From assembly GCF_032191775.1 (NCBI RefSeq), contig NZ_CP132507.1, forward strand, positions 397,001-461,000: DNA of 64,000 nucleotides. The letters are read 5' to 3'. Positions within the stretch are counted from its first letter, which is position 1; each line of letters starts with the position of its first letter. The position numbers and the translations under genes are program-made. The notes beneath the pieces are model-generated. The model did not search any database and was not told the DNA's origin. It saw only the letters and a program-made list of their open reading frames with translations. This document shows positions 1-64,000 of this stretch, piece after piece. Source of the DNA: Rhodoferax mekongensis. GTDB lineage: Bacteria; Pseudomonadota; Gammaproteobacteria; Burkholderiales; Burkholderiaceae_C.

Positions 1-593
1 AAGGCGGCGGTCGCTTGACTCAGCCCGGCATGGGGCTCGCGATGGGTAGGTAGTTTGTCGGCCGCCATTTCCCAGCGGCCACTGGCTGCGAACTGCACTG
101 TCGCGTCGGGACGCTTAACGAAGTAGGGGTGCCAGCCCAGTCCCACTGGTGCGGGGGTCCGGCTCTGGTTGGTCACGCTCAGACTCATGTCCAGGGCGTC
201 GCCTTCGAGTTTGAATACTTGCGAGCAATCAAAGTCAAACGGCCAGGCGGCGTCTGCCTTGTGCTCCATAGCCAGCAAAGCGAAGCTCTCCGTGCTCTCC
301 AACACCGTCCAGGGCCGCTCCCAGCCGATGCCGTGGATGGTATGGGGTTCGGGGTCAAAGTTTTTCACCAACGGGTGGCTGGTGCCGGACCATTGCAGCT
401 GCCCATAGCCGATGCGGTTGGAAAATGGCACGAGCGGAAAGCTCGCTGATTGGCGCACGCTCGTGAGCTCTGTGCCCTGGGTAGACCGCATCACCGGAAC
501 CTCATTCATCCACATGCCGGCAATGGAGCCGCCGAGTTCGGGGCAGATGTCGCAGCGCAAGGGTCCATGGCGCAGGGTCAGGGGCGTACTCAT
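1..593 (-). CDS. Aldose 1-epimerase family protein (3' end cut by window edge)
   Basis: About 197 residues are visible, starting at the ATG at 593-591; the C-terminus lies beyond the left edge. The protein looks like a GalM-type mutarotase, which interconverts alpha and beta anomers of aldoses. Visible family signatures are the substrate-pocket segment PFSNRIGYG, the motif HTIHGIGWERPW (catalytic-type His followed by Gly-Trp) and the later GLGWHPYF segment. It is a paralogue of the complete epimerase at 49117-50040, which carries the matching NRIGQGGF and IHGDGW segments. It stands downstream of glnK-amtB on the same strand but is separated from it by a strong terminator. The sugar substrate cannot be told from sequence. 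Confidence 0.85.
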   Translation of the reverse strand, partial: MSTPLTLRHGPLRCDICPELGGSIAGMWMNEVPVMRSTQGTELTSVRQSASFPLVPFSNRIGYGQLQWSGTSHPLVKNFDPEPHTIHGIGWERPWTVLESTESFALLAMEHKADAAWPFDFDCSQVFKLEGDALDMSLSVTNQSRTPAPVGLGWHPYFVKRPDATVQFAASGRWEMAADKLPTHREPHAGLSQATAA

Positions 594-652
594 AGAGGGA
601 TTCCGTTTAGAAGAGTGAATGCAACAGCGTGGCATTGTGCACCGCCCGGGCA

Positions 653-686
653 CAAAAAAGCCCGGCAACCTCACGGTTACCGGGCT
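653..686 (-). terminator. Rho-independent terminator of glnK-amtB
   Basis: A 12-base stem (659-670 with 675-686, one mismatch) closes a 4-base loop. Read on the minus strand it is followed by six T (653-658). It lies just past the amtB stop codon at 743. Confidence 0.9.
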
Positions 687-742
687 CAAGTCTCAAGAAG
701 AAACTACTTTGAAACTGCAGCGCAGTGCGCTGCGTTCAGTGC

Positions 743-2257
743 TTAGCGGTTGTAAGCAGTTTCACCGTGGCTGGAGATGTCCAGACCTTCGCGCTCTTCT
801 TCTTCAGAGACGCGCAGACCGATCACCAGGTCCACCAATTTGAAGGCAATGAATGCCACCACACCGGACCACACCAGGGTCACCAGCACGCCTTGCAACT
901 GGATCCACACTTGGCCGCCGATGGAGTAACCATCAGCAACCTTGTTGGCCACGTAGTCGTACACGCCGGTGCCACCCAGGGAAGGCGATGCGAACACACC
1001 GGTCAACAAAGCGCCGACGATACCGCCAACACCGTGCACACCGAACACGTCCAGAGAGTCATCAGCACCCAGCAGGCGCTTCAGACCGTTCACACCCCAC
1101 AGGCAGGCAAAGCCGCCGATCAGGCCGATGGCGATGGAACCCATGGGGCCCACGAAACCGCAAGCAGGAGTGATAGCAACCAGGCCAGCCACTGCACCGG
1201 AGGCAGCACCCAACATGGAAGCCTTGCCGCGGGACAAAGCTTCACCGGTAATCCAGGCCAAGGTAGCAGCAGCAGTTGCCAACAAGGTGTTGATGAAGGC
1301 CAGAGCAGTCAGGCCGTTGGCTTCGAGGTTGGAGCCGGCGTTGAATCCGAACCAGCCGAACCACAGCATGGCAGCGCCCACCATGGTCAATGTCAGGCTG
1401 TGAGGAGCCATGGGTTCCTTGCCGTAACCGATACGCTTGCCCACTACGTAAGCACCGACCAAGCCGGCAACCGCGGCGTTGATGTGCACCACAGTGCCAC
1501 CAGCGAAGTCCAGTGCGCCCTTGGCCCACAGGTAACCCGCAGCAGCCACCACTTTTTCCAGGGAAGCAGCGTCAGTGATCGCATCAGGGCCGGCCCAGTA
1601 CCAGACCATGTGAGCCATGGGCAGGTAGCTGAAGGTGAACCAGAGCACGCAGAAAGCCAGCACGGCAGAGAACTTGATGCGCTCGGCGAATGCACCCACG
1701 ATCAGAGCGCAGGTGATGGCAGCAAATGTGGCTTGGAAGGCGACGAATGTCAGCTCAGGAATCACCACACCTTTGCTGAAGGTAGCTGCCACCGAGTCCA
1801 CGGTGATGCCCTTCAAGAACAGCTTGTCGAAAGTACCGAAGAAGGCACCGTCACCGCCGAATGCCAAGGTGTATCCGTAGACAGCCCACAGCACATAGAT
1901 CAGTGCGGTCACTACGAACACCTGCATCAGCACGGACAGCATGTTCTTGCTGCGGACCAGACCGCCGTAGAACAACGCCAAGCCGGGAACTGTCATGAAC
2001 AGAACCAGCGCAGTGGAGATAGTCATCCAGGCGGTGTCGCCCTTGTTGGGAACGGGAGCAGGTGCAGCAGCAGGTGCCGCTTCAGCAGCGGCAGGAGCAG
2101 CTGCGGGGGCTGCTGCAGGTGCAGCGGCTTCAGGAGCGGAGGCAGTGGCCGCGGGCGCATCAGCGGCGGGAGCGGCGGTTTGGGCCAGGGCGAATGTTCC
2201 TGCTGTCAGCAGGCTCATGCCGAGCGCCAGCGTGGCGAGAAGTTTTTTCATGTTCAT
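743..2257 (-). CDS. amtB: Ammonium transporter AmtB
   Basis: This 504-residue inner-membrane ammonium channel of the Amt/Rh family starts with a cleavable signal peptide (MNMKKLLATLALGM..., ending near ALAQ, residue 26). An alanine/proline-rich linker follows (about residues 27-70), then the polytopic core from GDTAW. The twin pore histidines are visible in VVHINAAVAG and FGVHGVGG, and LFYGGLVRSKN is a family signature. I chose the ATG at 2257 (alternative ATG at 2251) because the open frame farther upstream runs into glnK and has no signal peptide. It begins 13 bases after the glnK stop, so the two are one operon and GlnK probably gates the channel, as in E. coli. The Ala/Pro linker is unusually long and low in complexity. 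Confidence 0.95.
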   Translation of the reverse strand: MNMKKLLATLALGMSLLTAGTFALAQTAAPAADAPAATASAPEAAAPAAAPAAAPAAAEAAPAAAPAPVPNKGDTAWMTISTALVLFMTVPGLALFYGGLVRSKNMLSVLMQVFVVTALIYVLWAVYGYTLAFGGDGAFFGTFDKLFLKGITVDSVAATFSKGVVIPELTFVAFQATFAAITCALIVGAFAERIKFSAVLAFCVLWFTFSYLPMAHMVWYWAGPDAITDAASLEKVVAAAGYLWAKGALDFAGGTVVHINAAVAGLVGAYVVGKRIGYGKEPMAPHSLTLTMVGAAMLWFGWFGFNAGSNLEANGLTALAFINTLLATAAATLAWITGEALSRGKASMLGAASGAVAGLVAITPACGFVGPMGSIAIGLIGGFACLWGVNGLKRLLGADDSLDVFGVHGVGGIVGALLTGVFASPSLGGTGVYDYVANKVADGYSIGGQVWIQLQGVLVTLVWSGVVAFIAFKLVDLVIGLRVSEEEEREGLDISSHGETAYNR

Positions 2258-2270
2258 GCTCTCTTTCTTT

Positions 2271-2618
<348 letters not shown>

Positions 2619-2692
2619 TCAGCTTGATAGTTGATTACAGAGTCCGGGCCTGGTCTCAGGTCTTGCCAGGTTTTTGGAGCTAGGGTCGATAA

Positions 2693-2709
2693 AGCAGAAG
2701 CCGTGCCAA
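2693..2709 (-). promoter_or_regulatory. Sigma-54 (-24/-12) promoter for glnK-amtB
   Basis: The minus strand reads TTGGCACGGCTTCTGCTTT. The GG of the -24 element (2707-2706) and the GC of the -12 element (2695-2694) are separated by exactly 10 bases, as in the consensus TGGCACG-N4-TTGCW. The predicted start lies near 2682, giving a leader of about 70 bases before glnK. Confidence 0.85.
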
Positions 2710-2789
2710 GTTGTCTGAAAGCTTGCATTAGCAAAAATCCCCATCGATTAGGCGGGCTTACGCTAAGATACCTGTATAAAACCACAGCA

Positions 2790-2806
2790 TGCACTGCTTT
2801 AGTGCA
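2790..2806. promoter_or_regulatory. NtrC-type enhancer site
   Basis: TGCACTGCTTTAGTGCA is a 17-base dyad with perfect TGCACT/AGTGCA arms, matching the NtrC arrangement TGCAC-N7-GTGCA. Its centre is about 115 bases upstream of the predicted sigma-54 start, a typical enhancer distance. A weaker related dyad lies at 2818-2836, about 29 bases further upstream. The sites sit before comM, which starts at 2858. Confidence 0.75.
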
Positions 2807-2857
2807 GAGTCGCGCAATGCACCGAGTTATTGCGCACCTTTTTGGGAAGTCAGGGTT

Positions 2858-4411
2858 ATGAGCTTGTCTTTGGTGCAAAGTCGCGCCTTATTGGGGCTGG
2901 AAGCGGTGCAAGTGACGGTGGAGGTGCATCTGGCAAACGGTTTGCCGAGCTTCACCCTGGTCGGTCTGGCGGATGTGGAAGTCAAAGAAGCCCGCGAGCG
3001 GGTGCGCTGTGCCATCCAGAACAGTGGTCTGGAGTTCCCGAACAACAAGCGGATCACCGTAAACCTTGCCCCGGCCGACCTGCCCAAAGATTCCGGGCGA
3101 CTGGATTTGCCGATTGCGCTGGGCATTCTGGCGGCCAGCGGGCAGATCGATGCCGGTGCATTGGCCGGATTTGAATTTGCGGGGGAGTTGTCACTGTCCG
3201 GTGAATTGCGTTCTGTGCGAGGCGCTTTGGCCATGGCTCTGGCTTTGCGCAAGACCAGCGCCCGCCCGCAATTGGTATTACCGCCCGGCAACGCTGAGGA
3301 GGCAGCGCTGGTACCCGACTCCAGGGTCATCCGTGCGAGGCATTTGCTGGATGTGGTGCACCACTTTGCACCGGGAGGCCAAGCCAAGGATGCCGATGGC
3401 ACTCCCTTGGAACAGGACCCCGACGGATGGGTACGGGTAGAAGCTGCAGCTCCTCAGCGCGCCAGCATCGGCCCGGACCTCGCTGATGTCAAAGGGCAGG
3501 TAGCCGCCAAACGTGCCTTGGAGATTGCTGCCGCCGGAGGCCATAGTCTCCTGTTGGTCGGCCCGCCAGGCTCCGGAAAGTCCATGTTGGCGCAGCGGTT
3601 TGCTCATTTGTTGCCGGATCTGGATACCGATGAGGCCTTGGAAAGTGCAGCCATTGGTAGCTTGTGCGGACGGTTTGATATGCAACGATGGGGGCAGCGC
3701 CCCACCTGCAGCCCGCACCACTCTGCGAGCGCCGTGGCCTTGGTGGGCGGGGGCTCACCTCCACGCCCCGGTGAAATCTCGTTGGCGCACCACGGTGTCT
3801 TGTTTCTGGATGAACTCCCGGAGTTTCCACGCCCTGCCCTGGAGGCGCTGCGGGAGCCGCTGGAGACCGGCACCATTACCATTGCTCGGGCCGCCCGGCG
3901 TGCCGAGTTTCCGGCACGATTCCAGTTGATTGCGGCCATGAACCCCTGCCCTTGCGGTTATCTGGGCTCCAGCATCCGGGCCTGTCGCTGCACGCCGGAC
4001 CAGGTTTCGCGCTATCAGGGCAAACTCAGCGGCCCCTTGATGGACCGCATCGACCTGCATGTCGAAGTACCGGCTTTAGCTGCGGAAGACCTGCTGAACA
4101 GCACACCCGGCGAGGGCAGTGCTGCCATCCGCGAACGCAGCCAAATTGCAAGGGCGCGCGCTGTCCAGCGCCAAGGCAGCAGCAACCAGGCGCTCGCAGG
4201 CCAGGCCATTGACCAGTTTGTGGCGCTGGATCCGGCAGCCTCCAAGTTTTTGCAAACTGCCGCAGCGCAATTGGGGTGGTCCGCCCGCAGCACCCACCGG
4301 ACCCTGAAGATTGCGCGCACTATTGCGGACCTCTCAGGTGCGGAATCCACCCAGCTGGCCCATGTGGCCGAAGCCATGCAATACCGTCGCGTCCTGAAGG
4401 CAGCAGGCTGA
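2858..4411 (+). CDS. comM: ComM (YifB) family Mg-chelatase-like AAA+ ATPase
   Basis: 517 residues. ComM is a hexameric helicase that drives branch migration during natural transformation in Vibrio and Haemophilus. The ATG at 2858 gives the family N-terminus MSLSLVQSRALLGLEA; an upstream in-frame ATG at 2789 would add 23 residues unlike the family. The N-terminal Lon-protease-like domain contains NLAPADLPKDSGRLDLPIA. The Walker A motif GPPGSGKS is near residue 235, Walker B (VLFLDELPEF) near 314, and a Mg-chelatase C-terminal domain includes RSTHRTLKIARTIADL. It is divergent from glnK-amtB and shares that regulatory region, so coupling of comM to nitrogen control is possible but unproven. Confidence 0.93.
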   Translation: MSLSLVQSRALLGLEAVQVTVEVHLANGLPSFTLVGLADVEVKEARERVRCAIQNSGLEFPNNKRITVNLAPADLPKDSGRLDLPIALGILAASGQIDAGALAGFEFAGELSLSGELRSVRGALAMALALRKTSARPQLVLPPGNAEEAALVPDSRVIRARHLLDVVHHFAPGGQAKDADGTPLEQDPDGWVRVEAAAPQRASIGPDLADVKGQVAAKRALEIAAAGGHSLLLVGPPGSGKSMLAQRFAHLLPDLDTDEALESAAIGSLCGRFDMQRWGQRPTCSPHHSASAVALVGGGSPPRPGEISLAHHGVLFLDELPEFPRPALEALREPLETGTITIARAARRAEFPARFQLIAAMNPCPCGYLGSSIRACRCTPDQVSRYQGKLSGPLMDRIDLHVEVPALAAEDLLNSTPGEGSAAIRERSQIARARAVQRQGSSNQALAGQAIDQFVALDPAASKFLQTAAAQLGWSARSTHRTLKIARTIADLSGAESTQLAHVAEAMQYRRVLKAAG

Positions 4412-4418
4412 GGCAATC

Positions 4419-4466
4419 GCTACATTTTTAATAGCTGCTTGCGCACAATCAGCGAGCGCCAGAGCC
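4419..4466 (+). repeat. Dispersed Comamonadaceae-type repeat, copy 1
   Basis: It lies between the convergent comM and mshN. It shows the element's order: GCTA plus a T-rich spacer, ATAGCTGCTTGCGCA, a spacer, then GAGCGCCAGAGCC. Confidence 0.7.
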
Positions 4467-4502
4467 TGATTTTCTTGCCGCCGCGAGGTAGGCAGCACAC
4501 GA

Positions 4503-5582
4503 TCAAGGTTTGTCGTTGAGTGTGACCCCCTGCTGTCGCAGGTAGGTAAGCACCTCTTTGCTGACCGGCGCAATGGCGCGTGCTTTCTCTGCCAACTCTG
4601 CCGCCGCAACCAACTGGCCCAAAGCTGCCTGGGACACTGCACTCCCCAGCAACCAGCGCTGCTCGGCAGGACGGGCCTGCAAGGCAGTGGCATAAAACTG
4701 CAGCGCATCCTGATGCCGGCCCAAACGCTGTGCGGCATTGGCACGTACGGCCCACAGGTCCGGCTGGGCGACCATGAGTGGCTCGTAGCGGCCCAACAAT
4801 TCCAGAACCGCCGCAGCCCTGCCTTGCGCCAGTTCCATGCGCGCCAATTCGCGCAGCAGTTGCAGCTGGGTCGCGGCAGGAGCTGGTGGGCTGGCACGTT
4901 CGGCCGTGTGCAGTGTGTCTTGCAAAAGCTGGATGGCCGTATCCTGAGATCCGCTGCTGCTGAGCGCCTGGGCTTGAGCAAGCACATCGCGGGTCGCATT
5001 TTGTTGACGCTGCGCAACGACAACCGGATCAGGACCAGAAGCTGCGGCCGCCACCGCCACCGCCACTGGCGCGGTTGTAGCAGGCGAAGAAGAAGACACC
5101 AAACTGGCGGAGGAAGCAAGCTTCAATCCCCCGGACTCCGGCGAAGGAGCCATTGGCCGCGGCTTTTCCGCAGTCACCACTGGCGCAAGAGCTGCCGGCT
5201 TGGCAGGCGCTGCTGTGTCTGTGTGTGAAAGTGCAGAAGACTCTTTCACAGGCACCGAAGTTGCCATGGCGGGCGGCTGCGCAGGCGGAGCCTGCACCGC
5301 CGACTGCAGTTCCGGCTGCACAACTTGCGCACGACCCGCAACGCCCGGCACGATTTCAGGCAATGACGTCGATGGACGGAGCCACAACCACCACGCTGCC
5401 AGCCCGAGCACTAGCAATGCAGCGCAGCCGCCCCCCCACAGCAGGGCCCGATGGTGGCGGGCCTTCACAGATGTAGTGATATGGGGCACAGCGGCAGCGC
5501 GGACTCCGGCCCGCAAGGCGGGATCGAGGGTGGAGGCGGTACGCTGGTCCAAGTCACGCAGCATTTTGTTGATCACACTCAT
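4503..5582 (-). CDS. mshN: MSHA biogenesis protein MshN (TPR protein)
   Basis: 359 residues. The N-terminus MSVINKMLRDLDQR is the MshN signature. A single membrane segment follows at about residues 45-67 (ALLWGGGCAALLVLGLAAWW), then a long Pro/Ala/Ser-rich linker and a C-terminal tetratricopeptide region (from about residue 215) with the repeat style of ARANAAQRLGRHQDALQFYATALQARP. MshN is an accessory inner-membrane assembly factor of MSHA type IV pili. It is the last gene of the mshI-N block and its start overlaps the mshM stop by four bases. A G7 tract at 5431-5437 is in frame here. Confidence 0.9.
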   Translation of the reverse strand: MSVINKMLRDLDQRTASTLDPALRAGVRAAAVPHITTSVKARHHRALLWGGGCAALLVLGLAAWWLWLRPSTSLPEIVPGVAGRAQVVQPELQSAVQAPPAQPPAMATSVPVKESSALSHTDTAAPAKPAALAPVVTAEKPRPMAPSPESGGLKLASSASLVSSSSPATTAPVAVAVAAAASGPDPVVVAQRQQNATRDVLAQAQALSSSGSQDTAIQLLQDTLHTAERASPPAPAATQLQLLRELARMELAQGRAAAVLELLGRYEPLMVAQPDLWAVRANAAQRLGRHQDALQFYATALQARPAEQRWLLGSAVSQAALGQLVAAAELAEKARAIAPVSKEVLTYLRQQGVTLNDKP

Positions 5583-6496
5583 TCGTACACCTCGCCTGCC
5601 GTCCGTACCGCCGTGCTTTGGCGAGAACTACCGCTACGTAACCATCGCCACCAGCGGGCAGGTCCCCGAAAGGGCTTTGTCAGCCCGGGTGTATCCACTG
5701 CCGCCAACTTCACATGCGCCATGCTCACCCGGTGCACACCCTCCCCATATGCCAACATCAGGCATTTATGGGCCAGAATATTGACCAGTCGAGGCACGCC
5801 GGCGCTGATTGCGGCCATGTGCTGCACAGCATCCACCTCAAAAACATCCAGATCCGTATGTTCACTCAATGCCGCACGGGCCAAGCGATGACGCAAATAG
5901 TCGCCCACCGTCCCTGAGGCCATGGGGCCCAAGTATTCGCTAAAGGTAATGCGTTGCAGCAACTGCCGGATCTCCGGCCGCGCCAGTTTGGTGTCCAGGT
6001 CCGGCTGCCCCAGCAGTACTAGCTGAATCAGTTTGCGTTTCTCGGTTTCAAGATTGGACAGGAGTCGAAGGCTCTCCACGGTCCGGACCGGAATGGCCTG
6101 TGCCTCGTCAATGCACACCACCACGCGCCGGCCATGCACAGCGTGCTCCAACAAACAGCGACCGATGGTGGTCATCACCTGATGCCGGTGTTGGCGGTGG
6201 CTCACTTTCAGGCCCAGTTCCGCTGCAAGTGCCAGAAGCAAATCGTCAGGGCCCATATCCGGGTTCGGTATGTAGGCCGTCACGCACTCGTCCTGCAGCG
6301 TTTTGAGCAATTGGCGGCAAAGCACGGTCTTGCCACAGCCCAGCTCGCCGACCACCTTCAGGAAACCCTCGCCGCTGCGCAGCGCCACCAGGAGCGTGTT
6401 CAGTGTGGCTTGGGCGCCTTCGTGAGCAAAGTAGAAATCAGTATCCGGCGTGATGGAAAACGGGGCCTCACGCAGCGAAAAGTGCCCCAGGTACAT
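5579..6496 (-). CDS. mshM: MSHA biogenesis ATPase MshM (ExeA-like)
   Basis: This 305-residue ExeA/GspA-like AAA ATPase starts MYLGHFSLREAPFSITPDT, a strong family signature. The Walker A motif GELGCGKT is at residues 50-57, and a Walker B-like segment VVVCIDEAQAIP lies near residue 130, followed by the sensor region SNLETEKRKLIQLVLLGQP. In related systems such ATPases help place or assemble the outer-membrane secretin through the cell wall. It sits between mshL (stop and start overlap by one base at 6496) and mshN (4-base overlap), consistent with translational coupling. Confidence 0.92.
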   Translation of the reverse strand: MYLGHFSLREAPFSITPDTDFYFAHEGAQATLNTLLVALRSGEGFLKVVGELGCGKTVLCRQLLKTLQDECVTAYIPNPDMGPDDLLLALAAELGLKVSHRQHRHQVMTTIGRCLLEHAVHGRRVVVCIDEAQAIPVRTVESLRLLSNLETEKRKLIQLVLLGQPDLDTKLARPEIRQLLQRITFSEYLGPMASGTVGDYLRHRLARAALSEHTDLDVFEVDAVQHMAAISAGVPRLVNILAHKCLMLAYGEGVHRVSMAHVKLAAVDTPGLTKPFRGPARWWRWLRSGSSRQSTAVRTAGEVYE

Positions 6497-8259
6497 TACT
6501 TCGCCGAGCCGTCAAGCTGGATGACGCGGGCGCGGGTAGCGTCCATGTCATCGATGGCCGCACGGGCCCGGCGGCCTTGTGCCTCCCAGTCCGCCGAAGA
6601 CCGGATGATGGTAGGCTTGATCAGCACAATCACTTCCTTTTTGCGGCCCTGGGTGGCACGGTTGCCGAACAGCGCGCCCAAGCCGGGCATGCTGGTCGTG
6701 CCGGGAATGCCGGATGCGTTGCGGCTGGACTCCAACTGCATCAAACCACCAATCGCCACGATGGAACCGTCCTGGATCCGGACCAAAGTATCTGTTTCAT
6801 TCACGGCGCTGGAAGCCAAGGGCAACTTGAAGTTGCCGGCGCTGCCCAGATCGATCTGCTTGGACTTTTCAGTGACCGTGGTCAGCGAGGGGTGCACGTG
6901 CAGCGTGACATTGACGCCGTCATCGATTTGCGGTGTCACGTCCAGAGAAATGCCCGAAAAGAACGGGGTTAGTGTCACGGTGGGCAAGGTGCTGGTCGTG
7001 GTGGTGCTGGAAGTTCCGTTGGTGGAGTTGGTGCCACCTGAAACATTGGTCACAAAGAACTCATCCGTGCCCACCTTCAAGACCGCTTTCTGGTTGTTCA
7101 AGGTCGCTACACGCGGGCTGGAGAGAGTTTGTACATCACCCTGCGTTTCGAGAAAGCCCAACACGGCACCGAATTGGCTGGTCGCCAAGGCGAGACCGAA
7201 CAGGCCGCCACCGGTGGCGACAGAGGGGAATGCCACTGCGCCATTGATGGTGGTGGTGCCTTGCACAAATGCATTGGTACTGGTCACGCCACTACCGATT
7301 ACTCCGGCTGCCACTTGGGTGCTGCCATCGTTGTTGAATGCACCCCAGTTGACACCACTCTGGTAGCCGTCACGCAATTCGACCTCCACCACTTTGGCTT
7401 CCAGCATGACCTGACGCTCCACCGAGGCCTGTGTGGCTTTGAGGAACTTGTCCACCTGTCGCAATTCTTCCGGCATGGCGCGCACGGCCAGAATTCCGGC
7501 TTGCGGACTGGCGACAACACTACGTCCCTCCCCGTTGCCGACCAAACTTTTGATGGCCCCGGTCAGCTCACCCCAGAAATCAGATTTGGAGGTGGTCGAC
7601 ACCCGGCTGTTTTCGGGTTGTGAAGACGTCCCATTGGTCGCATTGGCGGTGTTGTTTGTCGTACCCCCCGATGAGGATTGCTGCAACGCCGCGCCCGAAG
7701 ACACCCGCAGCTCACTGCTGCCTTGCCGCTGTGAGGTGGGGTAATTCAGGCTAAAGACACGCGTCTGCAGGGTCGGGGCATAGACGGTGATGCGCCGCCC
7801 CTCTATCTTGAAGTCATAACCGTACACATCGCGAATGGCCTCCAGCGCCTCCAAGACGGTAACGCCGCGCAGGGTCACCGACAATGTGCCGCTGACATCA
7901 GGATGCATGAGCATGCTGTAACGGGTGTCCGCCACGATGGCGAGGAACACTTCCCGCGCCTGCGCGTTGTTCACCAGCAGGTCCAAGCGAGGCTCAGGCG
8001 CAGGGGCCACCACGGGTGGGGGAGGCTCCGCCAGTGCCTCGCTGACCTTGGCCGGCACTACCGCGCTGGGTTTGGGTGCCACCGCCGGAGGTAAATCGGC
8101 CTTGATGGCCGCGCTGACATCGGGGGTACGCAAGGGTCGATCCAACGCGCCGCATCCACTGAGCAGCGCGCCCCCTAGCAGGGAAACTACAAGAGGCGCG
8201 TAGCGCCCCAACAGAAATACAGACATGGAAGCAGAAGAGTTCATGGGTCGGGACTTCAC
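6496..8259 (-). CDS. mshL: MSHA pilus secretin MshL (lipoprotein)
   Basis: 587 residues. It forms the outer-membrane ring through which the pilus exits. A lipoprotein signal ends at LLSGC. An N-terminal secretin/TonB short domain follows (LLVNNAQAREVFLAIVADTR), then the secretin core with TLSSPRVATLNNQKAVLKVG and the C-terminal SIVAIGGLMQ signature. The start is a GTG at 8259 whose GTGA overlaps the mshK stop and has AAGG nine bases upstream; ATGs at 8244 and 8226 are alternatives. A Ser/Thr/Asn-rich low-complexity stretch in the middle is common in secretins of this group. Confidence 0.93.
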   Translation of the reverse strand: MKSRPMNSSASMSVFLLGRYAPLVVSLLGGALLSGCGALDRPLRTPDVSAAIKADLPPAVAPKPSAVVPAKVSEALAEPPPPVVAPAPEPRLDLLVNNAQAREVFLAIVADTRYSMLMHPDVSGTLSVTLRGVTVLEALEAIRDVYGYDFKIEGRRITVYAPTLQTRVFSLNYPTSQRQGSSELRVSSGAALQQSSSGGTTNNTANATNGTSSQPENSRVSTTSKSDFWGELTGAIKSLVGNGEGRSVVASPQAGILAVRAMPEELRQVDKFLKATQASVERQVMLEAKVVEVELRDGYQSGVNWGAFNNDGSTQVAAGVIGSGVTSTNAFVQGTTTINGAVAFPSVATGGGLFGLALATSQFGAVLGFLETQGDVQTLSSPRVATLNNQKAVLKVGTDEFFVTNVSGGTNSTNGTSSTTTTSTLPTVTLTPFFSGISLDVTPQIDDGVNVTLHVHPSLTTVTEKSKQIDLGSAGNFKLPLASSAVNETDTLVRIQDGSIVAIGGLMQLESSRNASGIPGTTSMPGLGALFGNRATQGRKKEVIVLIKPTIIRSSADWEAQGRRARAAIDDMDATRARVIQLDGSAK

Positions 8260-8714
8260 GGTTGTGCACCTTCACAAGGAGCCACAGGGGTCACGGCTTG
8301 GGGGGAGTCTGAAGATTGCGTAGGGGACGCTTTGCGTTTGGCGCGCGCGGACGATGCGGCGGGTTGGGACGTGCACGCAGCTGCAGGCTTGGCTACAGAG
8401 CGCTGGATCCCGGCGAAACGCTGTATTTTGTTGAGTTGACTGCCTTCACGCAGCCAGATTTCGGTTTCGGTAATGCGCTCGAGCTTGGCATTGCCGACTT
8501 TCTGGCCCACGGCATAGAGCCGTGTTCCCACCACCAGATAGAGGCGCCCGTTTTGCATGATCACGCTACTGCCTTGGGGTGCAGCACTGCCACCGCCTGC
8601 TGCTTGCGAGGGCATAACTACTCCTGCTTCCGCCGGCGGTGCGGTCGGATCCCGGTCTGCGGCCGCCGCCCAGGCTGCTGCGCCAAGACACAGGCACGAG
8701 AGAATGCGCTTCAT
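8256..8714 (-). CDS. mshK: MSHA biogenesis protein MshK
   Basis: This small periplasmic protein has 152 residues: a signal peptide (MKRILSCLCLGAAAWAAAA), the DPTAPP motif typical of GspC/PilP/MshK-like proteins, and a short beta domain (NGRLYLVVGTRLYAVGQKVG). A Lys/Ser/Ala-rich tail ends the protein. MshK is thought to link the inner-membrane platform to the MshL secretin. It overlaps mshJ by four bases and mshL by four bases. Identity rests on position and motif, since the family diverges quickly. Confidence 0.8.
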   Translation of the reverse strand: MKRILSCLCLGAAAWAAAADRDPTAPPAEAGVVMPSQAAGGGSAAPQGSSVIMQNGRLYLVVGTRLYAVGQKVGNAKLERITETEIWLREGSQLNKIQRFAGIQRSVAKPAAACTSQPAASSARAKRKASPTQSSDSPQAVTPVAPCEGAQP

Positions 8715-9334
8715 GGCTGCACCTCCAGCACATACACGCGCAATGTCAGTTCCGGGGTTTGCTTATCGACAGCCAGTTGCATACTTCCCCAGCGCAAGCG
8801 CGGCAGCGCCTGCTCCAGGCTCTGGACATAGCGTGTCAGGTCGGCATACGGACCGGCGACCTTGAGCTCCAGACCCCTGCGCTGGATTCCGGGAGTGTTC
8901 GTAGCGTCGTTGGCACCAGCCTCTGCAGGCACCGTACCCGACGACACCAGCCGCAGGCCCGGACTTCGCTTGAGAAACTGCACCAGCACCTGTTCCAATG
9001 CTTCGCTACCCGCAGAGGTGCCCGGAGCGATGGCTGCAATCTCGGCGCGCAAAGCTTCAATGCGCGCCTGCGACTGCGCTACTTCAGCGCGCAAGTCCGC
9101 ACTACCGTCCACAGGTTTGGACACCGCCGCCAATTCGGCACGGAGGCGGTTGACTTCTGCACTCTGACTGAGAAACCGCTGTTGAGTTTGCTTGTAGGCC
9201 GTTTGTGCCGGCGTGAGCCAGAGCACATCCGCAATAGCCAGAATGACGACCAGTAGCGACAGGAACAAAAACAGACGCTCGCGCAAACTCAAGGCATTGA
9301 TGCGCCCGGCCTGCGCGGCCCACCATGCTGTCAT
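8711..9334 (-). CDS. mshJ: MSHA biogenesis protein MshJ (PilO/GspM-like)
   Basis: 207 residues. A short cytoplasmic N-terminus (MTAWWAAQAGRINALSLRER) is followed by one membrane helix at about residues 20-42 (LFLFLSLLVVILAIADVLWL). A periplasmic coiled coil then leads into a ferredoxin-like fold of the PilO type. It belongs to the MshI-MshI2-MshJ alignment complex, which parallels PilM-PilN-PilO. Start and stop overlap the neighbouring genes by four bases, as expected for a tightly coupled operon. Confidence 0.87.
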   Translation of the reverse strand: MTAWWAAQAGRINALSLRERLFLFLSLLVVILAIADVLWLTPAQTAYKQTQQRFLSQSAEVNRLRAELAAVSKPVDGSADLRAEVAQSQARIEALRAEIAAIAPGTSAGSEALEQVLVQFLKRSPGLRLVSSGTVPAEAGANDATNTPGIQRRGLELKVAGPYADLTRYVQSLEQALPRLRWGSMQLAVDKQTPELTLRVYVLEVQP

Positions 9335-10002
9335 GGCTTGACTCCTGACGTCGGCGATTCGGCCAACTGTGGCTGCGCGCTAACCAAATTGAAGGACCAG
9401 GCTTCACGACCCACTGTGACCGGGGCGTTGCCGGCCACAGGCGCATTGGCGATTGCAGTGCTCTGGACCTTGACGGTAGCCAGGCGCAGGCCTTGCATCA
9501 AGGGACTTCCGGAAAGTCGACCGACCCAATCATTCAAGGCGGAAGGCTCCAGTGTGAAGCCGCTGACTTCCATGCGCCCACTGTCTGCTTTGACCTCGGT
9601 GATCCAGACCGGGGCCGGAATGCTGCGGGCGACCAAAGCCAATCGGTCGGAATGACCGTAGCCTGGCTTCCAATTGCCTTGTTGCAGAGCCTGCAGGATC
9701 TGCTCTTTGCTTTCGATCTCTGCACGTTTGTCTTGCGCCTCTTTAACGAGCTCTGGAGATGGAGGCTGCGCCATGGCTCTGCTGCGGTCTATGGCCAGTT
9801 GCAGACTTTGCATTTCCTGCGCCTGGGTTTGCATGGCCGCTACAAAACCCTGACTGGCGTTTTGAAGGTTCCAGACCCAAGCCGCGCACAGCCCTCCGCC
9901 CAAGACGACGAACACCCCGAGGGCCATCGCCACAGTATTGGCCGAAAACGGCAGCCGTGGCGCCTGCAGAGTGGGAGAGCAAAGGTTAATCTGTTGAGGC
10001 AT
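9331..10002 (-). CDS. mshI2: PilN-like MSHA assembly protein (MshI2)
   Basis: This 223-residue PilN-type protein starts MPQQINLCSPTLQAPRLPFS; the short cytoplasmic segment with INL is what PilN uses to dock on PilM. A single membrane helix follows at about residues 24-46 (VAMALGVFVVLGGGLCAAWVW). A periplasmic coiled coil precedes a ferredoxin-like C-terminal domain. It lies 12 bases downstream of the PilM-like mshI and overlaps mshJ by four bases. The name MshI2 follows the two-gene arrangement in Vibrio. Confidence 0.85.
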   Translation of the reverse strand: MPQQINLCSPTLQAPRLPFSANTVAMALGVFVVLGGGLCAAWVWNLQNASQGFVAAMQTQAQEMQSLQLAIDRSRAMAQPPSPELVKEAQDKRAEIESKEQILQALQQGNWKPGYGHSDRLALVARSIPAPVWITEVKADSGRMEVSGFTLEPSALNDWVGRLSGSPLMQGLRLATVKVQSTAIANAPVAGNAPVTVGREAWSFNLVSAQPQLAESPTSGVKP

Positions 10003-10014
10003 GGTCTCAGTTCC

Positions 10015-11070
10015 TCATGCCTTTCGCACTTCGTTACGCAACAACACGCCCAACAAGGGAAGGCACAAGGGCATGTCCGCTACTGATATCTGATCCAAGC
10101 CCTTGAAGGACGCTCCAGTATGAAGAACCCCAACCGCTTGCCCGGTATCGCGGCTCAACCATTGCGCCAACTCCTCACTGCGCTCACCGGCAGCCACCCT
10201 GACTCCGGCCAGCGGAAGGTTGGTCCATGTACGTTCCCACAGATCAATGGAGCGCTGCACTTCCACCAACAAACGCTGCGCCCGGTCAATATCTGACTGC
10301 TCCGCACTGGCGGGGGTGGCGCCAGACGTCGAAAACTCCCCCCCGTAGCCAACGGCGGCGTACCCGGGTACGTATTCTTCGACCGGCGTGTAGGCATCTA
10401 CAGGAGCCTGTTGCGCCAAACTGCCTGCCGTCCAGGTCATGCCCATAAAGCCTTCTGGCAAGTCGAGACGACGGCTGTAGTAGAGCTCTGTGCCGGCGCT
10501 GATGGTCAGCAGGGTCTGTCGGCCCTCCGAAATCATCAGTGCGCAGGTGGCACGCTCGGGCTCTTCGATGCTTTGCAAATTGCGCTGGGCCATGTCTTGC
10601 ACATCGATCACACGAACGTCCCATTGCAGCACGCTGGCCAGCGACATGACGTCGCGCACCACGGCATTGTTGGCTGCGACCACAAACAACTGGGATGCGG
10701 CCCGGCCTTGTCCGTCACCCACTTTCAGTACGTCAATGGTCAAATCGTCCAGATGAACATCGACCATCTCCTTGATCTGGTAACGGGCGGCGGAGCGTAG
10801 CTCCTCGGGTGCAACTGCAGGGGCTTCGATTTGTAGCAACTGGTATTGCTCAGGCCGCAACATCACATCAGTGACGTAGCCCTTGAGACCCAGTTGCACC
10901 AATCGGCGCGAAAAGTCCTCCAAGCTGTCTGCCCCCTGCAACTCCACACCGGAACGGACAATCGTGAAATCGTTGCCTGCGCCGGTGGCCAGCACGTAGA
11001 CCAAGGCCTGGCCCGACCAGGAAACCACCAATCGCTCTCCACTGGAGGCACGACGCCAAGGCAAGCGCAT
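10015..11070 (-). CDS. mshI: PilM-like MSHA biogenesis protein MshI
   Basis: 351 residues of an actin-fold, PilM-like cytoplasmic protein. Supporting segments are the N-terminal strand RLVVSWSGQALVYVLA, the paired region VAPEELRSAARYQIKEMVDV typical of the PilM/GspL fold, and a C-terminal domain with GVRVAAGERSEELAQWLS. It should bind the PilN-like partner and help organise the MshE/MshG motor. The ATG at 11070 begins a gene cluster 163 bases after mshQ ends, so mshI-N could be read through from mshC-Q or start from its own promoter in that gap. Confidence 0.85.
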   Translation of the reverse strand: MRLPWRRASSGERLVVSWSGQALVYVLATGAGNDFTIVRSGVELQGADSLEDFSRRLVQLGLKGYVTDVMLRPEQYQLLQIEAPAVAPEELRSAARYQIKEMVDVHLDDLTIDVLKVGDGQGRAASQLFVVAANNAVVRDVMSLASVLQWDVRVIDVQDMAQRNLQSIEEPERATCALMISEGRQTLLTISAGTELYYSRRLDLPEGFMGMTWTAGSLAQQAPVDAYTPVEEYVPGYAAVGYGGEFSTSGATPASAEQSDIDRAQRLLVEVQRSIDLWERTWTNLPLAGVRVAAGERSEELAQWLSRDTGQAVGVLHTGASFKGLDQISVADMPLCLPLLGVLLRNEVRKA

Positions 11071-11150
11071 GCTTAGCTGCCTCCGGACGGGTGAATGCTG
11101 GACAGTGTGTGCGTGGCTTCAATCATGAATCTGTTGAAAGTCGGAACCGC

Positions 11151-11183
11151 TTGCTCTCATTTTAATAGCTTGTCGCGCAATGA
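11151..11183 (+). repeat. Dispersed repeat, degenerate copy 2
   Basis: This partial copy (ATTTTAATAGCTTGTCGCGCA) lies in the 163-base gap between mshQ and mshI. The GGGCGCCAG half is missing. Confidence 0.5.
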
Positions 11184-11233
11184 TGACATCGATTTGGCAG
11201 GTTTTTCAAGTCAATGTACGAATTGTGGTTTCG

Positions 11234-14224
11234 TCAGTAATTTTCACGCAGGTAAATCAAGGGGCTCTTGTAGACCCCGAAAGTCGCTCTGGCGCTGGGG
11301 TTGCTGCCGAACCACGGGCGATTGGCTGCTGTCGCCGCACTGGATGTGCTGGACACGCATGTTGAACCTGATGCCGTGCTTCCCACGTTCATACTCAGTT
11401 GAACACTGCCGCTGTTTCCCTGTCCGGGCTTGCTCAAAACCAGCCCGTTGCCGGGCAACTTGCCGGCTGACAAGGTTTGCGTGGTGGTGGGCGAAATCTG
11501 GGTTTCACACGCAGCGAGATTGCCGGTGTAGTTGGACATGGCAATGCTGGAGAGATTCAATGTGGTGCAACTGTCCAGCGTGTTGGTTACATACGCGGTA
11601 CCGTTCCAATACCGCGCCTCGAGGGGAACGGGCAAAGACAGCAGTTCCGAACCATACGCATTGAACATGCGTAATTGCCCGGAACGAATCCGGGTCGTAT
11701 TGGTCTCATTGGTCGCACTGACGAACGTGCCCCCATCGGGGTCTGCGATGGTTGCTTTGAGTTTGAAACTGTCATAGGGACCGTCCGGCGATACCAGCTT
11801 GCTGAAGGCATAGCTGTTATTGATGACCCACTGCCCGGAACTCCAAAGTGCCGTGTTAGGCATTATCGGAAAATCAGGGCTGCTAAGCCTCGATACAGCC
11901 ACGTTGGCGCCTGCGTTGTCGCCGCTGAGTGTCAGCGAAGCGAGTGTGCCGTAGCCTGCGGTATATCGACTCGTCACGGGATCAGCGGCTGATGCAGCGC
12001 TCCCGCTGAAAGCGTGGGCCTTGATAGTCATCAGCACACCCAAAGCGTCTTCATCCATATAAGTAAAGCCGCCGGCTGCGCAACTGGGGGTGAGGCTGCC
12101 TGCAAATGAATAATGGCTGGGGTACCAACGCCCGAACCGGGTGGAAGCCGGGCTCCCGATATTGCAACCGTACTTGCCGCCGCTCAGCGTATTGGAGGTA
12201 CTGCCAACAATGCAATCCCCGTTGGCCTGGTCGACCGACGTAAACCCGGAATCCGACACCGCATCCGCCTGGAACTGGATGTTTCCCACATCCAGGTATT
12301 TGAAGGAAGAGCCTGTGGCTTGCGCTCCCGTGCCTGCAGCAAATGTGCCGCTCAAGGCTGTCACAGCAATGGTGGCTCCATTGTGATCCACCACCTTGCT
12401 GACATCGATGGCTGGAGTTCCGGTGTAACCGGTCGTCACGCCGGCAGATGCATTCAATACAAAAGTGGTACCAGCCACCGCGCTGGGGCTCCCCGTTTGC
12501 GCCGTGTTATTCAACGTTGGCGTCGACACTGCAAGTTGGGCAGGACGTACCGCAAACCGGTCCGACGAACAACTGTACAGCGTGGGCGTCACATTGGTAT
12601 CGGTGACACGACACACGACTTGGCGGCTGGCATTGGCCACCGTCACCGCTGTAGGAAGAGTTTTGCGCCCCAAATCGGTGGTCGCCAGTGTCAGCGCCTG
12701 GCTGGCGATGGCCCCCGTTCGGCTGCTGCATGAAGGCGCAGGGCTGGCCGTATCGTCAAACAACTCCACCGTTACGCCGGAAGATGCGGTGTAGGTGGTT
12801 GACTGACTGCCGTCAGCCTGCAAGGCCACCACATCAAAGCGGAAAGGCTGCCCGCTGATTTCGGTGTAAAGCGGATTGCGGCCTGATGGGGTGGCTGTCA
12901 GATTGGTATAGCCTACCCCGGTCTCCATGCACTCGTACCCGCCTACGCAGGGCGTGCCGAGGAAGGTCATGGCACAGCTCTGGAGGGAGGTGGCGGTGTT
13001 CCAGCATTTGGTGCCATTGAGTGGGGTCGTGCTCAAGCCCGATGAGCCTAACACTACCGAACCGGCAGAGGATGCCTGCAGCACCACATTGGCCGTGTTG
13101 TTGCCGGATCCCACCGAGAATGTGGCAGGCGTTTTGGTCACTGTGGGCGTACCGGGGGTGGTGGTGATAGAGCCCGTGAGCGTGCCGGTGCTCACAATAT
13201 TCGCAGCGGGACACGGAACTGTGGAAGAAGTGCAGGCCAATACCTTGATAGTCTCGGGGCACAGCGTAGCGCTACCGTCATGCTGGATTTCCAGATGGTC
13301 ATAGGCGGGCACGGTCGGAGACCCCACTACAAAATCGTAACTGAAGGTGTAGGTACCGGACGCTGTGAAGTCGTACTCAATCCCGATGCCGGTATCCGAA
13401 TAGGTAGTGATCACCTGATTCGACATCTGGGTCGCTTGTGAAACCGAGCAGGTCGACGTGTTGAAGAAATTGGACCAGACACTGGCGCAATATTTGGTAA
13501 AGGGCAAACCAGAGCGTTCTCGGAATGACTCCACAATGCTCACCCCCGTGGGGATGGCCGTATTGGACGGGCAGGTGGTTCCCGAGGCGGGGGGATAGGT
13601 GCCGATGACGCGCTTGCCATTGCCGTCCACAAAGGACACGCCACACCCGTTATCACTGCCCCCCAAATAGGTGTCGAACACGTGGTAGTAGCGCACCGGA
13701 TTGCTCCCGCTGATGGGATACCCCGAAGGAATGGTGACCGTCACCTCCGCGGTAAGAAAATCCAGGGGCGTTGTGTATTTCCACACAATCGAAACTTGGG
13801 GTCCGGAGTTGATACCCAACGCGGAGGTCGCCGTTTGCTGCACGCCCGATGAAGACGGATTGGCAGGCGACGTGGCCGTGATGGTGCTGGTAGCGTAAGC
13901 CCCACCGCTGGGCGTTAGCGCAAAATGGGAAGGACCGTACACCAGTCCGTTGGCTCTCAAATACACGCCGTTGTCCAACAAGTTGCTCGGTGGCGTGGTA
14001 TTCGGTTCATAGACCTGACCCGTACCGTTAAGCCTCCTGACCTGAATCTGGGTGTCTTCGTCGATAAAAAACCGAAGCCCGTTGCTTGCCGAGGTTCCGC
14101 CTGTGTTGTTGAACTCAATGGTTACCGCCCATGCCGACGAGCACCACAGGAGCGACAGAAAACCAAGCACCAAGTACACCACACGGCCTGACATCTTTCC
14201 CACTCCGCATCGGACATTGAACAT
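11234..14224 (-). CDS. mshQ: MshQ-like protein with DUF6701-type C-terminus
   Basis: 996 residues. A secretion signal is visible (GRVVYLVLGFLSLLWCSSAWA). The long beta-rich, Thr/Ser/Gly-rich body has many scattered cysteines. The C-terminal region has the DUF6701 style (GQLRMFNAYGSELLSLPVPL, then EARYW), and the chain ends in IYLRENY. I do not see a laminin-G domain in the N-terminal part, although Vibrio MshQ has one. The gene ends the mshC-D-O-P-Q set, and its ATG overlaps the mshP stop (TAATG). By position and size it is likely an exported, pilus-associated or tip protein acting in adhesion; this is inference. Confidence 0.8.
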   Translation of the reverse strand: MFNVRCGVGKMSGRVVYLVLGFLSLLWCSSAWAVTIEFNNTGGTSASNGLRFFIDEDTQIQVRRLNGTGQVYEPNTTPPSNLLDNGVYLRANGLVYGPSHFALTPSGGAYATSTITATSPANPSSSGVQQTATSALGINSGPQVSIVWKYTTPLDFLTAEVTVTIPSGYPISGSNPVRYYHVFDTYLGGSDNGCGVSFVDGNGKRVIGTYPPASGTTCPSNTAIPTGVSIVESFRERSGLPFTKYCASVWSNFFNTSTCSVSQATQMSNQVITTYSDTGIGIEYDFTASGTYTFSYDFVVGSPTVPAYDHLEIQHDGSATLCPETIKVLACTSSTVPCPAANIVSTGTLTGSITTTPGTPTVTKTPATFSVGSGNNTANVVLQASSAGSVVLGSSGLSTTPLNGTKCWNTATSLQSCAMTFLGTPCVGGYECMETGVGYTNLTATPSGRNPLYTEISGQPFRFDVVALQADGSQSTTYTASSGVTVELFDDTASPAPSCSSRTGAIASQALTLATTDLGRKTLPTAVTVANASRQVVCRVTDTNVTPTLYSCSSDRFAVRPAQLAVSTPTLNNTAQTGSPSAVAGTTFVLNASAGVTTGYTGTPAIDVSKVVDHNGATIAVTALSGTFAAGTGAQATGSSFKYLDVGNIQFQADAVSDSGFTSVDQANGDCIVGSTSNTLSGGKYGCNIGSPASTRFGRWYPSHYSFAGSLTPSCAAGGFTYMDEDALGVLMTIKAHAFSGSAASAADPVTSRYTAGYGTLASLTLSGDNAGANVAVSRLSSPDFPIMPNTALWSSGQWVINNSYAFSKLVSPDGPYDSFKLKATIADPDGGTFVSATNETNTTRIRSGQLRMFNAYGSELLSLPVPLEARYWNGTAYVTNTLDSCTTLNLSSIAMSNYTGNLAACETQISPTTTQTLSAGKLPGNGLVLSKPGQGNSGSVQLSMNVGSTASGSTCVSSTSSAATAANRPWFGSNPSARATFGVYKSPLIYLRENY

Positions 14225-14619
14225 TACATTTCCACCGCAGCACTGACGCTGCGTTCCACATAATTGGCACTGCCCGCGGTACCTGCGCTGGCCCTGGACT
14301 CAAACCGGTACACCACCACAGTACTGGCCCCATCGGCGTAACTGGACCGGCTGCAGGTCACAGTAAGCGCAAAGCCCTCCACACTGGCTGGCGCACCGGA
14401 GGGACAGTTCGCAGGGCTGGCCGTGACTTGCGCGATCCCCCAACCCAGTCCAGCCCGCGCGGCCCAGTAAGCACGTGACCCCTGCAAGTCCTGTGCTGCA
14501 GTAAGTTGCTGGGTATTGGAGAACGTCACCATGAATCCGCCCAACGCAGCCAGTATCACCACCAGAAAAATGGCGGCAATGGCAGCGAAACCGTGTTGAG
14601 CTCCATCTCTGTTAATCAT
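14224..14619 (-). CDS. mshP: MshP-like minor pilus protein (PilX-type)
   Basis: 131 residues. The short leader ends in HGFAAIAAIFLVVILAALGG, which has the hydrophobic stalk of a prepilin-like protein but lacks the usual FTLIE, as in PilX and MshP. A helical spacer with SRAYWAARAGLGWGIAQV follows; the aromatic YWAARAG segment is typical of PilX/MshP. It overlaps mshO at the 5' end by four bases and mshQ by one. Confidence 0.82.
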   Translation of the reverse strand: MINRDGAQHGFAAIAAIFLVVILAALGGFMVTFSNTQQLTAAQDLQGSRAYWAARAGLGWGIAQVTASPANCPSGAPASVEGFALTVTCSRSSYADGASTVVVYRFESRASAGTAGSANYVERSVSAAVEM

Positions 14620-15530
14620 GGCGTGTTGTTCACATTGACTTGGTGATAAAGGCTGACAGACTCATTGTTGCTCACGTCAGAAATAACCAGCGTCATTTGC
14701 ACCAAGCCATTGCGTTGCAAGTCGGTATCGGGCGTATAGGTAAAGCCACTGCTGCCACAAACCACATTGGAGGCAATCACAGGGGCATTGGCAAGCTGGG
14801 CGGAGGTGCCGCAGTAGCTGGTGGCGCTGCTCGTGAACAGGGGGGAACTCCCCGTGGTGAGGCCCGGTGTCGCCAAGCGCCGCAATGTGCCGCCGGTGCA
14901 CACATAGGCCACCACGTTTTCTTCCACCGGGATGACATGGAAGCGTTTGGTGCCAGACTCTAGAGGGAACTGCTTCGCCGCAGCGAAGGTAATGGTTGTT
15001 TCCTCCGAACCGCTACTGTTGTCAGACGCCAAAATGCTGACGCGGGCCACGTTGTCGCCGTTGTAGGCGGTGGCACCGGTGATGCCCAGGTTGTAGATGG
15101 CAATCAAGTCGTTGGTCTTGATTTGCTGGTCCGCGCTCCAATCGGCATTGCGGCCCAGCATATTGAATTTGTCGTCAGCTGCGGCAAAGTTCAGCCCCAA
15201 GCCTGCGGTGTCAGAACTCCCCCTGTTCTGCTCACGGTAACGCCCACCGTTGCGCGTAGGTATGAATTCCAGACAACTATCCGAACCATTGACGGTTGAC
15301 GTGCGGATACTGTTCGGCAGCGCTTTGCGCAGGTCCCGGGACATGCGACGTACCGCGGTATCGGCTACGTCCGTCAACGCCGCCCTCCGTCCGCTGGCAA
15401 AGTAGGCCTCAATTGGAGCGCGCATGAATACCGCGACCATGCCGCCCACGATGCCGAGGATGACGATCACCATCACCAGCTCCACCAAAGTGAAGCCGCG
15501 CTGACGGGGGGGCATGGTCACCGCTGTCAT
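14616..15530 (-). CDS. mshO: MshO-like minor pseudopilin
   Basis: 304 residues. The prepilin cleavage region RGFTLVELVMVIVILGIVGG is followed by a PilW/GspJ-like globular domain of about 270 residues. I placed the start at the ATG at 15530, two bases after the mshD stop (alternative ATG at 15515); the frame stays open far upstream but that part has no leader and overlaps mshD. A C7 run just after the start (15506-15512) is in frame. It is probably a minor pilin of the initiation tip complex. Confidence 0.85.
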   Translation of the reverse strand: MTAVTMPPRQRGFTLVELVMVIVILGIVGGMVAVFMRAPIEAYFASGRRAALTDVADTAVRRMSRDLRKALPNSIRTSTVNGSDSCLEFIPTRNGGRYREQNRGSSDTAGLGLNFAAADDKFNMLGRNADWSADQQIKTNDLIAIYNLGITGATAYNGDNVARVSILASDNSSGSEETTITFAAAKQFPLESGTKRFHVIPVEENVVAYVCTGGTLRRLATPGLTTGSSPLFTSSATSYCGTSAQLANAPVIASNVVCGSSGFTYTPDTDLQRNGLVQMTLVISDVSNNESVSLYHQVNVNNTP

Positions 15531-15532
15531 GG

Positions 15533-15967
15533 TCAGTAGTTGGTCCGGTATCCGGTCAGGGTGATGGACTCCGGGCCCCTGCTTACCGTCACCGTGACCT
15601 TTCTGGCTGCAATGCCAAGCGCCGCGCTCCCGTCGCTCACTGCGATGGTGACGGCATACGCCGACAAAGCGGCAGGCAGCGCCAGATCGGCCTGGGTCTT
15701 TCCGTTGTAGTCGTCCACGTTGTCCCAATTCGTACGGCCTGTCTCGCCGGTGTTGGTGCCATCGGGGTCGGCATAGGCTTTTTGCAACACCTCCTCCAGG
15801 ACGGACTCCGCAATCGCAATGGCCTGCTTGCGCACCATGGGATCGGCACTGGACTTCACACTGGTATTCATCACTGACAAGATACCCGCCAAACCGGCAC
15901 TCACGACCACAATAAAGATGATGAGTTCGATCAGCGTGAAGCCGGAATGACGCGATGCGCTATTCAT
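15533..15967 (-). CDS. mshD: MshD-like minor pseudopilin
   Basis: 144 residues. The leader MNSASRHSGFTLIELIIFIV is a class III prepilin signal with the conserved Glu at +5. A PilV/GspI-like domain follows, and the chain ends in ITLTGYRTNY. The ATG at 15967 overlaps the mshC stop by eight bases (ATGAATAG); an ATG two codons upstream is also possible. The frame is open further upstream but that segment overlaps mshC and has no leader. Confidence 0.85.
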   Translation of the reverse strand: MNSASRHSGFTLIELIIFIVVVSAGLAGILSVMNTSVKSSADPMVRKQAIAIAESVLEEVLQKAYADPDGTNTGETGRTNWDNVDDYNGKTQADLALPAALSAYAVTIAVSDGSAALGIAARKVTVTVSRGPESITLTGYRTNY

Positions 15968-16481
15968 GCACATACCCCGTGGCAGCTTCAATCGTGATGG
16001 ATGGGCTGACGTTTGCCACCTGCAGGGTCTGGGTTGCGGCAGACACACCGGTGCTAGTCTGGACCGGCTGACCCAATGCATCAAAGTTGAAGCTGAGCGG
16101 CGTGCCATTGAACGCAACACCGCTGCGGGCACTCAAGCCGGCCTCACCAGCGGGGCCTGCCAGGGCTGCGCTGCAGGTGTTGCTACCGGCAGCATTCGCA
16201 ATCCGCAAATTGATGGCGTTGCTGCTCAAAATCACGCACACCGTGCGACGCTGCGCGATGGCCGTTTTTTGGGCATAGCGCAAAAAGGCCAGCGACTGGT
16301 CATGAAAACCCCGCGCATAAAAGTCCCCAGAGTTCAGAATGCGCGGCACAGCGTAAACCGCCAGAATTCCCAGCAAGACGATCACCATCACCAGCTCCAC
16401 CAGCGTGAAACCGGCCTGACCGCTCCGGCAACGGGCGGCCATCCTCAACCTGGGAAGTGTTTCGGTCCATTCTGGTGCCAT
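15960..16481 (-). CDS. mshC: MshC-like minor pseudopilin (GspH type)
   Basis: 173 residues. The prepilin signal QAGFTLVELVMVIVLLGILA follows a rather long basic leader of about 22 residues. A GspH/FimT-like domain includes QKTAIAQRRTVCVILSSN, the usual helix-strand junction of that family. It is the first gene of the mshC-D-O-P-Q run. Its start faces the divergently transcribed O-antigen-ligase-type gene across a 128-base gap that holds a dispersed repeat. Confidence 0.85.
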   Translation of the reverse strand: MAPEWTETLPRLRMAARCRSGQAGFTLVELVMVIVLLGILAVYAVPRILNSGDFYARGFHDQSLAFLRYAQKTAIAQRRTVCVILSSNAINLRIANAAGSNTCSAALAGPAGEAGLSARSGVAFNGTPLSFNFDALGQPVQTSTGVSAATQTLQVANVSPSITIEAATGYVHE

Positions 16482-16496
16482 GGATGGTTTAGAGTC

Positions 16497-16544
16497 GCTA
16501 TGTTTTTAGGAGCTTTTTGCGCAATGTTTATGGGCGCCAGAGGC
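16497..16544 (+). repeat. Dispersed repeat, copy 3
   Basis: This well-preserved copy lies between divergent mshC and the ligase gene: GCTATGTTTTTAGGAGCT, then TTTTGCGCA, a spacer and TGGGCGCCAGAGGC. Confidence 0.75.
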
Positions 16545-16609
16545 AGATTTAACCATCAAATGCCGTTGACGCCATGCACCGGTAGTCCTTGCGCAAGCTT
16601 ATTCGCACT

Positions 16610-18720
16610 ATGCCCGAAACACCGGCCCTCCAGTCCCTCAAAAACCACCGCTTTTCCGGCGATGAGAGACCGCTGGCACCCGCAAGTTCCCGACTGGCGG
16701 CAAGAATTCTGGCGGTGACGCTGGCCCTGGTGCCCATGGCTGGCGCCCCGGGGGAATGGGTACTCCAGGACACCCTGAAGTCCACATTGCTGGCATTGGG
16801 CGTGCTGTATGCCGCCATCGCATGGGGGTGGATGGCGCTCCGTGGCGAAGACGCCCCCCGGTTCAAGCTGCACGGCATACTGCTCTTTCCAACCGTGCTG
16901 TGTGCCTACGCGTTAGGAAGCATGGCATGGTCCCACACCTACCTTGCAGGCGTGGAGGCCTGCCGCTGGGCCTTGCTGGGTGTGCTGCTGTGGGTGACCT
17001 TGCAGGTTGTATGCAAGGAAACCGTGCTCTCCATCGTGGTCGGCATTCATATCGGGGCGGTAGGTGCGTCAGCCTGGGTGGCGGCACAGTTCTGGGGCAA
17101 TCTGGACTGGTTTCCGCAAGCCGCAGTGCCGGCCTCCACCTTTGCCAACCGCAACTTCTTCGCGGAATACCTGGTCTGCACCTTGCCTTTTTCGGCTTAC
17201 CTGCTGGTACAGCTCAAATCCCCACGGTGGCGGCAGCTCATGGCGCTCTCGCTGGCGTTCAACATCGTGGCGCTCATGATGAGCGGCACGCGCTCAGCGC
17301 TGGTGGCGGCGTGCCTGGTGGGTCCTGCACTGCTTTTTGCGATCTGGCGCTTCCGGAATGCCTTGGCGGTGTCCGGGTGGAGCACGGGCTCGCGATGGTC
17401 CTGTCTCCTGGTGCTGGTGGCGGGCGTGCTCAGTCTGGGTGCCCTGCCCACTCGGCATCCGGTGCTCTTGGCCGATAGTTTCGGCACCACCCCGCTGGAG
17501 CGCAGCGTGCTGCGCGCGGGCTCCATGGCCAAAACGACGGAATACACGGTGGGTTCTTTTTCCATCCGCTCCAGCATGTGGCGCTCCACCGCCCGCATGA
17601 TGATGGCGAATCCCCGGACGGGTGTGGGCGCCGGTGCGTGGGAGGTCCACATTCCCTTGTACCAGGGCTGGAACAACTCACTGGAAACCGACTTCTATGC
17701 CCACAACGAGTTCCTGCAACTGATGGGGGAGTACGGTCTGCCGGTAGGGGGGGAGCCCTGGCGGTACTCCTGGCCTACCTGCTCCTGAGCGCTCAACGCA
17801 CATGGCAGTTGCCGGTAGCGGGCTCGTCCGGGGAACAGGGCGCCTTGCAGGCGGTCGCCTTGTGCAGTTTGCTGGCTTTGTTCATCGTGAGCAACGCGGG
17901 GTTCCCGTGGCGGCTGGCCAGTACGGGGGCTCTGTTCATGGTCGCCCTGGCGCTCGTGGCGGGCAACTATGCCCATGACTCCGCGCCCGTGCCGCGGAAT
18001 GTTTGCCGCGCTGCCATCGCAGGATTCGCGCTGGTCTTGCTCGCGGCCTTGTGGATCGGAGGCAAGGCGATGCAGGCAGAAAGCTGCATCGTACGCAGTG
18101 TGCAGACACTCAATCTGCTGATGGCGACATCCCCATTACCCGAGGCGCAACGTCGTGCCCTACAACAAGACGCGTTTGCCTTGTTGAAAGAAGGAGTCGC
18201 CATCAATCCCCACTACCGCAAACTCACCTCCCTGGCTGCAGATCAGTTTGCCGCGACCGGCGATTTGGAAGCAGCCTTGTGGGCCCAAAATTCCGTTGCA
18301 GCATCGCGCCCCTACATTCCAGACGTACACGCGAACCGCGTTCTGCTGTATTCGGGCTTAAGGAGGCCCAGCGAAGCGCAAGCTGCATTGAAAGCGCTTG
18401 AAGCGCTGCAACCCGATGCGCCACGTACCCGTGCGCTGGGCATTCTGCTGATGCGACGTGCTGGCCAAGATGCTCAAGCCGCCCAACAACTTCGCGCCTA
18501 TTTTGCCCAAGGCAAAGTGGAATACGACCTGGTCCGGTTCGCGCTGGCCATCGGCTTGGAAAACAATGATGAAGCTTTGACCGTTCAGGCGTTCCGGCTG
18601 TGGGTTCAAGGCTGGCCGGCTGAAACGAGCGCCCAAGCAGATGCCGTCAAGTTAGCGCCCGAACCTTGGCGTGAGCGCATGCGCAGTCGCAATGAGCAGC
18701 TGAAAACAAAAAGCCAGTGA
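16610..18720 (+). pseudogene. O-antigen ligase / pilin oligosaccharyltransferase-type protein, frameshifted at 17747-17753
   Basis: Two overlapping frames together make one protein. The first (16610-17788) gives a polytopic membrane domain with Wzy/WaaL/PglL signatures: TFANRNFFAEYLVC, SGTRSALVAAC, GVGAGAWEVHIPLYQ and AHNEFLQLMGEYGLPVGG. The second resumes at GGALAVLLAYLLLSAQRTWQ and continues to 18720 through more helices and a C-terminal helical-repeat (TPR-like) tail. The break is in a G7 tract; one extra G restores a 703-residue product. Such enzymes move lipid-linked glycans to lipid A or to pilin. Lying on the opposite strand between mshA and mshC, it is a candidate glycosyltransferase for the MSHA pilin (inference). 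The break could be a sequencing error, phase variation or true decay. Confidence 0.75.
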
Positions 18721-18740
18721 GGTCGCCCGCACTGGCTTTT
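18708..18740. terminator. Bidirectional terminator between the ligase gene and mshA
   Basis: The stem AAAAGCCAGT/ACTGGCTTTT (18709-18718 with 18731-18740) closes a 12-base loop. It serves both convergent genes, giving a T run in either direction. It overlaps the last codons of the ligase gene. Confidence 0.85.
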
Positions 18741-18773
18741 CTGATGGCTTTCAGCGGTCAAGACCGCCCATGC

Positions 18774-19195
18774 TCAAGGAACTGCGATTGCTGTAAACGC
18801 TGCTGTCACAGCGGAACCACTGGTTGGTGTCAGAGTCAAGGTGCAACCATTGGAAGTACCTGCAGTAGTGACAAACGAGCCGGTTGTCATGGCGGCAGAA
18901 TAGGTGCCACCGCTCGTAGGATAGGCCCCCCCTGCAATGTGGCCTTTGCCCCATCGCAAGAAGACACCGTTACGCCACCGCCAGTAGCGGTGCCTTTGGC
19001 GGAATAGGCCGCATAGTTAATTGCCGAGCCGGACGACAATGCACCCGCAACGCCGGCCACAGAAGCTGCTCGCGCGTCGGATGACAAATCCACAAACTTC
19101 GGAATCGCAACTGCGGCCAGGATGCCCAGAATCACGATCACCATCACCAACTCAATCAATGTAAAGCCGCGTTGTACTTGTTTCATGGAGTCCAC
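18774..19195 (-). pseudogene. mshA: Major MSHA-type pilin MshA, frameshifted at 18926-18932
   Basis: The N-terminus MDSMKQVQRGFTLIELVMVI is a class III prepilin signal (G-FTLIE, methylated Phe after cleavage), followed by LGILAAVAIPKFVDLSSDAR, typical of MshA. As read, the frame ends after 102 residues with an unrelated tail. The natural continuation (GAYPTSGGTYSAAMTTGS... to AFTAIAVP and TGA at 18776-18774) is in the next frame. The break lies in a run of seven C (seven G on the coding strand); one more G restores a 140-residue pilin with two cysteines placed for a C-terminal disulfide loop (SSCDGAK and SNGCTL). Other G7 runs in the locus are in frame. Confidence 0.85.
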
Positions 19196-19268
19196 CTTTC
19201 AGGGAAATATGTGAGTCTGAGATCGGGTGCCCGTCAAAAGAACCGGTTCCGACTTCGCTTCGTGACTA

Positions 19269-19297
19269 ATTCTAGGCCAATGATGTAATTCTGTGCA
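19269..19297 (-). promoter_or_regulatory. Candidate sigma-70 promoter of mshA
   Basis: Read on the minus strand, TGCACA, a 17-base spacer and TAGAAT lie about 70 bases upstream of the mshA start, in the 180-base gap after mshF. The -10 box is a 5/6 match and the -35 box a 4/6 match. A separate promoter for the abundant pilin would be expected. Confidence 0.45.
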
Positions 19298-19375
19298 TGA
19301 GGTTTATGCAATAAGTGCAAGTCTTTTCAAAGCTTTTCACAAATTTGTATTCCTCGCGTTAACGCGCGCACCGGG

Positions 19376-19897
19376 CTATTCAAGGGGCATTCCCGCCCAC
19401 ATGTAAGACTGTATGGGCCGGAGTTGGGGTGCGGCGCCCGTGGTTTCCACCGTAAACCACACCGCTTGGCTGCCCGCCGGCGCATCCAAAACACTGATGT
19501 CCTGCGGCTTGTACCCCACGCATCCACAGCGCTTATCAAACACCCACCGGCCGGGTGCCACCTCTTGCAACAGAGCAGCAGGTACTTCGCCTGCGTAATT
19601 GGGAGCCGGTTGTTGTAGCAAGTCAAAGGGGTTGGGCAGCGCCACAGAGGTAGAGACTGCGGCCCTGGATTTGCCTGAAGCGGGAATCATTCGGTGCACG
19701 TAGTCCAGCACCAGCGCGGTTCGCAGGGCGCCTAGCGTACTCTGGACTGCGGCTCTCTCTGACTGGGCACGTACCTGCTGGCCATAACGCCATAGAACTC
19801 CCATGACCACGGCAACGCAGAGCGCCAGCAGCCCCCACTCCACCCAGCGTGTGCTCCAGACCGGACGGGGGCTCTCAGGGATGTAGGCCGTTGCCAT
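19376..19897 (-). CDS. mshF: MshF-like MSHA biogenesis protein
   Basis: 173 residues. A short cytoplasmic start is followed by one membrane helix at about residues 20-37 (WGLLALCVAVVMGVLWRYG), a helical segment and a periplasmic domain. MshF is poorly conserved, so the name rests mostly on position: it starts three bases after the mshG stop and precedes mshA, as in Vibrio. Its architecture is also pseudopilin-like in having a long helix followed by a globular domain, but it lacks a FTLIE cleavage site. Role unknown. Confidence 0.7.
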   Translation of the reverse strand: MATAYIPESPRPVWSTRWVEWGLLALCVAVVMGVLWRYGQQVRAQSERAAVQSTLGALRTALVLDYVHRMIPASGKSRAAVSTSVALPNPFDLLQQPAPNYAGEVPAALLQEVAPGRWVFDKRCGCVGYKPQDISVLDAPAGSQAVWFTVETTGAAPQLRPIQSYMWAGMPLE

Positions 19898-19900
19898 TGG

Positions 19901-21139
19901 CTAGCCCCCGCCCTTGCCCATGGCGGCCTGGCCCATGTTCCACAAAGGCAGAAACACGCCCAAAGCCAGCAGCAATACCAACACACCGATCACGGCCAGT
20001 AGCACCGGCTCGATGGCTGCCGACAGGCCCTTGATGCTGTAGTCCGTTTCCCGCTCGTACATGCCGGCAATCTCAAACAGCAGGTTGTCCAGCTCGCCGG
20101 TCTCTTCGCCCACGTTGATCATTTGCAGGACGACTGGAGTGAATACACCCGTGGCCGCCGCACAACGGGAAATGCTTTCGCCCCGTTCAATACCGTCCCG
20201 CATCTGCTCAATACGGGCACCGATAAAGGCGTTGTCCACCGTTTGCGCCACCACGGTCAGGGCCTGCACCAGCGGCACACCGCTCTGGCTGGACAAGGCA
20301 AAGCTGCGGGCAAAACGGGCCAAGGTTGCCTTGAGAATGATGTCTCCCACAATGGGAAGCTTGAGCTTGCGGGCATCCCAGCGGTAGCGGCCGGCGGGCG
20401 TGCGCAGGTAAGCGCGTATGCCCACCACCGCCCCTGCCACAACAGCCAGCAGCATGGGCCACCAGTTAATCATCCAGTTCGAGAAGCCGAGCAAACCCCG
20501 CGTAATCAGCGGCAGTTCGCTGTTGAAACCGGCGAACACCTTGGCGAACACCGGTATCACAAAGATGTTGAGGATCACGATGGCGGCTGCCATCGCGATC
20601 ATCACAAAGCTGGGGTAACGCATGGCCTGCTTGATGCGCTCGCGCACGTCACGCTCGAACTCCATGTGTTCATTCAGACGCAAGAACACCTCGGTCAGGC
20701 GGCCCGTCATCTCACCCACGCGGATCATGGCGATGTAGAAGTTACCGAAGAGTGCGCTATGGCGCGCCAGCGCAGCCGATAGCTCCCGCCCCTGGTCCAG
20801 GCTGGAGCGCACGTCCTTGAGCAGCTCCACCATGGCCGGCTTGGTCGCCGAGGCCTCCAGCCCCGCAAAGGCTCGCAAAATGGGCACACCCGCCTTGTTG
20901 AGCGTGTACATCTGCCTCGAAAAAATCAACAGATCTTCCACGTCCACCGGCTTACGGGTCAGGAACGCGAGAGGGTCTTTCTTCTCCTTGCTTTCCACTG
21001 CCTTGGCCAAGGCAATGTGCACCGGTGCCACACCGATGGACAGCAGCTGATCGGCCACTCCGCCCTCCGTCATGGCGTCAAGCTGGCCGCTGACAGCCTC
21101 GCCCCGGTTATTGCGTCCGCGCCAGTCGTAAACGGCCAT
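19901..21139 (-). CDS. mshG: MSHA inner-membrane platform protein MshG (GspF/PilC family)
   Basis: 412 residues. Two T2SSF domains are recognisable: the first with LLIFSRQMYTLNKAGVPIL, the second with FARSFALSSQSGVPLVQALT. Each is followed by membrane helices, and GEETGELDNLLFEIAGMYE is a family hallmark. It is the platform protein that couples the MshE motor to pilin insertion. It lies two bases downstream of mshE and three bases upstream of mshF. Confidence 0.95.
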   Translation of the reverse strand: MAVYDWRGRNNRGEAVSGQLDAMTEGGVADQLLSIGVAPVHIALAKAVESKEKKDPLAFLTRKPVDVEDLLIFSRQMYTLNKAGVPILRAFAGLEASATKPAMVELLKDVRSSLDQGRELSAALARHSALFGNFYIAMIRVGEMTGRLTEVFLRLNEHMEFERDVRERIKQAMRYPSFVMIAMAAAIVILNIFVIPVFAKVFAGFNSELPLITRGLLGFSNWMINWWPMLLAVVAGAVVGIRAYLRTPAGRYRWDARKLKLPIVGDIILKATLARFARSFALSSQSGVPLVQALTVVAQTVDNAFIGARIEQMRDGIERGESISRCAAATGVFTPVVLQMINVGEETGELDNLLFEIAGMYERETDYSIKGLSAAIEPVLLAVIGVLVLLLALGVFLPLWNMGQAAMGKGGG

Positions 21140-21141
21140 CT

Positions 21142-22908
21142 TCAGCCCACCATGGCTTCGTCGTCATCGGCATCGAAGCCGATGCGCAAAGCTTCTGCCA
21201 AAGAGGTCTTGCCTGCACGCACCATCTGTAAGGCATGGAAGGCCATGGTGTGGCCCTTCATGCGCTCCCGTGCAGTCCGCAGGAAGCCGGCAGGGTCGCT
21301 GTGCGATGCTGCGTGGGTGAGGGCGGCGTCCATCTCCAGCAATTCATACACCCCTTGCCGGCCGGAGTAGCCCGTGCCGTTGCATGTGGAGCAACCCAAG
21401 CCGCGCTTGGGCGCTACGGTGTCACCCGGCTCCAGCATGGACTCCAGCCACGACTGCTCTTGCGGCGTGGGTGAATGGGGAGCCAGGCAATCCTGGCAAT
21501 TGAGCCGTACCAGACGCTGCGCAATAACGGCCTGCAAGGAGGTAGCCACCATGAAAGGCGGCACACCCATATCCAGCAGGCGGAAGGGGGTGCTGATCGC
21601 ATCGCGCGTGTGCAGGGTAGAGAGCACCAAATGGCCGGTAATGGCAGCACGCAGGCCGATTTCTGCCGTCTCCGCATCGCGCATTTCACCGACCAGAATC
21701 ACATCCGGATCCTGTCGCAAGCAAGCGCGCAACACGCGCGCAAAGGTGAGCTCAATCTTGTCATTGACCTGCACCTGGGTGATGGCGGGCAGGCGGTATT
21801 CGACCGGGTCTTCCACCGTGATGACCTTGAGTTCCGCCGCGTTGATTTCTGCCAACGCGGCGTACAAAGTGGTAGTTTTGCCGGAGCCTGTGGGACCGGT
21901 CACCAGCACCATGCCCGAGGAGCGGGTCAGCACATCGCGGAAGCGCTTGAGCATGTCCGGCGGCATGCCGATGGTGTCCAGGCGCCGCATGCCGGTGCCC
22001 TGGTTCAGCAAGCGCATCACTGCCGACTCGCCGTAGGTGGTGGGCAAGGTGGACAGACGCACGTCGATGGTGTTGTCCTTCAGGCGCACCGAGAAGCGGC
22101 CGTCTTGCGGCAAGCGCTTTTCAGAGATATCCAGCCCCGCCATCAGCTTGAGGCGCTGGGCCAGCGCTCCGCCGATACGTTTGTCGGCTTGCGTTTGGGT
22201 TTGGAGGACGCCGTCGACCCGCACGCGGATCTGCAAAAAGCCTTCTTGCGGCTCGATATGCACGTCGGATGCCCCGACCTGCATGGCGTCTTCAAACAAG
22301 GATTGCAGCAAGCGCACCACCGGCGCGCCTTCCAGGCCCACACTGGCAGTCAGCTCACCGAAGTCCACCGCATCACCCAGGTCTTTTTCGAGGGCGCGGG
22401 CCAAGCCGCTGATTTCTTCGGTGCGGCGGTAGAGGCGGTCGAAGGCGAGCGCCAGCTGGCTTTCCGGCACGGCGGCAATGCTGATGTTGCGCTTGAGCAG
22501 ACGAGTCAGCTCGTCGTAGGCGAACAAATCCAAGGGGTCGGCCAAGGCCACCAGCAAGGTATCGCCCTTGTCTTCCAAAGCCAGCGCCTTGAAGCGGCGC
22601 GCCGCGGCCTCGGGCAGCAGCTTGACCACGTCGGCGCGGAAGGGGAAGGTCTTGAGGTTGACGAAGGGAATGCGCAGCTGCCGTGCCAGGCCGTTGGCCA
22701 GCAACTCTTCGGTGATGACGCCGGTTTCAATCAGCAGGCGCCCCACCTTCTTGCCGGTGGTGCGCTGCAGGTCCAGGGTCTGTTGCAGTTGCTCCTGCGA
22801 GATCAGCTTTTGCTGGACCAGCACATCACCCAAACGCAGTTTCTCAGGGCGGCCCGAGGGGGGACGTGGACCGTCCGGCGCACCGGGCGCTGCCGTTGCC
22901 ATGTTCAT
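21142..22908 (-). CDS. mshE: MSHA pilus extension ATPase MshE (GspE/PilB family) with MshEN domain
   Basis: 588 residues. The N-terminus holds an MshEN-type tandem repeat: KLRLGDVLVQQKLISQEQ, then KKVGRLLIETGVITEEL. In Vibrio MshE this domain binds cyclic di-GMP. In the first repeat the usual glycine is a lysine. The C-terminal hexameric ATPase has Walker A GPTGSGKTTT near residue 340, the Asp box (VEDPVEYRLPAITQVQVN), Walker B (ILVGEMRDAETAEIGLRAA), the His box and a C-terminal zinc-type CxxC motif (GLGCSTCNGTGYSGRQG). It powers pilus extension. It is followed two bases later by mshG and preceded by a glycine-zipper protein gene. Confidence 0.95.
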   Translation of the reverse strand: MNMATAAPGAPDGPRPPSGRPEKLRLGDVLVQQKLISQEQLQQTLDLQRTTGKKVGRLLIETGVITEELLANGLARQLRIPFVNLKTFPFRADVVKLLPEAAARRFKALALEDKGDTLLVALADPLDLFAYDELTRLLKRNISIAAVPESQLALAFDRLYRRTEEISGLARALEKDLGDAVDFGELTASVGLEGAPVVRLLQSLFEDAMQVGASDVHIEPQEGFLQIRVRVDGVLQTQTQADKRIGGALAQRLKLMAGLDISEKRLPQDGRFSVRLKDNTIDVRLSTLPTTYGESAVMRLLNQGTGMRRLDTIGMPPDMLKRFRDVLTRSSGMVLVTGPTGSGKTTTLYAALAEINAAELKVITVEDPVEYRLPAITQVQVNDKIELTFARVLRACLRQDPDVILVGEMRDAETAEIGLRAAITGHLVLSTLHTRDAISTPFRLLDMGVPPFMVATSLQAVIAQRLVRLNCQDCLAPHSPTPQEQSWLESMLEPGDTVAPKRGLGCSTCNGTGYSGRQGVYELLEMDAALTHAASHSDPAGFLRTARERMKGHTMAFHALQMVRAGKTSLAEALRIGFDADDDEAMVG

Positions 22909-22954
22909 GCGCTATTCCTTTTGCGGTTTGCAAAAATAATAGCACGCGAACCTT

Positions 22955-23770
22955 TTATGTAGCGCTGTTAAAAGGGGCGGGATTCCGCTCAGCGGGGCTG
23001 CGCGCCGGGGTAATGCTGTTGCCCTCCACCGTCACATGCTGGCCGACGCTGGCGCTATTCGCCTGCTCGATGGTGCGAACGCTGCCGTCTTCCATGCGTA
23101 CTTCGACCAGGTAGACCGTGTCTTTTTTCAGGCGCTTTTCCACGGTGTTCCCGGCCCAGCCGCCGCCCAACACACCGGCAATAGTGGCCAGGGCTTTGCC
23201 GTCACCGCCGCCGAACTGGTTGCCCACCAGACCACCCAGCAACGCGCCTGCCACCGCGCCCGCGCCACTGGGGTTGGCACTTTCGCGCTGAACCGGCGTC
23301 ACACTCTCGACCACGCCGCACGTGGCGCACACGACTCTGGCGGGAAGCTGCACAGGAGCCTGAACGGGCACGGGTGCCGCCGCCACAGGCGCACTATGGG
23401 CGACCGGCACACCTGCTACCGGCGTCACGACCGGCGCAGACACCTTGGTCGCCCCTTGATTTGCTACTGATTTAGGAGCTGTCTGCGCATATTTGGCGGG
23501 CGCCGATGGCACTTTTTTATCCAAAACGACAGGAGTGACTGCAGGCACTACAGCGGCCGTGGGCGCCTGCACGGACTCCAAAGGTGCAGGCGTAGCGGGT
23601 GAATGGATGGCCACGACCTCCAGGGGCGCGTCCGGCTGGGCCGGGCCCATCTGCTGGCGCAGCACGACGGCTCCCAGCGCGAGAGTACTGGCACCCAGCA
23701 CACCGATGGCACCCCACAACACCTTGTTCCCGGCAGCTGACGCACCGGAATGAGACAAAACAGTCGACAT
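22955..23770 (-). CDS. Glycine-zipper 2TM domain protein (larger paralogue)
   Basis: 271 residues. An N-terminal membrane anchor (VLWGAIGVLGASTLALGAVVL) and a long Pro/Ala/Val-rich linker precede a CATCGVVESV motif. The glycine-zipper segment AGAVAGALLGGLVGNQFGGG continues into LGGGWAGNTVEKRLKK, and a small C-terminal beta domain follows. The fold matches SlyB/17-kDa-antigen-like envelope proteins; the role is unknown. It lies 46 bases upstream of mshE. A dispersed repeat is translated in frame in the linker (KYAQTAPKSVANQG). It is paralogous to the next gene upstream. Confidence 0.8.
   Translation of the reverse strand: MSTVLSHSGASAAGNKVLWGAIGVLGASTLALGAVVLRQQMGPAQPDAPLEVVAIHSPATPAPLESVQAPTAAVVPAVTPVVLDKKVPSAPAKYAQTAPKSVANQGATKVSAPVVTPVAGVPVAHSAPVAAAPVPVQAPVQLPARVVCATCGVVESVTPVQRESANPSGAGAVAGALLGGLVGNQFGGGDGKALATIAGVLGGGWAGNTVEKRLKKDTVYLVEVRMEDGSVRTIEQANSASVGQHVTVEGNSITPARSPAERNPAPFNSAT
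23463..23506 (+). repeat. Dispersed repeat, copy 4 (inside a gene)
   Basis: TTTAGGAGCTGTCTGCGCA, a spacer and GCGGGCGCC lie inside the glycine-zipper gene. The gene reads the complement without a stop codon. Confidence 0.7.
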
Positions 23771-23929
23771 ACATCTCCTTCAAACAGCCATACGGACAAC
23801 CGGACCGGTCCCGCTAAAGAGCTAACGCCCGCATGTGCTTAAAGGTACACAGCCCATCCGGCTGGGAGGTATCTGATTTGTAACGCTGGGTAAAGCCAGC
23901 CGCTGAAAGCATTGCCTTTCAAGGGGGAA

Positions 23930-24412
23930 TCAGGTGGACTCCACCGCACTGTCTCTTTCCATGAGCACCAAAGTTCCACCTTGAACACGCACTTGTGAAC
24001 CTACCGGCAGGAACGCGTCCTGTTCAAACGTGCGCTGCGTGTTGTCCTGCATACGCACCACAATGCGGCAGCCGGGCTTTTGCTTGAGTTGCTTCTCAAT
24101 GGCATTGCCAGCCCATACGCCGCCTAGGAGTCCGATGATGGTGGCCATGGTTTTACCTTCCTCGCCACCGATTTTGTTGGCGATAAGCCCCCCTACCGCT
24201 GCACCGATAGCCGCGCCCACACCACTATGGGGTGTGTCACGAGGGATTTCGACAGCCGATTCAACGATTCCGCATTCGCCACAGACTGCGCTCCGCTCCA
24301 CGGCCGCCAGGGGCTGCGATTGTGCAAGCGGTGCGGTTACCGTGAGGCAGGCAGCCAAGGCCCAGATGAAGCCTGTGACTAAGAAATTACCAAAAAATGG
24401 ATGGAGGCGCAT
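23930..24412 (-). CDS. Glycine-zipper 2TM domain protein (smaller paralogue)
   Basis: 160 residues. A signal peptide or anchor (FLVTGFIWALAACLTVTAPL) is followed by the CGECGIVESA motif. The glycine zipper (GVGAAIGAAVGGLIANKIGG, then LGGVWAGNAIEKQLKQ) is followed by a small beta domain. It matches the C-terminal 125 residues of the neighbouring 271-residue protein in order and spacing but lacks its long linker, so the pair looks like a tandem duplication. Such proteins are envelope-located; the exact role is not known. Confidence 0.8.
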   Translation of the reverse strand: MRLHPFFGNFLVTGFIWALAACLTVTAPLAQSQPLAAVERSAVCGECGIVESAVEIPRDTPHSGVGAAIGAAVGGLIANKIGGEEGKTMATIIGLLGGVWAGNAIEKQLKQKPGCRIVVRMQDNTQRTFEQDAFLPVGSQVRVQGGTLVLMERDSAVEST

Positions 24413-24517
24413 GGTGAACCTTGGAGTTACCCCGACTCAACGCACAGCGCCCCTTAAAAGCACACAGCCGGATAAAAACTTCCCGGCCATATGCCTACTT
24501 TGTCACACCAAAGCGCC

Positions 24518-27283
24518 TTACAGGTTGGGCGCCAGCAGGCGTTCCAGCGCGGTGCGGTCGAGCTTGCGGCGCTCAGCCAGGTCGTGCACCTGGTCGTCCC
24601 CGATCCTGCCGACATTGAAGTAGGTTGCGTCCGGGTGCCCGATGTAGAAGCCGCTCACGCTGGCCGCCGGGGTCATGGCCAGGCTCTCGGTCACCGTCAT
24701 GCCGACCTCTTCGCACTGCAGAAGAGCGAACATGTCCTTCTTGACGCTGTGGTCCGGGCAGGCAGGGTAGCCGGGTGCGGGGCGGATGCCTTTGTACTTC
24801 TCACCGATCAGGTCCTCATTGCTGAGCGACTCGCCTGCGGCGTAGCCCCAGAGATCGGTGCGCACACGATGGTGCAAGCACTCGGCAAAGGCCTCCGCAA
24901 GGCGGTCAGCAATCGCCTTGAGCATGATGGCGGAGTAGTCGTCATGGTCATCGAGGAAATACTTTTCCTTTTTGTCCACGCCGATACCGGCTGTGACGGC
25001 GAACATGCCGGCGTAGTCCGCCTTGACGCCTTTGGGGGCCACAAAGTCCGCCAGGCAACGGCTGGGGCGCATCACACCGTCTATTTCCTGCTTCTCGGTT
25101 TGCTGGCGCAGGCCGTACCAGGTCATGGCGACCTCGCTGCGGCTCTCGTCCGTGTAGAACTCGATGTCGTCGTCATTCACCGTGTTGGCAGGGTACAAGG
25201 CCACGACGGCGTTGGCAGTGAGCCAGCGCCCTTCGATCAGTCGCTTGAGCATGCGCTGGCCATCGGAGTACACCCGCACGGCCTCGGTGCCCACCACCTC
25301 GTCCTTGAGGATGGCAGGAAACGGGCCCGCCAGGTCCCAGGTCTGGAAGAACGGCGCCCAGTCGATGTACTTGGCCAGCTCGGTCAGGTCAAAGTTCTTG
25401 AACACACGGCGGCCGATGAACTTCGGTACGGTGGGCTGGTGGGCAGACCAATCGATGGACGCTTTGTTGGCGCGCGCTTTGACCAAGGGCCACAAAGGCG
25501 TTTGCTTTTTGCTGGCGTGCTGATGGCGCACCTTGTCGTAGTCGGCGTTGAGCTCGGCAATATAAGCAGCAGCGCTTTCGCTGAGCAGGCTCTGGGCCAC
25601 GCTGACACTGCGGGAAGCATCGGGCACATAGACCACCGGGCCTTCGTAGTTGGGCGCAATCTTCACGGCGGTGTGAACGCGACTGCAGGTGGCGCCACCG
25701 ATGAGCAGCGGGATGTTGCGGCTGCGGAAGTACTCGTCCTTCTGCATCTCGCCGGCCACGTACTGCATCTCTTCCAGGCTGGGGGTGATCAGGCCGGAGA
25801 GGCCGATGATGTCTGCGCCCTCTTCCTTGGCCTTGGCCAAGATCTCATGGCAAGGCACCATGACGCCCATGTTCACCACATCAAAGTTATTGCACTGGAG
25901 CACGACGGTGACGATGTTTTTACCAATGTCGTGCACGTCGCCTTTCACGGTCGCAATCACGATCTTGCCTTTGGCTTTCGCCTCGCCACCGGCCTCCACC
26001 ATGGCGAGCTTTTCAGCCTCGATGTAGGGCAGCAGGTGCGCCACCGCGCTCTTCATCACGCGGGCACTTTTCACCACTTGCGGCAGGAACATCTTGCCCT
26101 GGCCGAACAAATCCCCCACCACATTCATGCCGTCCATGAGCGGGCCTTCGATCACGTGCAGTGGACGGCCGCCCTTCGCCAGAATCTCTCGGTAGGCTTC
26201 TTCGGTGTCTTCGGTGATGAAGTCGGTAATGCCGTGCACCAAGGCATGGCTCAGGCGCTGGGCCACCGCCACAGGAGCCTCGGGGGTGCCGCGCCATTCC
26301 AGCTTTTTGCTCTCGTCCTTGGCGCCGCTCTTTGCCGTTTCGGCAATCTCCACCAAGCGTTCGCCCGCGTCAGGTCGGCGGTTCAGCACCACGTCTTCCA
26401 CGCGCTCGCGCAGGGTGGTCTCCAAGTCGTCGTACACGCCGACCATGCCGGCGTTCACGATGCCCATGTCCATGCCGGCTTTGATCGCGTGGTACAGGAA
26501 CACAGTGTGAATCGCTTCACGCACCGGGTCGTTGCCGCGGAAGGAGAACGACACGTTGGACACGCCACCGCTCACCTTGGCGCCGGGCAGGTTCTGCTTG
26601 ATCCAGCGGGTAGCCTCGATGAAGTCCACTGCGTAGTTGTTGTGCTCTTCAATGCCGGTGGCAATGGCAAAGATGTTGGGGTCGAAGATGATGTCTTCAG
26701 GCGGAAAGTCCACCTCATCCACCAGCACACGGTAGGCGCGTTCGCAGATCTCCACTTTGCGTTGGTAGGTGTCGGCCTGGCCTTTTTCATCAAAGGCCAT
26801 CACTACGGCGGCGGCGCCATAGCGGCGCAGCAGTTTGGCCTGGCGTTTGAACTCGTCCACGCCCTCTTTCATGCTGATGGAGTTCACCACTGCCTTGCCC
26901 TGCACGCAGCGCAGACCCGCTTCGATCACGCTCCACTTGGAGCTGTCGATCATGATCGGCACGCGGGAAATATCGGGCTCAGAAGCGATCAGGTTCAGGA
27001 AGCGCACCATGGCGGCTTGGCTGTCCAGCATGGCCTCGTCCATGTTGATGTCGATGATCTGCGCCCCGTTTTCCACCTGCTGACGGGCCACGGCCAAAGC
27101 CTCTTCAAACTGGCCGTTCAAGATCATGCGGGCGAAGGCCTTGGAACCGGTGACGTTGGTGCGCTCACCGACGTTCACAAACAGGCTGCTGCTGTCGATG
27201 GTGATGGGCTCCAGGCCTGAGAGCAGCATGGGCGCTACGGTTTTAGGAGCTGCTTGCGCAGATTCGACGGGTGCTAGAGACAT
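24518..27283 (-). CDS. metH: Methionine synthase, folate/cobalamin/activation half (MetH part 2)
   Basis: 921 residues. This is the second half of cobalamin-dependent methionine synthase: methyltetrahydrofolate-binding domain ([16 protein letters not shown]), cobalamin cap and B12 domain with the DVHDIGKN motif that supplies the cobalt-ligating His, and a C-terminal AdoMet activation domain ([15 protein letters not shown]). The homocysteine-binding domain is encoded separately at 29050-30126. The ATG at 27283 is preferred; six upstream codons would need a TTG start. A dispersed repeat is translated in the N-terminal extension. The two halves are separated by two unrelated same-strand genes. 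Confidence 0.95.
27233..27279 (+). repeat. Dispersed repeat, copy 5 (inside metH part 2)
   Basis: GTTTTAGGAGCTGCTTGCGCA followed by a spacer and ACGGGTGCTAGAG covers codons just after the start of metH part 2. The translated complement contains [12 protein letters not shown]. Confidence 0.7.
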
Positions 27284-27312
27284 AAATGACCTAAAAATCA
27301 ATGATCAGCGGC

Positions 27313-28311
27313 TTAAACCGCAACCCAGGCGCCCGTGCGCTGGGAGGCAAACAGGGCATCGATGATGCGCATGTTCTGGATGGCGTCTTCCACGCCGTAT
27401 TGCAAGGCTTGCTCACCACGGATAGCGAGCGAGAAGGCATCCCCCTCCAGGCTGTACTGATCGCAAGCCGCAAAGGTTTCCACGACGGCTTCGCGACCGC
27501 CGAGTACCTTGCCATCGTCCACAAGGATGCGAGTTTCCTGGCCTTGGGGCGCATTGAACGGGATCTCAATCTCCACCCGTTTTTCCGTACCTACCACGTG
27601 AGCCCTTTGGTAGGGCGTGGTTTGCATGGACACCGTGAAATCCAGACGCCGGCCATCACCAAAATCGAGCAAGGCGCTGAATGTGCGGTCCACGCCGAAG
27701 TCGGTGTCCATGTCTGCCAAGGCCATCACCCGCACCGGCTCTGTGCCAAACAAAAAGCGCCCGGCCACGATGGGGTAGCAACCGATGTCCATCAACGCGC
27801 CGCCGCCCTTGGTGGCATCGTTGCGGATGTTGGTCGCACTGCGGTTGAAATACGAGAACCAGACCTGGACCGTACGCAAATCACCCAACGCACCGCTTTG
27901 CACCAGCTCGCGGGTGCGCAGCCACTGCGGGTGAAAGCGCACCATGAAGGCTTCCATGATGTGCACTTTGCCCGCCACTTCACGCAGCTGGGCTGCCTCA
28001 TTGGCGTTCAGGGCGATCGGCTTTTCACACAACACATGCTTGCCCGCGCGGGCTGCTGCCAGCGTCAAAGGAACGTGTTGGTCGTTCGGCAGAGGGTTGT
28101 AAATGGCCTCTATCGAAGGGTCCGCCAACAACTCCTCGTAGGACCCGTAGGCTTTGGGAATACCCAGCTTGCCCGCCGCCGCCTGCGCGCTCTCCAGGGA
28201 GCGCGAGGCAATGGCTTGGACGTCGCACCACTGACTGCGCTGAAGCGCAGGGGTGACTTTCTCCATCCCGATTTTGGCAGTGCTCAGCACGCCCCAGCGG
28301 ACTTTGTTCAT
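27313..28311 (-). CDS. Gfo/Idh/MocA family oxidoreductase
   Basis: 332 residues. An N-terminal Rossmann domain starts MNKVRWGVLSTAKIGMEKV, the family signature EKPIALN is present, and a C-terminal Gfo/Idh domain follows (GGGALMDIGCYPIVAGRFL). These enzymes oxidise or reduce sugars, inositols or related polyols with NAD(P). The substrate is unknown. The gene sits between the two halves of metH, 29 bases upstream of metH part 2, and may be cotranscribed with them although no link to methionine metabolism is evident. Confidence 0.9.
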   Translation of the reverse strand: MNKVRWGVLSTAKIGMEKVTPALQRSQWCDVQAIASRSLESAQAAAGKLGIPKAYGSYEELLADPSIEAIYNPLPNDQHVPLTLAAARAGKHVLCEKPIALNANEAAQLREVAGKVHIMEAFMVRFHPQWLRTRELVQSGALGDLRTVQVWFSYFNRSATNIRNDATKGGGALMDIGCYPIVAGRFLFGTEPVRVMALADMDTDFGVDRTFSALLDFGDGRRLDFTVSMQTTPYQRAHVVGTEKRVEIEIPFNAPQGQETRILVDDGKVLGGREAVVETFAACDQYSLEGDAFSLAIRGEQALQYGVEDAIQNMRIIDALFASQRTGAWVAV

Positions 28312-28336
28312 GGCAAGTGGGTCCTTTTTGTCAGGC

Positions 28337-28960
28337 TTAACGGTAGTAAATCAAGGAGACACCCAGATGATGGCCCTTGGCGGTGTAGTTGGTGGGTGCG
28401 TATTCGAATGTTTCATCCACCAACTTGAATGCGACCCCAAACCGGCCCATAGGATTCGCATGGCGCTTGGTCAGATATTGCGCTTCCAGCACATAACCAG
28501 GTCGAGGTGTGAAATCGTAGTTACCCACACCCGAAACGACGCCATAGGACTCTAACCTTGCAGAGGTTGCCAAACGCAAGCCGCCACCCACACGCCAGTG
28601 ATCGCCCAAGTTGTAAAAACCAAGCAACTCCACGGGTACGCGGGTGAAAGTGAAGTCGCCATTGCTTCCGCTGGTGGAGGTGCGCTCATGCCCGAGGGAG
28701 AACTGGATATCCGCCTTATCAGTGATGGAGTAACTCACCCCCGCAGCTACCGCCAGTCCATTGCCGGCTTTGATGGAATAGGTACCGGCATTGTTAGCGT
28801 AATTGCCCTTGACGAGCTCCTCGCTTCCGTCCCCAAAGTTATAACCAAAAGACCCGAAGAACTGCCATGGCGAAGCTGGCTTAAGGGTCTCACTTTGGTT
28901 CTGGGCAGCAGCGCCACTTGAAATAGCAATGGCAATCGCTGCGATGGCGATAGATCTCAT
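28337..28960 (-). CDS. Outer-membrane beta-barrel protein
   Basis: 207 residues. A signal peptide (MRSIAIAAIAIAISSGAAAQ) is followed by alternating amphipathic strands (WQFFGSFGYNFGDGSE, GVSYSITDKADIQFSLGH) and an aromatic C-terminal strand ending LGVSLIYYR. This is an 8-strand-type barrel resembling OmpW/porin-family small barrels. It has no recognisable substrate signature. It lies between metH part 1 and the Gfo/Idh gene on the same strand. Confidence 0.75.
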   Translation of the reverse strand: MRSIAIAAIAIAISSGAAAQNQSETLKPASPWQFFGSFGYNFGDGSEELVKGNYANNAGTYSIKAGNGLAVAAGVSYSITDKADIQFSLGHERTSTSGSNGDFTFTRVPVELLGFYNLGDHWRVGGGLRLATSARLESYGVVSGVGNYDFTPRPGYVLEAQYLTKRHANPMGRFGVAFKLVDETFEYAPTNYTAKGHHLGVSLIYYR

Positions 28961-29049
28961 GAATTTTCTCCCTGGTTAAGTGTGTCGGTCTGGCAAGGTC
29001 GCGGCGCCAGACCTGGCCGCTAAGAGGCTGCGTGACGACCTATGTGCCG

Positions 29050-30126
29050 TCACGCAGCATCCTTATAAAAGTAGCCGCGTTGCACGTTGCGGGTCGCAAT
29101 CGGGTTCACCGCATGGGCGATCGCACCAATGTGGTCGGGGGTGGTGCCGCAGCAGCCACCCACAATATTGACCAAGCCCTCTTCCGCAAACTCCCGCACC
29201 AAACGGCTGGTCACATCCGGCGTTTCGTCAAAGCCGGTGTCGCTCATGGGGTTGGGCAGGCCCGCGTTAGGGTAGCAGCTGATAAAGGTGTCCGTCGCCA
29301 CCTTGTTCAGCTCCTGGATGTAGGGGCGCATGAGCGCTGCACCGAGTGCGCAGTTCAGTCCAATCGCCAGTGGCTGCGCATGGCGCACGCTGTGCCAGAA
29401 GGCGGTTACTGTCTGGCCACTCAAGATGCGGCCGGAAGCGTCGGTCACGGTGCCGCTGATGATGATGGGCAGGCGCTCCCCACTGGCTTCGAAGTATTCG
29501 TCCACTGCAAACAGCGCGGCTTTGGCGTTGAGCGTGTCAAAAATAGTTTCCACCAAGATGACGTCCGCCCCGCCTTCCACCAGCGCCTTGGTCTGATCGT
29601 AATAAGCGGCCCGCAGCTCTTCAAATGTCACATTGCGGGCGCCGGGGTCGTTCACATCGGGGCTGATGCTGGCGGTTTTGGGCGTGGGGCCGAGGGCGCC
29701 GCACACAAAACGCGGCTTCTCAGGGGTGCTGAACTTGTCACACGCTGCGCGGGCCAACTTGGCAGACACATAGTTCATCTCGATGGCCAAGTCGGCCATG
29801 TCGTAGTCCGCCTGGGCTACGGTGGTGGCGCCGAAGGTGTTGGTTTCGATCATGTCCGCACCGGCGGCCAAGTAGGCCTCGTGGATGTCGGTGATCACGT
29901 CCGGACGTGTCAGGCTCAACAACTCGTTGTTGCCTTTGACGTCTTTGGGGAAGTCTTTGAAACGGTCGCCTTGGCTGCCCGGGCCGGCGTAGCCCTCGCC
30001 ACGGTACTGGGCCTCGCCCAGCTTGAAGCGCTGGATCATGGTGCCCATGGCGCCGTCCAGAATGGCGATGCGGCTGGCCAGAATGCCGGGGAGCGCTTGG
30101 GCGCGGGTATAGGTGATGGGCTTCAT
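29050..30126 (-). CDS. metH: Methionine synthase, homocysteine-binding half (MetH part 1)
   Basis: 358 residues, about the size of the MetH homocysteine S-methyltransferase domain alone. The N-terminal segment [14 protein letters not shown] is diagnostic. The zinc-binding cysteines are visible in GLNCALGA and in [11 protein letters not shown]. The ATG at 30126 is favoured over a GTG four codons upstream. It must act together with the cobalamin-carrying half at 24518-27283. An SAH riboswitch lies directly upstream. Confidence 0.93.
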
Positions 30127-30156
30127 GGTGCGGCTCACTATGTGGATTGAAACAAG

Positions 30157-30228
30157 TGAGCGCAGTTGGAGTCCCCAAGCCTGACCGGTTCGGTGTGTTC
30201 ACACGTTGCGGCTGCAGCGCCCCTTGGG
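30157..30228 (-). ncRNA. S-adenosylhomocysteine (SAH) riboswitch
   Basis: On the minus strand the leader reads CCAAGGGGCGCTGCAGC, a variable arm, GTCAGGCTTGGGG, a short linker and TGCGCTCA. This matches the SAH aptamer core (GCGCUGC, CAGGCU and the pseudoknot partner GCGCUCA), and CCAAG pairs with CTTGG. It lies about 30 bases upstream of metH part 1. SAH riboswitches turn on SAH-recycling and methionine genes when SAH accumulates. Confidence 0.88.
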
Positions 30229-30398
30229 TGGGTGGATTTTAAACGACAAGCGCGCGCCGCATTGCCGCGTTGCAAATAAGCACCGGGCAGCTGAAGCTAC
30301 TGTGCCATAGATAGGCACCCGGCTTGCCCGACAATAGAAACCCTGCCCATGGCGGCCCTACGGCGGTCTAACCAAGGGAAATGTATGCCTTTTTGCCA

Positions 30399-30443
30399 CC
30401 TGGCGCCCGCGGAATATGCGCGAGCAGCTCCTGATTTGATAGC
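30399..30443 (-). repeat. Dispersed repeat, copy 6 (reverse orientation)
   Basis: The complement reads CGCTATCAAATCAGGAGCTG, then CTCGCGCA, a spacer and GCGGGCGCCAGG. It is among the best-preserved copies and lies just upstream of recQ. Confidence 0.75.
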
Positions 30444-30450
30444 GTTTTAA

Positions 30451-32298
30451 GTGCCTCACCTGCAGATTCTTCACGATGTATTTGGCTACCAGGCCTTCCG
30501 CGGGCCCCAGCAAGCCATCGTGGAGCATGTGATCGCGGGCGGGGATGCGCTGGTGCTTATGCCCACGGGCGGTGGCAAAAGCCTCTGTTACCAGGTTCCT
30601 GCCATTGCCCGCCAACAAGCGGGCCTGGGTGCGACGCTGGTCATTTCCCCCCTGATTGCGCTGATGCACGACCAGGTGGGCGCCCTGCATGAAGCCGGGG
30701 TGAGTGCAGCTTTTCTGAACTCTACCCTCACCAGCGACGAGGCCTACCACGTCGAGCAGCAACTGCTGCGCGGCGAGATCACCCTGCTCTACGCGGCACC
30801 CGAGCGGGTCAGCAACGCACGCTTTCTGGCCTTGTTGGATTCGCTCTTTGAGCGTGGCAAGCTGAGCCTGTTTGCGATCGATGAAGCCCACTGCGTGAGT
30901 CAGTGGGGCCACGACTTCCGGCCCGACTACCGCAACCTCACCGTGTTGCATGAGCGCTACCCCGGCGTACCACGTATCGCCCTGACGGCTACGGCAGACG
31001 ACCTGACCCGTGCCGACATTCTGGAACGTTTGCAGCTCGAAGAGGCCCGTGCCTTCGTCAGCAGTTTCGACCGACCCAACATCCGCTACACGATTGTCGA
31101 AAAGAAGGACTCCACCACCCAGTTGCTGCGCTTCATCGAGCGCGAGCATGAGGGAGAGGCCGGCATCGTCTACTGCCAGAGCCGCAAAAAAGTGGAAGAC
31201 ATGGCGCAGACCTTGGTGGATGCGGGTATCAAAGCCCTGCCTTACCACGCGGGTTTGGATGCCAAAGTACGCCAACTAAACCAGGACCGGTTTTTGCGCG
31301 AGGAAGGCATCGTCATGGTGGCCACCATTGCTTTCGGCATGGGCATCGACAAGCCGGACGTCCGTTTTGTCGCCCACCGCGACATGCCCAAAAACATCGA
31401 GGGCTACTACCAGGAGACTGGCCGCGCCGGGCGTGACGGGCTGCCGGCCGATGCCTGGATGGCCTATGGCCTGCAAGACGTGGTGAACCAGCGCCGCATG
31501 ATTGACGAAAGCCCGGCCAGCGAAGAGTTCAAACAGGTCATGCGCGGAAAGTTGGACGCCTTATTGGGCTTGGCGGAAGCCACCGATTGCCGCCGCGTCC
31601 GCTTGCTGGGCTACTTTGGCGAGAAGAGCCAACCCTGCGGCAACTGCGACAACTGCCTGCATCCACCCGAGGTGTGGGATGGCACGGATGCTGCCCGCAA
31701 ACTGCTCAGCACCATTTACCGCATCCAGCAAATGAGCGGGGTAAGCTTCGGCGCGGGCCACCTGATGGACATCGTGCGCGGCAAGACGACCGAGAAAGTC
31801 ACCCAATACAGCCACGAGAGCCTGAGCACCTTCGGAATCGGCAAGGATTTCACCGAGTTGCAATTGCGCGGTGTACTGCGCCAGTTGATTGCCATGGGCG
31901 CCGTGGCCGTGGATGCGCAGGCTTTCAACACCCTGCAATTGACTGCAGAGTCGCGCGCAGTGCTCAAGGGCGAAGTTGCAGTGATGTTGAGGGAGTCGGT
32001 GTCAGCGCCGGCAGATCGCAAGCCACGGCGCAATGCGCGCTTGGGCGCTGTGGTCAAGGCGCCTATCAATCTCGACAGTGAGGGTTTGCTACGTTATTCC
32101 GCCCTGAAGGCATGGCGTGCAGAGGTGGCGCAGCAGCACAATCTGCCGGCCTATGTGATTTTTCACGATGCAACCTTGGCGGCCATTGCACAACGTGCCC
32201 CTCAATCTATCGACGATTTGCAGGGCATCAGCGGGATTGGAGCGAAGAAGCTGGAGGCTTATGCCGACGACGTTTTGAAGGTTGTCGCGCTCCAGTAA
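30451..32298 (+). CDS. recQ: ATP-dependent DNA helicase RecQ
   Basis: 615 residues. It has RecQ helicase motifs: Q-motif region [17 protein letters not shown], Walker [16 protein letters not shown] box ([20 protein letters not shown]) and motif [13 protein letters not shown] zinc-binding region includes CGNCDNC, a winged-helix domain contains [11 protein letters not shown], and an HRDC domain lies at the C-terminus ([11 protein letters not shown]). The start is GTG at 30451. RecQ unwinds DNA 3'-5' in recombination and fork repair. It is a stand-alone gene, convergent with the next one. Confidence 0.95.
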
Positions 32299-32313
32299 AT
32301 GCCTTTCAGACGC

Positions 32314-32607
32314 TCAGTGGCGGTGAAAACCGCTTTCGTAGGCGACCGCTGCACCTGACATGGTGTTTTGCAAGCGCTCGATGGCGCGCATGTGGCGTGC
32401 ACCGGTAGCGGCATCCGCGGCTTTGGCGCGGTGTTGCTGCACCAAGGCTTGGAATTTGGATTTGCAAGCGTCCAAGGCGCCAGCGAAATTCAGTGCGATG
32501 TATGCGTTGTGCCCGGCGTGGGTCTGGCGGAATTCGCCGGACCAATAATCAAACAGCTGCCACTTGTAAGTTCCCTTTTCTGGCACTTGAATCGTGTTTT
32601 TTTGCAT
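32314..32607 (-). CDS. Hypothetical protein, 97 residues
   Basis: A soluble-looking 97-residue protein with no signal peptide or membrane segment. It begins MQKNTIQVPEKGTYKWQLFD and has a C-terminal half rich in Ala, His and Arg with predicted helices (AGALDACKSKFQALVQQHRA). I do not recognise the family. It is convergent with recQ (16 bases apart) and on the same strand as the AAA+ ATPase gene but nearly 200 bases downstream of it. The 198-base gap upstream of this gene shows no clear feature. Confidence 0.6.
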   Translation of the reverse strand: MQKNTIQVPEKGTYKWQLFDYWSGEFRQTHAGHNAYIALNFAGALDACKSKFQALVQQHRAKAADAATGARHMRAIERLQNTMSGAAVAYESGFHRH

Positions 32608-32805
32608 ATTTGCCGCACATTAGGTGATAGATCGGTGCTGTTCATGCTCCGGTTTGGTTCCAACGAACCGGAGTGAATGCACCCGCATAGGGATATCACG
32701 CACCAGTTGCGGGACTGGTTGACACGTTCTTGAAAAAAGTTTCAAAGAAGTTACTAAACCACCGGATGTGCCATTTTTGCCGGTGTTATTGCCTTGACTG
32801 ATGGT

Positions 32806-35133
32806 TCAGGGTGTAAAGCCCATGGACCGCCTTTCACGCACCTCCGGCTTGATGCGGTGCTCTGCAAGCAATTGATCAAGAAACTCTGCGGGCGTCAATT
32901 CGGCGCCAAGTATCTCCAACTGCCGCTTAACCGCCGCAAAATCTCCCAAACAGAGCTGATCCAGCTGTTTGAGCGCATGTTGGGAGCGTGGATCCAGCTG
33001 TGAAGCGTCTCCCCCACATGCTTCTTGCACGAAGAGTTGCTCACGCTGTTCAGGCTGCAAGGGCAAGAACTGGATCTTGAACGTAAACCGGCGCAAAGCC
33101 GCTTCGTCGATACGTTCCATGAGATTGGTAGTGCAGATGAACACCCCCGGATGGCGCTCCATGCCCTGCAACATCTCATTGACTTCGCTGACCTCGTAGT
33201 TACGCTGGGCACCTCGCCGGTCTTGCAGGAAGCTGTCCGCTTCGTCCAACAACAAAACGGCATTCTCACCTTCGGCTTCGCGGAACATGGCAGCCATGTT
33301 TTGTTCTGTCTCCCCTACGTATTTGCTCATCAGGTCACTGGCACGCCGGATGATCAGGGGTCGTCCCAATTCCCGGGCGATGTGCTCTGCCAAAGCGGTT
33401 TTGCCGGTACCTGGCGGGCCATAAAAGCACAAGGTTCCGTGCCGCCTGGAGGCCAGTGAGTCCACGATGCGCTGCAAGGGATACCGGGTCTCGACATTCA
33501 GGTACGACACGTCGTATCGGCTCAGCGCTTGGGGGCGCCCCGTCTCGGCTGCAGGGTTCCCCAAGGCCAGGTCCGCATTTTTCAACTGGCGGTCAATCAA
33601 GGTTTCCATGAGCGCGCTGTCGCTCACGCCATTTTCGGGTGTGCTCAGACGCGCAAAGCGTGCTGCGGTTCTGATCTGCGCAGGGGTCAAACCCTTGCGG
33701 CCGCTGAGCCTGGCGACAAACGCTTCGCTGACTGAAATGCCCTCCAGGGTTTTGCGCACTACGCCTTCACGGGCGCCCGGCGGTGGCGACTTGAGTTCCA
33801 AATGGTAGGCAAAGCGACGCCGGAACGCGGGATCAATCTGCTCGATGCGGTTGGTCACCCAAATGGTGGGCACCGCATTCGATTCCAGAATCTGGTTCAC
33901 CCAGGCTTTGCCACTCACGCTCGCATTGGCCGGTGTTGCATGCGCGTCGGCTCTGGCAATGAAGCTTGCCGTTTCGCTGGTCAAGGGCGGAAAGACATCT
34001 TCCACTTCATCAAACAGCAAGGCCGCTTGAGCGCTTCCCTTCAAAAACACCTGCGCAATCTGAAGGGAGCGGTAACGATCACGGCCGCTCAGGGAATTTC
34101 CATCCCGATCGGCATACTCCACCTCAAACAACTCCAGCCCCACATGCTGGGCGATCACCTTGGCAAGCTCGGTCTTTCCGGTGCCGGGGGGGCCATACAA
34201 CAGGATGTTGACCCCGGCCTCTTTGCGGGCCACCGCGTGCTGCAACAGTCGGCAGAGCATGTGTGCGTCTTCCGCCACAAATGCGAAGTCCTCCAGGTGC
34301 AAGCTGCTTTTGGAAGAGAGCCGGGTGAACACCGCCATCAGCTCAGCGTGGTCACGGTAATGGCGCATCAGTACAGGGGGGAGCTTTTCACTCACCTTCA
34401 TCAAGTCGGCAAGGTCAGTGATGTTGTGCTCGGAGATCAGGTTTTCGACGAGGCCTATGCGCTCAAGCCGGGAACCCGCGCGCAGCGCTTCACCCAACTC
34501 CTGGGCACTGACGTGGGCCACCTCCGCAATGGCGGCATAGGCCTCGGCTGCGTTGTTGACCTTGAACTCCACCAGAATGCTGCGCATGTCCCGCTGGTAG
34601 CGCGCCAGTGTTCCGTAGAGTAGCAACGCCCGTTCTGCTTTGTTCAGTTGCAAGAGCCCGGCGAGTGCATTGATGTTCTTCTCCACCAAGGTAGATTGCT
34701 TCTTCAGGGCCTGCTGCAGCCATTCACCGGTGACAGCCAGCACCGAGATCAGGTCTTTGGGCTGGTCTTTGGCGTATTCGTCCAGGAAGAAAAACAGCGT
34801 GGCCTCGTCGTAGGGCCCGCACCATGTGCCATGCCGGGCCAGGAATTCCGTGGCACTCAGTGACTCATGGCCCCGCCACAGCTCATTGCCCACACAGCGC
34901 CGCGCAAGAAATTCACGCAAACGGGTCAAGACAGAAACCGGCCAGATCAGATGCCGTCCCGCCAGCCCCACCACGCCATTGAAATCCCTGCGGACATTGA
35001 AACTGGCGCCTTGCCGGGCTGCCAGCGTCAACACAAAGTGCGAGCACATCAAATCCAGGACAGGCGCGCGCTCCAGTCCCGGTGAGGGAACGAGATGCCC
35101 GCCTTGGGGCATGAACAGTGAACGCTTGGCCAT
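32806..35133 (-). CDS. Tandem AAA+ ATPase of unknown function
   Basis: 775 residues. The ATG at 35133 has GGAGG six bases upstream; the frame extends 25 codons further but without a good start. The helical N-terminal region of about 300 residues has no known domain to me. The first AAA+ module has Walker A GPPGTGKTELAK near residue 312 and Walker B ALLFDEVEDVF. The second has Walker A GPPGTGKTALAEH near residue 571, Walker B VLLLDEADSFL and an arginine-finger region TTNLMERIDEAALRRF. The layout suggests a hexameric remodelling or unfolding enzyme. No partner gene is adjacent. Confidence 0.85.
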   Translation of the reverse strand: MAKRSLFMPQGGHLVPSPGLERAPVLDLMCSHFVLTLAARQGASFNVRRDFNGVVGLAGRHLIWPVSVLTRLREFLARRCVGNELWRGHESLSATEFLARHGTWCGPYDEATLFFFLDEYAKDQPKDLISVLAVTGEWLQQALKKQSTLVEKNINALAGLLQLNKAERALLLYGTLARYQRDMRSILVEFKVNNAAEAYAAIAEVAHVSAQELGEALRAGSRLERIGLVENLISEHNITDLADLMKVSEKLPPVLMRHYRDHAELMAVFTRLSSKSSLHLEDFAFVAEDAHMLCRLLQHAVARKEAGVNILLYGPPGTGKTELAKVIAQHVGLELFEVEYADRDGNSLSGRDRYRSLQIAQVFLKGSAQAALLFDEVEDVFPPLTSETASFIARADAHATPANASVSGKAWVNQILESNAVPTIWVTNRIEQIDPAFRRRFAYHLELKSPPPGAREGVVRKTLEGISVSEAFVARLSGRKGLTPAQIRTAARFARLSTPENGVSDSALMETLIDRQLKNADLALGNPAAETGRPQALSRYDVSYLNVETRYPLQRIVDSLASRRHGTLCFYGPPGTGKTALAEHIARELGRPLIIRRASDLMSKYVGETEQNMAAMFREAEGENAVLLLDEADSFLQDRRGAQRNYEVSEVNEMLQGMERHPGVFICTTNLMERIDEAALRRFTFKIQFLPLQPEQREQLFVQEACGGDASQLDPRSQHALKQLDQLCLGDFAAVKRQLEILGAELTPAEFLDQLLAEHRIKPEVRERRSMGFTP

Positions 35134-35295
35134 CCAACGCCTCCAGCACTGCTGTGTGCTGGAACCACGATAGCGCAGTCTTGAAAAAGAGGGAAGTACC
35201 CTTCCCAATTCTCCTTGATGGTCTATCCGCTTGGCGCAGCGCTGGGCAAAAGGCTAAAATCCTTGGAATACCAACGAACACACTGAGGATTGACT

Positions 35296-35436
35296 ATGTC
35301 CGCACCCGCTCACTCTGATGACAACCACGCCGTTGACCCCGTCGACGAGGTGGTACCACTGATGCCCGTGGTGCTGCCGATTGTTGGCGCCGTATTGATG
35401 TTCTTGTTGGCTTTCATCGCTGTATCGATGGCTTGA
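35296..35436 (+). CDS. 46-residue single-span membrane peptide
   Basis: The ATG at 35296 is preceded by GAGG seven bases upstream. The peptide begins MSAPAHSDDNHAVDPVDE, an acidic and His-containing head, followed by one hydrophobic helix (VLPIVGAVLMFLLAFIAVSM). Its TGA overlaps the start of the glutathione peroxidase gene (TGATG), so the two are probably translationally coupled. I do not recognise it. Confidence 0.65.
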   Translation: MSAPAHSDDNHAVDPVDEVVPLMPVVLPIVGAVLMFLLAFIAVSMA

Positions 35437-36053
35437 TGGAGCAACGCATCATGGGCCGCACTTCACGTGCGCTGCAAATGACTGTGAAAACCAAAGCGGC
35501 TTCGGCCGCTTTTTTGTTGCTCATTGCATCGTCAGTGCTGGCTGCACAGCCCGCTGAAAAGACTTCGTCTTGCCCCGCTTTGTGGCAAAAGACCTTTCCC
35601 CGCCTGCAAGATGACAAGCCCCAGGATCTGTGCCAGTACCGGGGAAAAGTGGCGTTGGTGGTCAACACCGCCAGTTACTGCGGCTTTACTTCGCAATATG
35701 AAGGCTTGGAAAAAGTCTACGCCCGGTACCAAGCGCAGGGCTTGGTGGTTCTGGGCTTCCCCTCCAATGACTTCGGGCAGCAAGAACCCGGTAACAGCAA
35801 GCAGATCGCCGATTTCTGCTTCAACACCTATGGCGTGAAGTTCCCAATGTTCGCCAAAACCAGCGTCACCGGCAACGCCGCCAACCCCTTGTTCAAGGAG
35901 TTGGTGCAGCAGACCGGCAGCTCACCGCGATGGAACTTCCACAAATACTTGGTAGATCGCCAAGGCAAAGTGGTCGGCGCCTTCCGTAGTGAAACCACGC
36001 CAGAAGACGCTCTTCTGATCGCCGCCATTCAAAAGGCACTGAAAGCACCCTGA
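35436..36053 (+). CDS. Glutathione peroxidase, exported
   Basis: 205 residues. A signal peptide follows a short basic leader (KAASAAFLLLIASSVLAAQP), so the enzyme is probably periplasmic. The catalytic tetrad is present: Cys in NTASYCGFTSQYEGLE, Gln in GFPSNDFGQQEPG and Trp in RWNFHKYLVD. The active residue is cysteine, not selenocysteine. It reduces peroxides using thiols. Its start overlaps the stop of the 46-residue membrane peptide. The signal peptide distinguishes it from the cytosolic BtuE-like form. Confidence 0.9.
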   Translation: MEQRIMGRTSRALQMTVKTKAASAAFLLLIASSVLAAQPAEKTSSCPALWQKTFPRLQDDKPQDLCQYRGKVALVVNTASYCGFTSQYEGLEKVYARYQAQGLVVLGFPSNDFGQQEPGNSKQIADFCFNTYGVKFPMFAKTSVTGNAANPLFKELVQQTGSSPRWNFHKYLVDRQGKVVGAFRSETTPEDALLIAAIQKALKAP

Positions 36054-36282
36054 CTGTGCATGGCGCACCATCTTTACCTAACGCATAAACCCATGCGTAG
36101 CTTGCATAAAGTTAAGCTGTAATCGCTTGGTAACTTGAGTACCTGTTCTTAGAATCTGCTTCCACGCTTGCGATGCCACATGGCTTCCAAGCGTGGAAAG
36201 CCGGTTTCTCAAAGTTTGTGGCGGTGTTCCCCAGCGTTGCACCCGATTTTGAAAAGACGATTTTCAAACTTAGGAGCTTTTC

Positions 36283-38169
36283 ATGAACGCACCCGTGATG
36301 CAGGGCCTGTCCCTCAACACCCCCAGCTTTGTCAAGAACCCCCGCCTGATTGCATGGGTGGCCGACATGGTGGCCCTGTGCAAGCCCAAAGACGTGTACT
36401 GGTGCGACGGTTCCGAAGAGGAATACCAGCGCCTGTGCCAGCAACTGGTGGATGCAGGCACCTTCAAAAAGCTCAATCCCGCCAAGCGCCCCAACAGCTT
36501 CCTGGCCTGCTCTGATCCCAGCGACGTGGCCCGCGTGGAAGACCGTACCTACATTTGCGCAGAGAAGAAAGAAAACGCCGGCCCCACCAACAACTGGATG
36601 GCGCCCGCCGAGATGCGCAAGATTCTGGAAAGTGGCCAGGCAGACGGTACACCAGCGCTGTTTGACGGCTGCATGAAGGGCCGCACCATGTATGTGGTGC
36701 CTTTCTCCATGGGACCCTTGGGCTCCCACATCGCGCACATTGGCATCGAGTTGTCGGACAGCGCCTATGTGGCGGTGAACCAGCGCATCATGACCCGCAT
36801 GGGCAAGGCCGTCTATGACGTGTTGGGCGTAGACGGCGCTTTTGTGCCCTGCGTGCACACCGTGGGCGCCCCCTTGGCAGAGGGCCAGGCGGACGTGAAG
36901 TGGCCTTGCAACAAAACCAAGTACATCGTGCACTACCCCGAGACCCGCGAAATTTGGTCTTATGGTTCCGGTTACGGCGGCAATGCTCTGCTGGGCAAGA
37001 AGTGCTTTGCGCTGCGCATTGCCTCCAACATGGGCCGTGACCAGGGCTGGTTGGCAGAGCACATGCTCATCCTGGGCGTAACCAACCCCGAAGGCAAGAA
37101 GTACCACGTAGCAGCCGCCTTCCCGAGTGCGTGCGGCAAAACCAACTTTTCCATGCTGGTGCCACCCACCGGCTTTGAAGGCTGGAAAGTCACCACCATT
37201 GGCGACGACATTGCCTGGATCAAGCCTGGCAGCGACGGCAAGCTGTACGCCATCAACCCTGAAGCGGGTTACTTCGGCGTGGCCCCCGGCACCAACTTCC
37301 ACACGAACCCCAACTGCATGGCCAGCCTCGACAAGAACGTGATCTTCACGAACGTGGCGCTGACCGATGACGGTGACGTATGGTGGGAAGGCATGGAGAA
37401 AGACACTGGCGGCATGCCCGATCACCTGATCGACTGGCAAGGCAAAGACTGGACACCCGCCATCGCCAAGGAAACCGGTGCCAAAGCCGCCCACCCCAAC
37501 GCCCGCTTTACGGTCTCAGCCGGCAACAACCCTGCGCTAGACAGCCAGTGGGACGATGCCAACGGCGTAGCGATCGACGCCTTCATTTTCGGTGGCCGCC
37601 GCTCCACCACCGTGCCTCTGGTGACGGAAGCCCGCAACTGGACCGAAGGTGTTTACATGGCTGCGACCATGGGTTCCGAGACCACTGCCGCGGCTACCGG
37701 CCAAGCGGGTATCGTGCGCCGTGACCCGTTTGCGATGCTGCCCTTCATGGGCTACAACATGAGCGACTACTTCCAGCACTGGCTCAACATGGGTGACAAG
37801 TTGGCGAAGTCCGGCGCCAAGCAGCCCAAGATTTTCACCACCAACTGGTTCCGCAAGGGCGAGGATGGCAAATTCGTCTGGCCCGGCTACGGTGAAAACA
37901 TGCGCGTTTTGAAGTGGATGATCGACCGCATCGAAGGCAAGGCCACGGGTAGCGAAACCGGCTTCGGCGTGGCGCCCACGTACAACGAAATCAACTGGAC
38001 CGGATTGGACTTCAGCCAAGCGCAATTCGACTCCGTCACCAGCCTGAACAAGGACGACTGGAAGGCCGAAATCGCCTTGCACACCGAACTGTTCACCCAG
38101 CTGGCCTACCACTTGCCAAAGGAACTCGAAGAGACCAAAACCCAACTGGCCCAGCGACTCGCCGCCTGA
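36283..38169 (+). CDS. pckG: Phosphoenolpyruvate carboxykinase (GTP)
   Basis: 628 residues, about the usual length for the GTP-dependent class. The kinase P-loop [13 protein letters not shown], the segment [14 protein letters not shown] and the substrate-binding region [13 protein letters not shown] are family hallmarks. The enzyme interconverts oxaloacetate and PEP for gluconeogenesis. The ATG at 36283 has AGGAG seven bases upstream. The gene stands alone; the preceding 229 bases hold its promoter region, in which I found no clear regulator site. Confidence 0.97.
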
Positions 38170-38256
38170 GGGTCATCAACAAAGTCCGGCACGGCGCACA
38201 CCGCCCTAGCCGTACCTGGCAGATCGCAGCGCACAAGGCTGCGGCCGGCCGAGCAT

Positions 38257-38285
38257 AAAAAAAGCCACCTAACGGTGGCTTTTTG
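38257..38285. terminator. Bidirectional terminator after pckG
   Basis: The stem AGCCACC/GGTGGCT closes a TAAC loop, flanked by seven A and by five T. It serves pckG on the plus strand and the 135-residue membrane protein gene on the minus strand. Confidence 0.9.
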
Positions 38286-38330
38286 TTTATCCGACCCGTG
38301 AGCGCAGGTCGTGATGCAGCTGAGGACCGC

Positions 38331-38738
38331 TTAGATCTGGCTTTGGCTGCGCAACCATGCGTGTTGCAGCTCAGCCATGATGCGAGGATCGTGGTGGGCA
38401 TATTCCCACATTTTTTCTTCCATGCGACGCACTTTGTACGACTGCACTGCCGAAGCGATCAGGGAAGCCAAACCGGAAGACACTTTGCGCAGTGGGGGAG
38501 CCAACAAGGCCAAGGCTGCGAATGCCACAGTCCACAGTGCAACCCAGGCAGCCAGCATGTGGCCGTCAACCCAGGTATCGATCACTTGGTCAGCTACCAC
38601 CAACAAGGCGGACAAAACAGCAGCCAGCAACATGCCGGACAAGGTGCGGGAAGCTTCCACTGTCTCACGACGTGCACGGGGTGTACGGGGCTGAGCGGTG
38701 GAATACGAGAAATACGGGGTATTGATAACTTGTGTCAT
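38331..38738 (-). CDS. Hypothetical membrane protein, 135 residues
   Basis: The ATG at 38738 has AAGGAG seven bases upstream. A polar N-terminus is followed by two membrane helices (LSGMLLAAVLSALLVVADQV and LAAWVALWTVAFAALALLA) and a cytoplasmic-type tail (VQSYKVRRMEEKMWEYAHHD). I do not recognise the family. It is divergent from the LysR gene at 38869 and convergent with pckG. Confidence 0.75.
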   Translation of the reverse strand: MTQVINTPYFSYSTAQPRTPRARRETVEASRTLSGMLLAAVLSALLVVADQVIDTWVDGHMLAAWVALWTVAFAALALLAPPLRKVSSGLASLIASAVQSYKVRRMEEKMWEYAHHDPRIMAELQHAWLRSQSQI

Positions 38739-38868
38739 GGCAAACTCCTTGAAAAGGTTGATGCTCACTGGATAAAAATTTCTAAGATGGGCGAATCATA
38801 GGGTTTCCCCTAGTGTTGTTCAACTTTATGTTGGTGATGTTTGGTATTCACGAGATTTATAGTCAGAC

Positions 38869-39831
38869 ATGCCCAGCAGCCGCATCAACCTCCGGACCTT
38901 CGACCTGAACCTGCTCAAGGTGTTTGATGTGGTCATGTCCGAGCGCAGCCTCACACGCGCTGCAGCCCAGCTCAACCTCACCCAGCCTGCCGTCAGCAAC
39001 GCCTTGCGCCGCCTTCGCGAAGCACTGGACGACGAGCTGCTGGTGCGCAACGGCCGCAACCTGGAACCCACGGCCCGCGGGCAGGAGCTATGGCCCGCAG
39101 TGCGCGAGACCTTGCAGAAGCTGCAAGCCTCGCTGGCACCCAGCGTGTTTGAACCGGCCTTGGCCACCAACACCTTTGTGCTCACCATGGCAGACGCCAC
39201 CGCCGCAGAGTTGATGCCCGGCTTGGTGAAAGTGCTGGCGCGGGATGCCCCCGGTGTATCCCTGCGGGTGGTACCCCTGACCACCCGCGACCCCCGCAAA
39301 GTGCTGGAAGAAGGTGCGGCAGACTTGGCTATCGGCCACTTTCCGGCGGTGCTGGCCGACCTGACGGCCCGCGCCCAGGCCGGCGCCGCGGAAACCTTTT
39401 TGCACCACCGCCTGTTTGTCGGCGACTACGTGTGCGTCATGCGCAAAGACCACCCGCTCACCGAGGGCGAGTTCACCCTCGATCGCTTTTGTAGCGCCTC
39501 CCACATGCTGGTGAGTTTTTCGGGGCGGGCCTTCGGTTTCATTGACGAATCGCTGGTCAGCCTCAAGCGCACCCGCCGCGTGGTGCTGACCGTGAACCAG
39601 TTTTTTACCGCCGGCAAGGTGGTCGTGCAGTCCGACCTGCTCACCGTGCTGCCCCGCCACTTTGTGAATGTGACCGGCTATGCCGACCAGCTGGTCATCC
39701 GCGAGTTGCCATTTACCGTACCGCCCATCCAGGTCGATGCGCTGTGGCACCAGCGGCTGGACGGTGCCAGCCCCCACGCCTGGCTGCGCGCGCAAGTCGC
39801 CTCCTTGGGCCAGACCATTTTTTCCGCATGA
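38869..39831 (+). CDS. LysR-family transcriptional regulator
   Basis: 320 residues. The N-terminal winged helix-turn-helix contains NLLKVFDVVMSERSLTRAAA, then LNLTQPAVSNALRRLREALD, followed by the LysR substrate-binding domain. The opening FDLNLLKVF resembles the NodD/LeuO/PcpR-like subgroup. The effector is unknown. It overlaps the downstream metallophosphoesterase frame by four bases (ATGA) and is divergent from the small membrane protein gene. Confidence 0.92.
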   Translation: MPSSRINLRTFDLNLLKVFDVVMSERSLTRAAAQLNLTQPAVSNALRRLREALDDELLVRNGRNLEPTARGQELWPAVRETLQKLQASLAPSVFEPALATNTFVLTMADATAAELMPGLVKVLARDAPGVSLRVVPLTTRDPRKVLEEGAADLAIGHFPAVLADLTARAQAGAAETFLHHRLFVGDYVCVMRKDHPLTEGEFTLDRFCSASHMLVSFSGRAFGFIDESLVSLKRTRRVVLTVNQFFTAGKVVVQSDLLTVLPRHFVNVTGYADQLVIRELPFTVPPIQVDALWHQRLDGASPHAWLRAQVASLGQTIFSA

Positions 39832-40645
39832 AGATTCAGCTCTTGTCCGACCTCCATTTGGAGGCCCATCCCCATTGGCAAGCCACGCCCTTGGCCGGAG
39901 CGGATGTGCTGGTACTGGCAGGCGACATCGGCTCCTACCAACCCGGCTCGCAGCTGGCGGGCGACGACTTCGGCTTGGAGCGCTTTCCCCCCTGCATGGC
40001 TGGCCGACTCCGGTGTTGTTTGTGCCCGGTAACCATGAATACGACACCCTGGACTTTGACCTCGCCCACGCCCGCCTGCGTGCCACCTGTGTGCGACTGG
40101 ACATCCAGTGGCTGGAACGTGAATCCGTCGTGCTGGCTGGCGTGCGTTTCGTCGGCACCACCTTGTGGACCGACTTTGACGCGCTCGCCGCCCAAGAGCC
40201 ACCCGAGCGACAGCTCAAGGCCCGTGACAAGGCCTATCGCGCCGCCAACTACTACCTGAAGAAAACACTCACCACCCGTGCGGACGAGCCTTGGCTGGCA
40301 GATGGTTTGCGGGAACAGGCGCTGGTCTGCCAAGCCTGGCTGCGCGACGCCTTGGCCCAGCCACACGACGGCCCCACGGTCGTGGTGACTCACTTTGCCC
40401 CCAGCCTGCACAGTGCCGACCCGCGCTACGGTCTGGTACCCGGCACCGCCGGCTTTTGCAATGCACTGGATGAACTGCTGCCGCTGGCAGACCTCTGGCT
40501 GCATGGCCATCTCCACGCCCCCAGCGACTACCGCGTGGGCAAGTGCCGGGTGGTGGCCAACCCGCTGGGCTATGTGCGCAAGAACGAACAGCTGGGCTAC
40601 CAGCCTGACCTAGTGATAGAAATAGGCTCTGGCGCCGGAGGATAG
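39828..40645 (+). pseudogene. Metallophosphoesterase, frameshifted at 39987-39992
   Basis: The N-terminal half (from ATG 39828) gives MKIQLLSDLHLEAHPHWQAT and ADVLVLAGDIG, the metal-binding D-x-H and GDI motifs. The remaining motifs appear in the next frame: FVPGNHEYD, VVVTHFAPS and LWLHGHLHAPSDY. The break lies at a C6 run; one extra C restores a 272-residue calcineurin-like phosphoesterase (FPPLHGWPTPVLFVPGNHE). It overlaps the LysR gene by four bases, so it is likely a coupled partner. Sequencing error or true inactivation cannot be told apart from one sequence. Confidence 0.8.
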
Positions 40646-40669
40646 TGCGCGAGAAGCTATCAAAATAGG
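40624..40669 (-). repeat. Dispersed repeat, copy 7 (reverse orientation)
   Basis: The complement reads CCTATTTTGATAGCTTCTCG, then CGCA, a spacer and CCGGCGCCAGAGCC. It overlaps the end of the metallophosphoesterase and lies between convergent genes. Confidence 0.65.
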
Positions 40670-40687
40670 AGCGGACTCACACAGTCA

Positions 40688-41590
40688 TTAAAGACCCGGT
40701 TCTCCCGCCGGTCGCAAGTAACTGGCAAAGCGAGGAATACCCTGCGCGGTCAACCCGCGGTAGCGGAAGGTCACCCAGCTCCCCACCGCAGGCGGATCAC
40801 CACGGTCCGCATTCGAGAAGCCGCTGCCGAGCTTGAAGCGCTGAGGCTGGCCACCCTCACCACCCGGCCACTCTACCCACAGAGCACCGATGCTGCCTTG
40901 CAAGCGGCCTTGTCCGGGCACATGCGCCAGCACCCGCGCTTCGGCATCTTGAAACGGCTTGAACTTCACCAGCTCTGCCGAGCGGCCCGGCACATACAGC
41001 GCGCTGGCCCGGTGCAACACCAAGCCCTCACCACCGGCTGCCACGGTGCGATCCAACAAAGCGCGCAGGCGGGCCGCATCCGGCGCCGGTGCTTGCTCTA
41101 CCGCTTGCACCCACACCTGCCCGAGCGCGCTTACGGCGGTTTGCAAGGCGGCATAGCGCTCCTCGAAGCGCCCGCCATGCGAAGGCAAGTCAAACACCAT
41201 GAAGCGCAAACCACGCCAGGCGGCTTCGTCGGGCGTCTGTTGGCGCACGGTAGACACCGCATCCGCAAAGCGGCCCCGGCCGGCCCAAAGTTCACCATCC
41301 AGAGAGTTTGCCGGCCAACCCGCGGTAAACCATGCGGGCGCAGCGATGGGGTTGCCGCCCCGGGTGATCAGGCGCCGGCCGTCCCAGTAGCCGCGCACGC
41401 CGTCGTACTTTTCGCTCACCCGCGCATCGGCCAGCACAAACTCTTTGCGGTACTCGCCTGCCAGCATCAAAGGAGGGCGCTGCGCGCTGTCTGCAGCCCA
41501 CACCGATGCGGCAGGAAGCAAACCACTCAGTGCAACAGCGCCCAGACCTTGAAGGCATAAGCGGCGATCTTGTGCGGCAGGCTGGGTCAT
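40688..41590 (-). CDS. Exported ATP-dependent DNA ligase (Lig E-like)
   Basis: 300 residues. The start ATG at 41590 has GAGGAG seven bases upstream. A signal peptide with paired Arg (RRLCLQGLGAVALSGLL, cleavage near VWAAD) precedes the minimal ATP-ligase fold: motif I EKYDGVRG with the nucleotidyl lysine at about residue 61, SLDGELW, VFDLP, EGLVLHR and VKFK. An OB-fold follows (GSIGALWVEWPG to GSWVTFRYRGLT). Such small ligases with signal peptides (Lig E) occur in naturally transformable Gram-negatives and are presumed periplasmic. Confidence 0.88.
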   Translation of the reverse strand: MTQPAAQDRRLCLQGLGAVALSGLLPAASVWAADSAQRPPLMLAGEYRKEFVLADARVSEKYDGVRGYWDGRRLITRGGNPIAAPAWFTAGWPANSLDGELWAGRGRFADAVSTVRQQTPDEAAWRGLRFMVFDLPSHGGRFEERYAALQTAVSALGQVWVQAVEQAPAPDAARLRALLDRTVAAGGEGLVLHRASALYVPGRSAELVKFKPFQDAEARVLAHVPGQGRLQGSIGALWVEWPGGEGGQPQRFKLGSGFSNADRGDPPAVGSWVTFRYRGLTAQGIPRFASYLRPAGEPGL

Positions 41591-41686
41591 GCGAGGCTCC
41601 TCGGGGTGCGTGGACATTTCTTGACTTGGCTCAAGGCAGTGTAGCGTTGCAGGTTCATACTGAGGCCACACAACCGGAGACCCCCC

Positions 41687-42109
41687 ATGAAGATCTTGCT
41701 CGCTGTCGATGGAAGCGCTTACAGCAAAAAAATGTTGGCCTACTTGAGCACACACGATGCGTTGCTCGCGCCCGGCCACGAGTACACCGTGTTCCATGCG
41801 CAGCCCGCGCTGCCCCCACGCGCCAAAGCAGCTCTGGGCAAAGCCACGGTGGACCGGTACCACGCAGAAGAAGCGGACAAGGTGCTCGCACCGATTTCCA
41901 AGTTCCTAAAGCGGCATGGCATTGAGGCCAAGCTGGATTGGAAAGTAGGCTCCGCCGGCACCCTGATCGGCAAGCTGGCCGACACCGGCAAGTTCGACCT
42001 GCTGGTCATGGGTTCCCACGGCCACAGCGCCCTGGGCAATCTGGTGATGGGCTCGGTCACCACCCAGGTGCTGGCCCACTGCAAGACGCCGGTGTTGCTA
42101 GTTCGCTAA
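41687..42109 (+). CDS. Universal stress protein (UspA family)
   Basis: 140 residues of a single Usp domain. The N-terminus MKILLAVDGSAYSKKMLAYL carries the first ATP-contact region, and GSHGHSALGNLVMGSVTTQV fits the G-2x-G-9x-G(S/T) nucleotide-binding motif. It is probably a cytoplasmic, ATP-binding stress protein. It is divergent from the exported ligase gene and convergent with the 3-hydroxyisobutyrate-dehydrogenase-like gene, overlapping it by four bases. Confidence 0.92.
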   Translation: MKILLAVDGSAYSKKMLAYLSTHDALLAPGHEYTVFHAQPALPPRAKAALGKATVDRYHAEEADKVLAPISKFLKRHGIEAKLDWKVGSAGTLIGKLADTGKFDLLVMGSHGHSALGNLVMGSVTTQVLAHCKTPVLLVR

Positions 42110-43035
42110 GGCGAGTCCTTGGGCTTGGGGGCTGGCGTGAGATCCACGCCGCTGAGCCGCGCCACGTACTCGGGCAGCATGGGCACATAGGCCTCCGCTC
42201 CACCGTTAGCCAATGCCATAGCGAATGAGTTTTTCACGGCATTGCCCAGGCTGTTCGAAATACCAGCCGCATCGGCCATGGACTCCAGATAGCGCATGTC
42301 CTTGAAGGCATTCTTCAAGGTGAACTTGTGCGCTTCGCGGTTTCCGTTCAGCGTGTAGTCCATAAAGGTCTGGTAAAAGCCGCAGTCCATGCGGCCATTG
42401 CGCAGCACCGCATCGACGCGCTGCGGACCAATGCCGACCGCCTGCGCCAGGGTGAGAGCCTCTGAGTAGAGGGCCGCATAGCCCATGGCGACAAAGTTAT
42501 TGATCAACTTCAGCCGATGCCCGTCCCCGGGCCCTCCCACATGCACAATGCGCGCGGCCCAGGTGGACAAGATCGGGCGAATTCGCTCCAGGGTTGGGGC
42601 GTCCGCGCCCACCATGGTGTCCAGCGTACCCTCCCAAGCCTCTTTGGGCGTACGGCTCAACGGTGCGTCAACCAGCGTCACGTCCATGGCGGTGAGTTCT
42701 GCGGCCAGCGCCACCGTAGACGTCGGGTCCGAGGTGGAGCAATCGACCACCACCGAGCCGGGCCGCAAGCCCTTTGCCAGCCCCATCGGTCCACGCACAA
42801 TGGCCTCCACGTCCGGTGAACCCGTCACGCACAGAAACACGACACTGGCTTGTTGGGCTACTGCCATAGGCGTATCGACCTGTTTTGCGCCACGGCTCAA
42901 CAAATCATCCAGCGCCGCCGATGGCTTGCGGGCACACACGGTGAGGGCATAGCCCTTTTCCACTATGTTTTTGGCCATGCCGTGGCCCATCAGGCCCAGG
43001 CCGATAAAGCCGATGGTGTCGCGTCCGTGTTGCAT
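42106..43035 (-). CDS. NAD(P)-dependent oxidoreductase, 3-hydroxyisobutyrate dehydrogenase family
   Basis: 309 residues. The Rossmann motif GFIGLGLMGHGMA is followed by the family signature VDAPLSRTPKEAWEGTLDTM, and the catalytic Lys lies in LKLINNFVA. Members oxidise beta-hydroxyacids such as 3-hydroxyisobutyrate, tartronate semialdehyde or sugar acids. I chose the ATG at 43035 over an upstream open extension because it begins the Rossmann strand. It sits seven bases after the aldo/keto reductase gene and is the last of a likely ytfQ-R-T-yjfF-akr-dehydrogenase operon; a sugar-acid substrate is inferred. Confidence 0.85.
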   Translation of the reverse strand: MQHGRDTIGFIGLGLMGHGMAKNIVEKGYALTVCARKPSAALDDLLSRGAKQVDTPMAVAQQASVVFLCVTGSPDVEAIVRGPMGLAKGLRPGSVVVDCSTSDPTSTVALAAELTAMDVTLVDAPLSRTPKEAWEGTLDTMVGADAPTLERIRPILSTWAARIVHVGGPGDGHRLKLINNFVAMGYAALYSEALTLAQAVGIGPQRVDAVLRNGRMDCGFYQTFMDYTLNGNREAHKFTLKNAFKDMRYLESMADAAGISNSLGNAVKNSFAMALANGGAEAYVPMLPEYVARLSGVDLTPAPKPKDSP

Positions 43036-43042
43036 ATCCGTT

Positions 43043-44026
43043 CTACCAGCGTTGATGCACAAGCGGCTTGGCGTAGCGCGCGTAAATGTCGGCCAGTGCC
43101 TGCATGGTCGCATCGGGCAGCGGGGGGAGGTCGGCGGCGGCTACGTTGTCTTGCACCTGCGCGGGGTTCTTGCCACCGGGAATGGTGCAGGTGACTGCCG
43201 GATTCATCTGGATCCAGCGCAAGGCCATTTGCGCCATGCTCATGCCGGCGGGCACCAGAGGCCGCATGGCCTCCACGGCCTCCAGGCCCACCCCGAAGTC
43301 CAGCCCCGAGAAGGTTTCGCCCTTGTCAAAAGCCGCCCCTTCGCGGTTGAAGCCACGATGGTCATCAGCACCGAAGGTGCTTTGCGCATTCATCTTGCCG
43401 CTGAGCAAGCCGCTGGACAGCGGCAGACGAGCCAGAATGCCCACGCCGCGCTTTTGTGTTTGCTCGAACAGCAGCTCGGCCGGGCGCTGACGGAACAGGT
43501 TGTAGATGATCTGCACACTCTGCACGCCGGGGTACTCGATGGCCTTGAGCGCTTCTTCCACCTTCTCGACACTCACGCCGTAGTGGCGCAGCTTGCCGGC
43601 TACCACCAGGTCATCCAGCACGCCGAAGACTTCGGGCATGTAAAACACATCGGTCGGCGGGCAGTGCAGTTGCAAGAGGTCGATCGCCTCGGTCTCCAGG
43701 TTTTGCAGGCTGCGCTCCACAAAGGCAGTCAGGTTGGCGCGGGTGAAACCGGCTGCCACATGGGGCACCAGCCGGCGGCCGGCTTTGGTGGCGACATAAA
43801 ACGGCTCGCTGCGCTCCTTGCGCAGGCGTGCCAGCAGACGCTCGCTGCGGCCATCGCCATACACATCGGCGGTGTCGAAGAAGTTCACCCCCAAGTCCAG
43901 CGCACGGTGCAGCGCGGCCATGGAGTCCTTGTCATCAACCTCGCCCCAAGTGCCGCCGATAGCCCAGGCGCCGAAGCTCACAGTGGAAACATTCCAGCCG
44001 GTACGGCCGAGAGGACGGTATTGCAT
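43043..44026 (-). CDS. Aldo/keto reductase
   Basis: 327 residues of the (beta/alpha)8 aldo/keto reductase fold. The catalytic Asp-Tyr region FFDTADVYGDG, catalytic Lys in VATKAGRR and His in LLQLHCPP are all visible. It probably uses NADP(H). The downstream partner dehydrogenase and upstream sugar ABC transporter suggest a role in oxidising the imported sugar, perhaps as an aldose 1-dehydrogenase; this is inference. A dispersed repeat separates it from yjfF. Confidence 0.9.
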   Translation of the reverse strand: MQYRPLGRTGWNVSTVSFGAWAIGGTWGEVDDKDSMAALHRALDLGVNFFDTADVYGDGRSERLLARLRKERSEPFYVATKAGRRLVPHVAAGFTRANLTAFVERSLQNLETEAIDLLQLHCPPTDVFYMPEVFGVLDDLVVAGKLRHYGVSVEKVEEALKAIEYPGVQSVQIIYNLFRQRPAELLFEQTQKRGVGILARLPLSSGLLSGKMNAQSTFGADDHRGFNREGAAFDKGETFSGLDFGVGLEAVEAMRPLVPAGMSMAQMALRWIQMNPAVTCTIPGGKNPAQVQDNVAAADLPPLPDATMQALADIYARYAKPLVHQRW

Positions 44027-44046
44027 AAGGATTTCCGGTGTTGTTT

Positions 44047-44090
44047 GCTATGAATTCAGGAGCTGCTTTCGCACATTCAATGGGCGCAAG
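44047..44090 (+). repeat. Dispersed repeat, copy 8
   Basis: GCTATGAATTCAGGAGCTGC, then TTTCGCA, a spacer and ATGGGCGCAAGC. It lies between yjfF and the aldo/keto reductase gene. Confidence 0.7.
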
Positions 44091-44111
44091 CGACCTATTT
44101 GACTCTAAAGT

Positions 44112-45080
44112 TCAAACCCCTGGCTTGCGACCGGCTTCAAACACCCGCTGCAGCACACAGAACACAAACAGCAGGGCTCCGATGACGATGCGGGTCCACC
44201 ACGAGCTCAAGGACCCGTCGAACATGATCAAGGTCTGGATCACGCCCAGGGTCAGCACCCCGAACAGCGTGCCCACCATGTAGCCCACCCCGCCGCTGAG
44301 CAAAGTGCCGCCTATGACCACGGCAGCAATTGCGTCCAGCTCCAGCCCCACGGCATGCAGGCCATAGCCCGAGAGCATGTAGAAGGTGAACACCACGCCG
44401 CCCAGCGCTGCGCAAAAGCCGCTCAGGGCATACACCAGCACATTGGTGCGCGCCACCGGCAGGCCCATGAGCACGGCCGAGTGCTCGGAGCCGCCAATGG
44501 CATACACCGTGCGGCCGAACTCGGTCCCGTGGGCCACAAACACCGCAGCGGCCAACACCACCAGCGCCAGCACCGCGCTGATGGACACCATGGGGCCGTC
44601 CGTCCACAGGTGCAGCCGGGTTTGCGCCAGCACGGTGTAGGCCTCGTCGGTGATGCTGATCGAGTCGATGCTGATCAGGTAACACAGGCCGCGCGCCAAA
44701 AACATGCCCGCCAGCGTGACGATGAAAGGCTGCAATCGGAAACGCTGGATCAACCAGCCCATGAAGGCGCCGAACAGCGTGCCCATGCACAGCACCAGCG
44801 GAATGGCGGCCATCAGGTCCCAATGCAGGTGTTGCACCAGTTTGGCCAGCACGATGGTGCTCAGTGCCACCACCGAGCCAACCGACAGATCGATACCGCC
44901 GGACAGGATGACGAAGGTCATGCCCACGGCCACGATGACCAGGAAGGCGTTGTCGATCAGCAGGTTCAGGAACACTTGGGGCGACAGAAAGCCGGTGTAC
45001 GACACCGCCCCGAACACCGACATGGCAGCGAACAGCGAGATGGTGGCCGCCAGGGGAATGTATTTGTTCTGGAGTTTCAT
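44112..45080 (-). CDS. yjfF: Sugar (galactofuranose-type) ABC transporter permease YjfF
   Basis: 322 residues. This polytopic permease of the RbsC/AraH family shows the signature VILSGGIDLSVGSVVAL, followed by the loop region GGSEHSAVLMGLPVARTNV. The ATG at 45080 overlaps the ytfT stop by four bases. Together with YtfT it forms the membrane channel for the substrate delivered by YtfQ. Galactofuranose in E. coli; the true substrate here may differ. Confidence 0.9.
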   Translation of the reverse strand: MKLQNKYIPLAATISLFAAMSVFGAVSYTGFLSPQVFLNLLIDNAFLVIVAVGMTFVILSGGIDLSVGSVVALSTIVLAKLVQHLHWDLMAAIPLVLCMGTLFGAFMGWLIQRFRLQPFIVTLAGMFLARGLCYLISIDSISITDEAYTVLAQTRLHLWTDGPMVSISAVLALVVLAAAVFVAHGTEFGRTVYAIGGSEHSAVLMGLPVARTNVLVYALSGFCAALGGVVFTFYMLSGYGLHAVGLELDAIAAVVIGGTLLSGGVGYMVGTLFGVLTLGVIQTLIMFDGSLSSWWTRIVIGALLFVFCVLQRVFEAGRKPGV

Positions 45081-46144
45081 GTATGGCTCCCGGCAGCGGG
45101 GCGCACCACCCAGCCGCGCACGGCGCGGCGGAACTCTGCCGACTGCATCAGCATGACCACAAACACCACGGCGGCCTTGACCACGAGGTTGATCTCGGGC
45201 GGCACGCCGATGGAGTAAATGGTGGAGGTGAGCGTCTGAATGATCAGCGCGCCAATCATGCTGCCCGCCAGCGTGAAGCGCCCGCCGGTGAGCAAGGTGC
45301 CACCCAGCGTGACCGCCAGAATGGCGTCCAGCTCCAGCAGGTTGCCGGCGTTGTTGCCGTCCGCACTCTTGACGTTGGAGCTGATGATCAGGCCGGCAAT
45401 GCCCGCCGTCAGCCCGCAAAAGGCGTACACACAAATGCTGATAAGCCGCTCCCGCACGCCGGCCACACGGGCCGCCGCGGGGTTGATGCCGATGGCCTGA
45501 ATGAACAAGCCCAGCGCAGTGCGCGTGACCGCCATATGCATCAGCAGATAGACAAAGCCCGCAATGAACAGTGCAAAGGGCAAGCCCCACAGGTAACCAC
45601 TCCCGATATAGAAATACGGCGGGTAGTAGACCGTGACGATCTGTCCGTCCGTGAGCAACTGCGCCACACCCCGGCCCGCCACCATCAGGATCAGCGTGGC
45701 AATGATGGGCTGCAGGCCGATCTTGGCCACCAGCACCCCGTTCCACAGCCCGCAAGCCAACGCAGTGAGCAGGGCACACACGATGGCCAGCCACATGGGA
45801 AAGCGGCTCACATGCTGGGCTACACCGTTGGTGATGACCAGCTTGCCGCCCACCATGAGGGCCGCTACCGCCGCACTGATGGCCACGGTGGCGCCCACCG
45901 AGATATCAATGCCGCGTGTGGCAATGACCAGCGTCATGCCCAGCGACACCAGCATCAAGGGCGCTGTACGGTTCAGGATGTCGATGACGCTGCCGTAGAG
46001 ATGGCCATCGCGCCATTGCAGCATCCAGAAGCCGGGGTTGAGGCTGGCGTTGACCATCAGGATCAGGACCAGCGTGACCACCGGCCACAGCAAAGGGTGC
46101 GCTTGCACCCGCTTCACAAGGGAAGGTGTGTTCGCCATGTTCAT
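45077..46144 (-). CDS. ytfT: Sugar (galactofuranose-type) ABC transporter permease YtfT
   Basis: 355 residues. The permease has the RbsC-type signature VIATRGIDISVGATVAIS and the loop motif ARVAGVRERLISICVY. The ATG at 46144 overlaps the ytfR stop (ATGA); an ATG two codons later is an alternative. Presence of two different permeases (YtfT and YjfF) rather than one homodimeric permease is typical of the Ytf system and supports the assignment. Confidence 0.92.
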   Translation of the reverse strand: MNMANTPSLVKRVQAHPLLWPVVTLVLILMVNASLNPGFWMLQWRDGHLYGSVIDILNRTAPLMLVSLGMTLVIATRGIDISVGATVAISAAVAALMVGGKLVITNGVAQHVSRFPMWLAIVCALLTALACGLWNGVLVAKIGLQPIIATLILMVAGRGVAQLLTDGQIVTVYYPPYFYIGSGYLWGLPFALFIAGFVYLLMHMAVTRTALGLFIQAIGINPAAARVAGVRERLISICVYAFCGLTAGIAGLIISSNVKSADGNNAGNLLELDAILAVTLGGTLLTGGRFTLAGSMIGALIIQTLTSTIYSIGVPPEINLVVKAAVVFVVMLMQSAEFRRAVRGWVVRPAAGSHT

Positions 46145-47679
46145 GCCTGCCCCGCAATCATGGCGTAGACCGCCTGGTCATTCGTGCCGGCAGGCAGCTC
46201 GCCCACCTTGGCGCGGTCGCGCAGCACCACGATGCGGTCGGAGACGCGCACCACCTCTTCCATCTCGGAGGAGATGAACAGCACCGCCATCCCCTGTTTG
46301 GCCAGTGCCAGTATCTCGTTCATGATTTCCTGCTTGGCGGCGATGTCGATGCCGCGGGTAGGTTCGTCCAATATCAACAGGCTGGGTTGGGTGGCCAGCC
46401 AGCGGGCCAAGACGGCTTTTTGCTGGTTGCCGCCCGAGAGCTGCCCGATGGGCGTGTCCACATCGGCGGTCTTGATGCCCAGGGCTTTGACATAACCCTC
46501 GGCCAGCGTGGTTTGTTGCACCCGGCCAATGGCGGGCCACAGGCCTTGGCGGGCCTGCAAGGCCAGCACGATGTTTTCGCGCACCGAGAGCTCGGCGATG
46601 ATGCCCTCGGCCTTGCGGTCTTCCGGGCACAGGCCCAGCCCCAGCTGGATGGCGGTGATGGGCGAGTCCATGCGCACGGTCTTGCCGTCCAGCGTGATCT
46701 CGCCGGCATCACTGCGGTCCAGTCCGAAGAGCAGGCGAGCCAGCTCGGTGCGCCCCGAGCCCAGCAGCCCGCCCAGGCCCACCACCTCGCCCCGGCGGAT
46801 GCCGAGGTTCATGGCTTTCACATGGCCACGGCGGTTCAGGGCCTTGGTTTGCAGCCACTCCGGCGCTTGCGCGCGGCTTGCGTCATTGGCAGCGTCTGCG
46901 CTGGAGGCTGCGGCGAGCTCGCGCCCCACCATGGCGGCAATCAGGGCGTTGTGGCCCAGCTCCGCCGCCGGGTACTCGCCCACTAGCTCGCCATTGCGCA
47001 GCACGGTGATGCGGTCGCACAGCGCATACACCTGGTCCAAAAAGTGGGTCACAAACAGGATGGCCATGCCCTGGTCGCGCAACTGGCGCAGCACTACATA
47101 AAGGCGCTCCACCTCTTCATCATCCAGGCTGGAGGTGGGCTCATCCAGGATCAGCACCTGGGCCGAAATACTCAAGCCCCGGGCAATGGCCACCATTTGC
47201 TGCACTGCGACCGAGTAGCTGGCCAACGTCTGGGTGACATCGATGTCGAGGTTCAGGCGCGCCAGCAGGGTGCGCGCATCGCGGTGCATGGCGGGCCAGT
47301 CAATGGCCCATGCGCCGGCAAGCCCCTTGCGCGGGTAACGGCCCGCAAATATGTTTTCAGCGACCGACAGGTTGGCGCACAAGTTGACCTCTTGGTAAAC
47401 CGTGCTGATGCCCAGGCGCTGGGCATCCAGGGTGGAGGTTGCGCGTATGGAGCTGCCGTTAAGCCGCATGTCGCCTTCATCGGCCTGGTATACGCCGGTG
47501 AGGACTTTGATCAGGGTGGATTTGCCCGCGCCGTTCTGGCCCATCAGCGCATGGACTTCGCCGGCATACAGCCGCAGTCCCACGCCCGAGAGCGCCCGCA
47601 CGGGTCCGAACTGCTTGGCAATGCCGGAAAGCTCCAGCACCGGTGCCACAGCCTGCGCCGTTGGTGGTGTGTGTGTCAT
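46141..47679 (-). CDS. ytfR: Sugar ABC transporter ATPase YtfR
   Basis: 512 residues with two tandem ABC modules, as in RbsA/AraG/YtfR. Module one has Walker A GQNGAGKSTLIK and Walker B VLILDEPTSSLD; module two has a degenerate P-loop (GLGGLLGSGRTELARLLFGL) and a signature QLSGGNQQKAVLARWL with Walker B LLILDEPTRGID. It energises uptake of the sugar bound by YtfQ. It lies downstream of a hairpin-T-run terminator that separates it from ytfQ. Confidence 0.93.
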   Translation of the reverse strand: MTHTPPTAQAVAPVLELSGIAKQFGPVRALSGVGLRLYAGEVHALMGQNGAGKSTLIKVLTGVYQADEGDMRLNGSSIRATSTLDAQRLGISTVYQEVNLCANLSVAENIFAGRYPRKGLAGAWAIDWPAMHRDARTLLARLNLDIDVTQTLASYSVAVQQMVAIARGLSISAQVLILDEPTSSLDDEEVERLYVVLRQLRDQGMAILFVTHFLDQVYALCDRITVLRNGELVGEYPAAELGHNALIAAMVGRELAAASSADAANDASRAQAPEWLQTKALNRRGHVKAMNLGIRRGEVVGLGGLLGSGRTELARLLFGLDRSDAGEITLDGKTVRMDSPITAIQLGLGLCPEDRKAEGIIAELSVRENIVLALQARQGLWPAIGRVQQTTLAEGYVKALGIKTADVDTPIGQLSGGNQQKAVLARWLATQPSLLILDEPTRGIDIAAKQEIMNEILALAKQGMAVLFISSEMEEVVRVSDRIVVLRDRAKVGELPAGTNDQAVYAMIAGQA

Positions 47680-47689
47680 GTTCTACGTG

Positions 47690-47719
47690 AAAAAAGGCCT
47701 GCAGCCGAGGCCGCAGGCC
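47690..47719 (-). terminator. Hairpin with T-run between ytfQ and ytfR (partial terminator)
   Basis: On the minus strand the arms GGCCTGC/GCAGGCC (47696-47702 with 47713-47719, extendable through an inner GCC/GGC pair) are followed by six T (47695-47690). It lies in the 72-base gap between the binding-protein gene and the ATPase gene. It may set the ratio of binding protein to transporter. Confidence 0.8.
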
Positions 47720-47751
47720 AAAACGAATGACCGAAGCGAACTAACAGGAGA

Positions 47752-48717
47752 TCAGTACTGGCGGCTGGGGAACTCTTTGGCCGCAGTTTCCATGGGGTAC
47801 ACACCGTCTTTGCCGATGATGCGACGCGCCACGGTTTTACCGGCCACGATGTCTTTGGCGGTGGCCATGACCAGCGGGCCGAGCAGCGGGCTGCATTCCA
47901 CGCTGACGTTCAACTTGCCGGCAATCATGGCCTCAAACGCACCCTTCACGCCGTCCACCGAGATCACCAGGATGTCCTTGGCGGGCTTGAGACCGGCTTC
48001 CTCAATGGCCTGAATGGCACCGATCGCCATGTCGTCGTTGTGTGCGTAGAGCACATTGATCTTCTTGCCCTCGGCCTTCAGGAAGGCTTCCATGACTTCC
48101 TTGCCCTTGGCGCGGGTGAAGTCGCCGGTCTGGGAGCGGATGATCTTGATATTGGAGTTGCCCTTGATGGCGTCTTCAAAGCCCTTCTTGCGGTCGATGG
48201 CAGGCGCGGAGCCCACGGTGCCTTGCAGCTCCACGACGTTGATGTCGCCCTTCATGGTCTTGGCACGCTCCACCAGCCACTGGCCCGCCATCTCGCCTTG
48301 CTTCACAAAGTCAAAGCCGATGTGGGTGGCGTACAGGGAGGTGTCTTTGGAGTCCACTGAACGGTCCATCAGGATCAAAGGAATCTTGGCATCCTTGATC
48401 TCTTTGAGCACCGTGTCCCAGCCGGATTCCACCACGGGGGTCAGCGCAATCACATCCACCTTTTGCGCGATGAAAGAGCGCAAGGCCTTGATCTGGTTTT
48501 CCTGCTTCTGCTGCGCATCGGAGAACTTGAGTTCAATGCCCGCTGCGGCCGCGGCAGATTTCATGGAGTTGGTGTTGGCGGTGCGCCATTCACTTTCCGC
48601 ACCGATCTGGCTGAAGCCCATAACGATCTTCTTCTGGGCAAATGCGCTCATGGGCGCAGCCACTGCAATGGATGCTGCCAGGGCGGAAGCCAATACGGTC
48701 CGACGATTGTTGTTCAT
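47752..48717 (-). CDS. ytfQ: Sugar (galactofuranose-type) ABC transporter binding protein YtfQ
   Basis: 321 residues. The ATG at 48717 has AGGAG seven bases upstream. A signal peptide (NRRTVLASALAASIAVAAPM, ending SAFAQ) precedes a LacI/RbsB-like periplasmic binding fold. It opens with KKIVMGFSQIGAESEWRTAN, which is very close to E. coli YtfQ, and has the conserved VVELQGTVGSAPAIDRKKGF and AHNDDMAIGAIQAIEEAG segments. It captures the sugar (galactofuranose in E. coli) for YtfR/YtfT/YjfF. It is the first gene of the operon. Confidence 0.94.
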   Translation of the reverse strand: MNNNRRTVLASALAASIAVAAPMSAFAQKKIVMGFSQIGAESEWRTANTNSMKSAAAAAGIELKFSDAQQKQENQIKALRSFIAQKVDVIALTPVVESGWDTVLKEIKDAKIPLILMDRSVDSKDTSLYATHIGFDFVKQGEMAGQWLVERAKTMKGDINVVELQGTVGSAPAIDRKKGFEDAIKGNSNIKIIRSQTGDFTRAKGKEVMEAFLKAEGKKINVLYAHNDDMAIGAIQAIEEAGLKPAKDILVISVDGVKGAFEAMIAGKLNVSVECSPLLGPLVMATAKDIVAGKTVARRIIGKDGVYPMETAAKEFPSRQY

Positions 48718-49116
48718 GATGTCTCCTCTTTCGTTGTAAATGCGGGAAATGGGTTTCAAAGCAGCCTCCCGCGTTCGACCACTTGGCCTCCCCTTGCAAC
48801 CCGGCAACGTTTTCAAAGCGCCCTTTGTCGGGAGGAGTGGTTGTCATCATATGATTCGAAAAGATATCGATCTAATAGTGTTTTAGATGATTCAGATATC
48901 AATCGAATAATTCAGGTTTACCCTAGATTATTGTTTTTATGAGGGTTTTTTATTTAGTTTGCCCAGCGGATTAAATGTGGGCAATTGTTTTATTAATTGC
49001 AATATTGCAATGTCACAGGCCTGAATTGTGATTTTCTTTTGCAGGGCCGCGGGACTAGCATGCGCCAGCCCTGCCGCTTGGCCGGCCATTGACCACCACC
49101 CAACTGCACCCTGTCC
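48718..49116. promoter_or_regulatory. AT-rich divergent control region of the sugar operon and epimerase
   Basis: This 399-base gap separates ytfQ (minus) from the epimerase (plus). Around 48848-49011 it is clearly richer in A+T than its surroundings. It holds a perfect 16-base palindrome, ATTGCAATATTGCAAT (48996-49011), and two GATTC...GATATC copies near 48851-48872 and 48889-48905 that look like operator half-sites. No regulator gene lies in the operon itself. Confidence 0.55.
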
Positions 49117-50040
49117 ATGAACTCCCTCTCTGCACCTTCCCACCCCATCCATTGGCTGCAACACGGGGGCCAACGCCTGGGCCTCCTACCCGGCCTGGGG
49201 GGCAGCGTGGCCGCCTGGCAGCGGGACGCAGGTCAAGGCTTGATGGACATCTGGCGCCCCTGGGCCGGCGCGCCGGACCTGTACACGACGGCGTCTTTCC
49301 CCCTCGTGCCATGGTCCAACCGCATCGGGCAAGGCGGGTTCAGCCATGACGGCACCCACTACCCCATGCACCCCAACCGCGTGGGCGAGCCCTATCCCAT
49401 CCACGGGGACGGCTGGCTACAGCCCTGGGTGATCCGCCAGCCTCGCCACGACACGCTGGAGCTGCACCTCGAATCCAAGCACTTCGACGGCAACCCCTAT
49501 CACTACCGCGCCTTGCAGCGCTTTGTCCTGCGGGATGACGGCATGGACCAACTCCTGGAGGTCACCCACCTCGGTGCAGACAGCCTGCCCTATGGTCTGG
49601 GACAGCACCCGGCCTTTTTGCGCACGCCCAACGCTCGTTTGCACGCACAAGTAGAAGGCGTATGGCTCAGTGGTGCAGACCCCATGCCTACCGGATTCAC
49701 CACGCAGTTTCCCGCCGGGTGGGACCCTCGCGAGGGCATGGCGGTGAGTGGCAGCCTGATTGACAACGCCTATGCCGGCTGGAGCGGCAAGGCCCACATC
49801 GACTGGCCGGAACATGCCTTGCGACTGCACATGCGCGATCCGGTCGTCGTGGCGCGGGGCCGGAGCGACGGCTTCTGCTTGCTCTACCGCCCGGCTGAAG
49901 GGGCTCATTTTTGCTTCGAACCTGTTACCCACCCGATTGACGCTTTTCACATGGAAGGCCGGCCGGGATTGCAGGTGCTGCAAACCGGCCAGACCTTGCG
50001 CCAGGCAGTGGAGTGGCGGTTTGAGTCACTCACCCGCTAG
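49117..50040 (+). CDS. Aldose 1-epimerase family protein
   Basis: 307 residues, GalM/YihR-like mutarotase fold. FPLVPWSNRIGQGGFSH is the substrate-pocket signature, PIHGDGWLQPWVI carries the catalytic-type His, and YGLGQHPAFLR the second His-containing region. It is divergent from the Ytf sugar transporter operon, so it likely interconverts anomers of the imported sugar before oxidation. It resembles the partial protein at the window start. Confidence 0.9.
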   Translation: MNSLSAPSHPIHWLQHGGQRLGLLPGLGGSVAAWQRDAGQGLMDIWRPWAGAPDLYTTASFPLVPWSNRIGQGGFSHDGTHYPMHPNRVGEPYPIHGDGWLQPWVIRQPRHDTLELHLESKHFDGNPYHYRALQRFVLRDDGMDQLLEVTHLGADSLPYGLGQHPAFLRTPNARLHAQVEGVWLSGADPMPTGFTTQFPAGWDPREGMAVSGSLIDNAYAGWSGKAHIDWPEHALRLHMRDPVVVARGRSDGFCLLYRPAEGAHFCFEPVTHPIDAFHMEGRPGLQVLQTGQTLRQAVEWRFESLTR

Positions 50041-50048
50041 CGCTTTTT

Positions 50049-50095
50049 GCTATCAAAAAAGTAGCTGCCAGCACACAGCCTTCGGGCGCTAGCGG
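50049..50095 (+). repeat. Dispersed repeat, copy 9
   Basis: GCTATCAAAAAAGTAGCTGC, a short variant core, then CTTCGGGCGCTAGCGGC. It lies between the convergent epimerase and TetR genes and overlaps the end of the TetR frame by a few bases. Confidence 0.7.
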
Positions 50096-50730
50096 CTATT
50101 CAGGCCATCAAAGCAAGTGGACAGCACCAGATCGATGATTTGCGCATCGGTGTGCTGGCCACCCATGCGCAAAAACTCCAGCACCGGGTCACAGGCGCGG
50201 GCGTACAGGGTGTAGAGCACGGCAATGGCCGGCAGCTCGGGGTTGATCAGGCCTTGCGCCTGGGCTGCTTCGATCCATGCCCCTAGACGGTCGCTCACGT
50301 CCATGAGTCCGTCCATGTAGGCTTTGTGGCCCATCAGCGTGGCGCGCAAGGTGCTGTTCTGGCTGGGCAGGGAAGGCATCTCGCCGGCCAGCTTGAGCGC
50401 CATGGTCCAGCGCACCACCGCGCGCAGGCGCTGCAGGGGCGACATGTCGTCCGGCAAAGTGTCCAGAAAAGCCTGCGCCTGCCCCATCAGGTGGGCCATG
50501 GCCGCAGCGGCTAGGTCTTCCTTGCTGGGAAAGTGCTTGTACAGGCTGGCCTTGGCGATACCTACGCTGGCGGCCACCTCGTCCACCGTCATGGCCTCAA
50601 AGCCTTTTTCCGCCAGCAGCAGGTTCACCGAGCGGATGATGGCGTCCTCCCGGGCTTGCAGCATCTGCTTTTTGAAAGAGACTTTGACGGGCGCCACGGG
50701 CGCGTCCTGGACAGCGGATGGTTCGTTCAT
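50089..50730 (-). CDS. TetR-family transcriptional regulator
   Basis: 213 residues. The N-terminal helix-turn-helix is clear: AIIRSVNLLLAEKGFEAMTV, then DEVAASVGIAKASLYKHFPSKEDL, the canonical TetR signature. The C-terminal effector domain is unlike any I can name. It is convergent with the epimerase gene; the 54 bases between its start and the next gene downstream on that strand show no clear palindrome. Its target is unknown. Confidence 0.9.
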   Translation of the reverse strand: MNEPSAVQDAPVAPVKVSFKKQMLQAREDAIIRSVNLLLAEKGFEAMTVDEVAASVGIAKASLYKHFPSKEDLAAAAMAHLMGQAQAFLDTLPDDMSPLQRLRAVVRWTMALKLAGEMPSLPSQNSTLRATLMGHKAYMDGLMDVSDRLGAWIEAAQAQGLINPELPAIAVLYTLYARACDPVLEFLRMGGQHTDAQIIDLVLSTCFDGLNSR

Positions 50731-50784
50731 GTCGGCATTTTATTCCTCTGGCGTCGGAATGTGGAGACCAAGGCTACTTTGTGA

Positions 50785-51702
50785 CTACTTGGTTTTCGCA
50801 CCCAGCAAGCGGGTAGCCGCGCCCGACAGGGCATGGGTCAGCCGGTCTATCACCTCCGAGTCCAGATTCCAGCAGTGCCAGTACAGGCTCACGGGCAAGC
50901 GCATGTCGGGCGCCAGATTGACCAGCTGCCCTGTTTCCAACAGCCCCTGCACCAGCAGCTCGGGCACGATGCTCGCACCCCAACCGGCCAGCACCGCACG
51001 CACCTGCCCCTCAGAGCTGGGCACGAAGCGTTGGCTCAGGGACACCCGTCGCAGGTTGAGTGCCCGGCTCACAAATTCAGTGGGCAGATCGTCTTTGCGG
51101 TTGAAGGCGACAAACGGAATACTGCGGAAATTGTGCGGAGTCAGGCCCTGGGGGCAATGCGCCTGGGCGTACTCGGCACTGGCCACCGCCACATATTGCA
51201 TGGCACCCAAAGACTGCACTTTGCAACCACGAAGCGCTTGCTTCAGGGTGGTCACACAGCCCAGCACTTGGCCTTCACGCAGCCATTCGTGGGTGAAGTC
51301 CTGGTCATCGGTGATGATTTCCAGCGGCAATCCCGCGTGCACCAGCGGGTCCAGCGCCGGCAGGGCCCAGGTGGCGATGCTGTCGGCATTCACCGCAATC
51401 GAGATGCGCTCGTCCTCGCGCACAGCACCGGTGCTGGGCGCCAGGTCTTTGAGGTCGGTTTCCAGATCGGCTCGCAAGAGGCGCATTTGCACCGCGTGCT
51501 TGATGAGCAAGCGCCCGGCCGAGGTCGCTTTCACCGGCCGGCTGCGCACCAGCAGCACCGTTCCCACCTGCGCCTCCAGTGCGCGCAGGCGCTGCGAGAC
51601 GGCGGATTGGGTGATGGACAGGCGCACCGCAGCGCGTTCAAAGCCGCCTTCTTCCACGATGGCGGCAAGGCATTCCAGGGCGTCCGAGTCGAAAGTACGC
51701 AT
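50785..51702 (-). CDS. argP: ArgP/IciA-like LysR-family regulator
   Basis: 305 residues. The N-terminal region ALECLAAIVEEGGFERAAVR, then LSITQSAVSQRLRALEAQ matches the ArgP group, which classically responds to lysine and arginine and activates the exporter ArgO. A LysR effector domain follows. It is divergent from a D-amino-acid dehydrogenase gene at 51789 across 86 bases, so that gene is a likely target. The ArgP name is by similarity; no ArgO gene is seen. Confidence 0.75.
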   Translation of the reverse strand: MRTFDSDALECLAAIVEEGGFERAAVRLSITQSAVSQRLRALEAQVGTVLLVRSRPVKATSAGRLLIKHAVQMRLLRADLETDLKDLAPSTGAVREDERISIAVNADSIATWALPALDPLVHAGLPLEIITDDQDFTHEWLREGQVLGCVTTLKQALRGCKVQSLGAMQYVAVASAEYAQAHCPQGLTPHNFRSIPFVAFNRKDDLPTEFVSRALNLRRVSLSQRFVPSSEGQVRAVLAGWGASIVPELLVQGLLETGQLVNLAPDMRLPVSLYWHCWNLDSEVIDRLTHALSGAATRLLGAKTK

Positions 51703-51788
51703 GGTGTTTTCTTATTAATGCAGCTAATGTTTTCGCAAACCAGTTAATTTTACTTTTACTAGCCTTCCGCTTGCCTGACACTGCGCAG

Positions 51789-53114
51789 ATGAAAATTATT
51801 GTTCTCGGCGCAGGCACCATCGGCATTTGCACTGCGTGGCATTTGCTGGAACTCGGCCACGAAGTCACGGTGGTCGAGCGTCAAGCCGACGCCGCCCTGG
51901 AAACCAGTTTTGCCAATGGCGCGCAAATCTCAGTGAGTTATTGCGAACCCTGGGCCAACAAAGAGGCGCCGCTCAAGGCCCTCAAGTGGATGCTCAGCAA
52001 AGAGGCGCCGCTCCTGTTCCGCCCCCAGAACCCCTTCGGCCCCGGCCTGCACCAGTACACCTGGGGCTTGTCTTTCCTGGCCAACTGCAACGACGCGGCT
52101 TTTGAGCGCAATGTGCAGCAGCTCGTCGCTTTGGGTGCTTACAGCCACGCCGCCTTGAAGGATGTGGTTGCCAGCACCGGCATTCAATACAACCGCCTGG
52201 AGCGCGGCATTGCGCACTATTACTGCGACCAGAAGTCGTTTGACACCGCCGGGGACGCCGCTGCGCTGATGCGCAAGTACGGCGTGAACCGCCAGGTCAT
52301 CAGCAAAGAAGAGTTCCTGAAGATCGAGCCGGCCTACCGCCAGTTCGCGCACCAGATCGTGGGCGGCACCATCACCCCCAGCGACGAATCCGGCGACTGC
52401 AAGGTATTCACCCAGGAGCTGGCCAAGCTGTGCGCCGCCCGTGGCGCCGAGTTCTTGTATGAGTACAGCGTAGAGCAGCTCAATACCGACGGTGGCGCTA
52501 TCAAATCAGTAGCTGTTCGCGCACTGTCCTCGGGCGCCAAGGGCCAAACCGTGCCCGGGTCCTTCAAGGTGCTGAAGGCAGATCATGTGGTGGTCGCCAC
52601 CGGCTCCTACACCGCACCGCTCTTGCGCACCGTGGGCGTGAACCTGCCGATTTACCCCGGTAAGGGCTACAGCGCTACCTTCAAGATCTTGAAGCCTGAG
52701 CTGGCGCCGCTGGTCTCCACGATTGACGACGCCAAGAAGGTGGCCATCAGCCGCCTGGGCGACGAGCTGCGCGTGGCCGGCACCATCGAGGTCGGCGGCT
52801 TTGACCTGACATTGGATTCACCCGTGGCCAAGGCCCGCTGCCACATGCTGTCCCGCCGGATTGAAGAAGTGTTGCCCGGCGTGTGCGACACCCGCACCGA
52901 AGAGCAAGGGGGCCAGCCCAACTACTGGACCGGCCTGCGCCCCGCCACCCCCACCAACATTCCTTACATCGGCCAGTCGCCGGTCAAGGGCGTGTGGGTC
53001 AATGCCGGTCACGGTACCCTGGGGTGGACGCATGGTGCGGGGTCGGGCAAGGCGATTGCGGAGTTGATCCACGGCAAGAAGCCCGAAATGAACTTCAAGT
53101 TTTACGGGGCTTAG
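51789..53114 (+). CDS. dadA: D-amino acid dehydrogenase DadA
   Basis: 441 residues. A membrane-associated flavoprotein that oxidises D-amino acids (chiefly D-alanine) to 2-oxo acids. The FAD dinucleotide fold MKIIVLGAGTIGICTAWHLL opens the protein, VVERQADAALETSFANGAQI follows, and GLRPATPTNIPYIGQSPVKG and NAGHGTLGWTHGAGSG are family hallmarks near the C-terminus. The ATG at 51789 is chosen over an upstream TTG. A dispersed repeat is translated in frame as IKSVAVRALSSGAKG, in a loop of the substrate domain. It is divergent from the ArgP-like gene. Confidence 0.93.
   Translation: MKIIVLGAGTIGICTAWHLLELGHEVTVVERQADAALETSFANGAQISVSYCEPWANKEAPLKALKWMLSKEAPLLFRPQNPFGPGLHQYTWGLSFLANCNDAAFERNVQQLVALGAYSHAALKDVVASTGIQYNRLERGIAHYYCDQKSFDTAGDAAALMRKYGVNRQVISKEEFLKIEPAYRQFAHQIVGGTITPSDESGDCKVFTQELAKLCAARGAEFLYEYSVEQLNTDGGAIKSVAVRALSSGAKGQTVPGSFKVLKADHVVVATGSYTAPLLRTVGVNLPIYPGKGYSATFKILKPELAPLVSTIDDAKKVAISRLGDELRVAGTIEVGGFDLTLDSPVAKARCHMLSRRIEEVLPGVCDTRTEEQGGQPNYWTGLRPATPTNIPYIGQSPVKGVWVNAGHGTLGWTHGAGSGKAIAELIHGKKPEMNFKFYGA
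52496..52540 (+). repeat. Dispersed repeat, copy 10 (inside dadA)
   Basis: CGCTATCAAATCAGTAGCTG, then TTCGCGCA, a spacer and TCGGGCGCCAAGG. It is read through in the dadA frame without a stop codon. Confidence 0.75.
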
Positions 53115-53170
53115 GTCTTACTTCGCCGTTTTTCGGTCTTTGGTTTACCGGCCGTGTTGGTGAGAAGCTA

Positions 53171-53393
53171 GCGGGGTAGGCGTTCTGCTCCGTGTCCCCC
53201 GGCCGCTTTGCGGCCTCCTCCTTGACCTGCGCAGAACACCTACCCCGCCAGCTCTTGCGCGAACTTGGTGTGCTGACTCAGAAGAGACCAAACCCTCTAG
53301 CGTGGGGCGGGGATGTGCGCTGAAGCGAGGTCAAGGAGGAGGCCGCAGCGCGGCCGGGGGACACGAGCGTAAGCGCACACCCCCGCTCCACGC
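53171..53393. repeat. Nested inverted-repeat element (two hairpin units in opposite orientation)
   Basis: This lies in the 300-base gap between convergent dadA and a LysR gene. Unit 1 (53171-53248) has outer arms 53171-53188 and 53231-53248 (17 of 18 pair). Unit 2 (53300-53393) has different outer arms, 53300-53321 and 53372-53393 (20 of 22 pair). Both enclose a 38-base core, 53191-53228 and 53328-53365, which are complementary to each other at 36 of 38 positions and contain the small stem GGCCGC/GCGGCC. Confidence 0.85.
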
Positions 53394-53414
53394 GGGCGAA
53401 CACCATAGTCGCCG

Positions 53415-54341
53415 TCACCCTCCGTGCGCCCGCACTAAACACGACTGAAACGCCAACGTCGCCCGGCTCGGCTGCGGTGACTTACGCGTGATGGCAAAAA
53501 ACTGGCAGGCGTAGCTCAGCAGATCAGGTCGCACGGCTTGCATCAGACCACGGCGTACAAAGCTCTCGGCATAGTGATCGGGCAGAAATCCCAGAAACTG
53601 GCCGGACAAAATCAACGTGGCAATCGACTCCTGGTCAAACCCCGTGGCACGGCGCGGCAGGCGCATGCGCTGGCTCAGCTCCATGTTCGGCGAGTGGTAG
53701 CCCAGCCCCGCAAACTCGTGGCCGGGCAAAGTCTCCCAGTTCAGGGCACTCTTATCCGCGTTCCACAACGCATGGCGAGTACCGCAGTACAGCAACATGT
53801 GCTCGTCAAACAAGGGGGTGTAGTCCAACACATCCGACGCGCGATGACCGGGGATGATGCCCACATGGAACTGCCCGTCCAGCACCCCGCGCTCGATGGC
53901 CGTGAGGGTGGCCACATGCAGGTTCAGCCCGACATCGGGGGCTTCCGCATGAAAGTGAGCGATGGCTTCGGCAATGTGGCTGGCCGGGTTGCTGGCGGTT
54001 TTGTCGAACACCGCCACCTGCAGTTGCCCGCCCATGCGCTGGTGGATTTCGTCCACGCTGCTGCGGAATGCGTCGGTCGCAGCCAGCAACTGGGTGGTCT
54101 GGGCATAGATTTTTTCGCCCTCGGCGGTGAGCGCAAAACCAGCCCGGCCACGCCTGCACAGGGTCAGGCCGAGGCGGGTTTCCAGGTCCTTGATGTGGCG
54201 GCTCACCGTGGAGGTTCCGATGTTGAGCTCCAGCTCGGCCGCGGCCATGCCCCCGCAATCGACCACCGCCTTGAAGACGCGCAGCAAGCGCAAATCCATG
54301 TCGCTGATCTGGCCGAGAACGGCTTTGGCTTTTACTTTCAT
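53415..54341 (-). CDS. LysR-family transcriptional regulator
   Basis: 308 residues from the ATG at 54341 (an in-frame start further up would add 19 residues; M at 54299 is another option). The helix-turn-helix is DLRLLRVFKAVVDCGGMAAA, then LNIGTSTVSRHIKDLETRLG, followed by an effector domain. It is divergent from the beta-alanine transaminase gene across 108 bases and is the likely regulator of the transaminase/dehydrogenase pair. Confidence 0.9.
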   Translation of the reverse strand: MKVKAKAVLGQISDMDLRLLRVFKAVVDCGGMAAAELELNIGTSTVSRHIKDLETRLGLTLCRRGRAGFALTAEGEKIYAQTTQLLAATDAFRSSVDEIHQRMGGQLQVAVFDKTASNPASHIAEAIAHFHAEAPDVGLNLHVATLTAIERGVLDGQFHVGIIPGHRASDVLDYTPLFDEHMLLYCGTRHALWNADKSALNWETLPGHEFAGLGYHSPNMELSQRMRLPRRATGFDQESIATLILSGQFLGFLPDHYAESFVRRGLMQAVRPDLLSYACQFFAITRKSPQPSRATLAFQSCLVRAHGG

Positions 54342-54449
54342 ACTTTGCGAAGTAAATAGTGATATTTGTGACTTTATAAGAGTAACAGAGCTGCCCACAA
54401 TGCACCATCGCCCTTACAAGGCCTACCAACCCCACCCACTGGAGTTCCC

Positions 54450-55826
54450 ATGAAGCTCAACGACACCAGCGTCTCCGCTACCGGCGAGGCAGTAACCAGC
54501 ACCTCCACCTTCCCCATGTCCCGCGAGTGGATGGAATCGCACTGGATGGCCTTTACCGGCAACCGCGATTTCAAAGCCAACCCGCGCATGATGGTGAGTG
54601 CCCAAGGCGCTTACTTCACGGACTCCAACGGCAAAAAGATCTTCGACGGCCTCTCCGGCCTCTGGTGCGCAGGTCTGGGCCACGGCCGTCGCGAGATTAC
54701 CGAGGCTGTGAGCAAGCAGATCGGCACCCTGGACTTTTCGCCCGCCTTCCAGTTCGGCCACCCGCTCTCCTTTGAGCTGGCCAACAAGATCGTCGAACTC
54801 ACCCCCGAGGGCTTGGACCATGTGTTCTACACCGGCTCCGGCTCCGAATCGGCAGACACTGCACTCAAAATGGCCCGCGCTTACTGGCGCGCCAAAGGCA
54901 TGGGCACCAAGACGCGTTTGATCGGCCGCGAGAAGGGTTACCACGGCGTGAACTTCGGCGGCATTTCGGTCGGCGGCCTGCCCGCCAACCGCAAGACCTT
55001 CGGCCAAGGCATTGAGGCCGACCACTTGGCCCACACCCAGCTGGCCTCCAACGCGTTCAGCAAAGGTCTGCCTGAGAAAGGCGGCGACATGGCCGACGAG
55101 CTGCTGCGCCTGATTGCCCTGCACGACGCGTCCAACATTGCCGCAGTGATCGTGGAACCCATGTCCGGCTCGGCCGGTGTGGTGGTGCCGCCCGTGGGCT
55201 ACCTGCAGCGCCTGCGAGAGATCTGCACCCAGAACAACATCCTGCTGATTTTTGATGAAGTGATCACCGGTTTCGGCCGCTTGGGCGCTTACACCGGCGC
55301 AGGCTATTTCGGCGTAGTGCCGGACATCCTGAACGCCGCCAAGCAGATCACCAATGGCGCGCAACCCTTGGGCGTGGTGGTGGCCAAGAAAGAGATTTAC
55401 GACACCTTCATGGCAGCCGGTGGCCCCGACTACATGCTGGAATTCCCCCACGGCTACACCTACTCCGCCCACCCCGTGGCCTGCGCCGCCGGCATTGCGG
55501 CTCTGGACATTCTGGTCAAGGAAAACATGGTGGAGCGCGTGGCGGCTCTAGCGCCTTACTTCGAGAAAGCGGTGCACAGCCTGCGCGGCGCCAAGCACAT
55601 CACCGACATCCGCAACCTCGGTCTGTCGGCCGGCTTTACGCTGGCTGCAGTGCCCGGCGAGCCCGCCAAGCGCCCTTACGAGGTGGCCATGCGCTGCCTG
55701 GACAAGGGCTTCTACGTGCGCTATGCCGGTGACTGCATTGCGCTGGCGCCACCCTTCATCACCACCGAGGCCGAGATCGACAGCCTGGTCAACGCCTTGG
55801 GCGAAGCCATCAACGCAACCGCCTGA
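54450..55826 (+). CDS. Beta-alanine-pyruvate (omega-amino acid) transaminase
   Basis: 458 residues of a class III PLP-dependent aminotransferase. The PLP-binding Lys is in ILNAAKQITNGAQP, DEVITGFGR is the conserved Asp region and YTGSGSESADTALKMAR is the phosphate pocket. The close match in motif order to omega-amino acid:pyruvate aminotransferase, and the dehydrogenase 88 bases downstream, indicate that it converts beta-alanine to malonate semialdehyde. It could also accept other omega-amino acids. Confidence 0.9.
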   Translation: MKLNDTSVSATGEAVTSTSTFPMSREWMESHWMAFTGNRDFKANPRMMVSAQGAYFTDSNGKKIFDGLSGLWCAGLGHGRREITEAVSKQIGTLDFSPAFQFGHPLSFELANKIVELTPEGLDHVFYTGSGSESADTALKMARAYWRAKGMGTKTRLIGREKGYHGVNFGGISVGGLPANRKTFGQGIEADHLAHTQLASNAFSKGLPEKGGDMADELLRLIALHDASNIAAVIVEPMSGSAGVVVPPVGYLQRLREICTQNNILLIFDEVITGFGRLGAYTGAGYFGVVPDILNAAKQITNGAQPLGVVVAKKEIYDTFMAAGGPDYMLEFPHGYTYSAHPVACAAGIAALDILVKENMVERVAALAPYFEKAVHSLRGAKHITDIRNLGLSAGFTLAAVPGEPAKRPYEVAMRCLDKGFYVRYAGDCIALAPPFITTEAEIDSLVNALGEAINATA

Positions 55827-55842
55827 AGCGAAATACCCATTC

Positions 55843-55890
55843 GCTATTCTTTTTATAGCTGCTCGCGCACGTTTGTCGTGCGCCAGCAGC
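55843..55890 (+). repeat. Dispersed repeat, copy 11
   Basis: CGCTATTCTTTTTATAGCTG, then CTCGCGCA, a spacer and CGTGCGCCAGCAGCC. It lies in the gap between the transaminase and the dehydrogenase. Confidence 0.7.
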
Positions 55891-55913
55891 CCTTTTGACA
55901 CTTCAATCCCTCT

Positions 55914-57419
55914 ATGTCTCAACTCCCCACAGTCGGCCACCTCATCGGCGGCAAGATCATCACCACCGGCGAACGCGCACAAGACGTCTTCAACCCCGCC
56001 ACCGGCAAAGCCGAGAAGCGGGTGCTGCTGGCCCCCAAAGCCACGGTAGAAGAAGCCATTGCCAACGCGCAAGCTGCCTTCCCCGCCTGGCGCAACACGC
56101 CACCGCTCAAGCGAGCCCGCGTGATGAGCAACCTGAAAGTTTTGCTGGAAAAGCACGCTGAAGAACTCTGCGCCCTCATCACCGCCGAACACGGCAAGGT
56201 GCTTTCCGACGCCTTGGGCGAACTGCAGCGCGGCATTGAGAACGTGGAATACGCGTCTTATGCCCCCGAACTTCTCAAAGGGGAGCACAGCAAGAACGTG
56301 GGCCCCGCTATCGACAGCTGGAGCGAGTTTCAGGCGCTGGGCGTGACCGCCGGCATCACCCCCTTCAACTTCCCGGCCATGGTGCCGCTGTGGATGTGGC
56401 CTATGGCGGTCGCCTGCGGCAACACCTTTGTACTGAAACCGTCTGAGCGCGACCCCAGCTCCACCCTGCGTGTGGCCGAGTTGGCACTCGAAGCCGGCCT
56501 GCCACCCGGTGTGCTGAACGTGGTCAACGGCGACAAAGAAGCCGTGGACACGCTCTTGCAAGACCCACGGGTCAAGGCGGTGAGCTTTGTGGGCTCCACC
56601 CCGATTGCCGAATACATTTATGCCGAAGGCTGCAAACACGGCAAACGTGTACAAGCCTTGGGCGGCGCCAAGAACCACGCGGTGGTCATGCCCGATGCCG
56701 ACGTCGCCAACGCCGTGAGCGCCCTCATGGGTGCGGCCTATGGCTCCTGCGGCGAACGCTGCATGGCCATTCCGCTGGTGGTGGCCGTAGGTGACGCTAC
56801 CGCCGACGCGGTGATTGAAGGCCTGAAAGCCGAGATCGCCAAGATGAAGGTCGGCCCTGGCACAGCCCCCGGCATGGACATGGGCCCACTGGTGACCAAG
56901 CCGCACTTCGAAAAGGTGAAGGGCTATGTGGACCAAGGTGTGAAAGAAGGCGCCACCCTGGTGGTGGACGGCCGCGGGCTGAAGGTCGCCGGCCATGAAG
57001 ACGGCTATTACCTCGGCCCCTGCCTGTTTGACAACGTCAAACCGGGCATGGTGATTTACCAGGAAGAAATCTTCGGTCCCGTGCTGGGTGTGGTGCGTGT
57101 CAAGACGCTTCAAGAAGCCATGGACATGATCGATGCCCACGAATACGGCAACGGCACCTGCATCTTCACCCGCGACGGCGAAGCCGCCCGTTACTTCACC
57201 GACAACATTTTGGTCGGCATGGTGGGGGTGAACGTGCCGCTGCCCGTGCCTGTGGCCTACCACTCCTTCGGCGGCTGGAAGCGCAGCCTGTTTGGTGACC
57301 TGCACGCCTACGGCCCCGACGCCGTGCGCTTCTATACCAAACGCAAAACCATCACCCAGCGCTGGCCGAGTGCCGGTGTGCGCGAGGGGGCAGTGTTCAA
57401 CTTCCCGAGCAGCCGCTGA
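55914..57419 (+). CDS. mmsA: Methylmalonate/malonate-semialdehyde dehydrogenase (CoA-acylating)
   Basis: 501 residues, the usual length. It shows the family signatures GVTAGITPFNFPAMVPLWM, FVGSTPIAEYIY and GSCGERCMAIPLVV, in which the catalytic Cys is the one after Glu-Arg. The enzyme oxidises malonate semialdehyde to acetyl-CoA (or methylmalonate semialdehyde to propionyl-CoA). Its position after the transaminase suggests a beta-alanine degradation pathway. Confidence 0.93.
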   Translation: MSQLPTVGHLIGGKIITTGERAQDVFNPATGKAEKRVLLAPKATVEEAIANAQAAFPAWRNTPPLKRARVMSNLKVLLEKHAEELCALITAEHGKVLSDALGELQRGIENVEYASYAPELLKGEHSKNVGPAIDSWSEFQALGVTAGITPFNFPAMVPLWMWPMAVACGNTFVLKPSERDPSSTLRVAELALEAGLPPGVLNVVNGDKEAVDTLLQDPRVKAVSFVGSTPIAEYIYAEGCKHGKRVQALGGAKNHAVVMPDADVANAVSALMGAAYGSCGERCMAIPLVVAVGDATADAVIEGLKAEIAKMKVGPGTAPGMDMGPLVTKPHFEKVKGYVDQGVKEGATLVVDGRGLKVAGHEDGYYLGPCLFDNVKPGMVIYQEEIFGPVLGVVRVKTLQEAMDMIDAHEYGNGTCIFTRDGEAARYFTDNILVGMVGVNVPLPVPVAYHSFGGWKRSLFGDLHAYGPDAVRFYTKRKTITQRWPSAGVREGAVFNFPSSR

Positions 57420-57480
57420 GTCTGGTGTGCAATCCCGGCCACCGCCGGGTTTGCACGCTCCCCGGATCCGCCCAAAAGCA

Positions 57481-57511
57481 AAAAGGCTTGTCTTTCGACA
57501 AGCCTTTTTTT
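57481..57511 (+). terminator. Rho-independent terminator after mmsA
   Basis: The stem AAAGGCTTGTC/GACAAGCCTTT closes a TTTC loop and is followed by a T run. It is strong in both directions and could also serve the small PEP-CTERM-like gene that converges from the right. Confidence 0.9.
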
Positions 57512-57544
57512 CGGTGGGGCCGTGCAGGCCAGCGGCAAGCGTCC

Positions 57545-57715
57545 CTACTTGAAACGACGCCGCGCAATCGTCGCCATCAATCCCAAGCCAGCCAATACCA
57601 AACCGCCGGAATTGGCGTCAGGTGTCACCAGCTGCATAGCATCGGGGCCGGCAGTCTGAACAGCCCAAGCGGGTAGCGCAGCCACTGCGAGTAACAGGAG
57701 TAATTTGATCTTCAT
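57545..57715 (-). CDS. 56-residue PEP-CTERM-like secreted peptide
   Basis: The ATG at 57715 gives a signal peptide (MKIKLLLLLAVAALPAWAVQ), a short middle of about 20 residues, and a C-terminal anchor GLVLAGLGLMATIARRRFK. The anchor has the LAGLGL and Arg cluster of PEP-CTERM sorting signals but lacks the Pro-Glu-Pro before it. Its role is unknown. The upstream motif at 57768-57787 is shared with the next PEP-CTERM unit. Confidence 0.7.
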   Translation of the reverse strand: MKIKLLLLLAVAALPAWAVQTAGPDAMQLVTPDANSGGLVLAGLGLMATIARRRFK

Positions 57716-57767
57716 AAGGCCTCCGGAAGGATGTGTGACAAGGTCAGTATTAACCCTATGCTGCGCC

Positions 57768-57787
57768 GCAACAATAGTCCATTCGGA
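57768..57787 (-). promoter_or_regulatory. Shared upstream motif, copy A (before the 56-residue peptide gene)
   Basis: GCAACAATAGTCCATTCGGA on the plus strand matches 17 of 20 positions of the sequence at 58930-58949. Both lie about 55-75 bases upstream of a PEP-CTERM-type gene on the minus strand. Confidence 0.55.
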
Positions 57788-57814
57788 TAAGCAACCAACA
57801 TTCCGACATCCAAA

Positions 57815-57842
57815 ACAAAAAGGCCTGCACGAGGCAGGCCTT
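57815..57842 (-). terminator. Terminator after the PEP-CTERM operon
   Basis: The arms AAGGCCTGC/GCAGGCCTT (57820-57828 with 57834-57842) close a five-base loop. On the minus strand they are followed by TTTTG. It ends transcription of the gene pair 58875-57864. Confidence 0.85.
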
Positions 57843-57863
57843 CTGAAAGCAAATGTGTCGTAC

Positions 57864-58361
57864 TTACGCAGACTTTTGACGACTGCGTTTTGTGGCGGCA
57901 CCAATCAACCCCAGTCCTGCAAGCAAGAGCGCAAAGCTTTCGGGTTCGGGCACAGGGCTAACAGTTCCGAAGTTGACCACGACCGCGCCCTTGGCGGTGT
58001 TGGGCAAAGCGGCGCTGGTGCCTGTCACCTTGAGCGTATACGCCTGCCCAGCCAACAAGCTAAACGCGCTGTTCGCCGCATCGCTTACCAAAATTGTGCG
58101 ATTGCCGTTCAAGCTAACAGAATTAAAAACAGCGATCTGGGATACACCGGACCACAAGGAAGCCGACAGTGCAGAGAACTGGCTTGCGAGCCCAGTCACA
58201 CGCAATATGAGCTTATTTGTTACTGCAGGAGTTACCACAAAGGATTCGGCAAATGCACCGTTGGTGGCTTCTTCGAAGGACGCGCTGGTGCCGGCTGCAT
58301 GGCTGTTTGCCGCCGCTACCAAAACGGCGGCTGCCACGAGTGATTGGATGGTCTTTTTCAT
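57864..58361 (-). CDS. PEP-CTERM sorting domain protein
   Basis: 165 residues. The signal peptide MKKTIQSLVAAAVLVAAANS is followed by a beta-rich domain that includes FAESFVVTP, and the C-terminus is a complete PEP-CTERM signal (PVPEPESFALLLAGLGLIG, then KRSRQ). Such proteins are processed by an exosortase and usually end up on the surface or in exopolysaccharide. It follows the next gene by 13 bases and is its operon partner. Confidence 0.88.
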   Translation of the reverse strand: MKKTIQSLVAAAVLVAAANSHAAGTSASFEEATNGAFAESFVVTPAVTNKLILRVTGLASQFSALSASLWSGVSQIAVFNSVSLNGNRTILVSDAANSAFSLLAGQAYTLKVTGTSAALPNTAKGAVVVNFGTVSPVPEPESFALLLAGLGLIGAATKRSRQKSA

Positions 58362-58374
58362 GCGTATCCCCTGA

Positions 58375-58875
58375 TTATTTGGATTGACGACGGCGAGCAA
58401 CCGCACCCATCAAACCCAAGCCCGCCAAAAGCAAAGCATAAGTTTCGGGTTCCGGGACAGGAGCCAATGTCACAGTGTAGGAGGCGGCTTCGCCGTAACC
58501 CGACAATTGGAACCAGTAAGAGCCACCGGGAGCAAGGCTGAAAGTGGATTGATATGAAGCCACACCCAAACCACTCAGACTTCCGTTGATCGGCAAGGAC
58601 ACAGTAAACCCAGACCCGGGTGCGCCCTGACCCACAGTCAAATAGGTATCCAAGCCCAAACCAGCATAGTCCACTGCGAAGTAGCCGCCAGTTACGCCCG
58701 TAAATTGAGACGGCAGGGTGAAGGTGTAAATATCCTCAAACGTGCCTGAAACATCAACGGAATTCTGGTAAGTGTTTTCCAACGGGCCGATATTGAATGT
58801 ACTTGCTTGAGCCGCAGCCAGAGACGCTGCCAGCGTGAGCGCCAAAGCTGCTTTTTTCATTAACGATTTGTACAC
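58375..58875 (-). CDS. PEP-CTERM sorting domain protein
   Basis: 166 residues. The GTG at 58875 has GGGAGAA four bases upstream; ATG at 58860 is the alternative. A signal peptide (MKKAALALTLAASLAAAQAS) is followed by a beta-sandwich-like domain (YTFTLPSQFTGVTGGYFAVD) and a PEP-CTERM signal (VPEPETYALLLAGLGLMG, then RRRQSK). It is the first gene of a two-gene operon with a shared upstream motif. Confidence 0.88.
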   Translation of the reverse strand: MYKSLMKKAALALTLAASLAAAQASTFNIGPLENTYQNSVDVSGTFEDIYTFTLPSQFTGVTGGYFAVDYAGLGLDTYLTVGQGAPGSGFTVSLPINGSLSGLGVASYQSTFSLAPGGSYWFQLSGYGEAASYTVTLAPVPEPETYALLLAGLGLMGAVARRRQSK

Positions 58876-58929
58876 AAGCTTCTCCCATCAAATTTCAGAA
58901 TGGCCGAAGTGTCGAGCTTTTGCGGCACT

Positions 58930-58949
58930 GCAACAATAGTGCGATCGGA
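58930..58949 (-). promoter_or_regulatory. Shared upstream motif, copy B (before the PEP-CTERM operon)
   Basis: GCAACAATAGTGCGATCGGA on the plus strand, paired with copy A at 57768-57787. The distance to the gene start is similar, so it is a candidate common promoter or regulator site. It does not fit the sigma-54 pattern well. Confidence 0.55.
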
Positions 58950-58991
58950 CTATCTACCACAAGGCTTTGAAAGTTTCGACACAATCGTCAC

Positions 58992-60041
58992 ATGCAGAAG
59001 TACTCACCCCCCCGCCTTTCCATGCTTGATCTGGTTGCCGTCCGCGAAGGCGGCACGGTGGGGCAGGCCTTGCAAATCGCTTTGCGCACAGCGCAGCATG
59101 CGGAGGCGCTGGGTTTCGAGCGCTACTGGCTGGCAGAGCACCACAACATGCCGGGCATCGCGAGTTCTGCCACCGCCGTACTGGTGGGCCATATGGCAGG
59201 CGGCACCAAGCGCATCCGGGTCGGGTCAGGCGGCATCATGCTGCCCAACCATGCGCCGCTGGTCGTGGCCGAAGCGTTTGGCACCTTGGCCGAGTTGTAT
59301 CCGGGCCGTATTGACCTCGGCCTGGGCCGTGCCCCCGGTACGGACCCAACCACCATGCGCGCCCTGCGCCGCAACAAAGTCGAACACGAAGACGATTTCC
59401 CGCGCGACGTGGCCGAGCTGCAAGCCCTGCTGGCCCCCCTGCAACCGGGGCAAAAGTTGGTCGCCATGCCCGGTGCGGGCACGCAAGTGCCCATCTGGCT
59501 GCTGGGCTCCAGCCTGTATTCGGCCCAACTGGCCGGCCACTTGGGGCTGCCTTATGCGTTCGCATCCCACTTCGCACCACGCTATCTGCACCAGGCGATT
59601 GCGATGTACCGCAGCCTGTTCAAACCGTCTGCCTCACTGGCCAAACCGCATGTGATGGTGGGCGTGCCCCTGGTCGCGGCGGAAACGGACGAAGAGGCCG
59701 AGCTGCTCGCCAGCAGCATTTACCAGCGGGTGCTGGGCATCCTGACCGGGCAACGCGGGGCCTTGCCTCCCCCCAAGCCGCAGTTCCTGCAACAGTGCCC
59801 GCCCGATGCGCGGGCCGCCATCCAGGACTTTCTCGGTGAAGCCGTGATCGGCGGGCCGGACACCGTTGAGCAAGGCCTGCTGGCGATGGCAGACGCCACT
59901 CTTGCCGACGAGCTGATGCTGGTCAGCGACATTTACGACCCTGCCTTGCGTCTGCGCTCCCTGGACATTGCCGCGCACGCCATGCGCCGGGCTGCCGAAG
60001 ACAGTGCGAAAGTCAGGGACGCCGCACCGGCAATGGGATGA
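58992..60041 (+). CDS. LLM-class flavin-dependent oxidoreductase
   Basis: 349 residues of the luciferase-like monooxygenase fold. The segments [40 protein letters not shown] and [14 protein letters not shown] are the classic MsnO8/YhbW-type signatures. A reduced flavin cosubstrate is expected; the substrate is unknown. The last 29 bases overlap the 3' end of the convergent pirin gene. Confidence 0.93.
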
Positions 60042-60879
60042 ACTCCGTCTCGCCCGGCACTGTAGGGAAGCGCTGCGCCTCCCAATCGTCCTGGGCCTGC
60101 AGAATGCGTTCTTTGTGGCTGGACACGAAGTTCCAAACCATGAAGCGGTGCCCCAGTGGCGTACCACCCAGCACCATCAGGCGTGTGGCTTGTGCAGCAT
60201 GGATGACCGGCTCCGAGCCTTCCTCCAGCACCAGCATTTGCCCGCTAGACAGAGAAGCGCCGTCTGCTGACACGTCCGCGTCCACGCTGTAAATACCCCG
60301 CTCCACGGCGGCGGCAGGCACCGTGACTGAAGCACCGGCCTCCAACTCGATCGCCAAATACAAAGTAGGCGACAGGGTCGCAACCGGCGAACTCACCCCG
60401 AACGCGCTGCCCACCAGCACGCGCACGGTGGCGCCCGGCAGGGTCACCACCGGAATGGCGCTTGCAGGGGTGTGGGAAAAGGCAGGCGCATCTTCTTCAT
60501 GTTCCGCCGGGAGCGCGGCCCAGAGCTGAAAGCCGTGGCTGTTGCGGCTCACGTCCCGCAGGTCATCGGGGGTGCGCTCCGAGTGCACGATGCCACGGCC
60601 CGCGGTCATCCAGTTGATGGCGCCGGGCTCTATACGTTGCACCACGCCGGTTGAGTCGCGGTGCATCATGGCGCCTTCAAACAGATAGGTCACCGTCGCC
60701 AGCCCGATATGGGGGTGCGGGCGCACGTCATGGTTGTCTCCCGGGTGGGCAGTTACCGGGCCGAAGTGGTCAAAAAACACAAAAGGTCCGATGGCCTGGC
60801 GCTGTACCGAAGGCAAGACACGCCGAACGGTGAAGCCGCCACCCAAATCGTGGGCACGGGGGATGATGGGAGTCGACAT
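60013..60879 (-). CDS. Pirin family protein
   Basis: 288 residues of the bicupin pirin fold. The metal ligands are visible: two His in [17 protein letters not shown], and His and Glu in GRGIVHSER. The C-terminal pirin domain includes [14 protein letters not shown]. Bacterial pirins include quercetinases and regulators; the activity cannot be told here. It is convergent with the LLM gene, with overlapping stops, and divergent from the diguanylate cyclase. Confidence 0.93.
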
Positions 60880-60991
60880 AGGTATCCTTGAGCTGAGGCA
60901 CTAAAGCCGCATGGGTTTGCAAGCATTCTGCCCCAGCGTGCAATGGTTTGCTGCAATAAGCGCTTGCTCTGCTACAGTGCTTCGCCTGAGC

Positions 60992-62167
60992 ATGAACACC
61001 TATACCGCCCGCGTATTGCGCCACACGATGGAGCGCTGGAACTCCGAGTACGCACTGGTACTCGATGAGGCACACGCCAGCAATTTGCAGCGCACCCGAT
61101 TGCTCAGCCCGTTGGCAGCGGCACTGAATGGTTTTTTTGCGGTGCTGTTTCTCTGGATGGCCCTGAGCGCCTCGGACGACGACCCTGCTTACCGATGGAA
61201 ATTCTGGCAGCTGTTGACCCACACCGGCATGGGGGCGGCCTTGGCCTTGTGCGCTTGGGCCTGTCGCCCGCTGGAGCACCGCCACCGCTCATTGGCAGGG
61301 CGCTGGTTGCCGGTTCTGGCCATGGCGGTGTGCATAGTCTTTGCCATGCTGATCACGGCCATCGACCAATGGGTTACCCCGGCCATCACCCCGTTTTTCA
61401 TCGCCTGTATCGTGACCAGCCTCACGATCTACCTGCGCCCCCATGTGGCAGCCGCCTTGTTTGGCGTGGCCTTTGTGCTGTTCAGTACCCTGATCGGCAT
61501 GACGCAGCACAACCCGGAGATGCTGCTTTCGAACCGCCTCAATGGCCTGGCTGTGTGCGTGATCGGGTTCTGCCTGTCGGTGCTGATGTGGCGCAAATTC
61601 ACCACTATCGCGGTGCAAAAGCATCAGTTAGAGAAGGCCCACACCGAATTGCAGCTCAAACAGCGCGAGCTGGAGCGGCTCACCCGCCAGGACGGCCTGA
61701 CCGGGCTGTTCAACCGCAACACCTTTGTGGAGCTCAGCACCAACGAGCTGAAGCGCGCCAAACGGCAAGGCAGCGCCACCACCATCCTTCTGCTGGACCT
61801 GGACCATTTCAAGCGCATCAATGACACCTGGGGCCATCCTGCCGGTGACGCGGTACTGCGGCATGTGGCGCAGACCATGGTGAACTCGGTGCGCAGCACC
61901 GACCTGGTGGGCCGCCTGGGTGGCGAAGAATTTATCGTGCTGCTGCCCCACACCACCGCGGAGGCCAGCCGCAAAATCGCTGAAAAAATCCGCCAGCGCC
62001 TGGAAGTCAGCGACATTCGCTGGGAAGACAAGCGCATCGCGGTAACCGCCAGCATCGGCCTTGCCGGCACCACGGCCGAAGAAAGCCGCGAATTCGACAG
62101 CCTCTACACCGAGGCCGACAAGGCACTCTACCTCGCCAAGCAGCGGGGTCGCAACCGGGTGATTTGA
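60992..62167 (+). CDS. Diguanylate cyclase (GGDEF) with membrane sensor
   Basis: 391 residues from the ATG at 60992 (an upstream in-frame ATG at 60911 would add 27). Six membrane helices (for example LAAALNGFFAVLFLWMALSA, FFIACIVTSLTIYL and LNGLAVCVIGFCLSVLMW) lead through a coiled coil (KAHTELQLKQRELERLTRQD) to a GGDEF domain. The active site is GGEEF, and the inhibitory I-site RSTD lies five residues before it, so product inhibition is likely. It makes cyclic di-GMP, a known activator of MshE. Confidence 0.9.
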   Translation: MNTYTARVLRHTMERWNSEYALVLDEAHASNLQRTRLLSPLAAALNGFFAVLFLWMALSASDDDPAYRWKFWQLLTHTGMGAALALCAWACRPLEHRHRSLAGRWLPVLAMAVCIVFAMLITAIDQWVTPAITPFFIACIVTSLTIYLRPHVAAALFGVAFVLFSTLIGMTQHNPEMLLSNRLNGLAVCVIGFCLSVLMWRKFTTIAVQKHQLEKAHTELQLKQRELERLTRQDGLTGLFNRNTFVELSTNELKRAKRQGSATTILLLDLDHFKRINDTWGHPAGDAVLRHVAQTMVNSVRSTDLVGRLGGEEFIVLLPHTTAEASRKIAEKIRQRLEVSDIRWEDKRIAVTASIGLAGTTAEESREFDSLYTEADKALYLAKQRGRNRVI

Positions 62168-62237
62168 CCCCGGCGCGCCAGCGCCATCGGAGGCCTCAAG
62201 GCGCTTGTCACATCCATGCTGGGATAATCGGTCCCAC

Positions 62238-64000
62238 ATGGCACTTATTACTCTTCTTGACGCCCAGCTGGCATTCGGGCACGTCCCCCTCCTCGACCAC
62301 GCTGATTTCTCCCTCGAAACGCAGGAGCGCGTCGGCCTCATCGGCCGCAACGGCGCAGGCAAATCCTCCATGCTCAAAATTCTGGGCGGTATGGAGAAGC
62401 CTGACGACGGCACCCTGCAAGTGCAGACCGGCACCCGCATTTCCTATGTGGCACAAGAGCCGCAACTCGATGCAGACGCTACGATTTTCGTAGCTGTTCG
62501 CGCAGGTCTGGAGCGCGTTATCGGCCTGATTGAGCAATATTGCGCGGGCGAAGGCGATCTGGACGCCATGCAAAGCGAGATCGAAACGCTGGACGGCTGG
62601 AACTGGGAACAGCGGGTCAACGAGACCCTGCAACGCCTGCACCTGAATCCCGAGGCGATCGTCAACTCGCTCTCCGGCGGTACCAAAAAGCGCGTGGCCC
62701 TGGCCCAGGCGCTGGTCGCCCAGCCTGATGTGCTGCTGCTGGACGAACCCACCAACCACCTGGACCTGGACTCGATTGAATGGCTGGAAGGCCTGCTCAA
62801 GGAATTCAAGGGCTCCATCATCACCATCACCCACGACCGCTCCTTCCTGGACAACGTGGCCACCCGCATCGTGGAGCTGGACCGCGGCAAGCTGATGAGC
62901 TACCCCGGCAACTTCGCCGCCTACCTGACCCAAAAGGAAGAGCAACTCGCGCAAGAGGCGGTCATCAACGCCAAGGCCGACAAGCTGCTGGCCCAGGAGG
63001 AGGTGTGGATCCGCAAGGGCGTGGAAGCCCGCCGCACCCGCGCCACTGCCCGCATCAACCGCCTGCAAGAGCTGCGCGCCACCCGAGAAGCCCGCCGCGA
63101 AGTGGTGGGCAGCGTCAACATGGACGTGAACAGCGGCGACAAGAGCGGCAAGTTGGTGTCCGAGATGGTGCATGTGAGCAAGACCTTCGGCGACCGCATG
63201 ATCGTGAAGGACTTCACCGCCACCATTCTGCGCGGCGACAAGATCGGCCTGCTCGGCCCGAACGGCGCGGGCAAGACCACCTTGCTCAAGCTGATTCTGG
63301 GCGAGCACAAGCCGGATCCAGCCCCCGCCAATGCACCCAAACCCGAACCCGGACACAGCCCCTGGGGCACGGTGCGCCTGGGTGCCAACGTCACCGTGGC
63401 CTACTTCGACCAGATGCGCAACGCGCTGGACCTGGACGCGACGCTGGAAGACTTCATCAGCCCCGGCTCGGAGTGGATCGAAATCGGCAACCAGCGCAAG
63501 CACGTCAAAAGCTACCTGGGCGACTTTTTGTTCTCTCCGGCCCGCGCCACCTCACCGGTGCGGTCCTTGTCGGGTGGCGAGCGCAACCGCTTGCTGCTGG
63601 CCCGCCTGTTTGCCCGCCCGGCCAACGTGCTGGTGCTGGACGAACCCACCAACGACCTGGACATCGACACGCTGGAGCTGCTGGAAGACTTGCTGCAAAG
63701 CTACGACGGCACCGTTTTCCTCGTCAGCCACGACCGGACCTTCCTGGACAACGTGGTCACCAGCACCATTGCCTACGAGGGCGATGCCAAGTGGCGCGAG
63801 TACGAGGGCGGCGTGAGCGATTGGCTGATACAGACCAAGCGCGCAAACGACATTGCCGCCGCGCAAGGCAAAACCACGGCCAAGCCCTTTAATTACGAGC
63901 GCGAGCAGCTACAAAAACAGGAGCAGGCAACTGCCAAGGTGAGCGCCACTGCGCCTGCTGCACCGGCACCCGCCAAGGCCCGCAAGCTGAGCTTCAAGGA
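62238..64000 (+). CDS. uup: ABC-F ATPase Uup (3' end cut by window edge)
   Basis: 587 codons are visible from the ATG at 62238. Two ABC modules without membrane segments: the first with Walker A GRNGAGKSS and signature NSLSGGTKKRVALAQAL, Walker B VLLLDEPTNHLDLDS; the second with GPNGAGKTTLLK, signature SLSGGERNRLLLARLF and DEPTNDLDIDT. A charged linker lies between them. A C-terminal Lys/Ala-rich tail is beginning at the right edge, as in Uup. ABC-F proteins act on ribosomes; Uup is also linked to DNA transposon excision. It carries one and perhaps two dispersed-repeat copies. Confidence 0.92.
   Translation, partial: MALITLLDAQLAFGHVPLLDHADFSLETQERVGLIGRNGAGKSSMLKILGGMEKPDDGTLQVQTGTRISYVAQEPQLDADATIFVAVRAGLERVIGLIEQYCAGEGDLDAMQSEIETLDGWNWEQRVNETLQRLHLNPEAIVNSLSGGTKKRVALAQALVAQPDVLLLDEPTNHLDLDSIEWLEGLLKEFKGSIITITHDRSFLDNVATRIVELDRGKLMSYPGNFAAYLTQKEEQLAQEAVINAKADKLLAQEEVWIRKGVEARRTRATARINRLQELRATREARREVVGSVNMDVNSGDKSGKLVSEMVHVSKTFGDRMIVKDFTATILRGDKIGLLGPNGAGKTTLLKLILGEHKPDPAPANAPKPEPGHSPWGTVRLGANVTVAYFDQMRNALDLDATLEDFISPGSEWIEIGNQRKHVKSYLGDFLFSPARATSPVRSLSGGERNRLLLARLFARPANVLVLDEPTNDLDIDTLELLEDLLQSYDGTVFLVSHDRTFLDNVVTSTIAYEGDAKWREYEGGVSDWLIQTKRANDIAAAQGKTTAKPFNYEREQLQKQEQATAKVSATAPAAPAPAKARKLSFK
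62478..62514 (+). repeat. Dispersed repeat, copy 12 (inside uup)
   Basis: CGCTACGATTTTCGTAGCTG, then TTCGCGCAGG and a GAGCGC remnant. It is translated in frame as ATIFVAVRAGLER, with the same VAVRA peptide as the copy in dadA. Confidence 0.55.
63899..63922 (-). repeat. Dispersed repeat, possible copy 13 (inside uup)
   Basis: The complement reads CCTGTTTTTGTAGCTGCTCG, then CGC. Only the first half of the element is recognisable, so it may be a chance match in a repeat-like Lys/Gln-rich linker. Confidence 0.35.

What the first reader, a model, noticed from the sequence alone, without database searches (positions are those of the whole stretch)
4419..62514. Dispersed 45-50 bp repeat family, at least twelve copies in this window
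The element runs GCTATNAAAA(T/A), AGGAGCTGCTCGCGCA, 8-10 variable bases, then GGGCGCCAG. Copies sit at 4419, 11151, 16497, 23463, 27233, 30399, 40624, 44047, 50049, 52496, 55843 and 62478, in both orientations, mostly at gene ends or in gaps. The half-palindromic GCGCC end and the fixed core suggest a REP-like or MITE-like element with some conserved function. No transposase for it is visible.
Basis: seen in the sequence. Interest (0 to 1): 0.75.

Follow-up and report, generated by a model that had tools for sequence, protein, structure and literature searches.

The report
Giant DNA self-recognition tag in Rhodoferax
A 65-letter DNA motif sits about every six to seven thousand letters along the sampled chromosome of a bacterium placed in the genus Rhodoferax, matches stretches of existing genes in several places without lengthening their proteins, and is likely the tag by which these bacteria recognise their own kind's DNA when they take it up.

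Summary
The repeat is real: the 12 reported copies plus a 13th (63863-63924) score 39.8-64.1 bits; the next match is 14.3. It is a fixed-length, roughly 65-bp motif. I kept 134 copies in 864 kb of the 3.89-Mb genome, so about 600 by extrapolation. REP or MITE is not supported. Copies look nearly like independent draws from a motif, with one near-identical pair, and stems do not covary. A/T tracts avoid mixed TA steps, a DNA-shape signature. At 8 of 14 intragenic sites at least one motif-free relative has the same protein length, and unchanged residues there have new codons in 99 of 124 cases against 304 of 614 in the flanks, so the motif arose there by substitution. Copies are evenly spaced, unoriented, and absent from three low-GC samples and 200 kb of a relative's second replicon. 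Lineages have dialects. These are hallmarks of DNA uptake sequences. Comamonads are reported to transform sequence-specifically (PMC4212676, passages). Best reading, inferred: an uptake-signal-like motif kept by biased uptake (0.5). Against: unusual length, few intermediate sites, extra length at many intergenic sites. Main rival: a chromosome-organising protein's site.

The parts
4419..4480 (+). motif copy, gap between convergent genes
   Evidence: 60.2 bits; context; G001 copy at L230:7594, 35.7 bits
11153..11214 (+). motif copy, weak 3' half, gap between two minus-strand genes
   Evidence: 40.8 bits; only 15.7 bits at G001 L230:890
16497..16558 (+). motif copy, divergent gap
   Evidence: 64.1 bits, best in window; G001 copy at L229:15501
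23463..23524 (+). motif copy inside a called gene 22955-23770 (antisense)
   Evidence: 58.2 bits; only 16.3 bits in G001
27234..27295 (+). motif copy, gap between two minus-strand genes
   Evidence: 62.2 bits; gap-free in G001
30382..30443 (-). motif copy in a divergent gap, about 150 nt from an SAH riboswitch
   Evidence: 57.6 bits; riboswitch; G001 copy at L229:2205
40611..40672 (-). motif copy between convergent genes, overlapping a gene end; no match in G001, whose aligned interval is 52 nt shorter
   Evidence: 60.7 bits
44047..44108 (+). motif copy, gap between two minus-strand genes
   Evidence: 62.5 bits; gap-free in G001
50049..50110 (+). motif copy between convergent genes
   Evidence: 52.9 bits; gap-free alignments to G001 and G045
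52497..52558 (+). motif copy in frame inside gene 51789-53114
   Evidence: 56 bits; gap-free in G001 and G045; gapped in more distant congeners
55843..55904 (+). motif copy, gap between two plus-strand genes; motif-like sequence at the same site in several congeners, absent in others
   Evidence: 61.2 bits; (by eye)
62478..62539 (+). motif copy in frame inside an ABC-F (uup-like, name recalled) gene 62238-63998; homologues align without length change
   Evidence: 39.8 bits; gap-free against L212, L214, L218 and L220, of which L214 (G017) and L220 (G005) are from genomes without a match
63863..63924 (-).
   Evidence: 45.6 bits; 89% identical region in G001

Best explanation
The repeat is a fixed-length, roughly 65-bp motif of double-stranded DNA, about 155 copies per Mb in the sampled 22% of this genome, that likely works as a DNA uptake signal: a tag that the cell's type IV pilus DNA-uptake machine would recognise. 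Shown: its anatomy (an A/T-tract dyad GCTAT-7-ATAGC, a core TGCTYGCGCA-8-GRGCGCYAG, then AGGCCnATTTGAC-4-AA), even spacing, lack of orientation, absence from three low-GC samples and from 200 kb of a relative's second replicon, origin by substitution at several sites inside genes, and lineage dialects. Inferred: a pilus protein reads the cores and the shape of the A/T tracts; DNA carrying better copies is taken up more often and recombined into the chromosome; that biased uptake (molecular drive) builds and keeps the copies wherever protein sequence and gene spacing allow. Not shown: any effect of the motif on uptake, or which protein binds it.
For: 1. Origin by substitution inside genes. Of 25 intragenic copies, 14 could be compared with relatives without a match (G017, G004, G007): 13 of 27 comparisons have no net length change, 22 of 27 are within 5 aa, one (21 aa) is of element size. 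In 13 comparisons with no residue missing across the element, residues identical to the relative have a different codon in 99 of 124 cases, against 304 of 614 in the flanks, P=2e-10. 2. Near-independent sites: one near-identical pair (60/67), 1.8 kb apart; next best 54, null maximum 49-55. 3. Shape: positions 52-53 are TT in 86 and AA in 29 of 132 copies, TA or AT in 5; at 9-10 TA occurs in 2, at 8-9 it is not among the listed types. 4. Even spacing: variance/mean 0.40 over 37 samples, P=0.0005; neighbours within 1 kb 7% against 18-21% simulated. 5. No strand bias, 67 plus to 65 minus. 6. None in three low-GC 20-kb samples, 9.8 expected, a post hoc contrast. No significant match in 200 kb of G001's second replicon against 15 in 100 kb of its chromosome. 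7. Dialects in the central core. 8. The own genome has ComEC and a ComP_DUS-family minor pilin in a pilin cluster. 9. Published (passages): Verminephrobacter eiseniae and two of four Acidovorax species tested are naturally transformable; uptake in V. eiseniae needs type IV pili and is inferred to be sequence-specific; A. temperans gave transformants only with DNA of its own species (which recombination barriers could also cause).
Against: No uptake was measured. Known uptake sequences are much shorter (9-11 bp DUS; about 31 bp USS); this is about 65 bp. Intermediate sites are few: 15 of 137 hits lie between 14 and 35 bits. Intergenic gaps of motif-free relatives are shorter in 11 of 12 comparisons by 12-96 nt, which suggests insertion or loss there; at window 55843 two relatives are 59 and 79 nt shorter and four are 99-298 nt longer. 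ComEC and ComP_DUS occur in motif-free congeners, and some motif-bearing ones gave no match: ComEC in G011 and G019, ComP_DUS in G011 and G012, all incomplete assemblies. Pair identities are more dispersed than the null (sd 4.9 against 3.6) and 23 copies have a partner at 52/67 or better against 0.6 expected; neighbour dependence or some copying could cause this. The plasmid and phage searches used one consensus and have limited sensitivity. Passages on known uptake sequences call their spacing relatively even in one place and uneven in others.
Confidence: 0.5

Rival explanations
1. The motif is the binding site of a chromosome-organising (nucleoid) protein or of gyrase, and selection on chromosome structure maintains it. 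The A/T tracts near positions 0, 9.5, 30, 52.5 and 62.5 would bend DNA around the protein over about six helical turns.
For: Even spacing, avoidance of TA steps in the tracts, dyads, enrichment at convergent gene ends (21 copies in 12.3 kb of convergent gap against 8 in 20.3 kb of divergent gap), no match in 200 kb of a second replicon. A period near 11 is weakly supported (permutation P=0.04). Origin by substitution fits this equally well.
Against: The motif is missing by this model from 12 of 25 genomes of the genus, including G017 at 100% completeness. Dialects would need repeated co-evolution of hundreds of sites. Selection on about 600 sites of this information content each is demanding (inference).
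Confidence: 0.25
2. An ancient short mobile element (REP/MITE-like) that spread by insertion and has since been fixed, with later gene conversion among copies.
For: Multi-copy, preference for gaps, extra length of 12-96 nt at 11 of 12 intergenic comparisons, few intermediate sites, mild excess of similar pairs.
Against: No net length change in 13 of 27 intragenic comparisons, with synonymous recoding; no near-identical copies but one local pair; no match in 200 kb of a second replicon; no RAYT association; evenly rather than randomly spaced.
Confidence: 0.14
3. A transcription terminator or other RNA element at gene ends.
For: Enriched at 3' ends and convergent gaps; the element folds somewhat more stably than mononucleotide shuffles (mean -16.6 against -12.8 kcal/mol, one shuffle per copy).
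Against: No covariation above shuffles; pair 4/14 is unpaired in 29 of 56. The T-run is TT in 19 of 31 sense and 17 of 22 antisense tandem copies. 50 of 132 exact-length copies are intragenic, 26 sense and 24 antisense.
Confidence: 0.06

Closest known systems
Uptake signal sequence (USS) of Pasteurellaceae
   Same: Many chromosomal copies, no orientation bias, scarce in newly acquired DNA, suggested to evolve by point mutation rather than insertion, A/T tracts of rigid, slightly bent shape beside a conserved core, lineage variants; distribution called relatively even in one passage (PMC7811141 and PMC1939737, passages read).
   Different: Here about 65 bp instead of about 31; two dyads; about 155 per Mb instead of about 1 per kb; A/T tracts may be A- or T-stranded; uptake not tested.
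DNA uptake sequence (DUS) of Neisseriaceae and its minor-pilin receptor
   Same: Dialects by lineage; a ComP_DUS-family pilin is present in this genome.
   Different: DUS is 9-11 bp as cited in PMC4212676; the pilin family also occurs in motif-free congeners and is not found in two motif-bearing ones, so no link is shown.
Motif pair GCTTAT(N)5AAGCG of Acidovorax ebreus TPSY (PMC5217627, section 13 read)
   Same: Its letters and spacing fit the core of the AGCGCT-8-AAGCGC dialect, clearest here in G061 (8 of 10 copies with AAGCGC) and G131 (4 of 4). It has 114 copies, 107 intergenic, of which 44 between convergent genes and 4 divergent.
   Different: A piece of the motif was described there as a potential novel motif, without function. 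The second comamonad pair in that table (Polaromonas naphthalenivorans, ATAGCT(N)22CAAAAG, 125 copies) shares ATAGCT, but I could not match its second half.
Beta-proteobacterial repeat element, BRE (PMC3110155, section 14 read)
   Same: Short chromosomal repeat in Comamonadaceae and Bordetella, some copies inside genes.
REP sequences with RAYT (TnpA-REP)
   Same: Hundreds of short repeats with dyads, mostly outside genes (REP side recalled).
   Different: No RAYT flanking, no base-pair covariation, copies formed in place within genes.

Membership tests
DNA uptake sequences (DUS/USS) | promotes uptake of DNA that carries it | not testable with these tools
   needs an uptake assay
DNA uptake sequences (DUS/USS) | many copies over the chromosome without orientation bias | tested here: met
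   134 copies kept in 864 kb; 67 plus and 65 minus among the 132 of exact length
DNA uptake sequences (DUS/USS) | arises by point mutation in existing sequence, not insertion | tested here: inconclusive
   Inside genes met: 13 of 27 comparisons with no net length change, 22 of 27 within 5 aa; synonymous recoding 99 of 124 against 304 of 614 in flanks. In gaps: relatives shorter in 11 of 12 comparisons.
DNA uptake sequences (DUS/USS) | scarce in newly acquired and mobile DNA | tested here: met
   0 in three low-GC samples, 9.8 expected; no significant match in 200 kb of a second replicon; with limited sensitivity, plasmids 2 of 72,556 records and phages 0 of 50,697
DNA uptake sequences (DUS/USS) | lineage dialects | tested here: met
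   position 39 is G in 11 of 11 G021 and 8 of 8 G086 copies against 15 of 132 own; AAGCGC in 8 of 10 G061 and 4 of 4 G131 copies; the sets were picked by similarity to the own model
DNA uptake sequences (DUS/USS) | graded excess of mismatched forms | tested here: inconclusive
   15 of 137 hits at 14-35 bits; reversed control 0; synonymous-codon-shuffled genes alone about 7 per replicate in that range
DNA uptake sequences (DUS/USS) | short: about 10-bp DUS, about 31-bp USS | tested here: not met
   conserved over about 65 positions
DNA uptake sequences (DUS/USS) | competence machinery and receptor in the host | tested here: inconclusive
   ComEC 22 of 25, ComP_DUS 21 of 25 genomes; present in motif-free ones, no match in motif-bearing G011 and G019 (ComEC) and G011 and G012 (ComP_DUS)
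REP/RAYT | palindrome kept by base pairing | tested here: not met
   covariation not above shuffles
REP/RAYT | RAYT gene flanked by copies | tested here: not met
   nearest copies about 4.2 and 5.3 kb from the one Y1-domain match in the own genome
MITE | terminal inverted repeats | tested here: not met
   ends TTGCTA and ATTTGAC....AA do not mirror each other (by reading)
MITE | target-site duplication at empty sites | tested here: inconclusive
   relatives too diverged at the gaps
MITE | recent, near-identical copies | tested here: not met
   one pair of 60/67, 1.8 kb apart; next best 54, among 132 copies
Intrinsic terminator | stem followed by T-run on the sense strand | tested here: not met
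   TT in 19 of 31 sense and 17 of 22 antisense tandem copies

The most novel reading that the evidence does not exclude
This is the missing uptake signal of the comamonads: a third, independent lineage of self-DNA recognition besides Pasteurellaceae and Neisseriaceae, and much the longest. It is read largely by DNA shape over six helical turns, with central dialects that may set which relatives can exchange genes.
Probability: 0.42. Interest if true: 0.9.

Novelty: new variant of a known kind. Interest (0 to 1): 0.8.

Why it matters
Uptake sequences are a leading example of molecular drive, and strong sequence preference is described for two families (PMC7811141, passages). Natural transformation in comamonads was reported as sequence-specific in 2014 (PMC4212676, passages), with no signal named in what I read. 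A candidate with a position matrix, dialects and a candidate receptor gene makes that question testable in one experiment, and would give an independent case for how such signals arise. If the nucleoid rival is right instead, it is an unusually long and regular chromosome-marking site whose protein is unknown.

Tried and rejected
Transposition: rejected as the main explanation because copies are little more alike than motif draws apart from one pair and because of unchanged protein lengths with synonymous recoding. Kept as a rival because of the intergenic length differences.

RNA structure: rejected by pair counts and by the mutual-information ranking, in which the 14 listed column pairs are neighbours or close columns and none is a stem pair.

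Terminator: rejected. Replication-linked motif (Chi- or KOPS-like): rejected, no strand bias overall.

Presence of RAYT-like or competence genes as the reason for the patchy distribution: no association seen. Y1_Tnp is in 24, ComEC in 22, GspH in 25 and ComP_DUS in 21 of 25 genomes of the genus, the own one included.

Frame locking (42 of 50 intragenic copies in one frame) looked like strong evidence for in-place origin, but the consensus is open in only one frame per strand, so removal of stop codons explains it.

Codon-position test: matches to consensus lowest at codon position 2 (0.69 and 0.72 against 0.77 and 0.79 at position 3); suggestive but small.

Helical phasing of A/T: only P=0.04. 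Median spacing does not differ from simulation (P=0.16 and 0.08); the evenness lies in the deficit of close neighbours and in the counts. Target-site duplication: relatives too diverged. Rfam: only the SAH riboswitch (one search covered 27000-31000 only).
Full report
Observation. The repeat exists as described. A 12-copy model finds 13 window copies of 39.8-64.1 bits; the next best match is 14.3 bits. The conserved block is about 65 positions long: TT, GCTAT-7 nt-ATAGC (or GGAGC), TGCTYGCGCA, 8 nt, GRGCGCYAG, AGGCCnATTTGAC, 4 nt, AA.

Genome and sample. The window is C1:397001-461000 of a 3,889,336-bp single-contig genome. That call scored only 150 of 2259 first-look candidates and all 150 passed. 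I therefore sampled 40 stretches of 20 kb plus the window, 864 kb or 22% of the genome. The model gave 145 hits at E<=0.1. I dropped 11: 8 reverse-strand shadows of kept copies, L188:3698 with its shadow, and L173:7815. I kept 134, of which 132 have exactly 62 model positions. The density of 155 per Mb extrapolates to about 600 copies. A matrix scan of the reversed sequence gives no hit of 14 bits or more; the forward scan gives 137. The matrix was built from these same copies, so the count is not independent of them.

Where copies sit. With a home-made gene caller (89% of bases coding), 51 of 134 copies are intragenic, 32 in tandem gaps in sense, 22 in tandem gaps antisense, 21 in convergent and 8 in divergent gaps. 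Per kb of gap this is 1.7 convergent, 1.1 tandem and 0.4 divergent. Of 50 intragenic copies of exact length, 42 lie in the one frame that is open in the consensus (22 of 26 sense, 20 of 24 antisense). Loss of stop codons explains that.

How copies in genes arose. I took 25 intragenic copies scoring 38 bits or more, outside the window, and searched them in G001 (motif-bearing) and in G017, G004 and G007 (no match). Fourteen sites could be compared with a motif-free genome, in 27 comparisons. In 13 the protein length across the element is unchanged on balance, in 22 the difference is at most 5 aa, and in one it equals the element (21 aa). Unchanged sites include sequences that look like ManC (GRNTAPALT), CoaBC (ATVFIA), RarA and a permease (names recalled, not from a call). 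In 13 comparisons with no residue missing across the element (one, L173 against G007, has four extra residues in the relative), amino-acid identity is 0.45 in the element and 0.79 in the flanks. Among residues identical to the relative the codon differs in 99 of 124 cases in the element and in 304 of 614 in the flanks, P=2e-10; the sites were chosen because they carry the motif, so this shows how it is encoded, by synonymous change in place. Copies in linkers differ by 8-21 aa from some relatives (5 of 27 comparisons), so length change is not excluded there.

Copies in gaps. For 17 gap sites searched in four relatives without a match (G017, G004, G007, G006), five sites gave both flanks on one contig, in 12 comparisons. 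Eleven are shorter in the relative by 12-96 nt and one is 186 nt longer. At window 55843, G007 and G042 are 79 and 59 nt shorter while G009, G018, G020 and G002 are 99-298 nt longer. Insertion in this lineage and loss in the relatives cannot be told apart, and the sequences are too diverged to see target-site duplications. One such relative shows a remnant-like sequence at one site (L336). In the window, 10 of 13 sites carry a clear copy in G001 (27 bits or more), two a weak one (15.7 and 16.3 bits), and 40611 none.

What is being kept. Copies are nearly as different from each other as independent draws from the motif: mean identity 37.6 of 67, one pair at 60, next 54, null maxima 49-55. Identities are somewhat more dispersed than the null (sd 4.9 against 3.6), and 23 copies have a partner at 52 or better against 0.6 expected. 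The strongest column dependencies are between neighbours in the A/T tracts. Positions 52-53 are TT (86) or AA (29) and TA or AT in only 5 of 132. At 9-10 there are TT 89, AA 20, AT 15 and TA 2; at 8-9 TT 55, AA 40, AT 34 and no TA among those listed. Avoidance of TA steps with indifference to strand is how an A-tract requirement looks, and it points to recognition of double-stranded DNA shape (inference). Position 29-30 does not follow this rule (AT 63, TA 15). Stem pairs do not covary: cells paired 90.5% against 91.3% shuffled, and pair 4/14 unpaired in 29 of 56.

Distribution. Spacing is more even than random: variance/mean 0.40 over 37 samples, P=0.0005; 7% of spacings under 1 kb against 18% (uniform) or 21% (gap-weighted) simulated, none of 2000 simulations as low. 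The three low-GC samples hold none, 9.8 expected; this contrast was drawn after seeing the counts. G001 has 15 copies at E<=3.6e-5 in 100 kb of chromosome and nothing better than 13.3 bits in 200 kb of its 305-kb second replicon; the best in 200 kb of G017 is 17.5 bits, E=0.026. A blastn search with one 70-nt consensus at E<=0.01 found 2 of 72,556 plasmid records and none of 50,697 phage records; it would miss diverged copies. Of 25 genomes of the genus (own included) 13 have a match at E<=1e-6, three of them only 1, 2 and 8; the 16 genomes of other families have none. In the family, 28 of 90 genomes, one per genus, have a match, seven of them only 1-4. Named genomes with 144-150 of 150 scored candidates: three Rhodoferax, a Giesbergeria, a Curvibacter, a Rubrivivax and a Comamonadaceae MAG; none in a Variovorax, a Ramlibacter, a Mitsuaria, a Quisquiliibacterium and a Sterolibacterium. 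The model is tuned to the own dialect, so absence may mean a distant dialect.

Dialects. The outer parts are constant while the central core varies. Position 39 is C in 116 and G in 15 of 132 own copies, but G in 11 of 11 G021, 6 of 10 G012 and 8 of 8 G086 copies (GGGGGCT or GAGGGCT). About half of 17 G024 copies read YACGCA on the left or GGGCGTT on the right. G061 has GCGCT on the left in 8 of 10 and AAGCGC on the right in 8 of 10; G131 has AAGCGC in 4 of 4; G056 and G118 are mixed. These sets were picked by similarity to the own model, which understates the differences.

Interpretation. No orientation, preference for gaps, avoidance of acquired DNA, origin by point mutation, A/T tracts beside a core, and dialects are together the profile given for DNA uptake sequences, whose spacing is called relatively even in one passage and uneven in others (PMC7811141 and PMC1939737, passages). 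The host has ComEC and a ComP_DUS-family minor pilin beside pilY1, pilX, pilW and a GspH-type pilin. Both families also occur in motif-free congeners, and motif-bearing G011 and G019 gave no ComEC match, G011 and G012 no ComP_DUS match (incomplete assemblies, 88-94%), so they show opportunity, not cause. Davidson et al. (PMC4212676, passages and outline) report that V. eiseniae and two of four Acidovorax species are naturally transformable, that uptake in V. eiseniae needs type IV pili and is reduced at most about 10-fold by excess salmon sperm DNA, and that A. temperans gave transformants only with its own species' DNA. No signal is named in the passages I read. The central piece of one dialect was listed in 2017 as an unexplained motif of Acidovorax ebreus (PMC5217627, section 13). 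My searches for uptake sequences in this family returned nothing or one unrelated title; most subscription papers are not in that library.

What does not fit. The motif is about twice the length of the longest uptake sequence in the passages. Intermediate sites are few (15 of 137 hits at 14-35 bits; genes with shuffled synonymous codons still give about 7 per replicate there and one hit above 60 bits in three replicates, so that control is not clean). Intergenic copies often bring length with them. A chromosome-organising protein explains the spacing, the shape rule, the synonymous recoding and the absence from the second replicon equally well, though not easily the patchy presence among congeners or the dialects. 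I put the uptake signal at 0.5 and the nucleoid site at 0.25.

Noticed in passing
window 30151-30231, minus strand: SAH riboswitch (RF01057, 46.4 bits), about 150 nt from the motif copy at 30382-30443.
   Followed up: partly
L180:9955-12459 (own genome C1:3129955-3132459): The called gene that holds the ComEC match carries two motif copies (L180:11201 and L180:12278).
   Followed up: no
own genome C1:1452570-1452809 (L435:7570-7809): One weak Y1-transposase-domain match in an open frame of 243 aa; 24 of 25 genomes of the genus have at least one Y1 match, many in an open frame of about 240-250 aa; the own one is not flanked by copies.
   Followed up: partly
L155:7883 and L155:9708: The only near-identical pair of copies (60 of 67), 1.8 kb apart, perhaps a local duplication.
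   Followed up: no
L150, L177, L178 (own genome 20-40, 2820-2840 and 2920-2940 kb): Low-GC stretches (41-48% against about 60%), perhaps acquired DNA, without any copy.
   Followed up: partly
L376:6417-15005, minus strand: Minor pilin cluster: GspH-type pilin, PilW, PilX, PilY1 and a ComP_DUS-family pilin, the candidate receptor.
   Followed up: partly
G021, G012 and G086 loci: The right half-site changes to GGGGGCT or GAGGGCT while the left mostly stays GCGCA, so the central dyad loses symmetry in that dialect.
   Followed up: no
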